Position numbers and translations under genes: made by a program. From Psychrobacillus glaciei (GTDB lineage Bacteria > Bacillota > Bacilli > Bacillales_A > Planococcaceae), in NCBI RefSeq assembly GCF_008973485.1, contig NZ_CP031223.1, forward strand, positions 1,054,001 through 1,118,000: a DNA stretch of 64,000 nt, in the 5' to 3' direction. Positions 1-64,000 of this stretch are shown here, one piece after another (within the stretch, counting starts at the first letter, position 1; every line of letters starts with the position of its first letter). The notes under the pieces are model-generated. The model searched no databases and was not told where the DNA came from. It saw only the letters and a program-made list of their open reading frames with translations.

Positions 1-236
1 TGAAACACGGGAAATTTAAAGAGGCATGGGTTAAAATTGAATGGTTGAAACAAAAAATAAATTTAATCGTCAAAGATAATGGGATAGGTTTTGATCCAAA
101 TGTGGCAAAAGATAAATCATTTGGTTTAATCGGTATGCGCGAGCGAGTTGAATTGCTAGAAGGAACGATGAAAATTATTTCATCCCCTGGCAATGGTACA
201 AGCCTTTTGTTTAGTATCCCAATAAATGAGGAATAA
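1..236 (+). CDS. degS: Sensor histidine kinase DegS, C-terminal fragment
   Basis: This is the 3' end of a gene that starts before the window; the reading frame is set by codons beginning at position 3. The visible 77 residues are the ATP-binding (HATPase_c) half of a HisKA_3-type kinase. They show the end of an N box (KHGKF), a D/G1 box (DNGIGFD) and a G2-like box (FGLIGMRERV). DegS is the cytoplasmic kinase that phosphorylates the response regulator DegU, and degU follows 32 bp downstream, as in B. subtilis. The identification rests on these motifs and the neighbour; the sensor and phosphoacceptor parts are not visible. Confidence 0.9.
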   Translation, partial: KHGKFKEAWVKIEWLKQKINLIVKDNGIGFDPNVAKDKSFGLIGMRERVELLEGTMKIISSPGNGTSLLFSIPINEE

Positions 237-268
237 TAATACAGTAGTTTTTCTAGGAGGAAATGACA

Positions 269-943
269 ATGACCAAAATAATCATTATAGATGACCACCA
301 ACTTTTTAGAGAAGGGGTTAAACGAATTTTAGACTTTGAAGATTCATTTGAAGTAATCGCAGAAGGAAACGACGGCAATGATGTCCTTCGTTTATACGAA
401 CAATACCTTCCAGAAGTTGTGCTAATGGATATCAATATGCCTACCAAAAATGGTGTGGATGCAACAGCTGAACTAATCGAAAAATACCCAGATGCTAAAG
501 TAATCATGCTTTCCATCCATGACGATGAATCTTACGTAACGCACGCATTAAAAACTGGCGCACTAGGATACATGCTAAAAGAAATGGATGCAAACGCAAT
601 CGTCGCAGCTATTAAAGTAGTAGCAAAAGGTGGATCCTACTTACATCCGAAAGTAACACGCAACCTAGTTTCAGAATTCCGTCGCCTAAGCGAACGTGAA
701 AATAAAGGAAACTTCCACCAAACTGAAATTCGACGCCCATTCCATTTATTAACAAAGCGCGAATGCGAAGTACTCCAACTTTTAACCGATGGACAAAGTA
801 ACCGCACAATCGGCGAAACCCTATTCATCTCTGAAAAAACAGTTAAAAACCACGTATCCAGCATTCTTCAAAAAATGAACGTAAACGACCGCACCCAAGC
901 AGTCGTAACCGGCATCAAAAATGGCTGGGTCGAAGTACGATAA
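269..943 (+). CDS. degU: Two-component response regulator DegU
   Basis: NarL/FixJ-family regulator of 224 residues. The receiver domain comes first (acidic pair D8-D9, phosphoacceptor D54 in LMDINMP, conserved K in MLKEMD). A LuxR-type helix-turn-helix follows at the C terminus ([12 protein letters not shown], then [12 protein letters not shown]). In Bacillus, DegU controls exoenzymes, competence and motility genes. Two in-frame ATGs exist at 263 and 269. The AGGAGG at 255-260 is only 2 nt from the first and 8 nt from the second, so 269 is preferred, giving the family N terminus [11 protein letters not shown]. It forms an operon with degS and ends at a strong terminator. Confidence 0.95.
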
Positions 944-948
944 TAGTG

Positions 949-982
949 AACCCTCTTGCGTGAATGTGCAAGAGGGTTTTTT
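949..982 (+). terminator. Rho-independent terminator of degSU
   Basis: A perfect 9-bp stem (CCCTCTTGC with GCAAGAGGG, extended by AA/TT) has an 8-nt loop and is followed by six T. It starts 5 nt after the degU stop codon. Confidence 0.93.
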
Positions 983-1000
983 GTTGATGAGCGAGTGTTT

Positions 1001-1388
1001 GAGTTTGCGATACGCAAGGTTGAACTTGCGTTATCGAGGCTTTAATTTGCGTTATACCAAGTTGAATTTGCGATAAGCCCACTCCTCCATGGAAAATCCC
1101 CTTGAGTTTGCGATACGCAAGGTTGAACTTGCGTTATTGAGGCTTTAATTTGCGTTATGCCAAGTTGAATTTGCGCTAATCACGTTCCTCCATGGAAAAT
1201 CCCCTTGAGTTTGCGATACGCAAGGTTGAACTTGCGTTATCGAGGCTTTAATTTGCGTTATACCAACTTGAATTTGTGATAAGCCTATTCCTCCATGGAA
1301 AATCCCCTAAGTTTGCGATACGCGAGGTTGAACTTGCGTTATCGCAGCTTCAATTTGCGTTATGCCAAGCTGAGTTTGCGTTACTCTC
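1001..1388. repeat. Array 1: four 103-bp units of TTGCG words at 21-bp pitch
   Basis: Near-identical units start at 1001, 1104, 1207 and about 1309. Inside each unit the word TTGCG (usually followed by WTA) starts at exact 21-bp steps: 1005, 1026, 1047, 1068; 1108, 1129, 1150, 1171; 1211, 1232, 1253, 1274 (TTGTG); 1313, 1334, 1355, 1376. A 39- or 40-bp step, carrying CTCCATGGAAAATCCC, joins successive quartets. The array fills the gap between convergent degU and the NERD gene. Every reading frame I followed meets stop codons (for example CTTTAA before TTTGCG), so it does not look coding. Function unknown. Confidence 0.95.
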
Positions 1389-1406
1389 CTTATACCCTAG
1401 GAGTCA

Positions 1407-2333
1407 TCAATTCCTTTTAGGAGAATAGTATCGCCAGGCACCGCCTTTGTGCACATTTAAATTCAAACTTTTAAGCATGCGAGATGCTGAGTAAATGGAA
1501 TCGATTTTACAAAAATGGCGAAACTCTTTGTTTGAAATCTCTTTACTAATTAGCCAAAAGTATTCTTGTACTGTTTGACGATGTGCATTTCGTGCATTTT
1601 TCTTACATGATGGGCAATTCCATGTTCGCTCTAGACGCTTCATGCCCAACACCCCACAAAACGGGCATTCAACTCCGGGCATCAAAACTTTAGGTGGGAT
1701 ATGATAGTGTTCACATAATGGGGGATAAGTGAACGGGGTTTGCTCCGTTTGAATCACAAGCTCAATCGTCTGCAACTGCTCAGTAGATAGCGGAAGGGAA
1801 TTGGAATGGTTGTACATCTGAATCACTTTTTCATTCATACTTTCTAATTTTAAAAAAGGGTAGTGCTTAGGCTTTTGCCGAATTCTACACGACTTGGCTG
1901 TCATAATAACAGCACCAGTCACTTGCATGCTCGGGAAACCTGTTCTAAAATAATCCTTTATAAAACGAATATGCTTCATAAGTTGAAAATAAGGATTAGG
2001 CAACGAATTCTCTTTTTCATCCTCCGTGACTTTATAAAACTCCTCCGTTTCCAAATCGACAAACAAATCGCCGCTATAATTTTTCGACTCCAAAACGATA
2101 AAACAACGATCCGTCACAACAAGACAATCTATTTGTACTTTCCACTCTCCAATAGACAGGCTCACATTCGGGAAAATATTCACTAGTCCCGCTAATCGCA
2201 ACTCATCAAGCTTTCGAACTAGCCTATTCTCTCCGCGATCACCAGCTTCCATTTTTCTAATTTCATCTTGTATAAAGTCAACGGTTTGCACATCAGATAT
2301 TCTCTTCAATAATGCATGATGTTCTTTCCTCAA
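1407..2333 (-). CDS. NERD (nuclease-related) domain protein with zinc ribbon
   Basis: Predicted 308-residue cytoplasmic protein. Residues about 30-150 match the NERD domain pattern: G-x-x-GE (GDRGENRL), then IDCLVV and IVLESKNYSGDL, which correspond to the D and E-x-K nuclease-fold positions. Near residues 220-245 two CxxC pairs (CPFCG and CPSCKK) form a likely zinc ribbon. NERD proteins are common in Bacillus; their biological role is not established. The start is a TTG at 2333 (minus strand), preceded by GGAGGTG at 2339-2345. It converges on degU across array 1 and is probably monocistronic. Confidence 0.8.
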   Translation of the reverse strand: MRKEHHALLKRISDVQTVDFIQDEIRKMEAGDRGENRLVRKLDELRLAGLVNIFPNVSLSIGEWKVQIDCLVVTDRCFIVLESKNYSGDLFVDLETEEFYKVTEDEKENSLPNPYFQLMKHIRFIKDYFRTGFPSMQVTGAVIMTAKSCRIRQKPKHYPFLKLESMNEKVIQMYNHSNSLPLSTEQLQTIELVIQTEQTPFTYPPLCEHYHIPPKVLMPGVECPFCGVLGMKRLERTWNCPSCKKNARNAHRQTVQEYFWLISKEISNKEFRHFCKIDSIYSASRMLKSLNLNVHKGGAWRYYSPKRN

Positions 2334-2461
2334 AAATTCACCTCCAATCTACCTACATCATATAATCATTTAATAGAAAATTCTACCTATTTAAAATGGA
2401 ACTAATTAATTGAGTTTTCGTCTTAGTTATGACAAAATAACCTCAGCAGGAGGAGAATTGA

Positions 2462-3037
2462 ATGAAACTTATACACCTATTAATACTTGCAGCAACTGTA
2501 TTAGCACTTGCTGCTTGCAATAGCAATGAAGATAAAGCAAAAACTGCAGGATCCGCTAGCGATAATGCGCCTTCCAATGCCCAATCGGTGACAGATCATG
2601 GGGCAAAAGATAAATCTCAAGTAGGCTTCCAAATGGCTGGAGGCAATATTGAAGAAGCGATGAATGTCCCGAAAAAAGCAAAAATAGCTATTATTGAGGC
2701 TTTCAACGAATACATGGACGCATTTAATGAAGAAAATATTGACCGCTACATGAAGACAATCTCCAAAAAACCAGAAGGCTTCAACTATGAAACGGAAAAA
2801 AGCGATGTACAAGCTGCATTCAAGGAATATGACATTACACGTACCGCAGAAAATACGACGATCATTCAATACGATGAAAATAACGCACAAGTATTTGCCA
2901 ACCTAAATACCAATCTCGTACAACCATCGACGGGTGCAAAACTCGAACGCAATGGACGTCAAGTCACTGTATTCGTCAAAGAAGACGGCAAATGGCTTGT
3001 CACAAGCGTCTACTTTATGATGGAAACATCCAAATAA
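2462..3037 (+). CDS. Predicted lipoprotein with NTF2-like domain
   Basis: Predicted 191-residue lipoprotein. A type II signal peptide ends in the lipobox LAAC, so C19 would be lipidated and the protein anchored outside the membrane. A low-complexity linker (residues 20-70) precedes an alpha+beta domain (about 75-190) with the pattern of NTF2/SnoaL-like folds: a helix with AFNEYMDAFNEENIDRYM, then strands ending in EDGKWLVTSVYF. The ATG has an AGGAGGAG site at 2449-2456. Comparable extracytoplasmic NTF2-like lipoproteins occur in bacilli without assigned function. It is flanked by the divergent NERD gene and a terminator, so it looks monocistronic. Confidence 0.75.
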   Translation: MKLIHLLILAATVLALAACNSNEDKAKTAGSASDNAPSNAQSVTDHGAKDKSQVGFQMAGGNIEEAMNVPKKAKIAIIEAFNEYMDAFNEENIDRYMKTISKKPEGFNYETEKSDVQAAFKEYDITRTAENTTIIQYDENNAQVFANLNTNLVQPSTGAKLERNGRQVTVFVKEDGKWLVTSVYFMMETSK

Positions 3038-3040
3038 CAA

Positions 3041-3072
3041 AAGCCCCTCGATCATGTCGATGGGGCCTTTTT
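3041..3072 (+). terminator. Rho-independent terminator after the lipoprotein gene
   Basis: A stem of AAGCCCCTCGA against TCGATGGGGCCTT closes on a small loop and runs into a T tract. It starts 4 nt after the stop codon. Confidence 0.9.
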
Positions 3073-3136
3073 ACTATTACATTTAAACTAAATATTCAGT
3101 AAACTAGTAATAGTACAAAAAGTCAGGAGATAGCCC

Positions 3137-4465
3137 ATGGACAAAAAACTACAACAATTTTTAACTGGCCGCATATGGCTTCGCGAACACACCCCATTCC
3201 CGCCCGAAGTCATCGACGCCCACATCGACAGCGGTCATATCCACCTCAAACCCGGCATCATCACACACACCCATAACTTTTTCTTTTGGCAATTAAAGAA
3301 GAGCTTCTGTAACCGATGCCACAACACAAACCAACACTTATTTCACACATTTGACTGTGCTCGCTGTAACCAAAAATGTACCTATTGCCGCCATTGCATA
3401 CGGATGGGGCGGGTGAGTAGTTGTTCAGAGTTACTTCTTTGGGACAAGCATCATGCTCGCGGCGCGAACGCACACATCTTCGACTGGAGCGGCCAACTAA
3501 CACCGCTTCAACAAAAAGCAAGTGAAGAGCTTCTCACAAGTGTCCAACAAAATAAATCCCACCTCCTGCACGCAGTTTGTGGAGCGGGAAAAACAGAGCT
3601 ACTCTTCCCATCTATTTTCGCATCATTACAAGAAGGAAAACGAGTTTGCGTCGCAGCTCCTAGAACAGATGTCATCCTAGAACTTTTCCCACGGTTCCAA
3701 AAAGTATTCCCGAAAACGAACATACACGCACTATACGGAAGTGCTCCAGACCAGGATGGATTTGCCGAACTGGTTCTAGCAACTACGCACCAGCTCTACC
3801 GTTTCGAAAACACATTCGATGTCGTATTTGTCGACGAAGCAGATGCCTTCCCGTATTACGCGGACGAAACATTGAGACGAGCTGTCACGAAAGCGACGAA
3901 AAAAAATGCTGCCATTCATTACGTAACTGCCACTCCTACCAAATCATTAAAAACAACTAACCAATCTGTACTTTCCCGTAGGTATCATGGACATGACCTA
4001 CCAGTTCCAACATACAGCGCACTATGGGGGTACACACGTAAATTGAAAAAAGGAAAAATCCCAACTAAACTTCAACAATGGATTGAAGATAAAACAAAAA
4101 ATAATATCCCATTTCTCGTTTTCTTACCAACAATTGAAATGCTTGAAAACTTCCCTGAAAATTTACCGAGAGTTCATGCAGAACATCCGGATCGAAAAGA
4201 GATCGTTATGCAACTTCGTGAAAAGAAAATACCAGGTCTACTTACGACAACCATTTTAGAACGAGGCATTACGATTGAGAATGTCCACGTAGCGGTAGTA
4301 GGAGCAGAACAGAAAATATTCACTTCGAGCGCACTCATTCAAATTAGTGGCCGAGTTGGACGCTCATTCAAATACCCGGACGGTGATATCGTCTTCTTCC
4401 ATCACGGCATTACCCATGAAATGGATAAAGCAAAAGCCGCAATCGAAGGGTGGAACAAAGAATGA
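3137..4465 (+). CDS. comFA: Competence DNA-uptake ATPase ComFA
   Basis: Superfamily 2 DEAD-box-type helicase/translocase of 442 residues that helps drive transforming DNA into the cytoplasm. A cysteine-rich zinc module lies at residues about 58-96 (CNRCH, CARCNQKCTYCRHC). It is followed by Walker A (CGAGKT, 148-153), the DEAD motif (VDEAD, 232-236), motif III (TATPT) and the C-terminal helicase signature ending in ISGRVGRS. The length is close to B. subtilis ComFA (463). The ATG at 3137 has an AGGAGAT site. It overlaps comFC by 4 nt. A 9-bp inverted repeat (3072-3080 with 3107-3115) lies upstream and might be an operator. Confidence 0.93.
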   Translation: MDKKLQQFLTGRIWLREHTPFPPEVIDAHIDSGHIHLKPGIITHTHNFFFWQLKKSFCNRCHNTNQHLFHTFDCARCNQKCTYCRHCIRMGRVSSCSELLLWDKHHARGANAHIFDWSGQLTPLQQKASEELLTSVQQNKSHLLHAVCGAGKTELLFPSIFASLQEGKRVCVAAPRTDVILELFPRFQKVFPKTNIHALYGSAPDQDGFAELVLATTHQLYRFENTFDVVFVDEADAFPYYADETLRRAVTKATKKNAAIHYVTATPTKSLKTTNQSVLSRRYHGHDLPVPTYSALWGYTRKLKKGKIPTKLQQWIEDKTKNNIPFLVFLPTIEMLENFPENLPRVHAEHPDRKEIVMQLREKKIPGLLTTTILERGITIENVHVAVVGAEQKIFTSSALIQISGRVGRSFKYPDGDIVFFHHGITHEMDKAKAAIEGWNKE

Positions 4466-5085
4466 ACTGCTTAATATGCGGAAGTATCTTTCAATCACCT
4501 CCTACTTGGAGAAAGTTATTTATATATGAAATAGAGCCGACAGCCTGTAATCGATGTCTAAGTAAATTCGAGAAAACTTCCCCTGAAATTGATTTCTCGG
4601 ATTTTCAAGGAACCTATTACGAGGGGGCGGTCGATTCAGTCACAACTTTTTACACCTACAAAGAAGCGATGAAAAGTTATTTACATCAATATAAATTCTT
4701 GCAAGATGTAGCACTCGCACAAGTATTTGCAGATGAACTTCGCCATGTATTCCAAGCTAAAGAAGGAATAGTCGTCCCAATTCCAATGCATCCAGAAAAG
4801 CTACTGCGCAGAACTTTCGCTCAAGTAGATGAACTGTTAAGTTGCGCGGGAATCCCTTTCAAACAATTACTCGCTAAAACAGAGACAAATGAGCAAGGGA
4901 AAAAGACAAAAAAAGAACGGTTAGAAGCAAAATCACTATTTAAAGTAATAGATAAAATAGAAGCACAAAACTATCTTTTATTCGATGATATCTACACAAC
5001 TGGTACTACTATTCATCATGCTGCAAAAGTATTAAAGGAAGCAGGTGCTAAAAGAGTCGATGCGATTACTTTAATAAAAGGATAG
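4462..5085 (+). CDS. comFC: Competence protein ComFC, phosphoribosyltransferase-like
   Basis: ComFC/GntX-family protein of 207 residues. Two N-terminal CxxC pairs (MNCLICG and CNRCL) make a zinc finger. The C-terminal phosphoribosyltransferase-type domain carries the PRPP-loop motif LLFDDIYTTGTT. ComFC acts with ComFA in natural transformation and binds single-stranded DNA in studied homologs. The chosen ATG at 4462 overlaps the comFA stop as ATGA and gives the typical start MNCLICG; an in-frame GTG at 4450 is possible but lacks a well-placed Shine-Dalgarno site. Confidence 0.92.
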   Translation: MNCLICGSIFQSPPTWRKLFIYEIEPTACNRCLSKFEKTSPEIDFSDFQGTYYEGAVDSVTTFYTYKEAMKSYLHQYKFLQDVALAQVFADELRHVFQAKEGIVVPIPMHPEKLLRRTFAQVDELLSCAGIPFKQLLAKTETNEQGKKTKKERLEAKSLFKVIDKIEAQNYLLFDDIYTTGTTIHHAAKVLKEAGAKRVDAITLIKG

Positions 5086-5130
5086 ATTGCCGATATATAG
5101 GAGGAGATATTGAACCAAGGAGGATCTACC

Positions 5131-5535
5131 ATGGGAGAACTGAAAAATTGCCCTTCCTGCGGCGAATTTTTTAACTATACAGGACTAAGAGAAGTATGTA
5201 ATAACTGTGCAATGAATGAAGAAAAACTATATGAAGTTGTGTACCGTTTCCTTCGTAAACGTGAAAATCGTGCTGCTACTGTCGAACGAATCGTTGAAGT
5301 AACAGGCGTGGAAGAATCCCTTCTACACAAGTGGGTTCGAAAAGGCCGACTACAACCAGCCATGTTCCCAAACCTCGGCTACCCATGCGACAATTGTGGA
5401 AAATTAACCATTCAAGGAAAACTATGCAAAGGGTGTACAGAAGAGTTTAAATCCGGCCTCCGTCAATTAGACGCCGCTTTAGAATTCCGAGAAAAAGTGA
5501 ACACCCACGAAAATACCTATCATAAACAAAAATAA
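5131..5535 (+). CDS. yvyF: Flagellar operon protein YvyF
   Basis: YvyF-family protein of 134 residues (TIGR03826-type). It has an N-terminal zinc ribbon (CPSCGEFF then CNNCA), a central MerR/excisionase-like helical stretch (TVERIVEVTGVEESLLHKWVRKGRL) and a second zinc ribbon (CDNCG then CKGC). Its function is not established. In Bacillus it always sits between comFC and flgM, as here. The ATG at 5131 follows AAGGAGG at 5118-5124; an upstream in-frame TTG at 5110 is less well placed. Confidence 0.88.
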   Translation: MGELKNCPSCGEFFNYTGLREVCNNCAMNEEKLYEVVYRFLRKRENRAATVERIVEVTGVEESLLHKWVRKGRLQPAMFPNLGYPCDNCGKLTIQGKLCKGCTEEFKSGLRQLDAALEFREKVNTHENTYHKQK

Positions 5536-5558
5536 CTCCCACCTAATATAGGAGTTTC

Positions 5559-5607
5559 AGACTGTAGGCAAACTCGATAAAAATTGAGTTTGTCTACAGT
5601 CTTTTTC
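5559..5607 (+). terminator. Terminator of the comF-yvyF transcript
   Basis: A 17-bp imperfect stem (AGACTGTAGGCAAACTC with GAGTTTGTCTACAGTCT, one mismatch) is followed by a T run. A smaller AACTCC/GGAGTT hairpin (5534-5556) precedes it. Nearly the same hairpin occurs at 48803-48852. Confidence 0.88.
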
Positions 5608-5713
5608 TTATCTTCCCGCTCTAGCGTACCTGTGACAGACTCAATTGTTCCCCAAATTGTGGCTGACACGGGACGCGGGTTTACACATTCCATATATTTC
5701 ATCTAAATTAATC

Positions 5714-5740
5714 TAAACACTTCAAAATTCTAACCGAAAT
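5714..5740 (+). promoter_or_regulatory. Sigma-D-like promoter of the flgM operon
   Basis: TAAA at 5714-5717, a 15-nt spacer, then ACCGAAAT at 5733-5740, which matches 6 of 8 positions of the sigma-D -10 consensus GCCGATAT. It lies 44 bp upstream of flgM, where B. subtilis also has a sigma-D promoter. Confidence 0.75.
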
Positions 5741-5783
5741 AACCTATAGACACTTCTTATAGAAGAAGGGAGGACTAAAAAAC

Positions 5784-6047
5784 ATGAAAATTTCAAATAT
5801 ACCTTTAAACCAAGTAAATCCATACAAACGCAACCAGCAACAAACGGAAAAAGCACAAAACACACCAAAACCAACAACCGATCAACTAGAAATTTCATCT
5901 GCAGCAAAAAACATGCAAATAAAATCTCCAATTGAAGTAGAACAAGCAGAACGAGTTGCTGCTATAAAAGCAGATATCGATGCAGGAACATACAAAGTAG
6001 ATGCGAAACAACTAGCATCGAACATCCTCAATTATTACCGTATTTAG
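5784..6047 (+). CDS. flgM: Anti-sigma-D factor FlgM
   Basis: FlgM of 87 residues, the usual size. It binds sigma-D and is relieved when the hook-basal body is complete. The N-terminal half is polar and probably disordered (Q/T/P-rich). The C-terminal half has the typical sigma-binding helices (ISSAAKNM, then VAAIKADIDAGTYKVDAKQLASNIL). A GGGAGG site precedes the ATG. It is the first gene after the sigma-D-like promoter and is followed 15 bp later by flgN, so the sigma factor's own inhibitor is in its regulon. Confidence 0.93.
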   Translation: MKISNIPLNQVNPYKRNQQQTEKAQNTPKPTTDQLEISSAAKNMQIKSPIEVEQAERVAAIKADIDAGTYKVDAKQLASNILNYYRI

Positions 6048-6062
6048 AAGGAGCTCAAAAAC

Positions 6063-6557
6063 ATGTCCATCGAAAAAATTTTGCAAGCTCTAACGAAACT
6101 TGAAAAGCTGCACAAAAGTTTACTAGAAATTGCATACAAAAAAACAGAAGCCATCAAAACCGGGGACATGGACAGTCTAAACCAACTGCTCAAGGACGAG
6201 CAGGCACATGTAGCAGGCATTTCTCAACTGGAACATCAGCGTCAATTAGAGGTAACGGATTACCTTCGAGCAAAAGGAATTGCTCCTACTGACAACCCAA
6301 CTGTTGCACTAGTTTTAGAAAATACCAACACAGACGAAGAAAAGGCTCTGCTTGGGGCAGCACGTAACAAGCTCCTACTTACTCTAGAAACACTAAGACA
6401 CCAAAACGATCTAAACCAAAAACTAACTCTCCAATCATTACAATTCGTCAACTTAACACTAGAAATGTTACGACCGAAGCCAGATCAAATAAACTACTCA
6501 AAAACCGAAGTAAAAGGTCCCTCACAAGACAAAACCTACTTCGACTCACAAGCATAA
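6063..6557 (+). CDS. flgN: Flagellar chaperone FlgN
   Basis: FlgN-family protein of 164 residues (YvyG in B. subtilis). It is almost entirely helical, with a central coiled-coil-like region (residues 5-130). FlgN is the cytoplasmic chaperone for the hook-filament junction proteins FlgK and FlgL, which are encoded immediately downstream. The ATG has an AGAAGGAGCT site. It lies 12 bp from flgK. The family call rests on helical character, size and position; the primary sequence of FlgN is poorly conserved. Confidence 0.85.
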   Translation: MSIEKILQALTKLEKLHKSLLEIAYKKTEAIKTGDMDSLNQLLKDEQAHVAGISQLEHQRQLEVTDYLRAKGIAPTDNPTVALVLENTNTDEEKALLGAARNKLLLTLETLRHQNDLNQKLTLQSLQFVNLTLEMLRPKPDQINYSKTEVKGPSQDKTYFDSQA

Positions 6558-6569
6558 GGAGGCGAACCC

Positions 6570-8108
6570 ATGGGCTCCACATTTATGGGACTAGAAGCAA
6601 GTAAACGCGGACTTACAACACAACAATCCGCACTGTATACAACGGGACATAATATTTCAAACGCAAACACAGTAGGGTTTTCACGCCAACGTGTAAACAT
6701 GCAAACATCTCTACCTTACCCTGGAATGGGTCTAAATGCAGCAAAAGTTCCTGGATTTATTGGAACGGGCGTCGAAGCACAATCTGTTCAACGTATACGA
6801 GATCAATTCATTGACCGCCAATTTCGTCAAGAATCTAACAAACTAGGATACTGGGAAACAAAATCTAATGCGATTTCCCAGATGGAAGATATTCTCTCAG
6901 AACCATCTGATTTTGGTTTAAACACATCGTTAGATCAGTTTTGGAAGTCGCTTCAAGATTTAAGTACTAATCCAGAAAATGCTGGTGCACGAAAAGTAGT
7001 CGTGCAAAGAGGTATTGCAGTTGCAGAATCATTTAACTATATCAATAAACAATTGACGGATATCCAAGGGAATTTAAAGAATGAAATTCGAGTTTCAACA
7101 AATGATGTGAACTCTATATTGAAACAAATTGCATCCATTAACGAGCAAATTCAACAAATTGAACCTAATGGTTATATGCCAAATGATTTATATGATACTC
7201 GAGATACTTTGCTGGATGAATTAACTACCTATTTCCCAATTGAATTAGAGTATTCTAAATCAGGCGGAAACGCACTGGCGATTGCAGAAGGCACAGTAAA
7301 GGTATCTATTAAAACAAACAGCGGATTAGTTGAGGTAGTAAATGGAAAAGATGCTGTAACTTTAAAGGCGGATGGTTTAAATAATGATAATAGTTTTGAA
7401 CCTTTTACTCAGTTTACGGTGGAAGGTAAGGGAAATATAAAAGGAGGAACAATTAGTTATAGCGATTTAGACAAAAGTAAAGGTAAATTGCTAGCAACCA
7501 TTGACTCTTATGGATATACAGATAAAAGTGTTACGACAGGATTTTATCCTGAGATGCTTAAGAACTTAGACGATATGGCTGCTGCTTTCGCTAAAAAGTT
7601 TAACGAAATACACGGAGGTGGTACTGATTTAAACGGTGATGTTGGTAAAGACTTTTTTGTTTCTAAAACGGGTAGTCCTATATCAATATCAGCAAGTACT
7701 ATTTCTGTAGATTCTATTTTTGAAAGCGAGCCGTCTTTATTAGCTGCCTCTTCATCCACTGGAAAAGAAGAGGGGAATGGGGCAAATGCATTATTACTTA
7801 GTAAGATGAAATTCGATCCTTTAACGATTGGTTCCGCAACAAATACTACTGTACAATCTTTCTATCAATCTATCATTGGTAAACTTGGAGTTGATGGTGA
7901 ACAAGCAAATCGATTGGCTTATAATTCAGCTACAATTAAATTAACAGTGGAGAATAATCGTGCTTCAGTCAGTTCTGTTTCTTTAGATGAGGAAATGACG
8001 AATATGATCACATTCCAACAAGCTTATAATGCCTCTGCTCGTATGATTACTGTAATAGATGAAACATTAGACAAAATTATCAACGGTATGGGACGAGTAG
8101 GACTATAA
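6570..8108 (+). CDS. flgK: Flagellar hook-filament junction protein FlgK (HAP1)
   Basis: FlgK of 512 residues, close to B. subtilis (507). The N-terminal rod/hook signature includes SALYTTGHNISNANTVGFSR. The C-terminal heptad-type region (SLDEEMTNMITFQQAYNASARMI) forms the terminal coiled coil with the N terminus. It is exported through the flagellar type III apparatus and caps the hook for filament growth. The ATG at 6570 follows AAGGAGG at 6557-6563, which overlaps the flgN stop codon. It is 16 bp upstream of flgL. Confidence 0.95.
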   Translation: MGSTFMGLEASKRGLTTQQSALYTTGHNISNANTVGFSRQRVNMQTSLPYPGMGLNAAKVPGFIGTGVEAQSVQRIRDQFIDRQFRQESNKLGYWETKSNAISQMEDILSEPSDFGLNTSLDQFWKSLQDLSTNPENAGARKVVVQRGIAVAESFNYINKQLTDIQGNLKNEIRVSTNDVNSILKQIASINEQIQQIEPNGYMPNDLYDTRDTLLDELTTYFPIELEYSKSGGNALAIAEGTVKVSIKTNSGLVEVVNGKDAVTLKADGLNNDNSFEPFTQFTVEGKGNIKGGTISYSDLDKSKGKLLATIDSYGYTDKSVTTGFYPEMLKNLDDMAAAFAKKFNEIHGGGTDLNGDVGKDFFVSKTGSPISISASTISVDSIFESEPSLLAASSSTGKEEGNGANALLLSKMKFDPLTIGSATNTTVQSFYQSIIGKLGVDGEQANRLAYNSATIKLTVENNRASVSSVSLDEEMTNMITFQQAYNASARMITVIDETLDKIINGMGRVGL

Positions 8109-8124
8109 TTAGGAGGTCAATCAT

Positions 8125-9015
8125 ATGCGCATAACGCAATCAATGCTTTCGACTAATATGCTTCGTAATTTGTCTAATAGTTATAACAAAATGGCAACAT
8201 TACAAGAACAGATTAACACGGGAAAAAAAATTACTAGGCCTTCCCAGGATCCGGTAGTAGCTATAAAAGGTATCGGGTACCGTACAGATTTAGGAAAAGT
8301 AGAACAATATCAACGTAATCTTGGAGAAGTGAACAACTGGTTAGATAGTTCAGATGATGCGCTTGATAAAGTTGGATTAGCACTAAAACGTGTACAAGAA
8401 TTAGTAACGGATGCTGCGAACGATACAAAAACTCCTGAAGATCGAGATAAGATAAAAAATGAAATAACTCAAATAAAAGCACAAATTCGTGATTTAGCCA
8501 ATACGAAAGTTGGAGATAAATATATTTTCTCCGGAACAAAGACATTATCACCACTATACGACAGCAACGGATCTATATTAGGAGAAACTGGGGTCGATGG
8601 TGCCGTTAATATTGAAGTTTACGATGGGGTAGAAATCAAAGTAAATACAAATGGTAAAACAATGTTTGAAGATATTGATAAGATGATGGAAAATATTGAA
8701 TCATCCCTAGATAGTTCAAAAGTTCCGGTAGCAACAGGAGCGGATATCGGAAAATACTTAGAAGATATTAATAAAAATCAAGATTCAGTCTTAGGTGCCC
8801 GTGCAGACATCGGAGCACGTCAAAATCGTGTAGAAATGATGGAAGACAGACTAGGCGCACAAGAAATTATTGTAACAAAACAACTTTCCGCTAACGAAGA
8901 TATCGATTATGAAAAAGCTATCACTGAAATGATCACACAAGAATCAATTCACCGTGCAGCACTCTCAGTGGGTGCCCGAATCATTCAACCAAGCTTAGTA
9001 GACTTTTTACGATAA
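8125..9015 (+). CDS. flgL: Flagellar hook-filament junction protein FlgL (HAP3)
   Basis: Flagellin-related HAP3 of 296 residues (B. subtilis FlgL 298). The N-terminal flagellin-like helix is present (MRITQSMLSTNMLRNLSNSY, then GKKITRPSQDP), as is the C-terminal helix (NEDIDYEKAITEMITQESIHRAAL). It forms the distal ring of the hook-filament junction. The ATG has an AGGAGGTC site. A terminator-like hairpin separates it from yviE, so flgM-flgN-flgK-flgL may be partly insulated from yviE-fliW-csrA. Confidence 0.95.
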   Translation: MRITQSMLSTNMLRNLSNSYNKMATLQEQINTGKKITRPSQDPVVAIKGIGYRTDLGKVEQYQRNLGEVNNWLDSSDDALDKVGLALKRVQELVTDAANDTKTPEDRDKIKNEITQIKAQIRDLANTKVGDKYIFSGTKTLSPLYDSNGSILGETGVDGAVNIEVYDGVEIKVNTNGKTMFEDIDKMMENIESSLDSSKVPVATGADIGKYLEDINKNQDSVLGARADIGARQNRVEMMEDRLGAQEIIVTKQLSANEDIDYEKAITEMITQESIHRAALSVGARIIQPSLVDFLR

Positions 9016-9021
9016 TAAATA

Positions 9022-9055
9022 AAAGCGTTTGGACAACTTGTTCCAAGCGCTTTCT
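9022..9055 (+). terminator. Terminator-like hairpin between flgL and yviE
   Basis: AAAGCGTTTGGA pairs with TCCAAGCGCTTT (one G-T pair) and is followed by TCTTT. The weak T run suggests attenuation or partial termination. Confidence 0.7.
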
Positions 9056-9072
9056 TTAAAGGGGGAGCAAAA

Positions 9073-9627
9073 ATGAATATTCCCAAACTTCAAGTCCAGA
9101 CCACAAAAGCTCAAATCGGTTTAAACATTCAAAAGGCCGTGCAACAAATTGAACAACCGAAAGCCAATCTAGACTTACAACAGCCAAAAGCAATACAAAC
9201 GATGGAAACGACACAACCCACGCTTTCCATAGATACCGAACAAGCAAGAGCTGACTTAGATTTAATGAGCTCAAACAGAAGAACTGCAGAAGTTGCAGAT
9301 TACGGAAGACAAACGGCATTAGAAGGAGTTGCCAGACGAGCACAAGAAGGTAATGAGCTAATGCGAATTGAAAATGGTGGAAATCCCATAGCTAGTCAAG
9401 CAATGCAATGGGGAAGACAACCGTATTCATCTTTGTCCATTCAATTCATCCCGTCTCAAGGTAGTGTTAAAGAAAGCTTTCAACCAGGAACCGTCGATAT
9501 ACGAGTAGAACCACAGCAAGTAATTAATAACACAACAACCAACAAACCAATCCATACATACACGCCAGGAAAAGTAACAGTAGAGATGTTACAAAATCCC
9601 TCCATAACAATTGATTGGCTAGTATAA
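9073..9627 (+). CDS. yviE: YviE, DUF6470-family protein
   Basis: DUF6470/YviE-type protein of 184 residues. The N-terminal part repeats the pattern P-x-L-x-[IL]-x-[TQ]-x-[QK]-A (LQVQTTKAQIGL, PTLSIDTEQARADL). The C-terminal part is beta-rich. It has no signal peptide or membrane segment. In B. subtilis yviE sits between flgL and fliW, as here, which makes a flagellar role likely, but no biochemical function is known. The ATG follows AAAGGGGGAG. It is 24 bp upstream of fliW. Confidence 0.88.
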   Translation: MNIPKLQVQTTKAQIGLNIQKAVQQIEQPKANLDLQQPKAIQTMETTQPTLSIDTEQARADLDLMSSNRRTAEVADYGRQTALEGVARRAQEGNELMRIENGGNPIASQAMQWGRQPYSSLSIQFIPSQGSVKESFQPGTVDIRVEPQQVINNTTTNKPIHTYTPGKVTVEMLQNPSITIDWLV

Positions 9628-9651
9628 AGAATCGTAAGGAGCTAAAACAAC

Positions 9652-10089
9652 ATGAAACTGAAAACTGCCTATTTGGGCGAAATAGAAGTCGCAGAATCCA
9701 GTATTGTAAATTTTGAGCATGGCATACCAGGATTTGAACAAGAAAAATTCTTCGCGTTACTTCCAGTAGAAGATAACGAAGTTTTTAACGTATTACAATC
9801 GACACATACTGAATCATTAGCATTTATCATTACAAATCCATATACAATCTCAAACAACTATACATTTGAATTAGACGAAGCAACGGTTCACACTTTGCAA
9901 ATAAATGAAGAAAAAGAAGTCGCAGTATTTGCGATTGTTTCATTGAAAGAAACAATTGCAACATCTACCATCAATCTAAAAGCACCAATCGTTTTAAATA
10001 CAACAAATAAAAAAGCGAAACAAGTTATTTTAAATAACGAAGAACACGACATTCGTCACCTCATTTCAACAGAAAGTATAAAAGGGTGA
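9652..10089 (+). CDS. fliW: Flagellar assembly factor FliW
   Basis: FliW of 145 residues, the usual length, with family motifs FEHGIPGFE and the C-terminal LNAPI-type strand (NLKAPIVLNTTNKKAKQVIL). FliW binds flagellin in the cytoplasm. When flagellin is secreted, freed FliW binds and inhibits CsrA, which relieves repression of hag translation. Gene order fliW-csrA-hag matches this circuit. The ATG has an AAGGAGC site, and it lies 4 nt from csrA. Confidence 0.95.
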   Translation: MKLKTAYLGEIEVAESSIVNFEHGIPGFEQEKFFALLPVEDNEVFNVLQSTHTESLAFIITNPYTISNNYTFELDEATVHTLQINEEKEVAVFAIVSLKETIATSTINLKAPIVLNTTNKKAKQVILNNEEHDIRHLISTESIKG

Positions 10090-10093
10090 TCAC

Positions 10094-10303
10094 ATGCTAG
10101 TTCTTTCACGCAAAGCAGGAGAAACAATTTGGATTGGGGAAGACGTGGAAATCGTAATCTCTGAAGTAAAAGGAGAACAAGTAAAAATAGGCATCCGAGC
10201 ACCAAGGAGCATTGACGTTATCCGTGGGGAATTAAGAGAAGATGTGTCTAATTCGAATACAGAAGCAGTGCTTAAAAACTTGGACATATTTAAACAAAAG
10301 TAA
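10094..10303 (+). CDS. csrA: Carbon storage/translational regulator CsrA
   Basis: CsrA of 69 residues with the signature MLVLSRKAGETIWIGEDVEI and the RNA-binding C-terminal segment (APRSIDVIRGEL). In Firmicutes the dimer binds the hag leader, blocking ribosome access, and is antagonised by FliW. The ATG follows AAAGGGTGATC overlapping the end of fliW. The matching RNA sites are seen just downstream in the hag leader. Confidence 0.96.
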   Translation: MLVLSRKAGETIWIGEDVEIVISEVKGEQVKIGIRAPRSIDVIRGELREDVSNSNTEAVLKNLDIFKQK

Positions 10304-10354
10304 AAACAATTCCAATAAATCGACAAAAAGATTCAAAAAAATAGAAAAAGCTAT

Positions 10355-10380
10355 TAAACAATGAAAAAACATTCCGATAC
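10355..10380 (+). promoter_or_regulatory. Sigma-D-like promoter of hag
   Basis: TAAA at 10355-10358, a 14-nt spacer and TCCGATAC at 10373-10380 (6 of 8 matches to GCCGATAT). It is placed so that the transcript would carry the CsrA hairpin leader. The spacer is one base shorter than the usual 15. Confidence 0.65.
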
Positions 10381-10446
10381 TATCTATGTAAGCAAGAAAA
10401 ACGAGGTCCGGCCGGCTCGGTTCTCTTGTTCAACATACTAAAACAC

Positions 10447-10483
10447 TGCTCACAAGGACGTGAGCAACACATTTCAAGGAGGA
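10447..10483 (+). promoter_or_regulatory. CsrA-binding hairpin and Shine-Dalgarno of the hag leader
   Basis: TGCTCAC (10447-10453) pairs with GTGAGCA (10460-10466) and presents AAGGAC in a 6-nt loop. Read as ACAAGGACGT, this matches the CsrA consensus core. A second site, CAAGGAGGA (10475-10483), overlaps the ribosome binding site. This is the two-site layout known from the B. subtilis hag leader, where a CsrA dimer bridges both sites. Confidence 0.82.
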
Positions 10484-10490
10484 ACTAATA

Positions 10491-11987
10491 ATGATTATCA
10501 ATCACAATATTGCAGCACTTAACACACACCGTCAGTTATCAACTGCGACAAACGCACAATCTAAATCGATGGAAAAGCTTGCTTCAGGTCTTCGTATCAA
10601 TAAAGCTGGAGATGATGCAGCAGGTCTAGCAATCTCTGAAAAAATGCGTGGACAAATCCGTGGGTTGGACCAAGCTTCTAAAAACTCACAAGATGCGATT
10701 TCACTTATTCAAACTGGTGAGGGTGCATTAAATGAAACTCACGATATTTTGCAAAGAATGAGAGAATTATCCGTTCAATCAGCAAATGATACAACTACAA
10801 ACGATGATCGTAAAAAGATACAAGCAGAAGTTGATGAGCTTGCGAAGGAAATTACTCGTGTTTCTAATACTACAGAGTTTAATACACAAAATTTATTAGC
10901 AGGCGGATTAGAGAACACTTATCAAATTGGCGCTAATAAAGGTCAAAATATAAGTTTAAGTATTAAAGCAATGGATGCCAAATCTTTAGGTGTTGCTGGT
11001 TCTGAAGTTAGTACTACTGTCACAAGTGCAGAACTTGCTAAAACGGGAATTTCCAGTGTTGATACTACATCAGCTGGGGGAGTTAATGGGAAACATGTTG
11101 CTATAAAGTATGATGATGCCGCAGTTGCAGTTACAGCAGGTGGTCTAACATCTATGGTAGATGATGCTAGTGCATATACAGGTTCTTCTGATAAAACTTT
11201 CACATTAAAAGCTGCTGCTGTAGATGGTGCCGGAAAAGTTACTGATTTGCAATTCTCAACTGATGGAGGGAAAAACTGGAAATCAGCAACTGTTGGTACT
11301 AATAATGGAGCTGACTGGATTTTAGAAGACGGCGTTGCAGTGAAAGACATGGCAGTTACAGGTATTGCAAAAGGTGCAACAGGAACAATTTCAGCAACTG
11401 CAGAAAAGTTAACTATTTCTTTAGATAACGATGGTGCAGGTGCAGGTAGAATTGGTAAGGAAGTCGTAGTCCATAACAATCAGTCTAGTGCTGTTATTGG
11501 ATCTGATGCTACTGATCAAGTTGTAACAGTTAACTTTGATTTTGATACAGTAAAAGGAAATTTAACTTCTGGAGCTGGTTATTCAGCTGGAAAATCTACT
11601 GCAATAGCTCAAACAGTAACAGAATCTACATCAGCGACTATCGGAGCAAATGGTACTGTCACTAATGAAGCAACAGCAAAAGGCGGTATAAATGTTTCAA
11701 GTCAATCTAAGGCAAACTTAGCTATTGAAACAATTAATAATGCTATTACAACTGTCTCGGAAGAGCGTTCTAAACTAGGTGCTGTACAAAATCGTCTAGA
11801 ACACACAATCAATAACTTAAACACATCTTCTGAAAACCTAACTGCTGCGGAATCTCGTATCCGTGACGTAGACATGGCGAAAGAAATGATGAACCAAACT
11901 AAGAACTCAATTCTTTCTCAAGCTGCTCAAGCTATGCTTGCTCAAGCTAACCAACAACCACAAGGCGTGCTTCAATTATTACGTTAA
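10491..11987 (+). CDS. hag: Flagellin Hag with a large central variable domain
   Basis: Flagellin of 498 residues, against 304 in B. subtilis Hag. Conserved D0/D1 segments are at both ends: N-terminal MIINHNIAALNTHRQL to about residue 165, and C-terminal from about 405 (SRIRDVDMAKEMM, ending ANQQPQGVLQLLR). Residues about 170-400 are a Thr/Ala/Gly-rich, beta-type insertion with no sequence I recognise. This would be a surface-exposed D2/D3 domain of the filament. AAGGAGG precedes the ATG, and translation is probably governed by the CsrA hairpin. The gene stands alone between its own promoter and terminator. Confidence 0.96.
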   Translation: MIINHNIAALNTHRQLSTATNAQSKSMEKLASGLRINKAGDDAAGLAISEKMRGQIRGLDQASKNSQDAISLIQTGEGALNETHDILQRMRELSVQSANDTTTNDDRKKIQAEVDELAKEITRVSNTTEFNTQNLLAGGLENTYQIGANKGQNISLSIKAMDAKSLGVAGSEVSTTVTSAELAKTGISSVDTTSAGGVNGKHVAIKYDDAAVAVTAGGLTSMVDDASAYTGSSDKTFTLKAAAVDGAGKVTDLQFSTDGGKNWKSATVGTNNGADWILEDGVAVKDMAVTGIAKGATGTISATAEKLTISLDNDGAGAGRIGKEVVVHNNQSSAVIGSDATDQVVTVNFDFDTVKGNLTSGAGYSAGKSTAIAQTVTESTSATIGANGTVTNEATAKGGINVSSQSKANLAIETINNAITTVSEERSKLGAVQNRLEHTINNLNTSSENLTAAESRIRDVDMAKEMMNQTKNSILSQAAQAMLAQANQQPQGVLQLLR

Positions 11988-12000
11988 TCTGGTTATTAAA

Positions 12001-12031
12001 ACGCGGTCCGAGCAATCGGCCGTGTTTTTTC
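12001..12031 (+). terminator. Rho-independent terminator of hag
   Basis: ACGCGGTCCGA pairs with TCGGCCGTGT (one bulged T, GCAA loop), followed by six T and a C. Confidence 0.9.
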
Positions 12032-12316
12032 ATAATTGAATTTAATCAGCGAAAAAAATGATAACTTTTCCCAGTGTAAGAAACAATTCTAACAATGGAC
12101 TACTACTCAGTTTTAATATTAAACATGTGCATGATATGTAGTAGAACATTTTTAGATATCATTTCACTTGCAATTACAATTTAACCGTAAAATTATTATA
12201 TTAATTTTTCCCCAAGAGAATTCTTCTCTATTTTATTATAAACTAATAATATATTTGTTTATCAGATGACTAAAACCTCCTCCATCTATTATCACCAACT
12301 TAATGTAAATCCGTTG
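12032..12316. other. AT-rich intergenic stretch between hag and flaG
   Basis: About 285 bp with no convincing open reading frame, repeat or stable hairpin. It contains none of the 21-bp-pitch words found in other long gaps. Confidence 0.6.
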
Positions 12317-12343
12317 TTAATAACATTTGTTCATAACCGATAT
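12317..12343 (+). promoter_or_regulatory. Sigma-D-like promoter of flaG-fliD-fliS-fliT
   Basis: TTAA (12317-12320; 3 of 4 matches to TAAA), a 15-nt spacer and ACCGATAT (12336-12343; 7 of 8 matches to GCCGATAT). It lies 42 bp upstream of flaG. Confidence 0.75.
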
Positions 12344-12384
12344 ATAAACTAAGACATGTACTTATCTAGGGGGCAAGATTTTGT

Positions 12385-12756
12385 ATGGTAAATCGTATTA
12401 CTGACTCTGCTGTTAACATTCCATTTAATATGATAACTAAAACAGCAGAACACGATTCTTTTGTGGAACCTATTGTATCCGTTTCTGCTCAAACTTCCGA
12501 TTCTAAAGAAAACGCAGAACAAGATTTCTTACCTGCTGAAAAAGCGAAAAAGATGACAGACAGTATGAACAAGTTTTTGGAAACGACAAATACCGAATTG
12601 CGTTTTAAATATCATGAAAAGCTGAATATGTATTATGTGACGTTAATAGACTCCAAAACAGATGAAGTAGTTCGAGAAATTCCATCAAAGAAAATGTTGG
12701 ATATGTACGCAGCAATGCAGGATTTTATGGGACTTTTTGTTGATAAAAAAATATAA
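12385..12756 (+). CDS. flaG: FlaG-family flagellar protein
   Basis: FlaG/YvyC-family protein of 123 residues. The C-terminal domain is typical: a helix followed by LRFKYHEKLNMYYVTLIDSKTDEVVREIPSKKMLDM. The N-terminal third is polar and variable. The family is linked to filament length in other bacteria. The start is ATG at 12385 with an AGGGGGC site about 11 nt upstream, somewhat long spacing. It is 15 bp from fliD and first after the sigma-D-like promoter. Confidence 0.9.
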   Translation: MVNRITDSAVNIPFNMITKTAEHDSFVEPIVSVSAQTSDSKENAEQDFLPAEKAKKMTDSMNKFLETTNTELRFKYHEKLNMYYVTLIDSKTDEVVREIPSKKMLDMYAAMQDFMGLFVDKKI

Positions 12757-12771
12757 AGGGTTGGTGATTTC

Positions 12772-14301
12772 GTGCGTATTACCGGATTAGCGAGTGGTAT
12801 GGATACAGAGTCGATGATTAAGGATTTAATGAAGGCTCAGAGAATTCCTTTAGATAAAATAACACAGAAAAAGCAATATACTGAGTGGCAATTAGAAGAT
12901 TATCGATCGATTAATAGAAAACTAAATGACTTTAGTAATAACCTTTTTGATACGATGATGAAACAATCCACATTTTTAGCTAAAACCGTGAATGTATCAT
13001 CTCCAGATGCAGTTAGTATAAAAAGCGTAAGTGGAACTTCTGAATTTTCCGGAACGATTTCCGTTTCTCGTTTAGCATCCCAGGCATCTATGCAAAGCAA
13101 TGATAGTATCGGGAAAAATATTGATACAAAATTGACAATGAGTAAATTAGGTTATATAGGAACAACTGGTTCGGTTACCATTAATGCGATTGATGCGGGG
13201 GGGGATTTAAAGGCGGAAAATACGAAAACAATTATTTTTGATCCTTCAACGGATACTCTGGAATCAGTATTGAAAAAGATAAATAGTGAATCTGGAGTGT
13301 CAGCTTTTTACGATTCATTTTCGGGTAAAATTGCAATGACGGCTAAAAACTCCGGAAATGTTGTTGGTGACGTTGAGATGCAAGTAAGTGGGGATTTGGC
13401 AACATTTTTTAATTTATCAACAAATAACGTTATTGCTGAACAAGATGGAAATGGGAAATCCGGTGTAAATTCAAAGTTTATTTTTAATGGTTTGGAAACA
13501 GAAAGATCTAGTAACTCCTTCCAAATTAATGGATTTGAGATATCTTTAAAACAAGTAACTACTGATCCAACGGATTCCTCAAAAACAAATTCGGTATCTT
13601 TCAGTTCTGCTCCTGATACGGATAAAATAGTGGATGCAGTTAAGAAGTTTGTTGATAATTACAATAAATTGATCGAAGAGTTAAACGCAAAAGTCCGGGA
13701 AGTAAAATATCGCGATTTCCAACCACTATCTACTGAACAAAAAGCAGATATGAAGGAAAAAGAAATTGAACTTTGGGAAGAAAAGGCAAAGAGTGGTACT
13801 CTTAAAAATGAATCAATTCTAACGAGTATGCTTCAAAGTATGCGCTCCGCATTAAACAGTGTTGTTGAAGGTACATCTGGTACTCTGCGTTTGAGTGACA
13901 TCGGTATAACAACTTCTAAAGATTACTTAACGAATGGTAAATTAGAGATTGACGAAACAAAACTGAGAGAAGCGATTAATGCTGATCCAAACAAAGTATA
14001 TGAAGTTTTTGCAAAACCGGGATCTACGGAAAAGGATACAGGTCTGGCTTCAAAAATTCGTACTAGTATCATTCAGAGTAGAACTAAATTAACTGATAAA
14101 GCCGGAATAACTGGTGCCCCTAATTCAACGTTTTCCATAGGGCGTTTACTTAAAGGCTACGATGATCAAATTACTCGATTCGAAGCTCGCCTTAAAACAA
14201 TAGAAAGTCGTTATTACAAACAATTTTCAGCGATGGAATCGGCCATTCAACGTGCAAATGCGCAGTCTGCTCAGCTTACAAATGCATTTAGTAATAACTA
14301 A
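12772..14301 (+). CDS. fliD: Flagellar filament cap protein FliD (HAP2)
   Basis: FliD of 509 residues (B. subtilis 498). The N terminus MRITGLASGMDTESMIKDLM is diagnostic and the C-terminal coiled-coil (YKQFSAMESAIQRANAQSAQL) is present. The pentameric cap at the filament tip folds exported flagellin. The start is GTG at 12772, preceded by a GGTTGGTGAT region; the family N terminus supports this start. Its chaperone FliT is encoded two genes downstream. Confidence 0.95.
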   Translation: MRITGLASGMDTESMIKDLMKAQRIPLDKITQKKQYTEWQLEDYRSINRKLNDFSNNLFDTMMKQSTFLAKTVNVSSPDAVSIKSVSGTSEFSGTISVSRLASQASMQSNDSIGKNIDTKLTMSKLGYIGTTGSVTINAIDAGGDLKAENTKTIIFDPSTDTLESVLKKINSESGVSAFYDSFSGKIAMTAKNSGNVVGDVEMQVSGDLATFFNLSTNNVIAEQDGNGKSGVNSKFIFNGLETERSSNSFQINGFEISLKQVTTDPTDSSKTNSVSFSSAPDTDKIVDAVKKFVDNYNKLIEELNAKVREVKYRDFQPLSTEQKADMKEKEIELWEEKAKSGTLKNESILTSMLQSMRSALNSVVEGTSGTLRLSDIGITTSKDYLTNGKLEIDETKLREAINADPNKVYEVFAKPGSTEKDTGLASKIRTSIIQSRTKLTDKAGITGAPNSTFSIGRLLKGYDDQITRFEARLKTIESRYYKQFSAMESAIQRANAQSAQLTNAFSNN

Positions 14302-14345
14302 TCAGAAGTTTTAATTATATTGTTATTGAAAAGAGGAGTGTCTTC

Positions 14346-14747
14346 ATGGCTGTGAATAATCCATACAAAGCCTATCAACAAAATAGTGTGACCCAATCTA
14401 CCCCTGGTGAGTTGACACTCATGTTGTATAATGGCTGTTTGAAATTTTTGAATCAAGCTAAAAAAGGAATAGAAACGAAAGATATTGAACTAAAAAATAC
14501 GAATATCCAAAAAGCACAAAATATTTTGCGTGAACTGATGATTACGCTCGATATGTCTGTACCTGTTTCTAAATCCATGATTACCTTATATGAATATATG
14601 CTTAATCATTTAGTCGAAGCAAATATTCAAAATGATCTAGCAAAAGTGGATGAAGTGATTGGATATACGACGGAATTCCGTGATACTTGGAAGCAAGTCA
14701 TACAAATCAATCGTCAAAAACAATATGGCTCTACTGGTGAAATATGA
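14346..14747 (+). CDS. fliS: Flagellin-specific chaperone FliS
   Basis: FliS of 133 residues, the normal length. It has the N-terminal YKAYQQNSVTQSTPGELTLMLY signature in shortened form (NPYKAYQQNSV, TPGELTLMLYNG) and an all-helical body. FliS binds the C terminus of flagellin and stops it polymerising in the cytoplasm. The ATG follows AAGAGGAG. It overlaps fliT by 4 nt (ATGA), indicating translational coupling. Confidence 0.95.
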   Translation: MAVNNPYKAYQQNSVTQSTPGELTLMLYNGCLKFLNQAKKGIETKDIELKNTNIQKAQNILRELMITLDMSVPVSKSMITLYEYMLNHLVEANIQNDLAKVDEVIGYTTEFRDTWKQVIQINRQKQYGSTGEI

Positions 14748-15097
14748 TTCGCAATAGTCTAATGGCATGGAGAAATGCGACAGAACTTTTAGTACGCATT
14801 TTGGATATGCGAGAAGAAGATAAGCGTGATGCCGTGATTGAACAAATGGAGAAGTTGTTAGATGAACGAGATACCTTGCAACCATCCATTCAAGCGCCAT
14901 TCACAAATGAGGAAGAAGCATTTGGAAAAGAGCTACTCCCATTAGAAGCAGCACTTCAAGAAAAAATGAAATTGTTTATGAATGACATTCGCCTCAATAT
15001 TACAGAGCAACAAAAGAAAAAAGTGTCCGTCCATGCTTATATGGACCCTTATGCTCAAGTATATCGAGATGGCACATTTTACGATAAGAAAAATTAA
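14744..15097 (+). CDS. fliT: Flagellar protein FliT, putative export chaperone
   Basis: Helical protein of 117 residues directly after fliS. It is the size and position of FliT (113 residues in B. subtilis), the chaperone of FliD. The C-terminal region is short and basic-aromatic (VSVHAYMDPYAQVYRDGTFYDKKN), like the Firmicute FliT tail. The primary sequence of this family is weakly conserved, so the call rests partly on position and predicted helicity. ATG at 14744 overlaps the fliS stop. Confidence 0.85.
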   Translation: MIRNSLMAWRNATELLVRILDMREEDKRDAVIEQMEKLLDERDTLQPSIQAPFTNEEEAFGKELLPLEAALQEKMKLFMNDIRLNITEQQKKKVSVHAYMDPYAQVYRDGTFYDKKN

Positions 15098-15153
15098 TAC
15101 ACAAACCGGCATCTAGCATATGCTTTGCAGATTTTTTAGAGGGAGTCAACAAC

Positions 15154-15540
15154 ATGTCAACTTTCATTGAAGAACATTTACAACTAGTCCATCAATATCG
15201 TGAAATGCTAGAATCTATCGAGGAAGGCTTTCAATATGTATTGGCTAGTTTTCAAGATTACTCTAAAACAGAAGGTGACTTGGTACTCAGTGATATCTTT
15301 ACAGCCTTTGTACGAATTGTCCAGGTTAATCAAGATTTATCCGTCCTATTTCAAGATAATGCCTCCATTGTTGAAGCGATAAATTCGTTTGATGAAGTTG
15401 TTTTAGCGACTGATAAAATGGATGGCTTATTTGAAAAATCACAAGAGAAACAAGAGATAGTATCAAAGTTTCTATATCCTGCATTTGAACTATGGCATCA
15501 AAAGATCCAACCACTGCTAATAGAACTTACACAACTTTAA
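15154..15540 (+). CDS. Uncharacterised helical protein at the end of the fliD operon
   Basis: I do not recognise this 128-residue protein. It is acidic and predicted almost wholly helical. It has no signal peptide, membrane segment or cysteines, and begins MSTFIEEHLQLVHQYREMLE. A well-placed GAGGGAG site precedes the ATG, and it lies 56 bp after fliT and before a strong terminator, so co-transcription with fliD-fliS-fliT is likely. B. subtilis has hpf (yvyD) at the corresponding position, not a homolog of this gene. The helical, acidic character would suit a flagellar chaperone or a small regulator; that is inference only. Confidence 0.7.
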   Translation: MSTFIEEHLQLVHQYREMLESIEEGFQYVLASFQDYSKTEGDLVLSDIFTAFVRIVQVNQDLSVLFQDNASIVEAINSFDEVVLATDKMDGLFEKSQEKQEIVSKFLYPAFELWHQKIQPLLIELTQL

Positions 15541-15544
15541 TAGA

Positions 15545-15577
15545 AAAGCTCCAAGATCAAAGTCTTGGAGCTTTTTA
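15545..15577 (+). terminator. Rho-independent terminator of the flaG-fliT operon
   Basis: AAAGCTCCAAGA pairs perfectly with TCTTGGAGCTTT around a 6-nt loop, followed by a T run. Confidence 0.94.
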
Positions 15578-15756
15578 CTATTTTTCAGCACTTCTCTCTT
15601 AAAATCCATTTTCCTATTCACAAGAATAAAATAGATGCATATTTTACATAAATACTCATTATTCTACAAATTCATACAAGTAGACTTACTATTCTAATAA
15701 ATTTAGTTTATAATTGTAGTAATATATTCCTCAAAAAGAAGGGGGTAATTTGTATT

Positions 15757-17532
15757 GTGAATACTTTATTAAACTCAAAAGTAGATAGCGTTAAAAATCG
15801 GAAGATATTTGATCAATTGTTAGAAATGGGCCAATTGTATAATCTAACTTTACATGAAGCTCTAGGTGAAGTTTGTCACAAATCGTCGATGCTCCTAGAA
15901 GTGGATCAAGTGTCGATTTGGATGCTTTCTAGTGATTCCTCTACACTTACTAAAATCGCCTCTTCTATTCAAATGGAGGATGAAGTTTCAGAGGTGCATC
16001 AAAAAGATTATCCTAGCTACTTCGAATTAATGAAAGAAGAGCATTTTTGGTCAGCAGAGCAAATGGATGAGCATATTTTTCCAATATCTACACATTCTAA
16101 TCGGTTAGAGTTTAAACTTACTGATCAGAAAGACTTTCATGGAGTATTAAGTATTCGCTACTCGAACAGGAGAGAATGGTCAGATGATTATTTATTTGTA
16201 CTGCCATCAATAGTTCATTCTATTATGCTATTAGTGGAAAGAGAATCATATAAAAGGCTTGCAATGGTAGACGCTTTGACAGGCCTTCGAAATTTAACTT
16301 CCTTTTTAGAAGAAACAACGGAAAGAATGACAAAAGTGGATGAAACAATGGATACCTACTTTATCTACCTTAAAATAGATCTTTTTCAAGATATTCAAGA
16401 TGTACTAGGAATTGATGGGGCAGATGAAGTTTTAAAAGAGGTAGCGTTGCGAATTCAAACGCTATTTCCTGCACCTTATTTAACTGCAAGGATCGGTTTT
16501 GATCATTTTGCCGTTTATTTTGATACAGCTAATAAGCCGCAAATGGGAGAGCGATATTTTGAAAAGGCTGACGAGGCGCTTGCTAAACAAATAATGGTCG
16601 ATGATCAAGAAGTATATTTAACATATTCTATTGGTTTTAGCCAATTTCCACAACATGGAAATAACGCTAAAGCTTGTTTAAATGCAGCACAAATAGCTTT
16701 AAATAATGGACGAAAGAAATTTTCAAGAAATGCACAAACTTTTTACCAACCTGAAATGTATACATCGATGTCGAATGATTTGCACACCGAGATGAATCTT
16801 CGTAAAGGGATAGAATCTAATGAGTTCGAACTATATTATCAACCAAAAGTGAACTGCGAGGACGGATCAATTGCTGGTTTTGAAGCACTTATTAGGTGGA
16901 ATCATCCAAAACTCGGTATTAGAGGACCTATGGAGTTTATCCCAATTGCAGAATCGACGGGATTAATAATACCGATCGGTGAGTGGGTTATTACACAGGC
17001 ATTGAAACAATTAGCATTGTGGGATATAGGACACCGCAAACAGTACACCATTTCCATTAATATTTCATCTCGACATTTTTTGCATAATGACTTTCCTAAG
17101 TACTTGTTGAGCCAAATGGACTATTACAAAGTTTCTCCAAGTCGACTAGTTATTGAGATTACGGAAAGCGTTGCGATGATGGAATATGAAACAGTGAAGG
17201 AACGAATCCATTATTTAAATGAGTTAGGATTTTCAGTTAGCATTGACGACTTCGGCACAGGTTTTTCTGCTTTTGTTTATTTGCAACATTTTCCTATAAA
17301 AGAAATTAAAATTGACCGTCAGTTTATTCAAGAAATTGAAAGTGATGAAAAGAGTTTAAGCATTACAAGGACAATTATTAATCTTGCAGAGCAACTATCG
17401 TTAAGAGTGGTTAGTGAAGGTGTAGAAACAATCGAGCAATGGGAAAAACTTAAAATGTTAGGGTGTCACGAACTACAAGGTTTTTATTTTTCAAAGCCGC
17501 TGAATATCAAAAAAATAGAAGAATTATATTAA
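15757..17532 (+). CDS. Cyclic-di-GMP phosphodiesterase candidate: GAF-like, degenerate GGDEF, EAL
   Basis: Cytoplasmic protein of 591 residues. A GAF-like sensor region (about 20-160) comes first. The GGDEF domain (about 170-325) is degenerate: the signature is GFDHF at 247-251, so cyclase activity is unlikely, though GTP binding is possible. The EAL domain (about 345-590) keeps the catalytic pattern: EAL at 376-378, SINISSRH, EITES, IDDFGTGFS, KIDR, EGVET and QGFYFSKPL. It therefore looks like an active c-di-GMP hydrolase. The start is GTG at 15757 with GAAGGGGG about 11 nt upstream. It sits between flagellar and chemotaxis genes, consistent with motility control. Confidence 0.88.
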   Translation: MNTLLNSKVDSVKNRKIFDQLLEMGQLYNLTLHEALGEVCHKSSMLLEVDQVSIWMLSSDSSTLTKIASSIQMEDEVSEVHQKDYPSYFELMKEEHFWSAEQMDEHIFPISTHSNRLEFKLTDQKDFHGVLSIRYSNRREWSDDYLFVLPSIVHSIMLLVERESYKRLAMVDALTGLRNLTSFLEETTERMTKVDETMDTYFIYLKIDLFQDIQDVLGIDGADEVLKEVALRIQTLFPAPYLTARIGFDHFAVYFDTANKPQMGERYFEKADEALAKQIMVDDQEVYLTYSIGFSQFPQHGNNAKACLNAAQIALNNGRKKFSRNAQTFYQPEMYTSMSNDLHTEMNLRKGIESNEFELYYQPKVNCEDGSIAGFEALIRWNHPKLGIRGPMEFIPIAESTGLIIPIGEWVITQALKQLALWDIGHRKQYTISINISSRHFLHNDFPKYLLSQMDYYKVSPSRLVIEITESVAMMEYETVKERIHYLNELGFSVSIDDFGTGFSAFVYLQHFPIKEIKIDRQFIQEIESDEKSLSITRTIINLAEQLSLRVVSEGVETIEQWEKLKMLGCHELQGFYFSKPLNIKKIEELY

Positions 17533-17667
17533 GACCTTTTTTGAATTTATTTTAATAAATGAAGGAACTGAAAAACACTAAGTTAGTTTTTATATAGTAA
17601 CTATTTGCTGAATATTAACTCCTCGTAAAAGGATTTAGTGCGACTTTAAATTCTATTTGTGACTAGA

Positions 17668-17707
17668 TTGCGAAGGAGTTAATCTCTTTTACTTAGATTA
17701 ATCGCAA
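17668..17707. other. Hairpin in the 278-bp gap before the LysM-NlpC gene
   Basis: TTGCGA (17668-17673) and TCGCAA (17702-17707) bracket an inner TTAATCT/AGATTAA stem. No T run follows, so it is not an obvious terminator. A second dyad, TTAATG-TTAT-CATTAA, lies at 17766-17781, about 30 bp before the gene, and could be an operator. Confidence 0.4.
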
Positions 17708-17810
17708 ATAAACCATATTTCCTGGGCAATATTTTGTAGAAAAATAGTAGTGAGATATTAATAGATTAATGTTATCATTAACTTACTAGTAAATTAGAAG
17801 GAGGGTCTAT

Positions 17811-18572
17811 ATGTTTAAAAAAGTGCTATTAGTAACGGTACTAATGTTCTCGTTCGCAGCGACAGCAAGTGCAAGTACTAACACGTTATATGAAGTAAAA
17901 AAAGGGGACTCTTTAAGCAGCATTGCCAAAACATATAAGATAACCGTGAACGATCTACTAACATGGAATAAGCTGTCGAAAGATAGTATTTTCGTGAAGC
18001 AAAAATTAATCGTACTAAAGCCTACAATTGTTAAGACATCAACTAAAACACCGCAAACGGTTGTAGCTACGAAACCTGTTTCACCGGTTAAACCACAAAC
18101 TGTTGAGAAACCAGTTCAAGTAAAAGCAGAAGAACTTATTACAAGTCCCGGTCCTCTACTTGATGAAGCAAAACCACTATCCTCAAATGGACAAGCAATT
18201 TATAGTTTATCAGTAGATTTTGCAGGACGTATGCAAGGCATCCCATATTTGAATGCAGGTATAACAATGGCTGGCTTTGATTGTAGTGGATTTATTTATT
18301 TTGTTTATACCCAAGCGGGATTAAAGATTAGTCGTCAAAGTAGCGAGGGTTATTTTGCGAGTAGTGCTCCTGTTACAAATCCAATCGTCGGGGATTTAGT
18401 CTTTTTTGAGAATACATATGGCATAGGGATTTCCCACATGGGAATCTACATAGGTAATAATGAATTTATTCATGCAGGCACTAAAGGTGTAGAAAAGGCA
18501 ACTTTAGATTTACCTTATTGGAAGGAACATTTTGTTTCATTTAAACGATTTCATGCAGTAAGTGTGAATTAG
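17811..18572 (+). CDS. Secreted LysM-NlpC/P60 peptidoglycan hydrolase
   Basis: Secreted protein of 253 residues. A signal peptide ends near residue 22 (ATASAS). One LysM domain spans about 25-69 (YEVKKGDSLSSIAKTY). A Thr/Pro/Val-rich linker follows, then a C-terminal NlpC/P60 domain with C158 (GFDCSG), H209 (SHMGIY) and H221 (FIHAG) as catalytic residues. It should cut D-Glu to diaminopimelate bonds in the wall, like B. subtilis LytE or CwlS, which carry more LysM copies. The ATG has an AGGAGGG site. A chemoreceptor gene follows 15 bp later; their linkage is unusual. Confidence 0.9.
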   Translation: MFKKVLLVTVLMFSFAATASASTNTLYEVKKGDSLSSIAKTYKITVNDLLTWNKLSKDSIFVKQKLIVLKPTIVKTSTKTPQTVVATKPVSPVKPQTVEKPVQVKAEELITSPGPLLDEAKPLSSNGQAIYSLSVDFAGRMQGIPYLNAGITMAGFDCSGFIYFVYTQAGLKISRQSSEGYFASSAPVTNPIVGDLVFFENTYGIGISHMGIYIGNNEFIHAGTKGVEKATLDLPYWKEHFVSFKRFHAVSVN

Positions 18573-18587
18573 AAAGTAGGGATTTTT

Positions 18588-20276
18588 ATGAAGTGGACCA
18601 TCGGCAAAAAAATGTGGATGGGATTTTCTGCTATTTTATGCTTATTAATTGTTGTTTCCGTAATAACAATTTGGACAATGATCGATACTAGTAGTAGATA
18701 TCGATTTTTATTGGATGATCGAGTAATGAAAATTAATATTGCCAAAGATATTGTAATAGCTCAAAAGGATACAACGAGAGAGTTAATGGACTATTTGTTA
18801 TTTAATACAGATGCAGCGAAAAAAGGCATTATAGAGAATGAAACATTAGCAAAAGAACTAGCACAAGAGTTCAGAAGTAATTTATTTTCTACTGAAACAA
18901 TTGTAATGATGGATGACTTTGATAAGAAAATGAATATGTTTTCAAAAATAAATGATGATCTCATTGCGGCCAAAATGGATAATAACTCTTTGAAAATTAA
19001 TAAGCTCACTGCAGAGGCGAAAACGGTTAGTGCCAACATGCTGAAAATTTTAAAAGAGTTGGAGCAATTTATGCAAGATGATATGGATAAAACGAGAGCA
19101 GATTTAAATAAGTATGAAACAGGTGCTACCAATTTTGTCATTGGTATGTCCATCGTAGGAGTGCTATTAGGGATTGTTTTAGCTTATTTTATAAGTAGAA
19201 GTATTTCACGACCAGTAAAAAAAGTCACTGCGGGATTGGCAGAGATTGCAGATGGGAACTTATTGATAGAACCAATTATCATTAAAAATAAAGATGAAGT
19301 AGGAGACATGGCAACTGCATTTAATAGGATGTCCAATGATCTTCGTGAGATAGTAGCAAGCGTAAGAGATTCTTCTATGCAGCTTGCATCGAACGCCGAG
19401 GAGTTATCCGCAACTACGGAGGAAAGTCTTGCCTCTTCTCAAATGGTGGCAAAGTCTGCTGAGGAACAAATGGTTACAAGTGAGCAACAAGTACGTCATA
19501 TGGATTCTTCTGTCCAAGCGATGACTGAACTGACTCAAGGAGTTGGACAAATTTCTATTAGCAATGAAGAAATGTTATATGCTGCAGATGATGTACAAAA
19601 ATTGGTAAAAAAAGGTTCTGGAGTAGTGCGAGAGGTAACTACCCAAATGAATACAATTCATACAACATTTGTTGATACGACAATGATTATGCATGATATG
19701 GCGAAGCATTCGGATGAAATTCAAAGCATAACTTCGCTCATTACAGCTATTTCCGAACAAACGAACTTACTTGCTTTAAATGCAGCTATCGAAGCAGCAC
19801 GAGCTGGTGAGTATGGGAAAGGATTTGCTGTTGTTGCAGAAGAAGTGCGTAAACTTGCAGAGCAATCGAAAAACTCGGCAACGCAAATCGCTTCAATGGT
19901 TCAAGTTATTCAATCTGCTTCTAATGATGCGGTAAAAGCGATCACAGCTGGCGAAATTAAAGTGGATGAGGGACTTTCCAAAACAAATGAATCGATGGAC
20001 GTATTTAAAGAAATTGAAACGGCAGTTGGAGAGGTTGGAATCAAAGTGGAATCCGTTTCTGCAGCTATCGAACAAATTCAAGCGATGGCGGAATCCGTTT
20101 CAGAAGGTTCACTCGAAGTTCAACGTCTTGCGGCAATCGCAGCAGACGGCGCAAATGATACAAGTGCAGCTACCGAAGAACAGCTTGCCGCGAATGAAGA
20201 AATAACTGCAAATGCGCAATCACTTACAGATTTAGCAGAAACTCTTCAAAACAATGTTAGTCATTTTAAAATTTAA
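18588..20276 (+). CDS. Methyl-accepting chemotaxis protein (4HB-type sensor, HAMP)
   Basis: Chemoreceptor of 562 residues. TM1 is at about 12-33. A roughly 140-residue helical extracytoplasmic sensor of four-helix-bundle type follows, then TM2 (about 181-203), HAMP ([23 protein letters not shown]) and a cytoplasmic coiled coil. The hairpin tip is intact: [21 protein letters not shown] followed by [14 protein letters not shown]. It signals through CheA/CheW to the flagellar motor. The ligand cannot be predicted. The ATG has only a weak GTAGGGA site, and it may be translated from the same transcript as the upstream NlpC/P60 gene. Confidence 0.93.
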
Positions 20277-20289
20277 TCTACTTATTAAG

Positions 20290-20331
20290 AAACGCCCTCC
20301 ATTCGTGATATGTGAATTGAGGGCGTTTTTA
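20290..20331 (+). terminator. Rho-independent terminator after the first chemoreceptor gene
   Basis: AAACGCCCTC (with ATTC) pairs with GAAT-TGAGGGCGTTT and is followed by a T run. Confidence 0.92.
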
Positions 20332-20422
20332 TGTGGAAATAGATATTGCCTAATTATATATTTCGAGTATGAGACAATGTTGTTAGTAAGCGTTAGAATT
20401 GTAGTGAGTAACCGCCAAAAAG

Positions 20423-20469
20423 CTGCGCGTAAGTGAGTCTATATTGCGAGAATGGAAGATTAAGTTGCG
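20423..20469. repeat. Array 2: three TTGCG-type words at 21-bp pitch
   Basis: CTGCG at 20423, TTGCG at 20444 and TTGCG at 20465, each start exactly 21 bp from the last. It lies in the gap between a chemoreceptor terminator and the DUF2269 gene. Confidence 0.75.
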
Positions 20470-20564
20470 AATAACAAAATATTAGGCATAGCACTCTATT
20501 TTCCTCTATTAGACACAATAAGAGACGATGGAATACCTTATAATAAGTGTAGGTGATAAATTCT

Positions 20565-20996
20565 ATGTACAAAATAATATTGTTCATTCATATAATAAGT
20601 GCGATTCTTTCTATCGGCCCTTTCTTTGTATTATTTCCCGTATTAAATCAAATGAAAGGGAAAAATGGAGAAGTGCTTGTTTCGCAAATAGAAGTTTTTC
20701 AAGCTGCAATCAGAATCGTGAAGCATGCGGGACATGTACTAGTTGTATCTGGAATTCTGCTAATTTGGCAAGGGAGATGGCCATGGTCTACGTCTTGGGT
20801 AGTCATGACGATTGTTGTGATGATCAGCTCAATTGTTTTTCTTGCAAAGGCATTTAAGCCGAAAATTCGACAATTCTATGCAGGGATAATAGATTCGAAT
20901 GTTCTAATTCAAAAGTTGCGACTTTCTTTATGGCAGTATATTCTCATTTTACTAATCATGCTTTGGTTTATGGTTGCAAAGCCAAATATTTGGTAA
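20565..20996 (+). CDS. DUF2269-like integral membrane protein
   Basis: Predicted 143-residue protein with four membrane segments (about 3-24, 53-70, 78-98 and 121-138). The pattern HIISAILSIGPFFVLFP in TM1 and VKHAGHVLVVSGILLIW around TM2 resembles DUF2269 proteins. These often carry conserved histidines and are of unknown function. ATG at 20565 follows AGGTGAT at a 7-nt distance; an in-frame GTG at 20553 overlaps that site and is less likely. The gene is flanked on both sides by TTGCG arrays and ends at its own terminator. Confidence 0.7.
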   Translation: MYKIILFIHIISAILSIGPFFVLFPVLNQMKGKNGEVLVSQIEVFQAAIRIVKHAGHVLVVSGILLIWQGRWPWSTSWVVMTIVVMISSIVFLAKAFKPKIRQFYAGIIDSNVLIQKLRLSLWQYILILLIMLWFMVAKPNIW

Positions 20997-20999
20997 TCG

Positions 21000-21033
21000 G
21001 CTCTTTCTCGTAGTTGAGAGAGGGTCTTTTTTT
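21000..21033 (+). terminator. Terminator after the DUF2269-like gene
   Basis: GCTCTTTCTC pairs with GAGAGAGGGT, including several G-T pairs, and a run of seven T follows at 21027-21033. Confidence 0.75.
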
Positions 21034-21062
21034 ATTAATTCGTGGCAGATGAATAGATAAAT

Positions 21063-21602
21063 TTGTGTTATCAGGATTTAAATTTGCGCTACGGGGTAAT
21101 GAACTTGCGAAAAGCAGTCAACAAGGTGAAATTGTGCTTTGAATTTGCGATATAGAGAGATGATCTTGCGCTACGCGAGCTTTAATTTGCGTTACGGGGT
21201 AAGGAACTTGCGAAAAGCGGTAGACAAGGTGAAATTGAGCTTTTAATTTGCGATATAGAGAGTTGATCTTGCGCTACGCGAGCTTTAATTTGCGTTACGG
21301 GGTAATGAACTTGCGAAAAGCGGTCGACAAGGTGAAATTGAGCTTTGAATTTGCGATATAGAGAGATGATCTTGCGCTACGCGAGCTTTAATTTGCGTTA
21401 TGGGGTAATGAACTTGCGAAAAGCGGTAGACAAGGTGAAAATGTGCTTTGAATTTGCGATATAGAGAGATGATCTTGCGCTACGCGAGCTTTAATTTGCG
21501 TTACGGGGTAACGAACTTGCGAAATCCAGTGGACTAGGTGAAATTGTTCATGATCTTGCTATTCACAGAGACGAACTTGCGATTAGCAGCCATAATTTTG
21601 CG
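21063..21602. repeat. Array 3: TTGCG words at 21-bp pitch with 103-bp superperiod
   Basis: Words start at 21063, 21084, 21105; then quartets at 21145-21208, 21248-21311, 21351-21414 and 21454-21517 (each 21-bp steps); then a degenerate tail at 21556, 21577 and 21598. Quartets are joined by 40-bp steps, giving a 103-bp unit exactly as in array 1, although spacer sequences (GATATAGAGAGATGATC, CTACGCGAGCTTTAA) are different. It separates the DUF2269-like gene from the ilvD promoter. All frames I followed contain stops. Confidence 0.95.
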
Positions 21603-21802
21603 ATTCTCAAAAAAGTTCCAATATAAACTTTGCTCCACTCTTTATCGTCCCCCGTATGCTTCGCCATAACTTTCTATTACCATTTACTTTAACAAAATGT
21701 TCATAATTATTTTTCGGCATACAAAATGCGATATATCGCTAATGTAAGCGATTACATGGTGAAAGAATATTCTAAACTAACTGATTATTTTAAAAAAGGG
21801 TA

Positions 21803-21831
21803 TTGACTCCCCATTTTAAAGGCGATATGAT
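21803..21831 (+). promoter_or_regulatory. Sigma-A promoter of ilvD
   Basis: TTGACT (21803-21808), a 17-nt spacer and TATGAT (21826-21831), with a predicted start near 21838. The stretch 21603-21802 between the array and this promoter holds a GCGATATATCGC palindrome (21728-21739) and nothing else I can identify. Confidence 0.8.
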
Positions 21832-21848
21832 AGCAACAATATATAAAA

Positions 21849-21870
21849 GATTGTGAGAAAATTCACAATC
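21849..21870 (+). promoter_or_regulatory. Operator-like inverted repeat in the ilvD leader
   Basis: Perfect dyad GATTGTGA-GAAAAT-TCACAATC just after the predicted transcription start. Its left 15 bases (21849-21863) match the CodY box AATTTTCWGAAAATT at 12 of 15 positions. The dyad TGTGA-N6-TCACA also resembles a TnrA/GlnR box but is 1 bp short. CodY control of branched-chain synthesis is well known in Firmicutes, so CodY is favoured. Confidence 0.55.
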
Positions 21871-21927
21871 GAAAATTAAAAAGAACTCTAAAAATACACA
21901 CTACATAAACGGTAAGTATAGGGGCGA

Positions 21928-23601
21928 TTGAAATTGAGAAGTGACATGATTAAAAAGGGCGTTGATCGAGCTCCTCATCGTAGTTTACTTTATGCGACTG
22001 GAGTAAAGACAAAGGATTTAGATAAACCATTCATTGGTGTTTGTAACTCCTATATTGATATTATTCCAGGGCATATGCATTTGAATAAGTTTGCAGAAGT
22101 CGTAAAAGAGGCAATTCGTGAAGCTGGTGGAATTCCATTTGAGTTTAACACGATTGGTGTGGATGATGGGATTGCAATGGGGCATATCGGGATGAGGTAT
22201 TCACTTCCGAGTCGTGAATTGATTGCAGATTCTGCGGAAACGGTTATTAACGCACACTGGTTTGATGGGGTGTTTTACATTCCGAACTGTGACAAAATCA
22301 CACCTGGAATGTTGATGGCGGCAGTAAGAACGAATGTCCCTTCTGTATTTGTTTCGGGTGGGCCAATGGAAGCTGGAACGTCAGCTGACGGAAAACAACT
22401 TTCCTTAACGTCTGTTTTTGAAGGGGTCGGTTCGTATAAGAATGGATCCATGTCAGCGGAGCAACTACTCGATATAGAACAAAATGCTTGTCCAACTTGT
22501 GGTTCCTGTTCAGGGATGTTCACAGCAAACTCCATGAACTCTTTAATGGAAATGCTCGGTGTCGCATTACCGGGTAACGGTACGATCGTGGCGACGTCGG
22601 ATGAACGTCACCGCCTCATAAAAGAAGCTGCACATCATTTAGTGCGAATGATTAAGGAAAATGTAAAGCCGAGAGATTTGATTACAAAAGAAACGATTGA
22701 TGATGCATTTGCACTTGATATGGCAATGGGTGGTTCGACTAATACGGTTCTCCACACACTGGCAATAGCGCATGAAGCAGAAATTGAATACGACGTGAAA
22801 GAAATAAATGAAGTAGCTAAGCGTATTCCTTATCTATCCAAAATAATGCCAGCTTCTGATTACTCTATGCACGATGTTCATCTTGCAGGAGGAGTCAGCG
22901 CTATTATAAAAGAACTTTGTGAGATTCCTGGAGCTGTTCACCCAGATCGCTTAACAATTACAGGTAAAACACTCTATGAGAATGTGAAAGGATCAGAGAT
23001 TACGAATGATCTAGTTATACGCCGGAAAGAAAATCCATATAGTCCTGTAGGAGGCTTATCCGTGCTTTTCGGTAATATTGCTCCAGAAGGCGGAGTAATT
23101 AAAGTAGGGGCTGTGGATCCTTCTATCAAAGAATTTACTGGGAAAGCAATTGTGTTTGAATCACAAGAAGCGTCCCAGGAAGCAATTGATAACGGAACTG
23201 TGCAAGCTGGTCATGTAGTAGTCATCCGCTACGAAGGTCCGAAAGGTGGACCGGGGATGCCAGAGATGCTTGCTCCAACATCAGCGATTCAAGGTCGCGG
23301 GTTAGGAACGAAAGTGGCACTCATTACAGACGGTCGTTTTTCCGGAGCGTCTCGAGGAATTTCCATTGGACATATTTCTCCAGAAGCTGCAGATGGCGGA
23401 CCAATTGCATTAGTAGAGAACGATGACATTATCGCTATTGATTTAACAAATAGAACGATAGAGTTACTAGTTAGCGAAGAAGAATTAGCTGCCAGAAAAG
23501 AAAACTTACAACCATTTGAACCAAAAATTAAAAAAGGCTATTTAGCAAGATATTCGAAGCTCGTCACATCTGCAAGCACAGGTGGGGTTATGAAGATCTA
23601 G
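21928..23601 (+). CDS. ilvD: Dihydroxy-acid dehydratase IlvD
   Basis: Enzyme of 557 residues (B. subtilis 558). It dehydrates 2,3-dihydroxy-isovalerate and -methylvalerate to the keto acids of valine and isoleucine synthesis. Iron-sulfur ligand cysteines are visible in [17 protein letters not shown] and [11 protein letters not shown]. The active-site serine region ([10 protein letters not shown]) is present. The start TTG at 21928 has AGGGGCG just upstream and gives the family N terminus [10 protein letters not shown]; a TTG at 21934 is possible. It has its own promoter and precedes the T-box that controls ilvB onward. Confidence 0.95.
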
Positions 23602-23639
23602 ACGCCAAAGCGAACTTAATTAACATAATATTATAAATC

Positions 23640-23935
23640 ATTGATGAGGCAAAAGTTAGAGGAAACTTGTATTTACAGAGAGCTGGTGAAGCTGGGAACC
23701 GGCAATACAACCTTTAGCGACATCCCCTCGGAGTGAAGTATTGAACGGGAAACCTTTTAGATACTTCCGGGTGTAGTAAAAGCTACTCTCGTTATAAATG
23801 GATGGCTGGCATTTGCTAGTTGTCTGCGAGGTAGCGGTTGCGCTACGAACTAGGGTGGTACCATGAAAAGAATTTCATCCCTATACAAAAGAACGAAGGT
23901 TTCTTTGTGTGGGGAGAAATTCTTTTCTTTTTTTA
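23640..23935 (+). ncRNA. T-box riboswitch leader of ilvB-ilvA operon
   Basis: Stem I elements are visible (AGAGAGCTGGTGAAGCTGG). The T-box AGGGTGGTACCATG is at 23852-23865, with TGGT available to pair the uncharged tRNA end. A terminator formed by AAAAGAATTTC...CCC and GGGG..GAAATTCTTTT is followed by T-rich sequence to about 23935. The T-box overlaps the terminator's 5' arm, giving the antiterminator. The specifier codon is either ATC (Ile, 23722-23724), which I favour from spacing to GGAGTG, or CTC (Leu, 23727-23729). Confidence 0.93.
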
Positions 23936-23996
23936 GAAACAAGCAAGGAACTTTTCTTTAAAACTGGACGATTTGAATAAAAAGGAGGAAATGATG

Positions 23997-25748
23997 ATGA
24001 AGGTAACCGTTGAAGAAACAGTTGACATGTATGAAGAGTCCGAAACGGCGGAAGTTCCTAAACAATTGAACGGGGCAGATGTTTTTATCAAAACATTGAA
24101 ACAACATCAGGTTGAAGTAGTTTTTGGGTATCCTGGCGGTGCTGTCTTACCGATTTACGATGCACTACATAAAAATCCAATTCGACATATTTTAGCTCGG
24201 CATGAACAAGGAGCAATCCACGCGGCAGAGGGCTATGCACGTGTTTCAGGGAAAGTAGGAGTCGTGATTGCGACGTCTGGCCCTGGAGCTACGAATGTCG
24301 TAACTGGAATTGCAGATGCAATGATGGATTCGATTCCACTTGTTGTATTTACTGGGCAAGTTGCGACTACTGTTATCGGGACAGATGCTTTTCAGGAAGC
24401 GGATATAATCGGCATCACGCAACCAATTACGAAACATAATTACCAAGTAAAAGATGTTGCTGATTTTCCTAGAATTATTAACGAAGCTTTTCATATTGCT
24501 TCCACAGGTCGTCCAGGACCAGTCGTCGTAGATATTCCAAAAAACATGGCAACAAGTATTTTTGTTACAAATGAAGATAACACGAATGAAGTAAATCTTC
24601 CTGGTTATCAACCGACGACAACACCAAACTTTTTACAAATACAAAAAGCAGCGATAGCTATTTCAAAAGCAAACCAACCACTTATCCTTGCAGGTGCAGG
24701 AGTATTGTTTGCAAAAGCATCTGACCAACTAGCAGAATTTGCGGAGAAATATCAAATTCCGATAACAAATACGCTTTTGGGGCTTGGAGGCATCGAAGGA
24801 AATCATCCACTATTTTTAGGGATGGCAGGAATGCACGGAACGTATACAGCAAATATGGCCATTCAAACGTGTGATTTACTGATCAATGTCGGAGCACGAT
24901 TTGATGACCGTTTAACTGGTAACTTAGCTTACTTTGCACCGAATGCAAAAGTGATTCACATTGATATAGACCCTGCTGAAATCGGCAAGAACGTGCACAC
25001 TGAAATTCCGATTGTTGCAGATGCGAAAGAAGCATTAACTGCATTACTGGAACAAAATGCACCAAATGGGAATACAGCTGCTTGGTTAGAAAGTTTACAT
25101 GTAAATCAAGCGCAATATCCTTTATTTTATGAAGCAAGTGCAGAAAGAGGTTTACTTCCACAGCAAGTTTTGGAACTGGTGCACGAATATACAAATGGAG
25201 ATGCAGTTGTGACGACTGACGTTGGGCAACATCAAATGTGGACGGCACAGTATTATAAATTTAGGTCTCCGCATAACTGGGTAACTTCTGGTGGACTAGG
25301 TACGATGGGATTCGGTTTCCCAGCAGCGATTGGGGCACAGATAGCTAAACCGGATGCAAAAGTTGTGTCGATAGTTGGAGATGCAGGATTCCAAATGACA
25401 CTTCAGGAATTATCGCTGCTTCAAGAAATGCGCATTCCCGTAAAAGTAATCATTTTGAACAATCAAGCACTTGGGATGGTTAGACAATGGCAAGAAACCT
25501 TCCATGAAGAGCGTTATTCGCAATCCTTAATGCCGATCCAACCAGATTTTGTGAAACTTGCAGAAGCTTATGATATTAAAGGCTACAAGATCGAAACGTA
25601 TGAAGAGGCAAAAGTACAGTTAAAAGAAGCACTTGCATCGGATGAACCAGTATTAATCGATTGTCGAGTTGTTCAAAAAGAAAGTGTCTTTCCAATGGTT
25701 GCTCCAGGTAAAGGACTACATGAAATGATTGGAGTGAAGGCCGAATGA
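23997..25748 (+). CDS. ilvB: Acetolactate synthase large subunit IlvB
   Basis: Thiamine-diphosphate enzyme of 583 residues condensing pyruvate with pyruvate or 2-ketobutyrate, the first common step to Val, Leu and Ile. It shows [15 protein letters not shown], the catalytic glutamate in [19 protein letters not shown], and the ThDP-binding [12 protein letters not shown]...[12 protein letters not shown]. Three successive ATGs occur at 23991, 23994 and 23997. AAGGAGG at 23982-23988 is best spaced (8 nt) for 23997; 23994 is possible. It is the first gene after the T-box and overlaps ilvN by 4 nt. Confidence 0.95.
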
Positions 25749-26260
25749 AACGAATTATTACGGTAACCGTGTTAAATCAAAGCGGTGTTTTAAACCGAGT
25801 TACTGGCCTACTCATGAAGCGTCAATTCAATATTGAAAGCATTACAGTAGGGCACACGGAACAACCGCAAATTTCGAAAATGACGTTTGTTGTAAATGTG
25901 GAAGACGAACAAAAGCTAGAACAATTGTTAAAACAGCTACAAAAACAAGTAGATGTGTTAAAAGTAAATGATATTTCAGAGAAGTCAATTGTTGTGCGGG
26001 AGCTGGCGCTCGTGAAAGTCGTGTCGCCACCAGCTGTGAGAGCGGAGATTAATAGTATAGTAGAACCGTTCCGAGCTGCTACCATCGACACCGGAAAAAA
26101 TGTCGTAACATTCCAAGTGACAGGTCATCCAGAAAAGATTGATGCATTTATAGATCTGCTCAAGCCTTATGGCATTAAAGAGCTAACGAGAACAGGTGTT
26201 ACCGCATTTGTACGCGAAACGCAAAAAGTGCAAACAACCCAATTATCCATTTTACAATAA
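25745..26260 (+). CDS. ilvN: Acetolactate synthase small subunit IlvN (IlvH-type)
   Basis: Regulatory subunit of 171 residues. The N-terminal ACT domain ([19 protein letters not shown], then [16 protein letters not shown]) would bind valine for feedback inhibition. The C-terminal ALS_ss_C domain (residues about 80-160) is complete. ATG at 25745 overlaps the ilvB stop as ATGA, so the two subunits are probably translationally coupled. It is the normal length for Bacillus IlvH (about 170). Confidence 0.94.
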
Positions 26261-28862
<2,602 letters not shown>

Positions 28863-28877
28863 ATTAGGAAAAGCAGA

Positions 28878-28977
28878 AGGTGCCCGATTAGCCGCGACAA
28901 GCAAATGGGGAATTGCGAGGAGGCAGCTCTTCAGCCACCGCAGTAATTTCACATTTGACCTCGAGCGGCTGGCGCCT
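28878..28977. repeat. REP-like long hairpin between leuA and leuB
   Basis: Outer arms AGGTGCC (28878-28884) with GGCGCCT (28971-28977) and AGCCGC (28890-28895) with GCGGCT (28965-28970) bracket inner pairs CAAATG/CATTTG and ATTGCG/CGCAGTAAT. The conserved-looking pieces CCGCGACAAGC, GAGCGGCTGGCGCCTGGAG and CTAGACAAA match, from memory, a GC-rich element I associate with many bacilli. It has no T run. It lies inside the operon, so it would be transcribed. Confidence 0.65.
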
Positions 28978-29008
28978 GGAGACTAGACAAATAACGGGAG
29001 TGAATGGG

Positions 29009-30109
29009 ATGGAAAAATCGATAACGGTATTACCTGGAGATGGAATCGGTCCAGAAGTAACGGAAGCGGCAGTTAAGGTGCTTCAAGCTATTGCAAAACA
29101 CTATAATCATACGTTTCATCTGCAATACGCACTTATCGGTGGAGCAGCAATTGATGCTTGTGAAAATCCACTACCAGCAGAAACGATTAGTAAATGTAGT
29201 CAAAGTGATGCCATCCTTTTAGGTGCAGTTGGTGGACCAAAATGGGATCAAAATCCATCTCATTTGCGCCCGGAAAAAGGATTATTAGCCATTCGTAAAC
29301 ATTTTGGACTTTATGCAAATATTCGACCTGTCAAAGCTATTCCGGCATTACTGGATGCTTCTCCTCTTAAAAAGGAAGTAGCAGAAAATGTGGATATGGT
29401 CATTGTACGCGAACTTACAGGAGGTTTATATTTCAGCGAACCACGTAAGAAATCGAAGGACAGTGCACTAGACACGCTCGTATATACGAGAGCTGAAATT
29501 GAGCGTATTGTGGATACAGCCTTCCAAATTGCAAGAAGTCGTAGAGGAAAACTTGCTTCAGTTGATAAAGCAAATGTTTTAGACACAAGTAAATTATGGC
29601 GTGAAATCGTAGAAGAGAAAAAACAAGGTTATCCAGACGTAGAAGTGGAGCATATGTTGGTGGATTCGACTGCGATGAAATTGATTACAAAACCTGCTGA
29701 TTTTGATGTGATTGTAACGGAAAATATGTTTGGGGATATTTTAAGTGATGAAGCATCTGTTATCACAGGTTCACTGGGAATGTTACCATCTGCAAGTACA
29801 CGGGAAGATGGTTTCGGTTTATACGAACCAGTCCATGGATCGGCACCGGATATTGCAGGTCAAAACAAAGCAAATCCAGCAGCAACCATTCTATCCGTAG
29901 CTATGATGCTCCGTGAAGCTTTCCAAATGGAAACAGAAGCAGCAGCAGTAGAAGAAGCTGTATTTAATGTCTTAAATGATGGAAATTTCACAAGTGATTT
30001 ACAAGTAAAAGGGAAACGTGCACTTTCTACAACAGAATGGACAGCAAAAGTATTAGAAGAGTTAGACGCAGAATTTGTATCAGATAGTATTATGTTTTCT
30101 TATGTCTAA
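29009..30109 (+). CDS. leuB: 3-isopropylmalate dehydrogenase LeuB
   Basis: NAD-dependent decarboxylating dehydrogenase of 366 residues (B. subtilis 365). Start MEKSITVLPGDGIGPEV is typical. Substrate-binding arginines occur in LRPEKGLLAIRKHFGLYANIRP and VRELTGGLYF. Metal aspartates lie in TENMFGDILSDEASVITGS, and the NAD pocket in EPVHGSAPDIAGQNKANP. The frame stays open upstream to 28913 through the REP-like element, but the family N terminus and GGGAG before the ATG at 29009 fix the start. Confidence 0.95.
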   Translation: MEKSITVLPGDGIGPEVTEAAVKVLQAIAKHYNHTFHLQYALIGGAAIDACENPLPAETISKCSQSDAILLGAVGGPKWDQNPSHLRPEKGLLAIRKHFGLYANIRPVKAIPALLDASPLKKEVAENVDMVIVRELTGGLYFSEPRKKSKDSALDTLVYTRAEIERIVDTAFQIARSRRGKLASVDKANVLDTSKLWREIVEEKKQGYPDVEVEHMLVDSTAMKLITKPADFDVIVTENMFGDILSDEASVITGSLGMLPSASTREDGFGLYEPVHGSAPDIAGQNKANPAATILSVAMMLREAFQMETEAAAVEEAVFNVLNDGNFTSDLQVKGKRALSTTEWTAKVLEELDAEFVSDSIMFSYV

Positions 30110-30128
30110 CTAAAAGGAGAGGGACTAA

Positions 30129-31544
30129 ATGGCAAAAACGATTATTGAGAAAATTTGGGATGAACATATTGTATACGAGGAAGAAGGTAAACCAGACCTT
30201 CTCTATATCGATTTACATTTGCTCCATGAAGTAACATCTCCGCAGGCTTTTGAAGGGTTACGACTAAACAATCGGAAGGTTCGTCGACCGGATCTTTGTT
30301 ATGCAACAATGGATCACAATGTACCGACTCGAAATAGAGAACAGATTAAAGATGTCATTGCGCGCAAACAAATCAGCACACTTCAAGAAAACTGTGAAGA
30401 GTTTGGTGTTCCACTTGCGAATATGGATCATCCTGATCAAGGGATTGTACATATTATCGGACCAGAACTAGGACTGACACAACCAGGGAAAACGATTGTT
30501 TGTGGAGATAGTCACACATCCACACACGGTGCATTCGGAGCAATCGCTTTTGGTATTGGAACAAGCGAAGTGGAACATGTCCTTTCTACTCAAACACTTT
30601 GGCAAGCTAAGCCTCAAACGATGGAAATCAAAGTAACTGGTGAACTTGGTTATGGAGTGACGGCAAAAGATATCATTTTAGCTGTTATTTCGAAGTTTGG
30701 AATCGATATGGGAACTGGATATATCGTAGAATACACGGGTGAAGCGATTCGTAAATTGACGATGGAAGAACGTATGACTATTTGTAATATGTCGATCGAA
30801 GCAGGAGCTCGTGCAGGTTTGATAAGCCCTGACAAAACGACGGTTGAATTCCTAAGAGGACGTGAGCATGTTCCGACTGGAGAAGCGTTTGAACAAGAAG
30901 CAGATCGTTGGCTAGTTTTAGCTACTGATGAAGGAGCAACTTACGATAAAACAGTGGAGATTTTCACAGATGAAATCGAACCTTTTGTTACATGGGGTAC
31001 AAACCCATCTATGGGTTCGGGCGTTTCGAATCATATTCCATTTACAAAAGACTTTGCAGAAATAAGCGATCAACAAGCGCACGAAAAAGCGCTGGCTTAT
31101 ATGGAGCTTGAAGAAGGAATGTCTCTAACAGATATTCGAATAAGCAATGTATTTATCGGTTCTTGTACGAATGCCCGTTTAAGTGACTTACGTGCTGCGG
31201 CAAAAGTAGTTGAAGGTCGCAAAGTTAATCCAAATGTAACAGCCATCGTTGTTCCTGGATCACAAACCGTGAAAAAACAAGCAGAACAAGAAGGCATCGA
31301 CCAAGTATTCCTTGAAGCTGGATTTGAATGGCGCGAATCTGGATGCAGTATGTGTCTAGCAATGAATGACGATATTGTCCCTTCTGGCGAACATTGTGCA
31401 TCTACATCCAACCGTAACTTCGAAGGACGTCAAGGTGCAGGATCTAGAACACATTTGATGAGCCCAGCAATGGCAGCAGCTGCAGCAATAGAAGGTCACA
31501 TTGTAGATATTCGCAAATTTCAACTTTATCTGGAAGGGGTTTAA
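30129..31544 (+). CDS. leuC: 3-isopropylmalate dehydratase large subunit LeuC
   Basis: Aconitase-family subunit of 471 residues (B. subtilis 472) that, with LeuD, isomerises 2- to 3-isopropylmalate. The three cluster cysteines are in [13 protein letters not shown] and [10 protein letters not shown]. Other motifs are [11 protein letters not shown] and [23 protein letters not shown]. The ATG follows AAAGGAGAGGG. The last codons (LYLEGV, stop) lie in a perfect 48-bp palindrome, and leuD follows after 139 bp rather than the usual short gap. Confidence 0.95.
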
Positions 31545-31566
31545 ACCCCTTCCAGATAAAGTTGAA
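31519..31566. repeat. Perfect 48-bp palindrome over the leuC stop codon
   Basis: The 24 bases 31519-31542 (end of leuC) are followed at once by their exact reverse complement at 31543-31566. The centre is GGGGTTT|AAACCCC and there is no spacer. No T run follows, so in RNA it would be a stable hairpin in the leuC-leuD gap rather than a terminator. Confidence 0.93.
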
Positions 31567-31647
31567 GCCTCCGGCGGATGTCACAGATTTTAAAAGGCGT
31601 AAATTGAGCAAGCTCTATTCAAAATCTGGACGCAATTATGCCAAGGC
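31567..31647. repeat. Structured intergenic element between leuC and leuD
   Basis: The segment starts GCCTCCGGCGGATGTCAC and ends GACGCAATTATGCCAAGGC. Ends GCCT/AGGC pair, and an inner CAGATTTT (31584-31591) pairs with AAAATCTG (31621-31628). From memory the same conserved flanks with a variable inner stem occur as a dispersed element in Lysinibacillus-like genomes; this is unverified here. It may be a small mobile (MITE-like) element or a structured RNA. Confidence 0.55.
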
Positions 31648-31683
31648 AAAATTGATTTAGTAAATGCGTAAGGAGGAAAATCC

Positions 31684-32259
31684 GTGGAGCCTATTAATGA
31701 AATCAAAAGTGTTATTACACCGTTGAATCAAAAGAACGTCGATACCGACCAAATAATATCCAAAGAATTTCTGAAAAGAATCGAACGTACAGGATTCGGT
31801 AAATACTTATTTTATCACTGGCGATTCGATGCAGAAGGAAATCCAAATACAGATTTCGTATTAAATGATGAACGCTATAAAGATTCTACTATATTAGTAG
31901 CGCATGATAATTTCGGTTGTGGATCCTCTCGTGAGCATGCCCCATGGTCGATTTTAGACTATGGATTCCGAGTAGTAATTGCGCCAAGTTTCGCAGATAT
32001 TTTCTATAATAACTGCTTGAAAAATGGAATTCTTCCTATTAAATTGTCCGTCGACGAAGTAGAAGTACTTCTAAGTAAAGAAGTGTATAACGTGGAAGTT
32101 AATTTAGAGGAACAAAAAGTGTATGGAGCAGACGGTGTTGTTTATTCATTCGCCATCGATCCGTATCAAATGAAAATGCTTCTAAATGGTTGGGATGAAA
32201 TTTCATTGACATTCCAATACGAAGATCATATCAAAGCTTACGAAATAAAAAATGCGTAA
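31684..32259 (+). CDS. leuD: 3-isopropylmalate dehydratase small subunit LeuD
   Basis: Swivel-domain subunit of 191 residues (B. subtilis 199). Typical motifs are LNQKNVDTDQIISKEFLKRI, the FGCGSSREHAPWSILDYGF segment that contacts substrate, and FYNNCLKNGILPI. The start is GTG at 31684 with AAGGAGG 8 nt upstream. It works as a heterodimer with LeuC. It overlaps the start of ilvA by 8 nt. Confidence 0.95.
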   Translation: MEPINEIKSVITPLNQKNVDTDQIISKEFLKRIERTGFGKYLFYHWRFDAEGNPNTDFVLNDERYKDSTILVAHDNFGCGSSREHAPWSILDYGFRVVIAPSFADIFYNNCLKNGILPIKLSVDEVEVLLSKEVYNVEVNLEEQKVYGADGVVYSFAIDPYQMKMLLNGWDEISLTFQYEDHIKAYEIKNA

Positions 32260-33298
32260 GATGCATGGATTTTGGACATTTGAAAAAAACAAATTAGGAG
32301 ATGGTTTTGTTGGGAATTCATATGACACTGTAGGTTTATACCGTGCATCAGAAAAAGTAGCGGAGTTTATCCATCGGACACCGTGTAAAAAGTCATCAAC
32401 CTTGAATGAAACCACTGGTAAGCAAGTATTTCTCAAAATGGAAAACTTACAAAAAACGGGTTCGTTTAAGATTAGAGGAGCAATGAATAAAGTATCTCAG
32501 CTCACGGATGAAGAATGTGCAAGAGGGCTAATCGCCGCCTCCGCTGGGAATCATGCACAAGGGGTTGCTTACGCCGGAAAAGTGCGCAACTTCCCAGTCA
32601 CCATTTTCATGCCAATTGGAACACCGGTTGCAAAAGTGAATGCAACAAAAGGGTATGGTGCAACCGTTAAACTCATCGGACAAAACTTTGATGAAACGTA
32701 TGTGGCAGCAAGAGAAGAACAACTTCGAACAGGTGCAAACTTCATTCACCCTTTTGATGACCTAGCCGTAATTGAAGGCCAAGCTACTGTTGCCATGGAA
32801 ATGCTTCAGCAACGGCCGGAGATTGATACGATAGTCGTGCCAGCAGGTGGAGGTGGCTTACTCGCAGGTACACTACTTGCGGTAAAATCCATTCGTCCAG
32901 ATATCCGCGTTATTGGCGTTCAGTCCCAAAATGCTGCAGCCATTGCGATTGCCTATAAAGGAATGGCAGATGGATTAATTCCATTTCAAGGAAAAACAAT
33001 TGCAGAAGGAATAAATGTGAAAACCCCTGGAAAGCTGACGATGAACATTATTCATACCCTCGTCGACGACATGATCACCGTGACCGAGCAAGAAATCGCA
33101 TCGGCCATTCTCTTCATACTCGAACGAGAAAAAACGCTTATCGAAGGTGCAGGAGCCGCCGCAGTAGCAGCAGTTTTGAATCACCACATCCCATCCTCCG
33201 CCAGTAACATAGGCATCATCGTAAGCGGCGGAAACTTCGACATCAGCAAACTCGCAGAATGCCAGCAAATGTCCATCCAAGTACCATTAGCAAAATAA
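32252..33298 (+). CDS. ilvA: Threonine dehydratase without the ACT-type regulatory domain
   Basis: PLP enzyme of 348 residues that deaminates threonine to 2-ketobutyrate, the isoleucine precursor. The PLP lysine is K73 in SFKIRGA; the phosphate loop is AGGGGLLAG and the C-terminal VSGGNFD is present. B. subtilis IlvA has 422 residues with a C-terminal isoleucine-sensing domain; this protein ends right after the catalytic fold, like TdcB-type enzymes. It has an unusual 40-residue N-terminal lead. The start ATG at 32252 overlaps leuD; ATG 32261 is possible. Its position as last gene of the ilv-leu operon argues for a biosynthetic role. Confidence 0.88.
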   Translation: MRKMHGFWTFEKNKLGDGFVGNSYDTVGLYRASEKVAEFIHRTPCKKSSTLNETTGKQVFLKMENLQKTGSFKIRGAMNKVSQLTDEECARGLIAASAGNHAQGVAYAGKVRNFPVTIFMPIGTPVAKVNATKGYGATVKLIGQNFDETYVAAREEQLRTGANFIHPFDDLAVIEGQATVAMEMLQQRPEIDTIVVPAGGGGLLAGTLLAVKSIRPDIRVIGVQSQNAAAIAIAYKGMADGLIPFQGKTIAEGINVKTPGKLTMNIIHTLVDDMITVTEQEIASAILFILEREKTLIEGAGAAAVAAVLNHHIPSSASNIGIIVSGGNFDISKLAECQQMSIQVPLAK

Positions 33299-33307
33299 AG
33301 TATGTAG

Positions 33308-33340
33308 AAACCACAAGTCGATGCCGGCTAGTGGTTTTTT
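33308..33340 (+). terminator. Rho-independent terminator of the ilv-leu operon
   Basis: AAACCAC (33308-33314) pairs with GTGGTTT around a long loop containing a weaker GCCGGC-centred fold, followed by T residues. Confidence 0.8.
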
Positions 33341-33383
33341 CACGTGAGTGTATAGTGGAATGTAGCTCAATACGTAGAGAATA

Positions 33384-33531
33384 TTGCGAATAAAGATGGA
33401 AATATTACGACTAACGTACAAAACATTGCGAATACTACTGATAATGTTGCAAGTACGCCTATTTTGCGATTAGGGACATTGATCTTGCGATTTGAAGTGA
33501 GTATTTTGCGATTATGAGACTAAATCTTGCA
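33384..33531. repeat. Array 4: two quartets of TTGCG-type words at 21-bp pitch
   Basis: Words at 33384, 33405 (TTACG), 33426, 33447 (TTGCA), then after a 17-bp step 33464, 33485, 33506 and 33527 (TTGCA). Within each quartet every step is 21 bp. It lies between the ilv-leu terminator and catE. Confidence 0.9.
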
Positions 33532-33643
33532 ATTTCATAATGTGATTTGCCTTTTTATCTACTCCTTCATCCTTGACTTTATTAGGTAACTAAAATATAA
33601 TAACTTACTATAAGTAACTATACGTTAATTGGAGGAATTATAA

Positions 33644-34492
33644 ATGAAATATCAAAATAAACCTTACACATTCGTGGAATTAGTAGATTTAAAAGTAACG
33701 GACTTAGATCGTTCTCTTAAATTTTATGAAGAAGTGGTTGGATTCAAAGTACTTGAAAAGAAAGACAATAAGATTCTTCTTACTGCAGATGGAAAAATAG
33801 CGCTTCTATCTATCGAACAACCAGAAAACGTTGTTCTGAAACAAGAAAATACAACAGGCTTGTATCACTTTGCACTGTTGTTACCAAGTCGAGCAGATTT
33901 AGGAGCAGTATTGCAGCATTTCATCGATATCAATATGCGAATAGGAGCTGGAGATCATTTAGTAAGTGAAGCACTATACTTAAATGATCCTGATGGAAAT
34001 GGCATCGAAATTTATACGGACCGACCAGAATCAGAGTGGACTTGGAATGGTGAGTATGTTGAAATGGCTACTCTTCAAATCGATGCTCAAAGTATTTTGA
34101 AAGAAGGCGCGAATACAGATTGGGCTGGCTTACCAGATGGAACTGTTATGGGACATATCCATCTACAAGTTGCAGATTTAGCTAAAACAGAAAAATTTTA
34201 TCACTTATTAGGATTCGGAGTTGCGACACCAAATTATCCAGGAGCTTTGTTCATGGCAACAGGAAAGTACCATCATCACATCGGATTAAACACTTGGGCT
34301 GGAGTTGGTGCATCACCAACAGCAGAAAACGCGACCGGTCTCGAAGCATTTACATTAGTATATCCGAGCAATGAAGTATTGAACGACACACTCGAAAACT
34401 TGAAAACAAACAATGTATCGGTCGTCGAAGAAAGCGGTATGTACATTACAAAAGATCCATCGCAAAATAAAATCAAATTAATCGTAAAATAA
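33644..34492 (+). CDS. catE: Catechol-2,3-dioxygenase-like VOC protein (CatE family)
   Basis: Protein of 282 residues with two vicinal-oxygen-chelate modules (about 8-135 and 165-280), the length of B. subtilis CatE (285). Candidate metal ligands are H74 (LYHFALLLP), the E/D residues of YLNDPDGNGIEIYTD, and H-x-H in GHIHLQVADL of the second module, with KYHHHIGLN. These enzymes cleave catechols or act on related small substrates. The substrate here is not determined by sequence. The ATG has a TGGAGGAA site. It is monocistronic, between array 4 and a terminator. Confidence 0.78.
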   Translation: MKYQNKPYTFVELVDLKVTDLDRSLKFYEEVVGFKVLEKKDNKILLTADGKIALLSIEQPENVVLKQENTTGLYHFALLLPSRADLGAVLQHFIDINMRIGAGDHLVSEALYLNDPDGNGIEIYTDRPESEWTWNGEYVEMATLQIDAQSILKEGANTDWAGLPDGTVMGHIHLQVADLAKTEKFYHLLGFGVATPNYPGALFMATGKYHHHIGLNTWAGVGASPTAENATGLEAFTLVYPSNEVLNDTLENLKTNNVSVVEESGMYITKDPSQNKIKLIVK

Positions 34493-34501
34493 CTTCTACA
34501 G

Positions 34502-34534
34502 AGCGACTTGTAATCCACAAAGTCGCTTTTTTTT
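34502..34534 (+). terminator. Rho-independent terminator of catE
   Basis: AGCGACTT pairs with AAGTCGCT around a loop, followed by eight T. Confidence 0.92.
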
Positions 34535-34561
34535 ATTAAGTAAATCCAAATAACGGTTAAG

Positions 34562-34631
34562 GGCAATCATTTCCCAGACGAGAGCAATCAACCCCCATAC
34601 GAAAGCAACCATTCCTCATTCAAGAGCAACC
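34562..34631. repeat. Array 5: four AGCAAYC words at 21-bp pitch
   Basis: GGCAATC at 34562, AGCAATC at 34583, AGCAACC at 34604 and 34625, each exactly 21 bp apart. The word is the reverse complement of GGTTGCT used in array 8. It lies between convergent catE and the SDR gene. Confidence 0.9.
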
Positions 34632-34635
34632 AACC

Positions 34636-34664
34636 TCAAAAAAAACTGAAACATAAAGTTTCAG
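34636..34664 (-). terminator. Rho-independent terminator of the SDR gene
   Basis: On the minus strand CTGAAAC-TTTAT-GTTTCAG is followed by a run of T (A-run at 34638-34645 on the plus strand). Confidence 0.88.
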
Positions 34665-34676
34665 ATCTTCTCCCTC

Positions 34677-35468
34677 TTATAGTGCCTTCAGCATGCCGCC
34701 ATCTACGACTATGTTTTGTCCAGTCATATATGTATTTGCTTCGGAACACAAAAATACAATAATATTTGCGAATTCTTCGGGTTCGCCGTATCTGCCGGCT
34801 GGTATTATTTGCTTAAATCCCTCTCTAATCTCATCAAGTGACATGTTTTTCATTTCAGCGGACATTTGGTCAAGCTCCGTGACACGATCCGTCTGAATTC
34901 GACCTGGTCCGACTGTGTTGATTAGTATATTGTTGCCTGCATATTCGCGAGAGATACTTTTCGAAAGTCCGACCATCCCTAAACGGAAGGTGTTCGACAA
35001 AATTAGACCGTCCAATACTTCTTTTGTAGAAGAGGAGGAGATATTGACAATTCGGCCGAAGTTTTGTTCTTTCATGTATGGGAGAGCTAAGCGGATTGTG
35101 CGAATATAGCTTAGTAGATTTTTTTCGAATGCCGCATTCCAATCTTCATCCGTTACCTGTGCAAAGCCTCCAGGAGTAGGGCCGCCAGCATTATTTACTA
35201 GAATGTCCACGCCGCCAAGTTTTGCGTTTGCTGTCTGAAATAATCGGTTAATGTCGTCTTCCTTTGTCACGTCACAAACTTCGAAATAGACTTCATGATT
35301 GTTACTCACTGACTTTATTTCCTCAGCAGCTTTTTTCAATTCTTCCACGTTTCGACTTGAAATGAGTATTTTTGCGCCTTCTTTTGCAAATTGCAAAGCG
35401 GTTGCTTTTCCTAGTCCTTTGCTAGATGCCAGAACGATGACTCGTTTGTTGGTAAGTCCTAAATTCAT
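34677..35468 (-). CDS. SDR-family oxidoreductase, YvrD-like
   Basis: Short-chain dehydrogenase/reductase of 263 residues. The Rossmann motif is ASSKGLGKATA, and LVNNAGGPTPGG follows. The catalytic serine region is NISSSSTKEV. At the usual YxxxK site the sequence reads SNTFR, so the canonical Tyr and Lys are missing. B. subtilis YvrD and related proteins share this SNxxR variant, as I recall them. The C terminus (TYMTGQNIVVDGGM) is normal. It may still be an oxidoreductase with altered chemistry, or a non-catalytic SDR fold. It is read divergently from the second chemoreceptor. Confidence 0.85.
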   Translation of the reverse strand: MNLGLTNKRVIVLASSKGLGKATALQFAKEGAKILISSRNVEELKKAAEEIKSVSNNHEVYFEVCDVTKEDDINRLFQTANAKLGGVDILVNNAGGPTPGGFAQVTDEDWNAAFEKNLLSYIRTIRLALPYMKEQNFGRIVNISSSSTKEVLDGLILSNTFRLGMVGLSKSISREYAGNNILINTVGPGRIQTDRVTELDQMSAEMKNMSLDEIREGFKQIIPAGRYGEPEEFANIIVFLCSEANTYMTGQNIVVDGGMLKAL

Positions 35469-35542
35469 TGTCGATCTTCCTCTCGTTATGTATTAGTTTT
35501 ATCCTACATTGAATTTTCAGATTTGTCTTTATTAAGATTTTG

Positions 35543-35569
35543 TAAAGTAAATGTTAAGACTACGGAAAT
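35543..35569 (+). promoter_or_regulatory. Possible sigma-D promoter of the second chemoreceptor
   Basis: TAAA (35543-35546), a 15-nt spacer and ACGGAAAT (35562-35569), 5 of 8 matches to GCCGATAT, 57 bp before the gene. Chemoreceptor genes in B. subtilis are usually sigma-D dependent. Confidence 0.5.
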
Positions 35570-35625
35570 ATGCACTTTTATAAGAAAAAACATGCTATAT
35601 TTCCACTTGGGAGGTCTTAATATCT

Positions 35626-37314
35626 ATGAAAAAATGGTCTGGTATTCCACTACGAAAGAAGTATTCAATTGCTATTTTTAGTTCTTTTATCTTGTTTGGG
35701 ATTATGACAATGCTGTTAATTATTCAGGTTATCTACAATCAAAAACTATCGGACAAATTAGAGATTTCTTCTCGCAATGTCGAAAGAGTAGATATTATGA
35801 GAGCAGAAGTAGCAAGTTTGTATATTGCTATTTCCCAATATGCTGGGGACCCATTAACAGAATTTGAAAAAGATTATGAAACTAGAAAATCGAATCTTAA
35901 GGAGTTAGTAGAGACTTCTCGTGAAAGAATTGATTATTTGGATTGGGAAACTTTCAACCAATCGTTAAATGGAATGTATACGACATTCGAAAAAAATTTA
36001 AAAGAATCTGTAGCAATGAAAGAAAATGTATCAAAGCGAAGACAATTACAAGCAATTAATAAAAAGCAAATTCAACTAACACAGATACTCGATGAGGCAA
36101 GGCAGCAAGAAACGAGCACTCGAGAGTTAATATTAGAAAAAATGAGTAAAAGTCAGCAAAATACAATTGTAGTAGTGATTGCGTCTTTCTTCATCGCTGC
36201 TTTATTGTCACTTGCTTTATTGTTCCTAACGAATAGACAAATAAAAAATCAACTAGGAGCAGTCGCATCGTCTGCGAAAGAAATTGCGACAGGAAATTTA
36301 CTGATCAAACCTCTTTCTATTTCTACAGAAGATGAAATTGGAGAAGTTTCTAATGCAATGAATGATATGCAAATGAATTTAACTAGTATGGTATATACAA
36401 TTAAACAAACGGCGGAAAAGTTGAATAAGGATAGTGGTAATTTAAAGGATTATTCTCAAGAAACAGTCGTAAGCACAAGTTCTGTTCAAGTTGCGATCAA
36501 TGAAACAAGTCATAATATGATAGAGCAAAAAGAAGCATCTATTAAAATTAGGGCATTCCTAGAGGATTTTTCACGTACTTTTCAAGAAGTTACGGAAAAA
36601 GCGGTACAAATAAATAATCACGCAACTATTGCTGTGCAAATAGCAGATGACAGTGCTAAGGCAATGAAGACGGCCGAAATCGAAACGAAGAGATTACGGA
36701 TATTATTTAAAGAGGCTGATAAAGAACGACTATTATTACAAAAGCGAACAGAAGAAATTGATCGAATGACTACCATTGTGCAAGCCATTTCCAAACAAAC
36801 AAATCTACTTGCATTAAATGCTGGCATTGAAGCAGCACGTTCAGGAGTTCATGGGAATGGGTTTGCTGTTGTTGCAGAAGAGGTGAAAAGGCTTGCAGAT
36901 GAAGTATCTACTACTGCTAAGACGATTCATGAAGTTTCTAATTCGATTACATTACAAGGAAATGAAATGGAAAAAGTGTTTGCGGAAGGATTAGCTACAT
37001 CGAAAAATAATGCAACTACATTTCAAGTATTACATGACAAAATGGATGATATCATAACATATATCCGTGAATCTAAAAGTCAAAATGAACATATTGCGGA
37101 TTCTATTGTTTCAATTGAACAAGAAAAAATTACATCCGAAAAGCTTATTTTCGCGTTGACAGAATCTATTGAAGAAAATACTGTTCATATGGAAGAAACC
37201 GTGAAGTTGCTATTGTTAAGTGTTCAAACGATTGAGTCTCTGTCACTTCTTGTAAATGATGTAAGCGAGCAAGCCACCATTTTGGAGGCTTCGACATCTC
37301 GTTTTATTATGTAA
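35626..37314 (+). CDS. Methyl-accepting chemotaxis protein, divergent
   Basis: Chemoreceptor of 562 residues. TM1 is at about 13-35, followed by a helical extracytoplasmic domain of about 140 residues, TM2 (about 183-204), a HAMP-like segment ([26 protein letters not shown]) and the signalling hairpin. The tip reads [21 protein letters not shown], deviating from the usual [19 protein letters not shown] at several positions, then [15 protein letters not shown]. It has the same length as the receptor at 18588 but low identity outside the tip. The ATG follows GGGAGGTC. The gene ends at a terminator and stands alone. Confidence 0.92.
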
Positions 37315-37316
37315 CA

Positions 37317-37358
37317 AAGGCCCCAAAAGTCAGTTGTTTGACTTCTAGGGGCTTATTT
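37317..37358 (+). terminator. Terminator of the second chemoreceptor gene
   Basis: AGGCCCC with AAGTCA pairs with TGACTT and GGGGCTT, followed by a T-rich stretch. Confidence 0.85.
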
Positions 37359-37536
37359 TATTTCAAAAGCCTTGTTTCATATGGGGTTAAAGCATATTTA
37401 TATAGATATAATCTATTTAATAGAAATGGATTTTGTAACACAATTGTTACACAACTGTAAAATTAAAAAGGAATATTACGTGGTAAGATGTTTTTAACGA
37501 ATATTTCAGAAAACTGTAGTCCTTTGGAGGAACACT

Positions 37537-38031
37537 ATGAGTTTAAAACTTACGACACAAAAATCCATTACTATATTATTATTTACAATTTTTTTAGTCA
37601 CAGCACCATTTGCTGGATATACTGAAGCAGCGAGTACAGTAAATTCAAATGAATTAGTAGCAACTGCTAAAAATTTAATAGGTACAAAATATCGTAGTGG
37701 TGGAACAACTCCAGCTGGCTTTGATTGTTCTGGGTTTGTAAATTATGTGTTCGATGATTTAGGTATTGATCTTCCGAGAACTTCTGCTGGTTTGCATAGT
37801 ACAGGCTCTAAAGTAGATAGAGATGACTTATCAACAGGAGATTTGGTTTTCTTTAATACAGCTGGAAGTGGCGTTTCACATGTTGGTATATACATAGGAG
37901 ACGGAAAGTTTATTCATTCTTCTTCTTCACAAGGTGTAAAAATCGATAAATTAAGTGATCCATATTATTGGGCAAAGCACTATGTTGGAGCAAAAAGAGT
38001 AACAAACATTTCTGTAGCGTCCAATAAATAA
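37537..38031 (+). CDS. Secreted single-domain NlpC/P60 endopeptidase
   Basis: Secreted enzyme of 164 residues. A signal peptide (cut near residue 32, after YTEAAS) is followed directly by an NlpC/P60 domain with C64 (GFDCSG), H115 (SHVGIY) and H127 (FIHSSS). There is no LysM, SH3 or other wall-binding module, unlike the enzyme at 17811. It probably cuts peptide stems in the wall or soluble muropeptides. The ATG has a TTTGGAGGA site. It is monocistronic with its own terminator. Confidence 0.88.
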   Translation: MSLKLTTQKSITILLFTIFLVTAPFAGYTEAASTVNSNELVATAKNLIGTKYRSGGTTPAGFDCSGFVNYVFDDLGIDLPRTSAGLHSTGSKVDRDDLSTGDLVFFNTAGSGVSHVGIYIGDGKFIHSSSSQGVKIDKLSDPYYWAKHYVGAKRVTNISVASNK

Positions 38032-38043
38032 AACATATAGGTG

Positions 38044-38080
38044 AAAGCTCTATCGTATAAATAACGATGGAGCTTTTTTT
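38044..38080 (+). terminator. Rho-independent terminator of the small NlpC/P60 gene
   Basis: AAAGCTCTATCGT pairs with ACGATGGAGCTTT (one G-T pair), followed by a T run. Confidence 0.93.
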
Positions 38081-38191
38081 ATTGCTTTATTCAATATAAT
38101 CGTACAAATATATTGAAAGTTTAAGTAACCTTCGTCATAATGGAGGAAAGTTTTACTAGCAAAACTGTTTTTAGGGAAGGGAGGAATAGAA

Positions 38192-38572
38192 ATGCTCTAT
38201 AAACGAAACGAATATTTCAGGTATACTTTCGACGAGCCGTGTGAAGCAACTTTTCGATTAATAAAAGATGCGAGTGAGTCCTCACCGGAAGAAATCTCAA
38301 AAAAAGGAAAGTGTACAATAATTGATATAAGTCCTCATGGGATAAAAATGTATTCAGAGCTTTTTATTTCAATTGAAAAATTAAATCATGTCGAACTACA
38401 AGTTACATTAGACGAAACACCTATCTCATTAATCGGTGAATTTGTATGGTCACACCGTAAAATTTCAGGTTATGAATATGGTATAAGGTTTATGGACGAT
38501 GAGAAAAGGGAAAGCTTAATTATCAACGAACTTAAAAATAGAAGAAAAAAAGAAATCGAAAGAAAGAAGTGA
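38192..38572 (+). CDS. PilZ-domain protein, partly degenerate
   Basis: Cytoplasmic PilZ-type protein of 126 residues. The second c-di-GMP-binding motif is intact (IDISPHGIKM, D/N-x-S-x-x-G), and later strands match the fold (GEFVWSHRKISGYEYGIRF). At the N terminus KRNEYFRY stands where RRxxxR is usual, so the first arginine of RxxxR appears replaced by Asn; c-di-GMP binding is uncertain. The ATG follows GGGAGGAA. It is probably monocistronic, just before hpf. It could act as an effector of the c-di-GMP hydrolysed by the EAL protein at 15757. Confidence 0.82.
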   Translation: MLYKRNEYFRYTFDEPCEATFRLIKDASESSPEEISKKGKCTIIDISPHGIKMYSELFISIEKLNHVELQVTLDETPISLIGEFVWSHRKISGYEYGIRFMDDEKRESLIINELKNRRKKEIERKK

Positions 38573-38680
38573 TTTATACTACAAAATTCGACAAAAAATA
38601 AAAAATTCTTTTAATAAAGAAGGATATTTTAATGGGGATGTAGAAATATACTATAGAGTTATATTAAAGGAGGAGTTTTC

Positions 38681-39238
38681 ATGTTAAACTTTAACATTCG
38701 TGGAGAAAATATTGAGGTGACTCCTGCAATTAGAGATCACGTTGAGGGGAAAATTGAGAAGGTATCCCGTTATTTCAACGAAGAAATCCAAGCTACAGCC
38801 AATGTAAACCTTAAAGTATATAATGACAGACAGACAAAAGTGGAAGTTACAATTCCTATGAAAAATTTAACTTTACGTGCAGAAGAACGAAATGCGGATA
38901 TGTATGCAGCGGTCGATTTAATCGTTGACAAGCTAGAACGTCAAATACGCAAGTATAAAACAAAAGTAAATCGTAAATTCCGTGAACGTGAAGGTGTAGC
39001 AGCATTTTTTGCAACAGCTGACACTTCGGATGCATCGGTTGGTCATTCGGATGAAGACGAGTACAGTATTGTTCGTACAAAGCAATTTGATTTAAAACCA
39101 ATGGATCAGGAAGAAGCGGTTTTACAAATGAATATGCTGGGACATAACTTCTACATCTATACAGATGCAGATTCGAACGGCACACATATCGTTTACAAAC
39201 GAAAAGATGGTAAATACGGATTAATCGAAACAAACTAA
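38681..39238 (+). CDS. hpf: Ribosome hibernation-promoting factor, long form (HPF)
   Basis: Long-form HPF of 185 residues (YvyD, 189 in B. subtilis). The N-terminal ribosome-binding S30AE domain spans 1-100 (MLNFNIRGENIEVTPAIRDH). The C-terminal dimerisation domain (about 127-183: IVRTKQFDLKPMDQEEAVLQM) links two 70S particles into a 100S dimer in resting cells. The ATG has an AAAGGAGGAG site. Its own terminator follows, then a 1.1-kb gap before secA. Confidence 0.95.
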   Translation: MLNFNIRGENIEVTPAIRDHVEGKIEKVSRYFNEEIQATANVNLKVYNDRQTKVEVTIPMKNLTLRAEERNADMYAAVDLIVDKLERQIRKYKTKVNRKFREREGVAAFFATADTSDASVGHSDEDEYSIVRTKQFDLKPMDQEEAVLQMNMLGHNFYIYTDADSNGTHIVYKRKDGKYGLIETN

Positions 39239-39284
39239 TTTGACTGTAGACTAACGTTTTTAGTTAACCAATATATCAAGAAAC

Positions 39285-39318
39285 AACGCTCTCCTCCATG
39301 CAAGAGGGGAGTGTTTTT
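39285..39318 (+). terminator. Rho-independent terminator of hpf
   Basis: AACGCTCTCCTC pairs with GAGGGGAGTGTT (G-T pairs) around CATGCAA, followed by T residues. Confidence 0.87.
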
Positions 39319-39537
39319 GTATTTAGGCAATTAAAGCGTTTATCTATCGTCTCAATCTTCTACAAGTATTGCCAATAAAGACTCCAGTACCTGTTTCTCT
39401 TGCGCTTACTTATTCGAGAAGAACATTGCATATATAGGAAGGGAATGGATTAGGATTTTTTCACAAGATAAAGTATATGGAGTATCGTCGTGCGAAAGCG
39501 GTGTTCATAGTATTTTAAAGAATTAAATAATACAGCG

Positions 39538-39680
39538 GATTTCCGTTTCAGGTGGACGCGTTCCGCGGGGTGAGCGAAGAGGAACGAAGGCTAAGAGCGC
39601 CACATCGTGTAGCCACGCCTTCGTGACTAACATTCTGTTGGCCTCCGTCTGGAGTCGCCACCTTTCACTACAATCCACTT
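39538..39680 (+). repeat. Dispersed element, copy A
   Basis: Starts GATTTCCGTTTCAGGTGGACGC, continues TTCCGCGGGGTGAGCG, and ends CTGGAGTCGCCACC with CACTACAATCCAC. The same ends occur in copy B (54810-54970) and, inverted, copy C (55449-55577). From memory, elements with these flanks are widespread between genes in bacilli. It contains no plausible gene. Confidence 0.75.
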
Positions 39681-39895
39681 AGTGAGTAGTTCCGAATAAG
39701 AAAGTATTTGAAATTGATATACTAGAAATCCAGTATTCACAAAGACTTGAAGTGATTTTAATGGTGTTTTACCTAAGCAGAATTTCCTATAAGTTTTACT
39801 TTTATCGTACACAGTATACATTAATCAGCAAACAAATGATTGGAATTGATGGTGACTGAAAAAATAGGTAGTATTTATTGATAAAGAAGTGCTGA

Positions 39896-39925
39896 GCGGA
39901 CGAAATTGCATCTTCGTCCGCTTTT
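39896..39925 (+). other. Hairpin in the hpf-secA gap
   Basis: GCGGACGAA pairs perfectly with TTCGTCCGC around ATTGCATC, followed by four T. It looks like a terminator with no recognisable upstream gene. The rest of the gap, 39681-40288, holds only short open frames without ribosome sites or known motifs. Confidence 0.6.
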
Positions 39926-40288
39926 AAAAGAATAAGAAAGGATTTATTCTCTCATTAACCAAAACAAATGCATTATGTCTTTACATAATTCAAGAAGGCG
40001 ACGGACAAACAGCCGCCACAAGATTCTCAATCCACAAAAGTTCCCGCGGTAATAGTGTAGCCAAAATTCTTTTTCCAACGAGTAACCGCAGGAGCAAATG
40101 TTTCGTCCAAAGCACTCTAGAAATAGAGAAGACAAGGTGCACTTAAAGGACGCTTGCGCATTTCTTCAAAGTAAAAAAATATCTAAAAAAGGTTGAATAT
40201 GTTTCATATCAAATGAAAGTGGTCGTTGCTAATTGGCTGTTTTCCGTTATTAACGTGCTAACAACAGGAGGTACATCTAACATGTTGT

Positions 40289-40317
40289 TTGCACCGCTTT
40301 GTATCCAATGGTAAAAT
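40289..40317 (+). promoter_or_regulatory. Possible sigma-A promoter of secA
   Basis: TTGCAC (40289-40294), a 17-nt spacer and TAAAAT (40312-40317), 34 bp before the secA ATG. The -35 is weak. Confidence 0.5.
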
Positions 40318-40350
40318 GTAGAGTAAGACTAAATGGGAAGTGAAAAATAG

Positions 40351-42861
40351 ATGCTTGGAGTATTAAATAAAGTATTCGATTTAAATAAACGTGACTTAAA
40401 ACGACTAGAAAAAGTTGCTGATAAAGTAGAATCATTTGCGAGTGAAATGAATGCCAAGTCAGATGAAGAACTACGTGCCAAAACAGATGAATTTCGTACT
40501 CGTTACGCAAATGGAGAGACATTAGATCAATTATTGCCAGAAGCATTTGCGGTTGTTCGTGAAGGTGCCAAACGTGTACTTGGTATGTATCCATTCCATG
40601 TACAAGTTATGGGATCTGCTGCACTTCATGAAGGAAATATCGCGGAGATGAAGACAGGGGAAGGTAAAACACTTACTTCTACTATGTCCGTTTATTTGAA
40701 TGCAATTCCAGGGCTTGGGTCACATGTGGTAACCGTGAACGAATATTTATCCAGTCGTGATGCGACGGAAATGGGACAACTATATGAATTTTTAGGGATG
40801 TCCGTTGGCTTAAACTTGAATTCATTAACGAAAGAGGAAAAACGGGATGCTTATGCGGCGGATATTACGTATTCTACTAATAATGAATTAGGATTTGATT
40901 ACCTTCGCGATAATATGGTGTTGTACAAAGAAGATAAAGTACAACGTCCACTTTACTATGCCGTTATTGATGAAGTTGACTCGATTTTAATCGATGAAGC
41001 GAGAACGCCTTTAATTATTTCAGGACAAGCGAATAACGCAGCACTTCTTTATAAACAAGCAAATGCATTCGTGCGTACACTGACAAAAGAAGTTGATTAT
41101 TCGTATGAAGAGTCAACTAAAGGTGTAACACTAACCGACGCTGGTGTTGAAAAAGTGGAGAATGCATTTGGAATTGAAAACTTATTTGATTTAACACATG
41201 TTCGTCTTAACCATGCAGTCAATCAATCCTTAAAAGCACATGTATCCATGCATTTAGATGTGGATTATGTTGTGCAAGACGAAGAGGTTGTCATTGTAGA
41301 TTCATTTACAGGACGTCTAATGAAAGGTCGTCGCTATAGTGATGGACTGCATCAAGCGATTGAGGCAAAAGAAGGATTAGAAATTCAAAATGAATCGATG
41401 ACAATGGCGACGATTACGTTCCAAAACTTTTTCCGTATGTACGATAAGTTGTCAGGAATGACTGGTACAGCTAAAACAGAAGAAGAGGAATTCCGTAATA
41501 TTTATAATATGAATGTTATTGCAATTCCAACGAACCGTCCGATTACAAGGGATGACCGTGCAGATTTAATTTATGCATCTATGAATGGGAAGTTTGAAGC
41601 GGTTGCTGCAGATATTGCTGAAAGAAATAAAATAGGGCAACCTGTTTTGATTGGTACAGTTGCCATTGAAACTTCTGAAATTATATCTAGTTTGTTAACT
41701 AAACACGGTATTAAGCATAATGTATTAAATGCGAAGAACCATGAGCATGAAGCGGAAATTATTGCTACTGCTGGGCATAAGGGTTCCGTTACGATTGCAA
41801 CCAATATGGCTGGTCGTGGTACGGATATTAAGCTTGGTGAAGGTGTAATTGAAGTTGGTGGTCTTGCAGTAATCGGTACGGAACGTCATGAATCTAGACG
41901 TATTGATAATCAGTTACGTGGACGTTCAGGTCGTCAAGGAGATCCTGGGATCACACAGTTCTATCTTTCTATGGAAGATGAACTAATGCGTCGTTTTGGT
42001 TCGGACAATATGCGCAATATGATGTCAAAACTTGGAATGGATGATTCTCAACCAATTCAATCTAAAATGGTTTCTCGTGCAGTAGAATCCGCGCAAAAAC
42101 GAGTCGAAGGAAATAACTTTGATTCACGTAAGCGTCTATTGCAATATGACGATGTGTTACGTCAACAGCGCGAAATTATTTATAAAGAACGTAATGAAGT
42201 ACTAGAAACAGAAAATATGCGTTCTCTAGTGGAATCAATGATATTTGGTGCAATTGATCGTTTAGTAGTATCTCATACAGGCTCCGACAATAAGGCGGAG
42301 TGGAGCTTAAAAGGGATTGAAGATTATATGCATGCAAATTTATTGCCAGAAGGAATCATTACGCAGCAAAATCTAGAAGGCTTAACTTCAGAAGAGATAG
42401 AAGCAAACATTAAAGAGGAAGTAATCCGTTTTTACGATGCGAAAGAAGAAGACTTAACGAGCGAGCGTATGCGTGAATTCGAAAAGGTCGTATTACTTCG
42501 TTCAATAGACTCTAAATGGATTGATCATATTGATGCGATGGATCAGCTTCGTCAAGGGATTCATTTGCGTGCATATGGACAAAATGACCCTCTTCGTGAG
42601 TATCAAAGTGAAGGTTTTGTTATGTTTGAAGCGATGGTCGAATCCATCCAAGAAGACGTATCAAAATACGCAATGAAGGCAGAAATACGCAATAATTTAG
42701 AACGTGAAGAAGTTGCTAAAGGGCAAGCAGTGAATCCAAAAGAAGATGGTGAAACGATTAAGAAAAAGCCAGCTCGCAATGAAGCTGCAGTTGGTCGAAA
42801 TGTCTTATGTCCTTGTGGTAGTGGCAAAAAGTATAAAAACTGTCACGGTGCCGTGCAGTAA
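40351..42861 (+). CDS. secA: Preprotein translocase ATPase SecA
   Basis: SecA of 836 residues (B. subtilis 841), the motor of Sec-dependent export at the membrane. Walker A is MKTGEGKT, the DEAD-like Walker B is [17 protein letters not shown], and the C-terminal helicase arm has [15 protein letters not shown] and [13 protein letters not shown]. The zinc-binding C terminus for SecB/ribosome contact is intact ([14 protein letters not shown]). It has an ATG start with a poor GGGAAGTG site. It is followed 26 bp later by prfB, the standard secA-prfB order. Confidence 0.97.
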
Positions 42862-42887
42862 TCGAGAAAGTCGGAGGAACAAATAAT

Positions 42888-43992
42888 ATGGTTGAAATAG
42901 CAGTAGTACGAAATGAATTAGATCGAACAGCAGGGAAATTGGAAGACTTCAGGGGGTCTCTTTGACTTAGAAAACAAAGAAATTCGCATCCAAGAATTAG
43001 AAGAATTAATGACATTTCCAGACTTTTGGGATGATTCTCAAGGTGCTCAAAAAGTAATTAATGAGTTAAATGGATTAAAGACCATTGTCGAACAATACAA
43101 TGACCTTGTTTCCACTCAGGAAAACTTAGAAATGACACTCGAGTTAATCAAAGAAGAACCAGACGAAGAATTGCAAGAAGAGCTTGGCAACGAATTAAAA
43201 GAATTCAGTAGCAAACTCGCTAACTTCGAATTGCAATTACTTTTAAGTGAAGAATATGATAAGCATAATGCGATTTTAGAATTGCATCCAGGAGCTGGTG
43301 GTACAGAATCACAAGACTGGGGTTCCATATTACTTCGTATGTATCAACGTTGGGCAGACAAACGTGGATTTAAAGTGGAGACAATCGATTATTTACCAGG
43401 TGATGAGGCTGGTATTAAATCAGTCACGCTACTTATAAAAGGACATAATGCTTATGGCTATCTAAAAGCGGAGAAGGGTGTTCATCGTCTAGTCCGTATT
43501 TCACCATTTGACTCTTCTGGCCGTCGCCATACGTCTTTCGTCTCTTGTGAAGTAATGCCAGAATTCACCGACGAAATCGAAATTGAAATTCGTACGGAAG
43601 ATTTAAAAATCGACACTTACCGCGCAACAGGTGCTGGTGGTCAGCATATTAATACAACCGATTCTGCGGTGCGTATTACGCATTTACCAACGAACTCGGT
43701 TGTTACTTGTCAATCTGAACGTTCACAGATTAAAAACCGTGAACACGCAATGAAACTATTAAAATCGAAATTGTATCAATTAAAAATTGAAGAGCAAGAA
43801 GCACAACTTGCTGAAATTCGTGGTGAACAAAAAGAAATCGGATGGGGAAGTCAAATTCGATCTTACGTATTCCACCCATACTCGATGGTAAAAGATCATC
43901 GTACAAGTGAAGAAAGCGGTAATGTGCACGCTGTAGTTGACGGTGAGTTGGACCAATTTATCCACGCATATTTACGTTCAAGAATAAATTAA
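42888..43992 (+). CDS. prfB: Peptide chain release factor 2, with programmed +1 frameshift
   Basis: RF2 of 367 residues made from two frames: 25 codons from ATG 42888, then in-frame TGA at 42963-42965, then continuation in the +1 frame from 42964. The shift site is classical: Shine-Dalgarno-like AGGGGG, then TCT CTT TGA C. Low RF2 favours shifting at the UGA that RF2 itself reads, giving autoregulation. The rest shows the tripeptide anticodon SPF ([11 protein letters not shown]) and the catalytic GGQ ([15 protein letters not shown]). GGAGGA precedes the ATG. It should not be read as a truncated gene starting at 43009. Confidence 0.97.
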
Positions 43993-44005
43993 TAGACCGA
44001 ACTAT

Positions 44006-44042
44006 AAACGAGATGCCCAGAAAGACAGGGCATCTCGTTTTA
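44006..44042 (+). terminator. Rho-independent terminator of secA-prfB
   Basis: AAACGAGATGCCC pairs perfectly with GGGCATCTCGTTT around a 9-nt loop and runs into T residues. Confidence 0.93.
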
Positions 44043-44054
44043 TTAAAATGGAGG

Positions 44055-44167
44055 AATCGGTCGGATAAAGCCAACAATCGGTCGAATACGTCCGATAATC
44101 GGTCGAATATAGCTAACAATCGGTCGAATATGTTCGATAATCGGTCGAATACATCCAACCATCGGTC
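44055..44167. repeat. Array 6: six AATCGGTC words at 21-bp pitch
   Basis: AATCGGTC starts at 44055, 44076, 44097, 44118, 44139 and, with one change (CATCGGTC), 44160. Every step is 21 bp. The next bases are usually GAATA; the remaining bases vary. It lies between the prfB terminator and the YitT-family gene. Because 21 is a multiple of 3, both strands read as seven-residue repeats, which I take to be a by-product. Confidence 0.93.
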
Positions 44168-44293
44168 AAAAAATACGAATCTAATGTTCTTTATCCTTTT
44201 AATACGCCGCTTTACTGAAGTTCACAAACTTCCCTCCTGTTGTTATACTAGTTCGGGCATCAATCAGAAAATTTATTAGAAAGAGGATAAAAT

Positions 44294-45163
44294 ATGAGTA
44301 CAAATCAAAGACTACACAAAGAACTTCCTCCATTACTGGAGCAAGGAAGAGACTATTTATATATCATTATCGGAGCTGCAATAATTGCGATTGGTTTTAA
44401 TGTATTTTTATTGCCAAATCAAGTTGCTTCAGGTGGTGTAAGTGGAATTAGTACGATATTAAAAGGAGTTCTTGGGTGGGAACCAGGACTTGTCCAATAT
44501 GCTTTTAATATCCCTTTATTTATTGCAGGTTTGTTTTTTTTAGGAGCAAAATTTGGGATTAAATCATTTGTCGGCACACTTACACTACCAGCCGTTGTTT
44601 TATTCACTTCTAGTTGGGAGCCGTGGACGACGAATCCACTATTGGGTGCTTTGTTTGGAGGTATTACGATTGGTATCGGTTTAGGTATCGTTTTCCGCGG
44701 CGGTGCATCCACGGGTGGTACAGACTTAGCAGCACAAATTATTACGAAGTATACAGGTTTTTCATTAGGCAAGAGTGTATTACTAATCGATGGATTAATT
44801 GTACTTAGTGCTGCTTTCGTTTTTGACATTGAAAAAGCCCTTTATGCATTGATTGCGTTATTTGTCACAACAAAAACAATTGATATTATCCAACTTGGAT
44901 TTAGTCAATCAAAAATGATTTATATTATTACGAATAAACAAGAAGAAATAAGGAATGCTATATATAAAGAAATAGATAGAGGGGTGACGAAACTTCCAGC
45001 AATTGGTGGATACACCGATGAAGAGCGGCCGATATTAATGGTGGTTGCATACCAAACAGAATTCACAAAGTTGAAACAATTAGTCAAGACGCTTGATCCT
45101 ACTGCATTTGTCATCGTATCAGATGCATACGAAGTTCTAGGCGAAGGTTTTAAAAAGTATTAA
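44294..45163 (+). CDS. yvjA: YitT-family membrane protein (YvjA-like)
   Basis: Membrane protein of 289 residues. Five or six transmembrane segments occupy residues 20-205 (YitT/DUF161: LPNQVASGGVSGIS, FRGGASTGGTDLAAQIITKY). A soluble DUF2179 domain of about 70 residues ends it (YTDEERPILMVVAYQTEFTKLKQLV). The transport or other role of the family is not established. B. subtilis yvjA lies in the same neighbourhood, between prfB and cccB. The ATG has a GAAAGAGGAT site. The specific yvjA symbol relies on synteny, since several paralogs are usual. Confidence 0.85.
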   Translation: MSTNQRLHKELPPLLEQGRDYLYIIIGAAIIAIGFNVFLLPNQVASGGVSGISTILKGVLGWEPGLVQYAFNIPLFIAGLFFLGAKFGIKSFVGTLTLPAVVLFTSSWEPWTTNPLLGALFGGITIGIGLGIVFRGGASTGGTDLAAQIITKYTGFSLGKSVLLIDGLIVLSAAFVFDIEKALYALIALFVTTKTIDIIQLGFSQSKMIYIITNKQEEIRNAIYKEIDRGVTKLPAIGGYTDEERPILMVVAYQTEFTKLKQLVKTLDPTAFVIVSDAYEVLGEGFKKY

Positions 45164-45213
45164 TATTGGTACAATAAGAAGGTAAGGAAATTATTGTTGA
45201 AGGAGGATATAAC

Positions 45214-45558
45214 ATGAACAAGAAACTATTAGCAGTAATTTTTGGAACAGTATTAATGTTAGCTGCATGTGGTGGAGCAAAAACAGATAAAACGGCAACC
45301 AATACGACATCTGGTACACCGCCAACTGAAACTGCCTCAGTGGATCCTGAAAAAATTGTAAAAGCAAAATGTACAACTTGTCACGGAGGAAATTTACAAG
45401 GTCAAGGAGGCACCCCAAATCTAATGACTGTAGGTTCTAGACTATCTAAAGATGAAATTTTGAATGTACTTAAAAATGGTCGAGGTGGAATGCCAGGTGG
45501 ACTTGTTACCGGAGATGAAGCGGAAGCAGTTGCTACATGGTTATCGAATAATAAATAA
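45214..45558 (+). CDS. cccB: Membrane-anchored cytochrome c-551, lipoprotein type
   Basis: Cytochrome c of 114 residues. A lipoprotein signal ends in LAAC (C19), anchoring it outside the membrane. A Thr-rich linker follows, then a haem site CTTCH (about 54-58) with the distal Met in GRGGMPGG. It is an electron carrier to a terminal oxidase; B. subtilis CccB is the counterpart and also lies near ftsEX. AAGGAGG precedes the ATG. Confidence 0.93.
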   Translation: MNKKLLAVIFGTVLMLAACGGAKTDKTATNTTSGTPPTETASVDPEKIVKAKCTTCHGGNLQGQGGTPNLMTVGSRLSKDEILNVLKNGRGGMPGGLVTGDEAEAVATWLSNNK

Positions 45559-45627
45559 CCTTTTTAGACTGATGGGATGCACTCGCATGTTTTCCTTATC
45601 CGCATGTTCCATTTTCGACTATAATAA

Positions 45628-45664
45628 AAAATCAGTTGCTCTTTCGTAGCAACTGATTTTTTTG
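45628..45664 (+). terminator. Rho-independent terminator of cccB
   Basis: AAATCAGTTGCT pairs perfectly with AGCAACTGATTT (loop CTTTCGT), followed by a T run. Confidence 0.94.
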
Positions 45665-45887
45665 TTAATTAGGAAGGGAATTAGACGTTATATGTAGAAT
45701 TTAAAGATAAATAGGGAATTTGTACGTACTCAAATTATCCTATTCCCTAAAGATTAACCAAAAGAAGATGGGTGTGTCACCTCATATTACCTACCAATTG
45801 AAATGTAATTGTAACAAAAGAAGAGCGTTCTAATGTTATAATAAGCATGTCGAATTTTATCAAGTGAAATAAATAGGTGGTATAAAA

Positions 45888-46574
45888 ATGATAGAAATGG
45901 TAAATGTTTACAAAAAATATCCGAATGGAATTGTTGCTGCGAATGGTATTGATGTAGAAATTAAACAAGGTGAATTCGTATATGTAGTTGGCCCGAGTGG
46001 TGCTGGAAAATCGACATTCATTAAAATGATGTATCGAGAAGAGCGTCCAACTTCAGGCGATATTTTTATTAACGGAATTAATTTAGCAACTTTGAAGCCT
46101 TCAAAGGTTCCATATTTAAGAAGACAAATTGGGGTTGTTTTTCAAGATTTTAAATTACTTCCTCGTTTGAATGTGTATGAGAACATTGCCTTTGCGTTGG
46201 AGGTAATTGAAGAAACTCCGAAGGTAATTCGCAAACGCGTAATGGATGTACTTGAACTTGTTGGACTCAAACATAAAGCGAGAATGTTTCCAACCGAACT
46301 TTCTGGTGGAGAACAGCAAAGAGTGTCTATTGCACGATCTATTGTAAATACACCAAAATTAGTTATTGCAGATGAGCCAACTGGAAATTTAGATCCTGAT
46401 ACTTCATGGGAGATTATGAATATTTTCGAAGAAATTAATTCACGAGGAACTACCATTATTATGGCAACTCATAATAGGGAAATTGTCAATACAATAAGAC
46501 ACCGTGTTATCGCTGTAGAGGGTGGATTAATCACTCGGGATGAATACGGAGGAGATTACGGTTATGAAAGCTAG
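45888..46574 (+). CDS. ftsE: Cell division ABC transporter ATP-binding protein FtsE
   Basis: FtsE of 228 residues, normal length. Walker A GPSGAGKST (about 35-43), Q-loop VFQDFKLLPRL, signature LSGGEQQRVSIARSI and Walker B VIADEPTGNLD are all intact. With FtsX it does not transport but uses ATP to switch on a wall hydrolase outside the cell. The ATG follows AGGTGGT. It overlaps ftsX by 11 nt. The peptidase gene just after ftsX is the likely target. Confidence 0.96.
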   Translation: MIEMVNVYKKYPNGIVAANGIDVEIKQGEFVYVVGPSGAGKSTFIKMMYREERPTSGDIFINGINLATLKPSKVPYLRRQIGVVFQDFKLLPRLNVYENIAFALEVIEETPKVIRKRVMDVLELVGLKHKARMFPTELSGGEQQRVSIARSIVNTPKLVIADEPTGNLDPDTSWEIMNIFEEINSRGTTIIMATHNREIVNTIRHRVIAVEGGLITRDEYGGDYGYES

Positions 46575-47451
46575 AACAGCACAGCGACACTTCAAGGATA
46601 GTCTTAAGAGTATTAGTCGAAATGGATGGATGACCTTTGCTTCGGTAAGTGCAGTGACGGTCACGTTATTGCTTGTAGGTGTATTCGTCATGATTATGAT
46701 GAATTTAAGTAAAGTTGCGGACGATCTTGAAAAAGACGTCGAAATAAAAGTCATTGTCGAATTGACAGCAGATGAAGCTTCCATTACGAAATTAAAAGAT
46801 GAAATAACACACACTACTGGAGTAGCAGAAGTCAAATATTCGACAAAAGAAGATGAACTTAAAAAGTTAATATTGGATTTTGGAGATGACCTACGTTTAT
46901 TTGAACAACAGAACCCTTTACATAATGTGTTTGTTGTAAAAGCTAAAAATCCCCAAGAAACAGAAGTGGTTGCGAAAAAAATTGACCGATTAGATAACAC
47001 CTTCGAAGTAAAATACGGTGAAGGAAAAATAGAAAGACTGTTTTCTATCTTGAACACAAGTCGAAATGTAGGGTTAGTATTAATATTAGCTTTATTGTTC
47101 ACGGCAATGTTTCTAATTTCTAATACTATTCGTATTACTATCGTGGCAAGAAGAAGAGATATTGAAATTATGAAACTTGTAGGTGCAACAAACTGGTTTA
47201 TACGAATTCCATTTATTTTAGAAGGAATGTGGCTCGGTATTCTAGGAGCTATTATTCCAATCACACTGGTTTCCGTACTCTACTACAATATTTATAAGAT
47301 GTTAGAGCCAAAATTAGCGCAAGGAAACCTATTCAAATTGCTCGATTATTCTCCTTTTATTTATCAAGTAGATGCTTTGATATTATTAATGGGCGTATTA
47401 ATAGGAGTTTGGGGTAGTTTCATGTCAGTTAGGAAATTTTTACGAGTTTAA
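46564..47451 (+). CDS. ftsX: Cell division membrane protein FtsX
   Basis: FtsX of 295 residues with four transmembrane segments (about 24-46, 175-200, 220-245, 268-290) and a large extracytoplasmic loop between TM1 and TM2 that contacts the hydrolase. The family start RNGWMTFASVSAVTVTLLLVG is present. ATG at 46564 has ACGGAGGAG upstream; an in-frame ATG at 46540 would put that site inside the gene, so 46564 is preferred. The gene lies 23 bp before the coiled-coil M23 peptidase. Confidence 0.95.
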   Translation: MKARTAQRHFKDSLKSISRNGWMTFASVSAVTVTLLLVGVFVMIMMNLSKVADDLEKDVEIKVIVELTADEASITKLKDEITHTTGVAEVKYSTKEDELKKLILDFGDDLRLFEQQNPLHNVFVVKAKNPQETEVVAKKIDRLDNTFEVKYGEGKIERLFSILNTSRNVGLVLILALLFTAMFLISNTIRITIVARRRDIEIMKLVGATNWFIRIPFILEGMWLGILGAIIPITLVSVLYYNIYKMLEPKLAQGNLFKLLDYSPFIYQVDALILLMGVLIGVWGSFMSVRKFLRV

Positions 47452-47474
47452 GAAGATGAGAGGGGCAATACGTT

Positions 47475-48782
47475 TTGAGAAAACAGTCTAAATGGAAGCT
47501 ACGTATATTAATCGTAGCTACATCTGGAGCACTTTTATTCACAGGACCAAGTGCACTAGCTAATTCTTTAAATGATTTAAAAAATGAAAAGAAGCAATTA
47601 GAACAAAAAAAAGATTCGATTCACTCGAATATTAAAGAAACAGAAAGTAAAATAGATCAAAATGGGTCGAAAATTGACCAAATCATGGCACAAATTAAAG
47701 CGTTAGATACTGAAATAATAGAGACAGAGAAAAAAGTCTCTACCGTTTTGAATGAAATCAAATTAACAACGAATGATATTGAAAAATTACATGCGTCAAT
47801 TGCCGAATTGGAACGTAAAATTGAAGAACGTGATGAACTTTTAAAAGAGCGTATTCGTGCAGTTCAAGTAAGTGGTGGATCAGTAAGCTATTTAGATGTA
47901 TTACTTGGAGCAAATAGTTTCATCGATTTTATTGACCGTTTTTCAGCTGTTAGTACTTTAATGGAAGCGGATCGAACTATTCTAAAAGAACAAGCAGATG
48001 ATAAAAAACAATTAGAAGAACAAAAAGTAAGCCTAGAGAAAAAGCTAAATGAACAAGAAGAAAGAAAAAATAAATTAAGCAACTTAAAAGCTTCTTTAGA
48101 TAAGCAAAAAGATTCAAAAGGAAACCTTATCGATCAATTAGAGGTTGAACAAGCCAAGTTACATACTCAGAAGCAAGACTTGGAAACTGAATACGATGAT
48201 ATTTTAGAATTAAGTGAAGATGTTCAAAATAAAATTGTAGCGGAGCAAAAACGTATAGCAGAAGTTGCTAGAAAAGCAGCCGAAGAAAAAAAACGTAAAG
48301 CAGAAGAAGAAAGAAAACGCCAGCAAGCTGCAAGTGGTTCTTCCGTAGCAGTTCCAGACGTTTCTCCAGGTTCATGGACGAGACCTGCAAGTGGTCGACT
48401 AACCTCTGGGTATGGAGGAAGAATACATCCGATCTATGGCTCAGAAAAAGTTCATTATGGTATTGATATTGCAAATAGTATCGGTACTCCTGTAGTTTCT
48501 ACTGCCGATGGAGTTGTTTCCTATGCATCTCCGCTTAGCACATATGGAAATGCAATTATGGTAACTCACTCGATTGATGGTCAAATTTATACTTCTTTGT
48601 ATGCGCATTTAAGTAGCATAAAGGTAACGGTTGGACAAGTTGTTTCGAAAGGGCAAATTATTGGTGCAATTGGGACAACTGGTAACTCAACCGGACCTCA
48701 TGTACATTTCGAAATTCATATCGGGACATGGGAAGGTATGGCGAAAAACTCTGTTAATCCTCTGAGATATATATCATTATAA
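47475..48782 (+). CDS. Coiled-coil M23 (LytM-type) peptidoglycan endopeptidase, EnvC/PcsB-like layout
   Basis: Secreted protein of 435 residues. The signal peptide ends near residue 30 (SALANS). A long coiled coil follows (about 30-280, heptads rich in K/E/L/I, ending in a basic AEEKKRKAEEERKR stretch). A C-terminal M23 domain (about 310-435) has zinc ligands in HYGIDI and HVHFEI, so it looks catalytically intact. The layout resembles E. coli EnvC and streptococcal PcsB, the partners of FtsEX. The start is TTG at 47475 with GAGAGGGG upstream. It is co-directional and 23 bp from ftsX, so it is probably the FtsEX-controlled hydrolase. Confidence 0.88.
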   Translation: MRKQSKWKLRILIVATSGALLFTGPSALANSLNDLKNEKKQLEQKKDSIHSNIKETESKIDQNGSKIDQIMAQIKALDTEIIETEKKVSTVLNEIKLTTNDIEKLHASIAELERKIEERDELLKERIRAVQVSGGSVSYLDVLLGANSFIDFIDRFSAVSTLMEADRTILKEQADDKKQLEEQKVSLEKKLNEQEERKNKLSNLKASLDKQKDSKGNLIDQLEVEQAKLHTQKQDLETEYDDILELSEDVQNKIVAEQKRIAEVARKAAEEKKRKAEEERKRQQAASGSSVAVPDVSPGSWTRPASGRLTSGYGGRIHPIYGSEKVHYGIDIANSIGTPVVSTADGVVSYASPLSTYGNAIMVTHSIDGQIYTSLYAHLSSIKVTVGQVVSKGQIIGAIGTTGNSTGPHVHFEIHIGTWEGMAKNSVNPLRYISL

Positions 48783-48802
48783 AGAACAGCTAATACCTTT
48801 TC

Positions 48803-48852
48803 AGACTGTAGTCAAACTCGATAAAAGTTGAGTTTGTCTACAGTCTTTTTTC
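48803..48852 (+). terminator. Terminator of ftsEX-peptidase operon, same hairpin as at 5559
   Basis: AGACTGTAGTCAAACTC pairs with GAGTTTGTCTACAGTCT, then a T run. It differs from the hairpin after yvyF by only a few bases, loop included. Confidence 0.9.
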
Positions 48853-48937
48853 AAATAAATTGAAATTTAATTATTGGATAGCCTAATGCTAATATAGTTG
48901 CAGGATCTTTTTGCATCTTCTCTATATATAGAGAAAT

Positions 48938-49028
48938 GGTTGCTTTGGTTTCACATTTGGTTGCTCTCACAGTGAGGCTAGTTGCTCTCAGTGGAGAAAT
49001 GGTTGCTATCACTTTACTAATGGTCGCT
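48938..49028. repeat. Array 8: five GGTTGCT words at 21-bp pitch
   Basis: GGTTGCT at 48938 and 48959, AGTTGCT at 48980, GGTTGCT at 49001 and GGTCGCT at 49022; all steps are 21 bp. CTCTC or TATC often follows. It is in the gap between the M23 peptidase gene and the ResA-like gene. The rest of that gap (49029-49240) shows no other structure. Confidence 0.92.
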
Positions 49029-49245
49029 CTTCACCATTATTTCCCTTTACCAGTACTTCATTTACATGAACAAAACTCTTCTCAGAAAAGATAGCACATT
49101 TATTCAGCTGAATAAATGATTTTTCGGGATTCATAAAGTTAAAACAACATATTAGTATTCTCCTTGGGGTTAAGCATATAATAGGAGCGGTGGAATAATC
49201 TTAAACTCTTTTAGCGGTTGCAAACTAATTGGAGGGGGAAAAGCT

Positions 49246-49818
49246 GTGAAGAAAAAAATAATCGGTTTAGTAGCCATTGCATGCTTAGTTGCTATTATGA
49301 CCATTACATTTGTAAAAAATAATGTCGATAAGACAGAAGCATTATCCAATGACCAACTAGGAACTGATTTAGCTACAAATCCAGCAAATGAAGGCTTAGG
49401 CAAAGGAGATAGTGCCCCAAACTTTAAACTTACTACGCTAGAAGGAAAAGAAGTATCCTTAGCAGATTATAAAGGAAAAAAAATCGTCTTAAACTTTTGG
49501 GCAACTTGGTGTCCTCCTTGTAAAGAGGAAATGCCTTTTATGCAAAATTATTACGAAGATATGGCAGTGAAAGAAAATGTAGAAATTTTAGCGATTAATT
49601 TGGATTCGGGGATAGATAAAGTAAAAGCATTTCAACAAGATTATGCATTAAGTTTTCCTATTCTTTTCGATGAAGAAGGAAAAGTAGGGAAAACTTATCA
49701 AGTGATTACTATTCCCACTACATATATAATCGATGCAAATGGAACGATACAAAATAAAATAGTTGGCCCGATGGATGAACAAATGCTGACAGATTTAGTT
49801 AAAAGTCTAGATGAATAG
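49246..49818 (+). CDS. ResA-like membrane-anchored thiol-disulfide oxidoreductase
   Basis: TlpA/ResA-type thioredoxin of 190 residues. An N-terminal signal-anchor (about 5-23) holds it outside the membrane. The active site is WCPPC (88-92), the cis-proline is in TIPTTY, and the AhpC-TSA fold begins at GDSAPNFKLTTLEGKEV. It probably reduces cysteines outside the cell, for instance apocytochrome c; cccB lies 4 kb upstream. The start is GTG at 49246 with GGAGGGGG. Without resBC next to it, the exact paralog cannot be named. Confidence 0.85.
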   Translation: MKKKIIGLVAIACLVAIMTITFVKNNVDKTEALSNDQLGTDLATNPANEGLGKGDSAPNFKLTTLEGKEVSLADYKGKKIVLNFWATWCPPCKEEMPFMQNYYEDMAVKENVEILAINLDSGIDKVKAFQQDYALSFPILFDEEGKVGKTYQVITIPTTYIIDANGTIQNKIVGPMDEQMLTDLVKSLDE

Positions 49819-49886
49819 CCGATTTTTGTGCGAGTATTAAACTCCAATCTTTTCACATATATTAGTGGAAAAGTAGGAGGTATAGC

Positions 49887-51305
49887 TTGCGCAAAAGTCG
49901 GATTTTTTTATATGTTTTTTTGTTTATTATTTTGCTTGGCGTAGTTTATTTTTGGATGGGAAAATCTTCAACGAAACAACATGAGGCTATTAGTAATAAT
50001 CAAGTAATTGATGAGGCGTTTCAATTGATTAAACAAGAAGCGGTATTTTCAAAAAATGATAAGCAAATCGTAGAAGGTGCAATTCGTGGGATGGCACAGG
50101 CTCTAGAAGATCCACATAGTACGTATTTAACGGAAGAAGAAGCAACCGCACATGATGCATCTCTTGCTGAAGAACGTGTTGGAATCGGAGCAGAAATAGC
50201 AATTTCAGATGGAAAATTTATCGTAGTTGCGCCACTGAAAGATTCTCCTGCATCTAAAGCAGGTTTGAAACCACAAGATGAAATTGTTCGAGTAAATGGC
50301 GAGAGACTCAACGGTAAAACTTTGTCAGATCTGGTAAAAATGTTAAGTGGAGAAAAAGGAACGAGTCTCAAAATGACCGTTTATCGTTCAAGTGAGGAAC
50401 GGCATGTGGAATTACATATGAAACGGGAAACGATTGCCATGCATTCAGTTTCGAGTGAAGTATATGAAGTGGATGGATATTCGATTGGAATTGTTGCCAT
50501 TTCGATATTTGGAGAAAAAACTGGTGAGGAATGGAAAACACAAACAAAAGCATTAGTGGATAGAGGAATAGATGGACTTCTTATAGATGTAAGAGGAAAT
50601 CCAGGAGGTTATTTGTTTAGCGTGTCTACCATTGTTAGTACGTTACTTGAAAATGGGAAGACGTTTGCTTATATGCAAGATCCAAATGGGGTGCTTGAGA
50701 TGCTAAACACGGAAAGTAAGGAAAAGCCTTATTTGAATAAAATTCCTGCCGTATTATTGCAAAATGGGAACAGTGCTTCTGCTAGTGAAGTTTTAGCTGG
50801 AGCATTAAAAGATAATAAACGTGCGATGATCGTTGGAGAAACAAGCTATGGTAAAGGTACTGTACAAGAAACACATCCTCTTTCAAATGGGGGGAAACTA
50901 AAAATTTCCACGCATAAATGGCTTACACCAAAGCAGGAATGGATTCATCACAAAGGAATTCAAGCAGACTTGAAAGTAGAGCCAAATGAATTGTACACGA
51001 TGGATGTTAAATATCCACATGGAGAATTTAGAGTGGGAGATTATGGAGAAGAAATAAAGTACGCTCAAAATATACTAGCTGCTTTAGGATATAATATTGT
51101 TCGAAGAGATGGTTATTTTGATGAAGATACGATGAAGGCAGTAGAAAAATACCGTGAAGAAAGTAAATTAGAATCTAATAAAGAAATAGATGATGTATTC
51201 TTCCAATCACTTTCTAAAAAGATAAGTGACTATAAAGATCGAAAAGAAAACGATAAGCAATTACAGATGGGAATAAGTTATTTAATTCATGGCTTGAAAA
51301 AATAA
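49887..51305 (+). CDS. ctpB: Carboxyl-terminal processing protease CtpB (S41)
   Basis: PDZ protease of 472 residues. An N-terminal transmembrane anchor (about 5-23) is followed by a PDZ domain (about 95-175), then the S41 core with S298 (NSASAS), K323 (SYGKGT) and Q327 as the Ser/Lys/Gln triad. A C-terminal peptidoglycan-binding helix bundle (YAQNILAALGYNIVRRDGYFD) ends it. In B. subtilis CtpB cleaves SpoIVFA to trigger sigma-K activation during sporulation. The start is TTG at 49887 with GGAGGT. minJ follows, as in B. subtilis. Confidence 0.93.
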   Translation: MRKSRIFLYVFLFIILLGVVYFWMGKSSTKQHEAISNNQVIDEAFQLIKQEAVFSKNDKQIVEGAIRGMAQALEDPHSTYLTEEEATAHDASLAEERVGIGAEIAISDGKFIVVAPLKDSPASKAGLKPQDEIVRVNGERLNGKTLSDLVKMLSGEKGTSLKMTVYRSSEERHVELHMKRETIAMHSVSSEVYEVDGYSIGIVAISIFGEKTGEEWKTQTKALVDRGIDGLLIDVRGNPGGYLFSVSTIVSTLLENGKTFAYMQDPNGVLEMLNTESKEKPYLNKIPAVLLQNGNSASASEVLAGALKDNKRAMIVGETSYGKGTVQETHPLSNGGKLKISTHKWLTPKQEWIHHKGIQADLKVEPNELYTMDVKYPHGEFRVGDYGEEIKYAQNILAALGYNIVRRDGYFDEDTMKAVEKYREESKLESNKEIDDVFFQSLSKKISDYKDRKENDKQLQMGISYLIHGLKK

Positions 51306-51391
51306 GATTATTCTAAAATCCTATACGCAAAGTCCCTCCCTTTTGTTACAATAATAGAATGGATAGTCTGTAAGAGAGGGGGGTGCGTATA

Positions 51392-52555
51392 GTGGAGGAT
51401 ATTTTGATAGATTTGGCTAAAGGAATAGGAGTATTTTTTCTACATCCTGCAGTATATATTACGCTTCTTTTCTCTATATTAATTGGTTATTTTCGTGTGA
51501 AGAGAGAAAGAAAACATTTCCGCACTAGAATATTATGGGGTTGGACAGAGTTCAAGCATTTACTCGATGGGTATGTCTGGGCAATAATCCTTTCTGTTCT
51601 TAGTGTAGCAATAGGTCTTGTCGTTCCATCTTCTTGGTTATTTAGTTATAGTGCGTGGATGATTTTATTTATATTACTATTTGTGTACCAACTTGGTTCT
51701 GCCATTTATGCGATGGCACTGGGAGCTATTACATTGTATGTGATGAATAGGTACGATTGGTCTTTTCATATTTCTTCATGGAATTTTACTGGATTTAATA
51801 TTATGCAAGAAGCAGTTGTTCCAATAGCAATTTTAGCTGGCTTGTTATTAATTGTGGAAGGTATTCTTATACAAAAGAACGGAGCAGCAAATGCCTCTCC
51901 GAAACTAGTGAAAACAGCAAGAGGTAGCGAAGCAATTGAATATGTAACGAAACGATTGTGGTTATTACCTGTTTTACTAGTTATACCTGGAGAAGTCATT
52001 TCTACCTATCTCCCATATTGGCCGCAATTTAGATTGGGAGAATCAACATTTTCACTGATTTTGTTTCCATTTGTCATTGGATTCCAGCAAAAAAGCAGAA
52101 GAGCATTGGCAGTGGAGTTTTTCCCTCGCTATGGAAAACAAGTTTGGCAATTAGGGATAATAATCCTAGTTATAGCGGCAGTAGGGTATATTATGCCGCT
52201 AATTAGTGGGGTTGCTTTAATCATCGGGGTTATTGCTAGATTATTACTTTCATATATTGCCTATAAAAAAGAAACGACCGGAACTTTTGCTGTTTCTGCG
52301 CAGTCTAAAGGTGTGATGATTGCAGGTGTTTTAGAAGATTCACCAGCAGAGAAAATGGGACTTCTCATCGGTGAATGTATTGTTAAAGTAAACGGGCACA
52401 AAGTGACGAACGAAAACGAACTTTATGAAGCCGTTCAAATTAATGCAGCACACTGCCGCTTAGAAATAGTTGATGTAAGCGGAGAACTACGCTTGCGGCA
52501 ACATATATTATTCAAACATGACCATTATCGACTAGGCTTACTATTAGTTAGGTAG
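51392..52555 (+). CDS. minJ: Division topology protein MinJ
   Basis: Membrane protein of 387 residues with about six to eight transmembrane segments, the cytoplasmic motif GYFRVKRERKHFRTR and a C-terminal PDZ domain (about 295-375: GVMIAGVLEDSPAEKMGLLIGECIVKVNG). MinJ bridges DivIVA and MinD to keep division off the poles. Size (B. subtilis 397) and position after ctpB agree. GTG at 51392 has the GAGGGGGG site at a sensible 9-10 nt; GTG at 51383 abuts it and is unlikely. Confidence 0.92.
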   Translation: MEDILIDLAKGIGVFFLHPAVYITLLFSILIGYFRVKRERKHFRTRILWGWTEFKHLLDGYVWAIILSVLSVAIGLVVPSSWLFSYSAWMILFILLFVYQLGSAIYAMALGAITLYVMNRYDWSFHISSWNFTGFNIMQEAVVPIAILAGLLLIVEGILIQKNGAANASPKLVKTARGSEAIEYVTKRLWLLPVLLVIPGEVISTYLPYWPQFRLGESTFSLILFPFVIGFQQKSRRALAVEFFPRYGKQVWQLGIIILVIAAVGYIMPLISGVALIIGVIARLLLSYIAYKKETTGTFAVSAQSKGVMIAGVLEDSPAEKMGLLIGECIVKVNGHKVTNENELYEAVQINAAHCRLEIVDVSGELRLRQHILFKHDHYRLGLLLVR

Positions 52556-52563
52556 GAGGAATT

Positions 52564-52812
52564 ATGGAATCATTATCGGTATCTACACAAATAATATTAG
52601 CCATTTTTTCTCCAGCACTCCTTGTCCTATTATTTACACGAATTACATTTAATCATTATGTTGCATTAATCTTGACTGTTGCACTATTCGCAACCTCGGT
52701 CTATGCTGGCTACACGCATAAATGGTGGATCTACATGATAGATGCCGCATCTTTAACAATTGGGTTTTCGTACGTCACCCATATGAAAAAGAAAAAAATG
52801 TCCGCCTCTTAA
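52564..52812 (+). CDS. csbA: CsbA-family small membrane protein
   Basis: DUF2198/CsbA-type protein of 82 residues. Two or three hydrophobic segments include LLVLLFTRITFNHYVALILTV, close to B. subtilis CsbA (LVVLFTRVTFNHYVA as I recall it), and a basic tail KKKKMSAS. In B. subtilis csbA is controlled by sigma-B and precedes uvrB; no uvrB is here. The ATG has a TAGGAGGA site overlapping the end of minJ, so co-transcription is likely. Function unknown. Confidence 0.88.
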   Translation: MESLSVSTQIILAIFSPALLVLLFTRITFNHYVALILTVALFATSVYAGYTHKWWIYMIDAASLTIGFSYVTHMKKKKMSAS

Positions 52813-52833
52813 AATAAGAGAGCGGATTTTTTT
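52790..52833. terminator. Bidirectional terminator between csbA and azlD
   Basis: TCCGC-C-TCTT pairs with AAGAGAGCGGA; a T run follows on the plus strand and an A run precedes it, so it can serve both convergent genes. Its 5' part overlaps the end of csbA. Confidence 0.82.
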
Positions 52834-52871
52834 ACAGCTAGAACCTATGTATCTGCAATACTCAGAAACGC

Positions 52872-53180
52872 TTAAAACAATAGACTATAAACTGCTAAAA
52901 CACCAATTGTTCCTAGCACAACGACCATTACATTTGTAGAAATAATGGCTAGAGTGAATGCGACAACTGCTCCAATAACTCCAAATAATAAATTCCCTTG
53001 TTGCACATATAAAATAGCTGGGAAAATTAACGCCCCTAGGACTGCAAATGGAATATTACTCAATACACCAGAAATAACAGGGGGTAATTTTTTACCTTCC
53101 AAAAAAGTGAGTGGGAAAACCCTAGGGATATATGTAACTAGCGCCATTCCAAATATCGTCCACCAATACCAAGCACCCAT
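52872..53180 (-). CDS. azlD: Branched-chain amino acid exporter small subunit AzlD
   Basis: AzlD of 102 residues with three to four transmembrane segments and the family motif ALVTYIPRVFPLTFLEGKKLP followed by SNIPFAVLGALIFPAIL. Together with AzlC it forms a two-subunit exporter of branched-chain amino acids or analogs such as 4-azaleucine. It lies 4 nt after azlC in the same transcript. The same chromosome region makes these amino acids (21.9-33.3 kb). Confidence 0.93.
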   Translation of the reverse strand: MGAWYWWTIFGMALVTYIPRVFPLTFLEGKKLPPVISGVLSNIPFAVLGALIFPAILYVQQGNLLFGVIGAVVAFTLAIISTNVMVVVLGTIGVLAVYSLLF

Positions 53181-53184
53181 TCGT

Positions 53185-53892
53185 TTAAGCTCCTTCCGGC
53201 AAGCCTAGGCTTCTTCTTGCATAAATAATTTCGACAACTATAGATGATGCAAGCGTAGCGACTAATATAGCCCAGCCTGTTGATAATAAACCTGTCCAAT
53301 AAAAAAATCCATTTATACTGGCAGCAAATAGCGCCAGTAGCACTACTTTTCGATTACCGCGCATAGAAGGGACTAGTAACCCAACGAACATCGCATATAA
53401 AGCAATCGACATGGCAGCTTGTAAAAAGGCGGGTAGGTTAGCACCGATGATATGTCCGATAGCAGTGAATAAAACCCAACTACTGTAACCAATTAAGGCA
53501 ACACCAAACGCAAAGGAAGTGCGAACTTTATCCTCTTTTTGCGTTGCTAGTACGGAAAAAGATTCGTCTGTTATCCCAAAAGCATAAATCCCTTTAACCC
53601 ATCTTTTTTCGCTATGCATCTTTTCATTCAGCGCAGCCGTCATTAAGAAGTGACGAATATTAAGGACAAAAGTATTTAAAACGATTAAAATAGGATCCAC
53701 GCCATTTGCGATTAGTGTTAACGACATATATTGGGATGCGCCAGCAAAAACAAAAATACTCATTGCGGTTGCTTCCACAATGGAAAGCCCAGTCGTTTTA
53801 GCTAATAAACCAAATGTTAATGCAACAGGGAAATAGCCTATTGCAATACTAATCCCTGCACGTAAACCTTTTACAAATGAATTATTATTCAT
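53185..53892 (-). CDS. azlC: Branched-chain amino acid exporter large subunit AzlC
   Basis: AzlC of 235 residues with about six to eight transmembrane segments. Conserved parts are GYFPVALTFGLLA, FAGASQYMSLTLIANG and LNIRHFLMTAALNEK, then FGITDESFSV. It is the main membrane subunit of the AzlCD exporter. It starts at ATG 53892 on the minus strand, with an AAAGGGG site upstream. It is divergent from the VTT gene. In B. subtilis azlCD is under AzlB/Lrp control; no regulator gene is next to it here. Confidence 0.94.
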   Translation of the reverse strand: MNNNSFVKGLRAGISIAIGYFPVALTFGLLAKTTGLSIVEATAMSIFVFAGASQYMSLTLIANGVDPILIVLNTFVLNIRHFLMTAALNEKMHSEKRWVKGIYAFGITDESFSVLATQKEDKVRTSFAFGVALIGYSSWVLFTAIGHIIGANLPAFLQAAMSIALYAMFVGLLVPSMRGNRKVVLLALFAASINGFFYWTGLLSTGWAILVATLASSIVVEIIYARRSLGLPEGA

Positions 53893-54033
53893 AATAAGCT
53901 TTAAACCCCTTTTTAAATTCGAATGAACAAATTATACTATATATCTAAAGTTTTATACATGCGAAAATTGGGAATAATATAAATATACATATTAAGGAAC
54001 GATTAATTATTTATAACATAGAGGAGAGTCATC

Positions 54034-54660
54034 ATGCCTAGCTGGTTTTCATTTGAAACATTGACTAATTTGACACAAGATTACCGAGCACTTGGACCGT
54101 TGATCGGCCTTCTTCTACCTTTCTTAGAAGCTTTTTTACCTTTTTTGCCATTAGTCGTTTTTATTATAGCGAATGTCAATGCATACGGAATTCTATTGGG
54201 ATTTTTATTGTCTTGGATAGGGTCTGCAGCGGGTGCTTACATGGTATTTTTAGTAATTCGTAAATACGGACGAGCAAGAGCTCTAGGTTTTATTACGAGG
54301 CATGAAAGAATTCAAAAGTTAATATTATGGGTAGAGAGAAATGGTTTTGGTCCATTATTTTTACTCATTTGCTTTCCTTTTACTCCATCCGCTCTTATTA
54401 ACATAGTTGCTGGATTGTCTAATATAAAAAAGAAAACGTACTTATGGACAGTCACATTAGGTAAATTAATCATGATCTTAGTTGTAAGTTTCATCGGCTC
54501 AGACATAAAAGCGCTCGTAACCCAGCCGATCAGAACGATAATAGTAGCCCTAATTATCGTTATTCTTTGGTTTGTAGGAAAGAGTGTGGAAAAAAGAATA
54601 AATAATAAAGTAGAAGCAGACTTTATCTCTATTCACGGGGAAAGTCGAACAAAAAGGTGA
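54034..54660 (+). CDS. VTT/DedA-superfamily (TVP38-like) membrane protein
   Basis: Integral membrane protein of 208 residues with about five to six hydrophobic segments. The SNARE-associated/VTT core is recognisable: LLPFLEAFLPFLPLVVFIIANVNAYG, GSAAGAYMVFLVIRKYGR, and the reentrant RNGFGPLFLLICFPFTPSALINIVAGLS. Related proteins are lipid scramblases or undecaprenyl-phosphate flippases (DedA, PopT); which applies here cannot be told. The ATG has a GAGGAGAG site. It is monocistronic before a 1.1-kb repeat-filled gap. Confidence 0.85.
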   Translation: MPSWFSFETLTNLTQDYRALGPLIGLLLPFLEAFLPFLPLVVFIIANVNAYGILLGFLLSWIGSAAGAYMVFLVIRKYGRARALGFITRHERIQKLILWVERNGFGPLFLLICFPFTPSALINIVAGLSNIKKKTYLWTVTLGKLIMILVVSFIGSDIKALVTQPIRTIIVALIIVILWFVGKSVEKRINNKVEADFISIHGESRTKR

Positions 54661-54809
54661 CATTAGTGGAGTTTTTTTAGAGATATAAAGGTACCCAAGT
54701 GTTGATTAACCAAGGGTATCGCTCTACATTTTTCCGGTAATCGTCTTCTAGTCGCATTGCCTTTAGGAACGCAGAGTTTATAAAGTGCGCATTAGTTGGT
54801 TTTCGCTTT

Positions 54810-54970
54810 GATTTCCGCTTCAGTCGGACGCTTTCCGCCGGCATGGCTTCAGCCGCTTCCCTCGCTTACGCTCAGTCCAGGGTCTTCAGCACATGCTCCT
54901 GCCGCTTCGCTTTCGTCGCAAAATATATTTGCTATTCCGGCTGGAGTCGCCGCCTTACGCTACAATCAAC
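54810..54970 (+). repeat. Dispersed element, copy B
   Basis: Begins GATTTCCGCTTCAGTCGGACGC, then TTTCCGCCGGCATGGC, and ends CTGGAGTCGCCGCC with CTACAATCAAC. It shares ends with copy A and is inverted relative to copy C. Similarity to C extends outward: AACGCAGAGTTTATAAAGTGCG at 54769-54790 matches the reverse complement of about 55610-55630. It contains no real gene. Confidence 0.75.
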
Positions 54971-55083
54971 GTGGGTTGCCGGCTATTTAGTGAGTGCCGT
55001 CACGTGTATTTATGAGCACTCAGGATTCGTTACCACAGGATAGGCGCTGTCGCTCAAAAGATGCATGCTTATTTTTCGCTAAT

Positions 55084-55151
55084 TACAAGATAGAAGCCGA
55101 TAATCGCAAAGTAAAGTATGCTAATGGCAAGATCATATACCTAAATCGCAA
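55084..55151. repeat. Array 9: quartet of CGCAA words at 21-bp pitch (minus orientation)
   Basis: TACAA at 55084, CGCAA at 55105, GGCAA at 55126 and CGCAA at 55147, exactly 21 bp apart; the word is TTGCG read on the minus strand. It lies between dispersed copies B and C. Confidence 0.82.
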
Positions 55152-55302
55152 GATAGCTACCATTATGGGAAAATATATTGATAGTGTACCTTAATAGGTG
55201 TCATCTTACGCCAAATAAAATTTATAAATAAAGACGTTTGTCTTATAATAAAGCTTTAACTTGGCATGAAATTATTAGTATTGGGTACAAACAATTAATA
55301 TA

Positions 55303-55391
55303 TTACGCAAATGTCCAAGAACGTTGCGAGTATCACGTCCTATATTGCGCATATGCCTCTTAATGTTGCAAAAAAAGTATCCAATGTTGCT
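55303..55391. repeat. Array 10: five TTGCG-type words at 21-bp pitch
   Basis: TTACG at 55303, TTGCG at 55324 and 55345, TTGCA at 55366 and TTGCT at 55387; every step is 21 bp. Same gap as array 9 but opposite word orientation. Confidence 0.88.
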
Positions 55392-55448
55392 CATAATTTA
55401 TCGGACAATTGTATCAGGTTTTATTGAATAGTTAGCAAGGCCCTATGG

Positions 55449-55577
55449 GATTGTAGCGAAAGGGCGGCGACTCCAGCCGGATGAGTGAGACAGATGAGCA
55501 ATCGCAGGCGAACGCGTAGCGTCGGCGATGGCTCATCGCTCACCCAGCGGAAAGCGTCCGCCCTGCAGCGAAAATCC
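55449..55577 (-). repeat. Dispersed element, copy C (inverted)
   Basis: Reading the plus strand, GATTGTAGCGAAAGGGCGGCGACTCCAG begins it in part, and CAGCGGAAAGCGTCCGCCCTGCAGCG ends it in part; these are the reverse complement of the ends of copies A and B. The middle carries its own dyad (GATGAGC / GCTCATC). Between it and addB (55578-55805) no gene or motif is seen. Confidence 0.75.
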
Positions 55578-55862
55578 TAGCGGTCACTTAATAGGTCTCT
55601 TTGGTACGCACTATATAAACAATGCGTTCTTTGCCCACTTTAATAATGGCGATGCTAGTTTATATAGGTGCTGCATAGATAAAGCTAAGGGGTAATTTAC
55701 TGGTCACTTTTGGCAAATCAACAGAACTGAGTATATATTTTACTCCGTTGCTAGTACGACACACTAAATTTAAATTTCGAATAATTTCCAACTCTCCTGG
55801 ATGTTTTGTACAATAGAGAGAAGGAATTATTCGTTTTTTATTTTAAGAAAGTAGGTGCGAAA

Positions 55863-58800
55863 TTGTCATTAAGAATTGTAAGTGGACGATCGGGAACAGG
55901 TAAAACAAAGTTTATGCAACAGGAAATAATTGATACTTTACAGGCGGCACCTATTGGAGATCCGTTATTTTATATTGTACCTGACCAAATGTCATTTTCT
56001 AGTGAGTATACACTTGCAGCAGATTCAGGACTTGCGGGTTTAATACGGGCCCAAGTAACGACATTTAAACGGTTAGCTTGGCGAGTATTGCAGGAAACAG
56101 GAGGCATTGCCAAAGAGGAAATTAGCGGGTTTGGATATCGAATGCTAATCCGAAGCTTGCTAGAAGATAATAAAGATCAATTCAAATTATTTAAAAGAGC
56201 AGCATCAAAACGAGGATTCACCGATCAAATTGAAGTACTTTTGAAGGAATTTAACCGATACTGTTTAGATTATGAAACGATGTCCCATATACTAAATTAT
56301 TTAGAAAATGTACAAGCTCCAAAAACATTAATGGATAAATCGTCTGATTTAGTCATGATGCTCGATTTGATGGAGCAAAAGTTGGGAACGAGCTATATAG
56401 ACGGAGAAGGGTATTTAACATTACTCGCACAAAAAATTAAAGACTCCTCGCTGCTCGAAACGACGGAAATTTATATAGATGGATTTACTTCTTTTACAAC
56501 GAGAGAGTTGGAAATAATTCAAGCATTAATGAAAAAGGTAAAACGTATTACGATAGCACTTCCAATGGAATCGCTTGCAGATGCATTAGATGAGCAGTCC
56601 TTATTTTATCAACCTGCAACTACATGTAATAGACTCCTAGATATTGCAAGTGTGGAAAAAGTGGATGTAGAAGCGACCGTGCATCAAACAAATCAAAAAC
56701 GTTTTGTTTCGAAAGAATTAGCCCATATCGAAGTAGACTTCGATAAGCTTCCACCTCAAGAAATTCTAACAGAAGGTAATCTTCAACTAACAGAAGCAGC
56801 AAATCGACGTGCGGAAGTTCATGCAGTAGCACGGAATATGCGGGCGCTTATGCAACAAAAGGATGTTCGATATAAAGAAATGGCGATTTTACATCGTGAA
56901 GCGGAAGCTTACGAAGGACTAATCGAAACTATTTTTGCGCAATACGATATTCCTGTGTTTATTAGCCAGAAAAAAACGATGTTACATCATCCACTAATCG
57001 AATTAAGTCGTTCTGTATTGGAAATCATTCGCACGGATTGGAAGTATGAGCCGATGTTCCGGGCAATTAAAACGGATCTGTTTTTCCCATTAAATGCTCC
57101 CAAGAGGGCCTGGAGAGAAAGGGCGGATCGATTAGAAAATTTTGTTCTGTCTTTCGGCATATACGGAGACAGATGGTTCGATGACCGGTGCTGGATATAT
57201 AAAAAATATCGTGGCCTTGAATTTTATTCGAAAGTTCAAACGGATGAAGAGTTAAGTATTCAAGCGGATATTCATACAGTTAGAGATTTAGTAGTGAATC
57301 CCTTAAAAACGCTGGCAGAAAAGCTAGAAGGAAGTAAGACGGGAATTGAAATTGCTACAGCCTTATTTACATTTATGGACACATTGCAAGTTTACGATAA
57401 GTTGCAAGTCTTAAAGGAAACAGAAGAGGAAGAAGGGCAATTATTACTTGCAACTGAACATGAGCAAGCATGGAATGAATGGATCAATGTACTAGATCAA
57501 TTCGTTTTAATGTTTGGGGAAAAAGATATGACACTCGAAGAAGCTTCGAAAATTTTAGAAGAAGGATATGACCAGTTAACCTTTTCTCGAATTCCACCGA
57601 CAGTCGATCAAGTAGTTGTCGCAAATTTAGATATCGCAAGAATTTCGGATATAAAGGCTGTTTTTGTTCTTGGGGTAAATGACGGTGTATATCCAAAAAG
57701 AATGGATCATGAAGGGCTACTCTCGGACACAGAACGCGAATGGTTCGCTCAAATTGGTTTTGAGTTAGCTCCGACCTCCAAAATGCGTTTACTGGATGAA
57801 AACTATTTAGTATATAAAGCATTCACTGCTGCATCCGAATATTTATATGTGTCTTATCCGATTGCAGATAGTGAAGGGAAAGCAATGCTTCCTTCGATGT
57901 ATATAAAAAAACTTCAGCAAATGGTAGGAAATGTCCAAGTCAATATTGCAGTAATGGATCCGAGCGATTCCACAGAGACTGTTTTTGATTTATCTACCAT
58001 TAGTCACCCCAGAACTACATTACCTTATGTCGTTATGCAACTTAGGGAAGCGTTGGAGACAGGGGAACTTTCGGAAGTTTGGCAATCCATATATCGCTAT
58101 TATATGGATGATCCTTATTGGTCAAAATTATTGAATAGGATTGTAAAGCCACTTATTCATGGCAATAAAACCGAAAGACTTACGCAGAATATGACATCTG
58201 CTCTTTACGGTGAAACGATGATCTCTAGTGTATCACGCGTAGAAAAATATTATAGTTGTCCCTTTGCTCATTTTGCCGCCTACGGATTAAAGTTAGAGGA
58301 ACGTGCAGAATATCGTTTGGAAGCACCTGCAATGGGTGATTTATTTCATGCTGCATTAAAATGGATTTCGGATGAAACCAATCGATTAAATTTAATCTGG
58401 GGCGAGCTTTCGAGAGCACAGTGTATGCAACTTGCAAAACAAGCAGTCGATCATATTGTGCCAATCTTTGTCCACCAGTTATTGTTAAGTACGAATCGCT
58501 ATCGTTATATCCAACGAAAACTAGAACAAATTGTCGCTTCTACACTCATTGCATTAAGTAAGCATTCTAATGTCTCCGGGTTCGTTCCTATTGCAGTGGA
58601 AGCAGGATTTGGTCCTGGGGAAGCTTTACCCGCTTTAGAAATTGGCCTTAAGCATCACAGAAAAATGCAGTTGCGTGGAAGAATTGACCGAGTAGACGCG
58701 GCAAATGTGAACGGGAATATGTACGTACGAATCGTGGATTATAAATCTTCTAAAAAAGGCATTGATTTGAACGAAGTGTATCACGGTTTATCCCTGCAAA

Positions 58801-59357
58801 TGTTAACATATTTAGATATCGCGATAGAAAATGCGCCAATTTGGTTACAGGAAGAAGCACAGCCTGCAGGTGTTTTATATGTACATTTGCATAATCCTTT
58901 TATTCAATCGAAAAAAGAAATGGCAGAAGCAGAGTTAGAAGATGCTATTTATAAATCGTATAAAATGAATGGCTTGTTACTAGATGAACCAGAAGTCATT
59001 ATGGAAATGGATGAACAAATAGAAGGATTTTCAAAAGTAATACCAGTACGAATGAATAAAGATGGAAAACTATCAAAGGCGTCATCGAAAGTGGTGGACC
59101 AAGGAGATATGAAACTGCTCCAATCATTCGTACGAAAAAAACATGAACAGGCAGGAAATGGGATGAATGCAGGTGACACTCGTGTTTATCCGTATCGTTT
59201 AAAAGATAAGATGCCTTGTACGTATTGTTCGTATCGAAGTGTATGTCAGTTTGATCCACAAGATCCGAACCAATCAATACGTCAATTAAAAGCAGAACAA
59301 CCAGAAATAGTGACGGAAAAAATACGAGGGGAGATGGGTACAAGTGAACATTCCTAA
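55863..59357 (+). CDS. addB: ATP-dependent helicase/deoxyribonuclease subunit AddB
   Basis: AddB of 1164 residues (B. subtilis 1166). Walker A GRSGTGKT (8-15) starts the protein. The C-terminal RecB-like nuclease domain has IVDYKSS. Iron-sulfur cluster cysteines occur in YSCPFAHF and in CTYCSYRSVC near the end. With AddA it resects double-strand breaks for RecA loading, the Gram-positive RecBCD equivalent. The frame is open from 55806, but TTG at 55863 with AGGTGCG upstream gives the family start MSLRIVSGRSGTGKT. It overlaps addA by 14 nt. Confidence 0.95.
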   Translation: MSLRIVSGRSGTGKTKFMQQEIIDTLQAAPIGDPLFYIVPDQMSFSSEYTLAADSGLAGLIRAQVTTFKRLAWRVLQETGGIAKEEISGFGYRMLIRSLLEDNKDQFKLFKRAASKRGFTDQIEVLLKEFNRYCLDYETMSHILNYLENVQAPKTLMDKSSDLVMMLDLMEQKLGTSYIDGEGYLTLLAQKIKDSSLLETTEIYIDGFTSFTTRELEIIQALMKKVKRITIALPMESLADALDEQSLFYQPATTCNRLLDIASVEKVDVEATVHQTNQKRFVSKELAHIEVDFDKLPPQEILTEGNLQLTEAANRRAEVHAVARNMRALMQQKDVRYKEMAILHREAEAYEGLIETIFAQYDIPVFISQKKTMLHHPLIELSRSVLEIIRTDWKYEPMFRAIKTDLFFPLNAPKRAWRERADRLENFVLSFGIYGDRWFDDRCWIYKKYRGLEFYSKVQTDEELSIQADIHTVRDLVVNPLKTLAEKLEGSKTGIEIATALFTFMDTLQVYDKLQVLKETEEEEGQLLLATEHEQAWNEWINVLDQFVLMFGEKDMTLEEASKILEEGYDQLTFSRIPPTVDQVVVANLDIARISDIKAVFVLGVNDGVYPKRMDHEGLLSDTEREWFAQIGFELAPTSKMRLLDENYLVYKAFTAASEYLYVSYPIADSEGKAMLPSMYIKKLQQMVGNVQVNIAVMDPSDSTETVFDLSTISHPRTTLPYVVMQLREALETGELSEVWQSIYRYYMDDPYWSKLLNRIVKPLIHGNKTERLTQNMTSALYGETMISSVSRVEKYYSCPFAHFAAYGLKLEERAEYRLEAPAMGDLFHAALKWISDETNRLNLIWGELSRAQCMQLAKQAVDHIVPIFVHQLLLSTNRYRYIQRKLEQIVASTLIALSKHSNVSGFVPIAVEAGFGPGEALPALEIGLKHHRKMQLRGRIDRVDAANVNGNMYVRIVDYKSSKKGIDLNEVYHGLSLQMLTYLDIAIENAPIWLQEEAQPAGVLYVHLHNPFIQSKKEMAEAELEDAIYKSYKMNGLLLDEPEVIMEMDEQIEGFSKVIPVRMNKDGKLSKASSKVVDQGDMKLLQSFVRKKHEQAGNGMNAGDTRVYPYRLKDKMPCTYCSYRSVCQFDPQDPNQSIRQLKAEQPEIVTEKIRGEMGTSEHS

Positions 59358-62300
59358 TATGCCAGAAGATTTAACATGGACTCCTGCACAGTGGAAGGCT
59401 ATTTGGGCTAGTGGTTCAGATGTGCTTGTTTCTGCAGCAGCTGGTTCTGGTAAAACAGCCGTTTTAATCGATCGCCTTATTCAAAAAGTAATTGCGAAAG
59501 ATAATCCGATAAACGTCGACGAATTACTCGTCGTGACATTTACCAATGCGTCAGCCGCTGAAATGCGTCACCGAATGGGTGAGGCATTAGAAAAAGCAAT
59601 TGCACTGGATCCATCATCTGCTCATCTTCGTAAACAGTTGAGTCTGTTAAATAAAGCGCAAATTTCTACGCTCCATTCATTTTGTTTAAATATCGTTCGT
59701 CAGTACTCCTATATGTTGACGATTGATCCGGGATTCCGAATCGCAAATGAAACCGAAGCGGCATTAATGCGAGATGATATTTTAGCAGAAGTATTGGAAG
59801 AAGCTTATCATGTAGATGACCCAGAACCAATGTACCGACTTTCGGACAGTTTTACATCTGACCGAGATGACCAGTCGATTGAGACGATGATTGAAAAGTT
59901 ATATACGTATGCACGGGTGCATCCAGAACCGAAGAAATGGTTACTTGCTATTCCAGAAGCATATAATTTAAGTGAAGCAGCTTCAATTGATGGGCTTCCA
60001 TTTATTGGCCCATTAAAGCTGTCGATTGTTCATCAGTTGGAAGAAGCGATTGCGGTGACGGAAGAAATTCGTAAGCTAACGAATTTACCGAATGGACCAG
60101 CCCTCTTAGCAGAAACAGCAGTGAAGGACCAACTCATGATACAAGAAGCGATTTCGTTGATGAAAAATGAGTCTTGGCGAGATGTGTTTCATTATTTTCA
60201 AAGCTTGTCATGGGGAAAAGCTGCGACCATCAAAAAAGACTCTTGTGACGAGATACTGAAAAAACAAGCGACAGATAAACGAACGAAAGTAAAAAAAATT
60301 GTCAACGAATTAAAAGAGAATTTTTTCACGCGAACTCCTGAACGATTATTAGAGGAAATGAGACTGATGGCCCCACAACTCAAAACTTTGGTCGATTTAG
60401 CAGTTACATATGGAGAGAGATATTCTGCTGCTAAAAATGATAAAGGGCTGGTCGATTTCTCAGATTTAGAGCATTATGCACTGGAAATATTAAGTGTCCG
60501 TGAAGAAAATGGAGAGTTAGGTCCCTCTGAGATCGCAAAAGAGTATCAAGCTCGTTTCAAAGAAGTATTAGTAGATGAATACCAAGATACAAATAGACTG
60601 CAAGAAACTATTTTGCAATTCGTTAAAAGTGGGGACGAGCAGACGGGCAATATGTTCATGGTTGGTGATGTGAAACAATCCATTTATCGTTTTCGTTTAG
60701 CAGAACCGATGCTATTTTTAGGAAAGTATCTTCTATTTAACGAAATACCCATTGACTCGGGTGTGAAAATTGATTTAAACGCAAACTTTAGAAGTCGTAA
60801 AGAAGTGTTACATGCTACGAATTATATTTTCCAGCAAATCATGGGAGAAAGTGTAGGGGAAATAAATTACGATGATGCTGCTTCGTTAAAACCCCAAGCA
60901 CCCTATGACGAAAGTGAAGCAACTGTTGAACTAGCACTTTTATATGAGGTAGAGGACGGTAGTGCGGAAGATTCGGAAGATGAAGTTGTAATCGCGGAAG
61001 AAGAGTTAAAAAAATCGCAAGCAGAAGCTCGTTATATCATTTCTAAAATTAAACAAATGATGGAGACAGGAGCATCTGTTTACGATCCGTGGAAAAAAAC
61101 AACTCGTCCTATTCAATATAGTGATATTGTCATCTTAATGCGTTCGATGACTTGGTCTCAAGAAGTAACTGATCAATTTAAAGAAGCGGGAATTCCATTA
61201 TATGCCGAGTTATCGAAAGGTTATTTTGAAGCAATTGAAGTACTTATTATGCTCCATACTCTTCGAACAATTGATAACCCTTACCAAGATATTTCGTTAG
61301 CTGCTGTTCTGCGTTCGCCTTTCGTTGGATTAACGGAGTCGGAACTTGCACTTATTCGTTTAGCTGCTCCGAAAGATCCATTTTATGAAGCATTAAAATT
61401 ATATATTGCTGGAAGAGGCGGGATGTCAGCGGAAACGGAGGAAAAACTGCAACGTTTTGTCCTGCAGTTTGAAGATTGGCGAAATCTAAGTAGAAGAGGT
61501 TCACTTGCGGATTTGATTTGGCGAATTTATTTGGATACGAATTATTATGAAATGGTAGGATCTATGCCTAACGGGAAGCAGCGCCAAGCTAACTTACGTA
61601 TTTTACATGACCGTGCAGTAGATTATGAGAAGACTTCTTTTAGAGGGCTATTTCGCTTTTTACGTTTCATCGATCGTATGCGAAAACGTGGAGATGATTT
61701 GGGAGCAGCACGTGCTATTAGTGAAAAAGAAAATGTTGTACGTTTAATGACGATTCACTCTTCAAAAGGATTAGAGTTTCCTATCGTTTTTCTTGGAGGA
61801 ATGGGAAGACCGTTTAACCAAATGGACTTTAACGAAGCTTATTTATTTGATCAGTCGTTCGGACTTGCCGTAAAAGCAATTGACCCTGATAAACGAATTT
61901 CCTTTACTTCCTTGCCATTCTTGGCGATGAAAGAAAAGAAACAAATGGAGTTAAAAGCCGAAGAAATGCGTGTTTTATATGTTGCAATGACTAGAGCGAA
62001 AGAGCATTTATTCCTTATTGCTTCTATAAAAGATTTAGCAAAGACGCTCGATAAATGGGAGGATGCACAATCCGTTTTAGCAGATGAAATGTTACCTGGA
62101 TATATGCGTGCAAAAGCAAAAGGTTATTTGGATTGGATTGGTCCTGCAATTGCGAGACATGCGGATTATAAACAAATTGCAGAAGTAATAAAAGCAAACG
62201 TTGTGGAAAGTGAGTCTAAATGGAAAATTGTCACAAAATGTATAGACGAGTTGAAACAGCGTGCGGAAGTAGAAGTTACAGAAAAAAGACCATTGGATGC

Positions 62301-63042
62301 ATTATTTGTGAAAGATACCTTACCTTCCTTACCAACTATAAAAGCTCGTTTTGATACACCATATCCTTTTGAACTTTCTACACATAAACGTTCGAAACAA
62401 GCCGTTAGTGAAATAAAGAAACTGCAGTTGTTAGAAGCTAGAGAAGATCAAGATTATTTCCAAATGGGTAACACTGCTAAGAAAATGACTCAAATTGCAA
62501 CGCGGCCTTTTTTCCTTCAACAAGCAAAACTAACAGGAGCAGAGGCCGGAACAGCTGTTCATGCATTTATGCAAAACGTTGATTTAAGTGAAATAAAAAC
62601 GGTTGATCAAGTGGCTGCCTTTGCGGAAACGCTTGTCCAAAAAGAAATATTAACAAAAGCAGAACAAAAGGCAATTGATCTGAAGAAAATGGTTCCATTC
62701 TTTCATTCTGAAATAGCAGAGCGACTAAAAAAAGCGAAAGAAATTATGCGTGAGTTTCCGTTCACCTACTCTTTAAAAGATGAAGACGGTGATAGCCAAA
62801 TAATTCAAGGTGTGGTGGACTGCTTGTTTTTAGAAGAGGACGGACGATGGGTATTACTTGATTACAAGACTGACCGTGTGCAACATTTAATAGCAAATGA
62901 AACTCATTTAATAGAAGAGATGAAAAAACGATATAATATCCAACTTTCGCTTTATGCACAAGCAATCGAAGCTATTATGAAAGTAGAGATAAAAGAGAAA
63001 GTGCTTTATTTATTTGATATAGACAAAACGGTTACATTCTAG
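59344..63042 (+). CDS. addA: ATP-dependent helicase/nuclease subunit AddA
   Basis: UvrD/Rep-family helicase-nuclease of 1232 residues (B. subtilis 1232). The Q-motif WTPAQWKAIW, Walker A SAAAGSGKTAVL, motif II VDEYQDTN, motif III GDVKQSIYRFR and motif VI VAMTRAKEHL are all visible. The C-terminal nuclease has GTAVHAFMQ and VLLDYKTD. It is the 3'-5' motor of the AddAB complex and responds to Chi. The start is GTG at 59344, inside the end of addB, with GAGGGGAG. The DUF418 gene follows after 11 bp. Confidence 0.96.
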   Translation: MNIPNMPEDLTWTPAQWKAIWASGSDVLVSAAAGSGKTAVLIDRLIQKVIAKDNPINVDELLVVTFTNASAAEMRHRMGEALEKAIALDPSSAHLRKQLSLLNKAQISTLHSFCLNIVRQYSYMLTIDPGFRIANETEAALMRDDILAEVLEEAYHVDDPEPMYRLSDSFTSDRDDQSIETMIEKLYTYARVHPEPKKWLLAIPEAYNLSEAASIDGLPFIGPLKLSIVHQLEEAIAVTEEIRKLTNLPNGPALLAETAVKDQLMIQEAISLMKNESWRDVFHYFQSLSWGKAATIKKDSCDEILKKQATDKRTKVKKIVNELKENFFTRTPERLLEEMRLMAPQLKTLVDLAVTYGERYSAAKNDKGLVDFSDLEHYALEILSVREENGELGPSEIAKEYQARFKEVLVDEYQDTNRLQETILQFVKSGDEQTGNMFMVGDVKQSIYRFRLAEPMLFLGKYLLFNEIPIDSGVKIDLNANFRSRKEVLHATNYIFQQIMGESVGEINYDDAASLKPQAPYDESEATVELALLYEVEDGSAEDSEDEVVIAEEELKKSQAEARYIISKIKQMMETGASVYDPWKKTTRPIQYSDIVILMRSMTWSQEVTDQFKEAGIPLYAELSKGYFEAIEVLIMLHTLRTIDNPYQDISLAAVLRSPFVGLTESELALIRLAAPKDPFYEALKLYIAGRGGMSAETEEKLQRFVLQFEDWRNLSRRGSLADLIWRIYLDTNYYEMVGSMPNGKQRQANLRILHDRAVDYEKTSFRGLFRFLRFIDRMRKRGDDLGAARAISEKENVVRLMTIHSSKGLEFPIVFLGGMGRPFNQMDFNEAYLFDQSFGLAVKAIDPDKRISFTSLPFLAMKEKKQMELKAEEMRVLYVAMTRAKEHLFLIASIKDLAKTLDKWEDAQSVLADEMLPGYMRAKAKGYLDWIGPAIARHADYKQIAEVIKANVVESESKWKIVTKCIDELKQRAEVEVTEKRPLDALFVKDTLPSLPTIKARFDTPYPFELSTHKRSKQAVSEIKKLQLLEAREDQDYFQMGNTAKKMTQIATRPFFLQQAKLTGAEAGTAVHAFMQNVDLSEIKTVDQVAAFAETLVQKEILTKAEQKAIDLKKMVPFFHSEIAERLKKAKEIMREFPFTYSLKDEDGDSQIIQGVVDCLFLEEDGRWVLLDYKTDRVQHLIANETHLIEEMKKRYNIQLSLYAQAIEAIMKVEIKEKVLYLFDIDKTVTF

Positions 63043-63053
63043 GAGGAAAAAAA

Positions 63054-64000
63054 TTGTTGATTCGTCCAACAGCGGTGAAAGAACGTGTTATTTCGATTGA
63101 TGTGATGAGAGGATTTGCACTTCTAGGTATTTTTATCGTCAATATGCTGTTTTTTCATTCTCCGTATATTTATTTTAATCCGTATACTTGGTTTCACTTT
63201 CCAGGTGATCATGAAACCTATATGTGGATTGATATCTTCATACAAAGCAGTGTATATCCCTTGTTTGCGATGTTATTTGGATACGGACTTTCCATGCAGT
63301 TTATGAAAACAAAGGAGAGAGGTACTTCCTTTGCGAAGTTAGCAGTACGAAGACTGTCAGTACTGCTATTAATTGGATGCGTTCACGCGTTTCTTATTTG
63401 GTCGGGAGATATTCTAATCACCTATGCGCTTGCAGGTTTTGTCCTTTTAGTCATGATTCGTTTAAAGCCGATTTGGTTGTTTTTTATAAGTGCGGTTTTA
63501 TTTTTACTTCCAAATGGTCTATTTCATGGATTAATCTATTTAATAGCAAAAGCCGATCCGAATAGTGTCATCATTTATACAGGTATTCAAGAGATTGAAT
63601 CTTCTGTTGCTGCATATGCACATGGTTCGTGGGTCGACATTTTCTGGCAACGCTTAAATGATTGGTTATATATGACTCAAAATGGAGCAATTATTATTGT
63701 CATGTTATTTACGATTGTGCCGTTTTTATTGATAGGAGCGGCGGCTGCAAAGCTTAAGTTAATCGAACGAGCGCGCGAATTAAAAGTATTTTGGATTGTA
63801 ACGATTCTCCTAACGCTAATTGGTGGAACTGCTATTAAGTGGATTCCTTACTTAACGGAAGCAAATATGTTCACCGTTTCGGTCCAGGATACTTTTGGTG
63901 GGCCTTTACAAGCAATCGCATACGCGGGAATCATTGCCCTTATTTGCACTGTCCCTATTATGCAAAAATTACTTTCTCCATTTGCAAAAGCAGGACGTAT
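63054..64000 (+). CDS. DUF418-family membrane protein, truncated by the window end
   Basis: The first 315 codons of a multi-spanning membrane protein that runs off the window. The family N terminus is clear: RVISIDVMRGFALLGIFIVNM. Then YPLFAMLFGYGLSMQF, a basic loop, LLLIGCVHAFLIWSGDILITYALAGF and many hydrophobic segments follow. DUF418 proteins (B. subtilis YeiB/YxaH type) are of unknown function. The start is TTG at 63054, 7 nt after AGGAGG at 63041-63046; TTG 63057 is possible. The short gap to addA suggests co-transcription. Confidence 0.88.
   Translation, partial: MLIRPTAVKERVISIDVMRGFALLGIFIVNMLFFHSPYIYFNPYTWFHFPGDHETYMWIDIFIQSSVYPLFAMLFGYGLSMQFMKTKERGTSFAKLAVRRLSVLLLIGCVHAFLIWSGDILITYALAGFVLLVMIRLKPIWLFFISAVLFLLPNGLFHGLIYLIAKADPNSVIIYTGIQEIESSVAAYAHGSWVDIFWQRLNDWLYMTQNGAIIIVMLFTIVPFLLIGAAAAKLKLIERARELKVFWIVTILLTLIGGTAIKWIPYLTEANMFTVSVQDTFGGPLQAIAYAGIIALICTVPIMQKLLSPFAKAGR

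Follow-up and report, generated by a model that had tools for sequence, protein, structure and literature searches.

Intergenic arrays of short words at a 21-bp pitch in Psychrobacillus and other Bacillales, putative rows of protein-binding sites

We analysed a window of 64,000 nucleotides of Psychrobacillus glaciei (contig NZ_CP031223.1, positions 1,054,001 to 1,118,000), in which arrays of short words lie between genes (Table 1). A preliminary description had reported words spaced at 21 bp in nine stretches, and the sequence together with a chain scan bore out all nine. Within an array the words share one orientation, and one pitch is common to unrelated words. In both large arrays (999-1383 and 21063-21602), one TTGCG is absent from each 103-bp block, which leaves a 40-bp step. 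The statement that no array lies inside a gene held in the window by ORF calls, except for an 88-aa ORF (44013-44279) over the array at 44055 that is probably spurious; beyond the window it had to be relaxed, 2 of 26 Psychrobacillus arrays lying in ORFs of at least 450 nt.

Table 1. Arrays of the window. Strong arrays (n = 5, with their limits by sequence inspection and chain scan) and weak arrays (2-5 imperfect words each) are distinguished.
Feature	Position (strand)	Class	Structure	Context
TTGCG array	999..1383 (+)	strong (999-1383)	3.7 blocks of 103 bp; 21-bp steps and one 40-bp step per block	convergent gap, past terminator of response-regulator gene (neighbour by Pfam)
Short array	20423..20469 (+)	weak	3 words (CTGCG, TTGCG, TTGCG), pitch 21 bp	
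TTGCG array, largest of the window	21063..21602 (+)	strong (21063-21602)	4.5 blocks of 103 bp	precedes dihydroxy-acid dehydratase gene
Composite array	33384..33531 (+)	strong (33384-33531)	ATTGCG/GTTGCA-type units, then TTGCGATT units	gap with threonine dehydratase-like gene on one side, glyoxalase gene on the other
GAGCAACC-type array	34562..34631 (+)	weak	4 units	convergent gap
AATCGGTCGAATA array	44055..44167 (+)	strong (44055-44167)	6 words, 21-bp pitch	3' of prfB
GAGCAACC-type array	48897..49030 (-)	strong (48938-49028)	reads GGTTGCT on plus	3' of M23 peptidase gene
AATCGCAAG array	55084..55151 (-)	weak	~3 words AATCGCAAG, equal to TTGCGATT on minus	within dispersed inverted-repeat element
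GTTGCG-type array	55303..55391 (+)	weak	~5 words	same dispersed inverted-repeat element as 55084..55151

The arrays are real and extend far beyond the window. Across 41 loci of the host genome (864 kb; 14 of them, the window and 13 stretches, picked for arrays and 27 not), we found 22 intergenic arrays at pitch 21 and zero at any other pitch from 14 to 32. Comparison across related genomes, which had been proposed as a check, also recovered 21-bp arrays: 24 in other Psychrobacillus loci and 23 in other Bacillales loci, where 11 arrays at 25 and 9 at 20 were found as well and zero at 19, 23 or 24. One 20-stretch sample has at least two stretches placed on known arrays, and two further locus sets were mostly picked because they bear arrays. 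Six stretches from other genera of the family (104 kb) gave one array at 21, which resembles heptad coding, and class-level controls (14 stretches, 253 kb) gave none at 21. Eight intergenic arrays at 10 bp were observed in other genera. Alternation of GC and AT inside the unit was present in 33/46 arrays (p 0.0045) and was weak in other genera (37/58, p 0.048).

Dinucleotide-shuffled intergenic DNA yielded 0 arrays at pitches 20, 21, 22 and 25 together. The anticipated intergenic autocorrelation peak at 21 bp is present in a sample, rather than the whole, of the host genome (27 stretches, 540 kb, picked without regard to arrays): the 5-mer signal per 1000 was 3.70 at lag 21, 1.96 at 20, 1.69 at 22 and 2.82 at 42. 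Coding DNA gave 3.01 at 21, 2.70 at 18 and 2.72 at 24, the usual rise at multiples of three. A spacing of 21 bp "almost without exception" proved too strict a wording: 21 bp dominates nearest-neighbour distances of TTGCG in the Psychrobacillus loci (n = 313), but other steps exist (18, n = 33; 19, 20 and 22, n = 4, 4 and 3; and 40), and distances of 39-42 and 60-63 are sums of shorter steps. Steps of 18, 19 or 40 bp at block junctions mean that phase is lost in places.

When duplicated blocks are compared, the 13 bp from -4 to +8 around the word form a footprint whose rate of change is about one third of that elsewhere. Differences among 441 pairs of duplicated units amounted to 3.7% at -1..+4, 7.2% in the flanks and 16.0% outside. 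The footprint was the slower part in 18 of 18 array segments (17 loci, L266 counted twice), in a test restricted to segments in which 52 or more footprint positions were compared; it skipped identical pairs, and its pairs at multiples of one block length are not independent; segment L262 showed nearly no footprint effect (0.054 versus 0.062 outside). The lengths of visible duplications are 82, 102-104, 113 and 124 bp, none a multiple of 21, and from the sequence the 21-bp pitch looks selected rather than like a slippage unit. That spacing is under selection, as expected if proteins bind in phase, had been suggested earlier and is supported by the single pitch of unrelated words, by the slow footprint and by words and flanks being common to loci more than spacers are. 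The other option then considered, slippage in units of fixed length, is less favoured, since duplication lengths are not multiples of 21 and slippage predicts no register-specific constraint; both features count against slippage as the sole cause.

Each genome carries several words, every word at several to many loci; loci within a genome have word and flanks in common far more than spacers, genomes differ, and word classes are kept across the genus Psychrobacillus. In a comparison of 56 rows hand-picked from among the matches listed, flank identity was 0.59 and mid-spacer identity 0.36 between loci within one genome, versus 0.34 and 0.26 between genomes; the comparison excluded genomes with fewer than three loci as well as two rows of G145 separated by more than 2 kb, and it retained two rows of G148 that are only 1.2 kb apart. 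Mid-spacers, too, are more alike within a genome than between genomes (p 0.001), which indicates a contribution of descent or composition. Behind the threonine dehydratase-like gene, the gap that contains the 33384..33531 array has kept a 21-bp chain in 12 of 13 species, although the spacers there are unrelated. In the same comparison of this one gap, chains at pitch 16, 28 and 30 were seen in 1/13, 3/13 and 3/13 gaps. At the place of the 34562..34631 array, other species have a different word or no array. Solitary word-and-flank motifs outside arrays occur at chance level, as in the shuffle. Psychrobacillus words are not palindromic, whereas the 25-bp arrays of other genera have palindromic words.

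Arrays occupy 9/70 convergent, 18/295 tandem and 1/70 divergent gaps, with gene contexts taken from ORF length and not from annotation. They prefer convergent gaps and gene 3' ends and shun divergent promoters, and the 3'-end placement may reflect tolerance, not function. Promoter operators are not what these data resemble, with arrays in 1/70 and 1/23 divergent gaps and solitary motifs at the level of the shuffle. Both orientations of the words are found with respect to the adjoining gene. As to replication, TTGCG reads both ways in both chromosome halves (defined by GC skew); the terminus count disregarded four matches that were too degenerate or probably coding, including one at 2.44 Mb within the empty region. 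At least five host-genome array loci (the window at 55 kb, L043, L060, L035 and L059) sit within copies of a dispersed inverted-repeat element or between them, and some host-genome words are common to loci because this element carries arrays.

The earlier view that no described system matches is in line with our finding no description in searches of the open-licence literature. According to PMC4980987, plasmid iterons are short repeats in direct orientation, each about two helical turns long, to which Rep-protein monomers bind cooperatively; a half-turn shift abolishes cooperativity, and different plasmids carry different iterons. The arrays are likewise direct repeats within 17-22 bp in helical phase, at pitch 21 and in one orientation. 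Iterons mark a single origin; the arrays instead occupy dozens of places in the chromosome, behind diverse genes rather than beside a rep gene, with several words per genome and up to tens of units. Neither an origin nor a rep gene was seen beside the window arrays, and Pfam found no rep protein among their scanned neighbours. Four arrays showed no similarity to plasmid records, and the one array compared with phages had no match. Searching viral contigs for four TTGCG at 21 bp gave, among at least 120 loci, 24 listed matches outside ORFs of at least 300 nt, by eye mostly near-identical copies.

BldC assembles into head-to-tail multimers along direct repeats that vary in number, with AT-rich grooves (PMC5859096), and among response regulators on direct repeats, ArcA has sites with extra repeats at 11 or 22 bp (PMC3798270). 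Those repeats are mostly spaced by about one turn and sit in promoters that make up a regulon, whereas the arrays here step by two turns, lie behind genes and come without an excess of solitary sites. TAACTGA heptamers of Beggiatoaceae, Cyanobacteria and Bacteroidetes also repeat one short word directly and abundantly between genes, form long arrays in some species and have no known function (PMC4679880); unlike the present arrays, they abut without a variable spacer, comprise a single word and lie mostly just 5' of start codons. The arrays resemble bacterial minisatellites (VNTR) in being tandem, variable in copy number and organized in higher-order blocks, but keep only about 13 of 21 bp, at an identical pitch for unrelated words and genera; a minisatellite copies the whole unit with no position favoured, in contrast to the register-specific constraint in all 18 segments. 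CRISPR loci have near-identical repeats of about 23-50 bp and unique spacers of similar length, whereas here the conserved part is about 13 bp in a fixed 21-bp unit and spacers are related within a locus. REP/BIME elements are palindromic units forming stem-loops, unlike the non-palindromic Psychrobacillus words, and 10 of 11 arrays lack a fold signal.

Several explanations could account for such arrays. Replication or repair might neutrally copy fixed 21-bp units, the words being the remnant of a founding unit. The strongly variable copy number, the higher-order blocks that indicate active duplication and the greater likeness of host-genome mid-spacers within a locus than between loci (identity 0.43 versus 0.29) fit this reading; we nevertheless consider it unlikely given the register-specific constraint, words and flanks common to loci without spacers being equally so, block lengths that are not multiples of 21 and word classes kept across the genus. 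The arrays could instead be internal parts or relics of a dispersed mobile repeat, with a protein of that repeat recognising the words as its end sites. Transposases that recognise tandem sites are known, and the loci associated with the inverted-repeat element agree with this reading. Such an element is nevertheless lacking from most arrays, among them all five strong ones of the window, chains persist at the same orthologous position in 12 of 13 species and spacers are unrelated between loci, making this quite unlikely.

That the arrays act as RNA, transcribed repeats binding protein or other RNAs, appears very unlikely. Their position behind genes, sense or antisense, would allow transcription by read-through, yet they lie mostly behind terminators and in both orientations. 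Folding the first 400 bases as RNA gave no signal in 10 of 11 arrays; the array at 1004-1383 had z of about -4 on both strands. Rfam at the gathering score matched no array, its T-box and Bacillaceae-1 RNA hits lying elsewhere in the window, and a permissive search of 54850-55810 returned a chance-level match only. Peptides with seven-residue repeats are barely credible: 21 is divisible by three and open frames span some arrays, the L197 array being covered by one of 1056 nt, but none of the 22 pitch-21 arrays in the host-genome sample lies in an ORF of at least 450 nt, and coding heptads are ruled against by relatives elsewhere at pitch 20 and 25 and by 103-bp blocks that break the frame.

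We favour, at about even odds (roughly 0.5), the reading that the arrays are head-to-tail rows of putative binding sites, one per two turns, for trans-acting sequence-specific factors. Two turns of the DNA helix correspond to 21 bp. Pitch, footprint constraint, sharing between loci and placement are properties of the sequence itself; a protein reader, its cooperative binding and a purpose of the arrays are what we infer. A candidate factor would be encoded elsewhere in the genome, one unit of it reading the footprint of about 13 bp; as in the preliminary description, we identified no such protein in this analysis. Arrays would grow by duplication of multi-unit blocks, after which selection would hold footprints and pitch while spacers drift. 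To serve the several words of a genome, each of them present at several to many loci, would take either a set of related factors or a single versatile one. That many words per genome would demand many specificities counts against binding sites. The arrays would probably serve to structure the chromosome locally, or as insulation, in the quiet DNA that follows terminators, rather than to control single promoters; the nucleoid organisation or domain boundary raised in the preliminary description may be involved. A bolder version, quite improbable in our judgement, is a fast-diversifying or programmable DNA-coating system of Bacillales in which the word changes between loci and species and the two-turn geometry stays fixed; its readers, many one-domain paralogues or a guided binder, would tile DNA behind transcription units and structure the chromosome or trap initiators of incoming iteron plasmids.

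If confirmed, these results would describe a class of arrays that is absent from the open-licence literature found, common in a bacterial family and conserved in pitch among words, loci and genera. Such arrays would suggest an as yet unknown group of DNA-binding factors, and phased cooperative binding could be tested on natural arrays of 2 to about 50 sites. Some "minisatellites" of Bacillales would then be arrays of sites under selection.

All nine stretches of the window that a preliminary description had put forward as 21-bp arrays carry words at 21-bp steps, both on reading the sequence and in a scan. The two largest are built of duplicated blocks (see table); each block advances by 21 bp three times and once by 40 bp, at a place from which a TTGCG is absent, and the weak ones comprise two to five imperfect words each. 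The window occupies 1.054-1.118 Mb of the host's 4.33-Mb contig, and the host is a Psychrobacillus, as its closest prfB relatives belong to that genus (91-93% identity, best among the 80 named relatives kept).

Coordinates of the largest arrays, the dispersed element and Rfam matches (L-numbers, sampled stretches of DNA)
Feature	Stretch	Position	Structure
Largest array	window	999-1383	103-bp blocks, 3.7 copies
Largest array	window	21063-21602	103-bp blocks, 4.5 copies
Dispersed inverted-repeat element	window	54900-55750	inverted repeats and palindromic core
Copy or part of the element	L043	8610-9502	
Copy or part of the element	L060	6479-6991	
Copy or part of the element	L035	9107-9616	
Copy or part of the element	L059	9314-10200	
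T-box leader (Rfam match)	window	23632-23885	
Bacillaceae-1 RNA (Rfam match)	window	39575-39641	

An array was any 5-mer recurring three or more times at a fixed step with a score of at least 5, and it counted as intergenic if at most half of it lay inside ORFs of at least 450 nt. Genes were called by ORF length, and the host genome was sampled (41 loci, 864 kb, 14 of them selected because they hold arrays), but pattern searches covered all of it. Among steps of 8 to 45 bp, these loci contain 22 arrays at 21, four each at the harmonics 41 and 42, one each at 13 and 33, and none at any other step. Other Psychrobacillus (25 loci, 505 kb) gave 24 arrays at 21, ten at 42, two at 41 and one each at 26 and 31, with two additional step-21 arrays within ORFs. 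Shuffled intergenic DNA yielded none at steps 20, 21, 22 and 25 summed. The preliminary description had staked its claim on a 21-bp autocorrelation peak in intergenic DNA; this peak is present at lag 21 for 5-mers in 27 stretches not selected for arrays, which contain six arrays at three loci and whose coding DNA displays codon periodicity. Genome-wide, pairs of TTGCG at 21 bp occur 72 times (8 for the reversed pattern), triplets of GAGCAA with up to two mismatches 27 times (1), and triplets of CGGTCGA with up to three mismatches 24 times (0). Nearest-neighbour steps of TTGCG are 21 (313 cases), 18 (33), 19 (4), 20 (4) and 22 (3), plus sums thereof; 18 bp is a second favoured step in Psychrobacillus TTGCG arrays, as in GTTGCGCAAACCAAAAACGTTGCG.

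Grouping the 432 TTGCG units (273 non-redundant) by the base preceding the word placed most of their information between about -4 and +8, a footprint of some 13 bp. The word is GC-rich and the flanks on either side are GC-poor, with a renewed rise in mid-spacer, where GC content exceeds that of the flanks in 33/46 Psychrobacillus arrays (p 0.0045) and, in a weak test, in 37/58 arrays of other genera (p 0.048). This alternation is compatible with AT-rich minor grooves facing a protein. Folding of up to the first 400 bases revealed no RNA-fold signal in 10 of 11 arrays.

Evidence for selection on word and pitch comes first from duplicated blocks, in which 441 pairs of duplicated units were compared directly, with one genome per species. 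Differences amount to 1.1-1.8% at -1 to +2 and to 9.5% and 6.6% at the two bases of the word's CG; the flanks differ by 2.9-12.5% and positions beyond the footprint by 10-23%. The unit definition slightly biases columns 0 to +4, but columns -1 (1.8%), +7 (2.9%) and -3 (4.5%), which are free of this effect, are slow as well. The footprint changes more slowly than its surroundings in all 18 segments; the difference is clear in 17 of them and marginal in L262. Transitions are in excess at the word's CG in Psychrobacillus (35/42 and 24/29 changes, versus 57% in spacers). Block lengths are mostly 102, 113, 103, 124 and 82 bp, plus multiples; duplication is therefore not tied to 21, whereas the step is.

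Units are also shared between loci. Across 11 genomes of other genera (56 loci among those listed), flank agreement was 0.59 between loci of one genome versus 0.34 between genomes, and mid-spacer agreement 0.36 versus 0.26, both above all 1000 permutations (p 0.001). Such sharing is the trace that a trans-acting reader of all loci would be expected to leave, and common descent or composition would contribute a smaller share. In the host genome, where mid-spacer identity is 0.29 between different loci and 0.43 within a locus, some of the sharing stems from a dispersed element that carries arrays in its interior. In this element, long inverted repeats that are imperfect accompany a palindromic core rich in GC; pieces of the element recur in many additional sampled stretches, and it has no Rfam match at gathering score. 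Footprint motifs outside arrays occur at the level of one shuffle, and the arrays are therefore no ordinary regulon.

Of the systems known, iterons come closest in their geometry (PMC4980987), but the arrays here are without origin context. BldC (PMC5859096) and ArcA (PMC3798270) bind cooperatively to direct repeats that lie mainly about one turn apart, and the TAACTGA repeats of Beggiatoaceae (PMC4679880) are contiguous, use a single word and precede start codons. We found no description of arrays combining many words with one pitch in the open-licence literature searched.

Three TTGCG at 21 bp occur in 19/19 Psychrobacillus genomes, in 2/18 other genera of the family and in 0/24 genomes from other families. 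In a wider set of 261 genomes of the family, 87 match, 68 of them outside Psychrobacillus; single matches there mean little, because the reversed control is present in 42 genomes by hand count (usually 1 to 6 matches, maximum 23). Three genomes with counts of 205, 261 and 368 (controls 0, 23 and 0) lie well beyond control level. At 75 prfB-region loci of other Bacillales (1.43 Mb), intergenic arrays number 23 at 21 bp, 11 at 25, 9 at 20, 8 at 10, 4 at 26 and 2 at 22, with none at 19, 23 or 24; 11 additional step-21 arrays within ORFs match the expectation for heptad coding. Their words include TGTCCGATAA, CTATCCGCCAAA, GTAGATAAA and AATTGCACC, and one 20-kb stretch of a family member (L441) holds four 21-bp arrays with at least three unrelated words. 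The essential part of the arrays is something other than the word. Palindromic words at 25 bp (GTGCCAGGCAC, TCAGCAGCTGA, TTAACAG, TGTACCAGGTACA) occur in L128, L129, L157, L162 and L163, mostly Rossellomorea, and are possibly a dimeric counterpart. Among the matches listed, two viral contigs (GC 0.50; L301 at 5985, L305 at 6078) carry TTGCGGGTTAT words at 21 bp outside long ORFs with differing spacers, perhaps a similar array elsewhere.

Placement was counted in gaps of 150-1500 bp, with gene contexts from ORF length. Arrays occupy 9/70 convergent, 18/295 tandem and 1/70 divergent gaps in Psychrobacillus, and 9/18, 11/63 and 1/23 in other genera, where the loci counted were array-rich. Those in tandem gaps lie closer to the upstream gene's 3' end in 13/18 cases in Psychrobacillus and 8/11 in the other genera. 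The gap between a threonine dehydratase-like gene and a glyoxalase gene (230-1235 bp, spacers unrelated) holds three or more 4-mers chained at 21 bp in 12 of the 13 species with both genes placed, the weakest chain being degenerate (G003); by eye, GTTGCG-like units are followed by CTTGCGATT-like units in 7/13. The next gap has a 21-bp chain in 3/10 species, each with a different word, a 20-bp chain in one and no chain in six. Around the GC-skew switch of the host contig (1.6-2.7 Mb, a region picked afterwards), 0/26 loci of three word types were found against 6.6 expected (p 0.0005, a doubtful match at 2.44 Mb being dropped); an array of another word, CCCTAAA, lies there at about 2.117 Mb.

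Bolder readings would have the arrays trap plasmid initiators, or the reader be a guided binder. The sequences themselves establish the pitch, the footprint, its sharing among loci and where the arrays are placed. As the most likely explanation we give a probability of about one half to head-to-tail binding: a sequence-specific factor would read about 13 bp, and because its sites all point the same way and are spaced by two turns, bound units would line up on one face of the DNA. Such a protein reader may bind cooperatively and could give the arrays a structural or insulating role.
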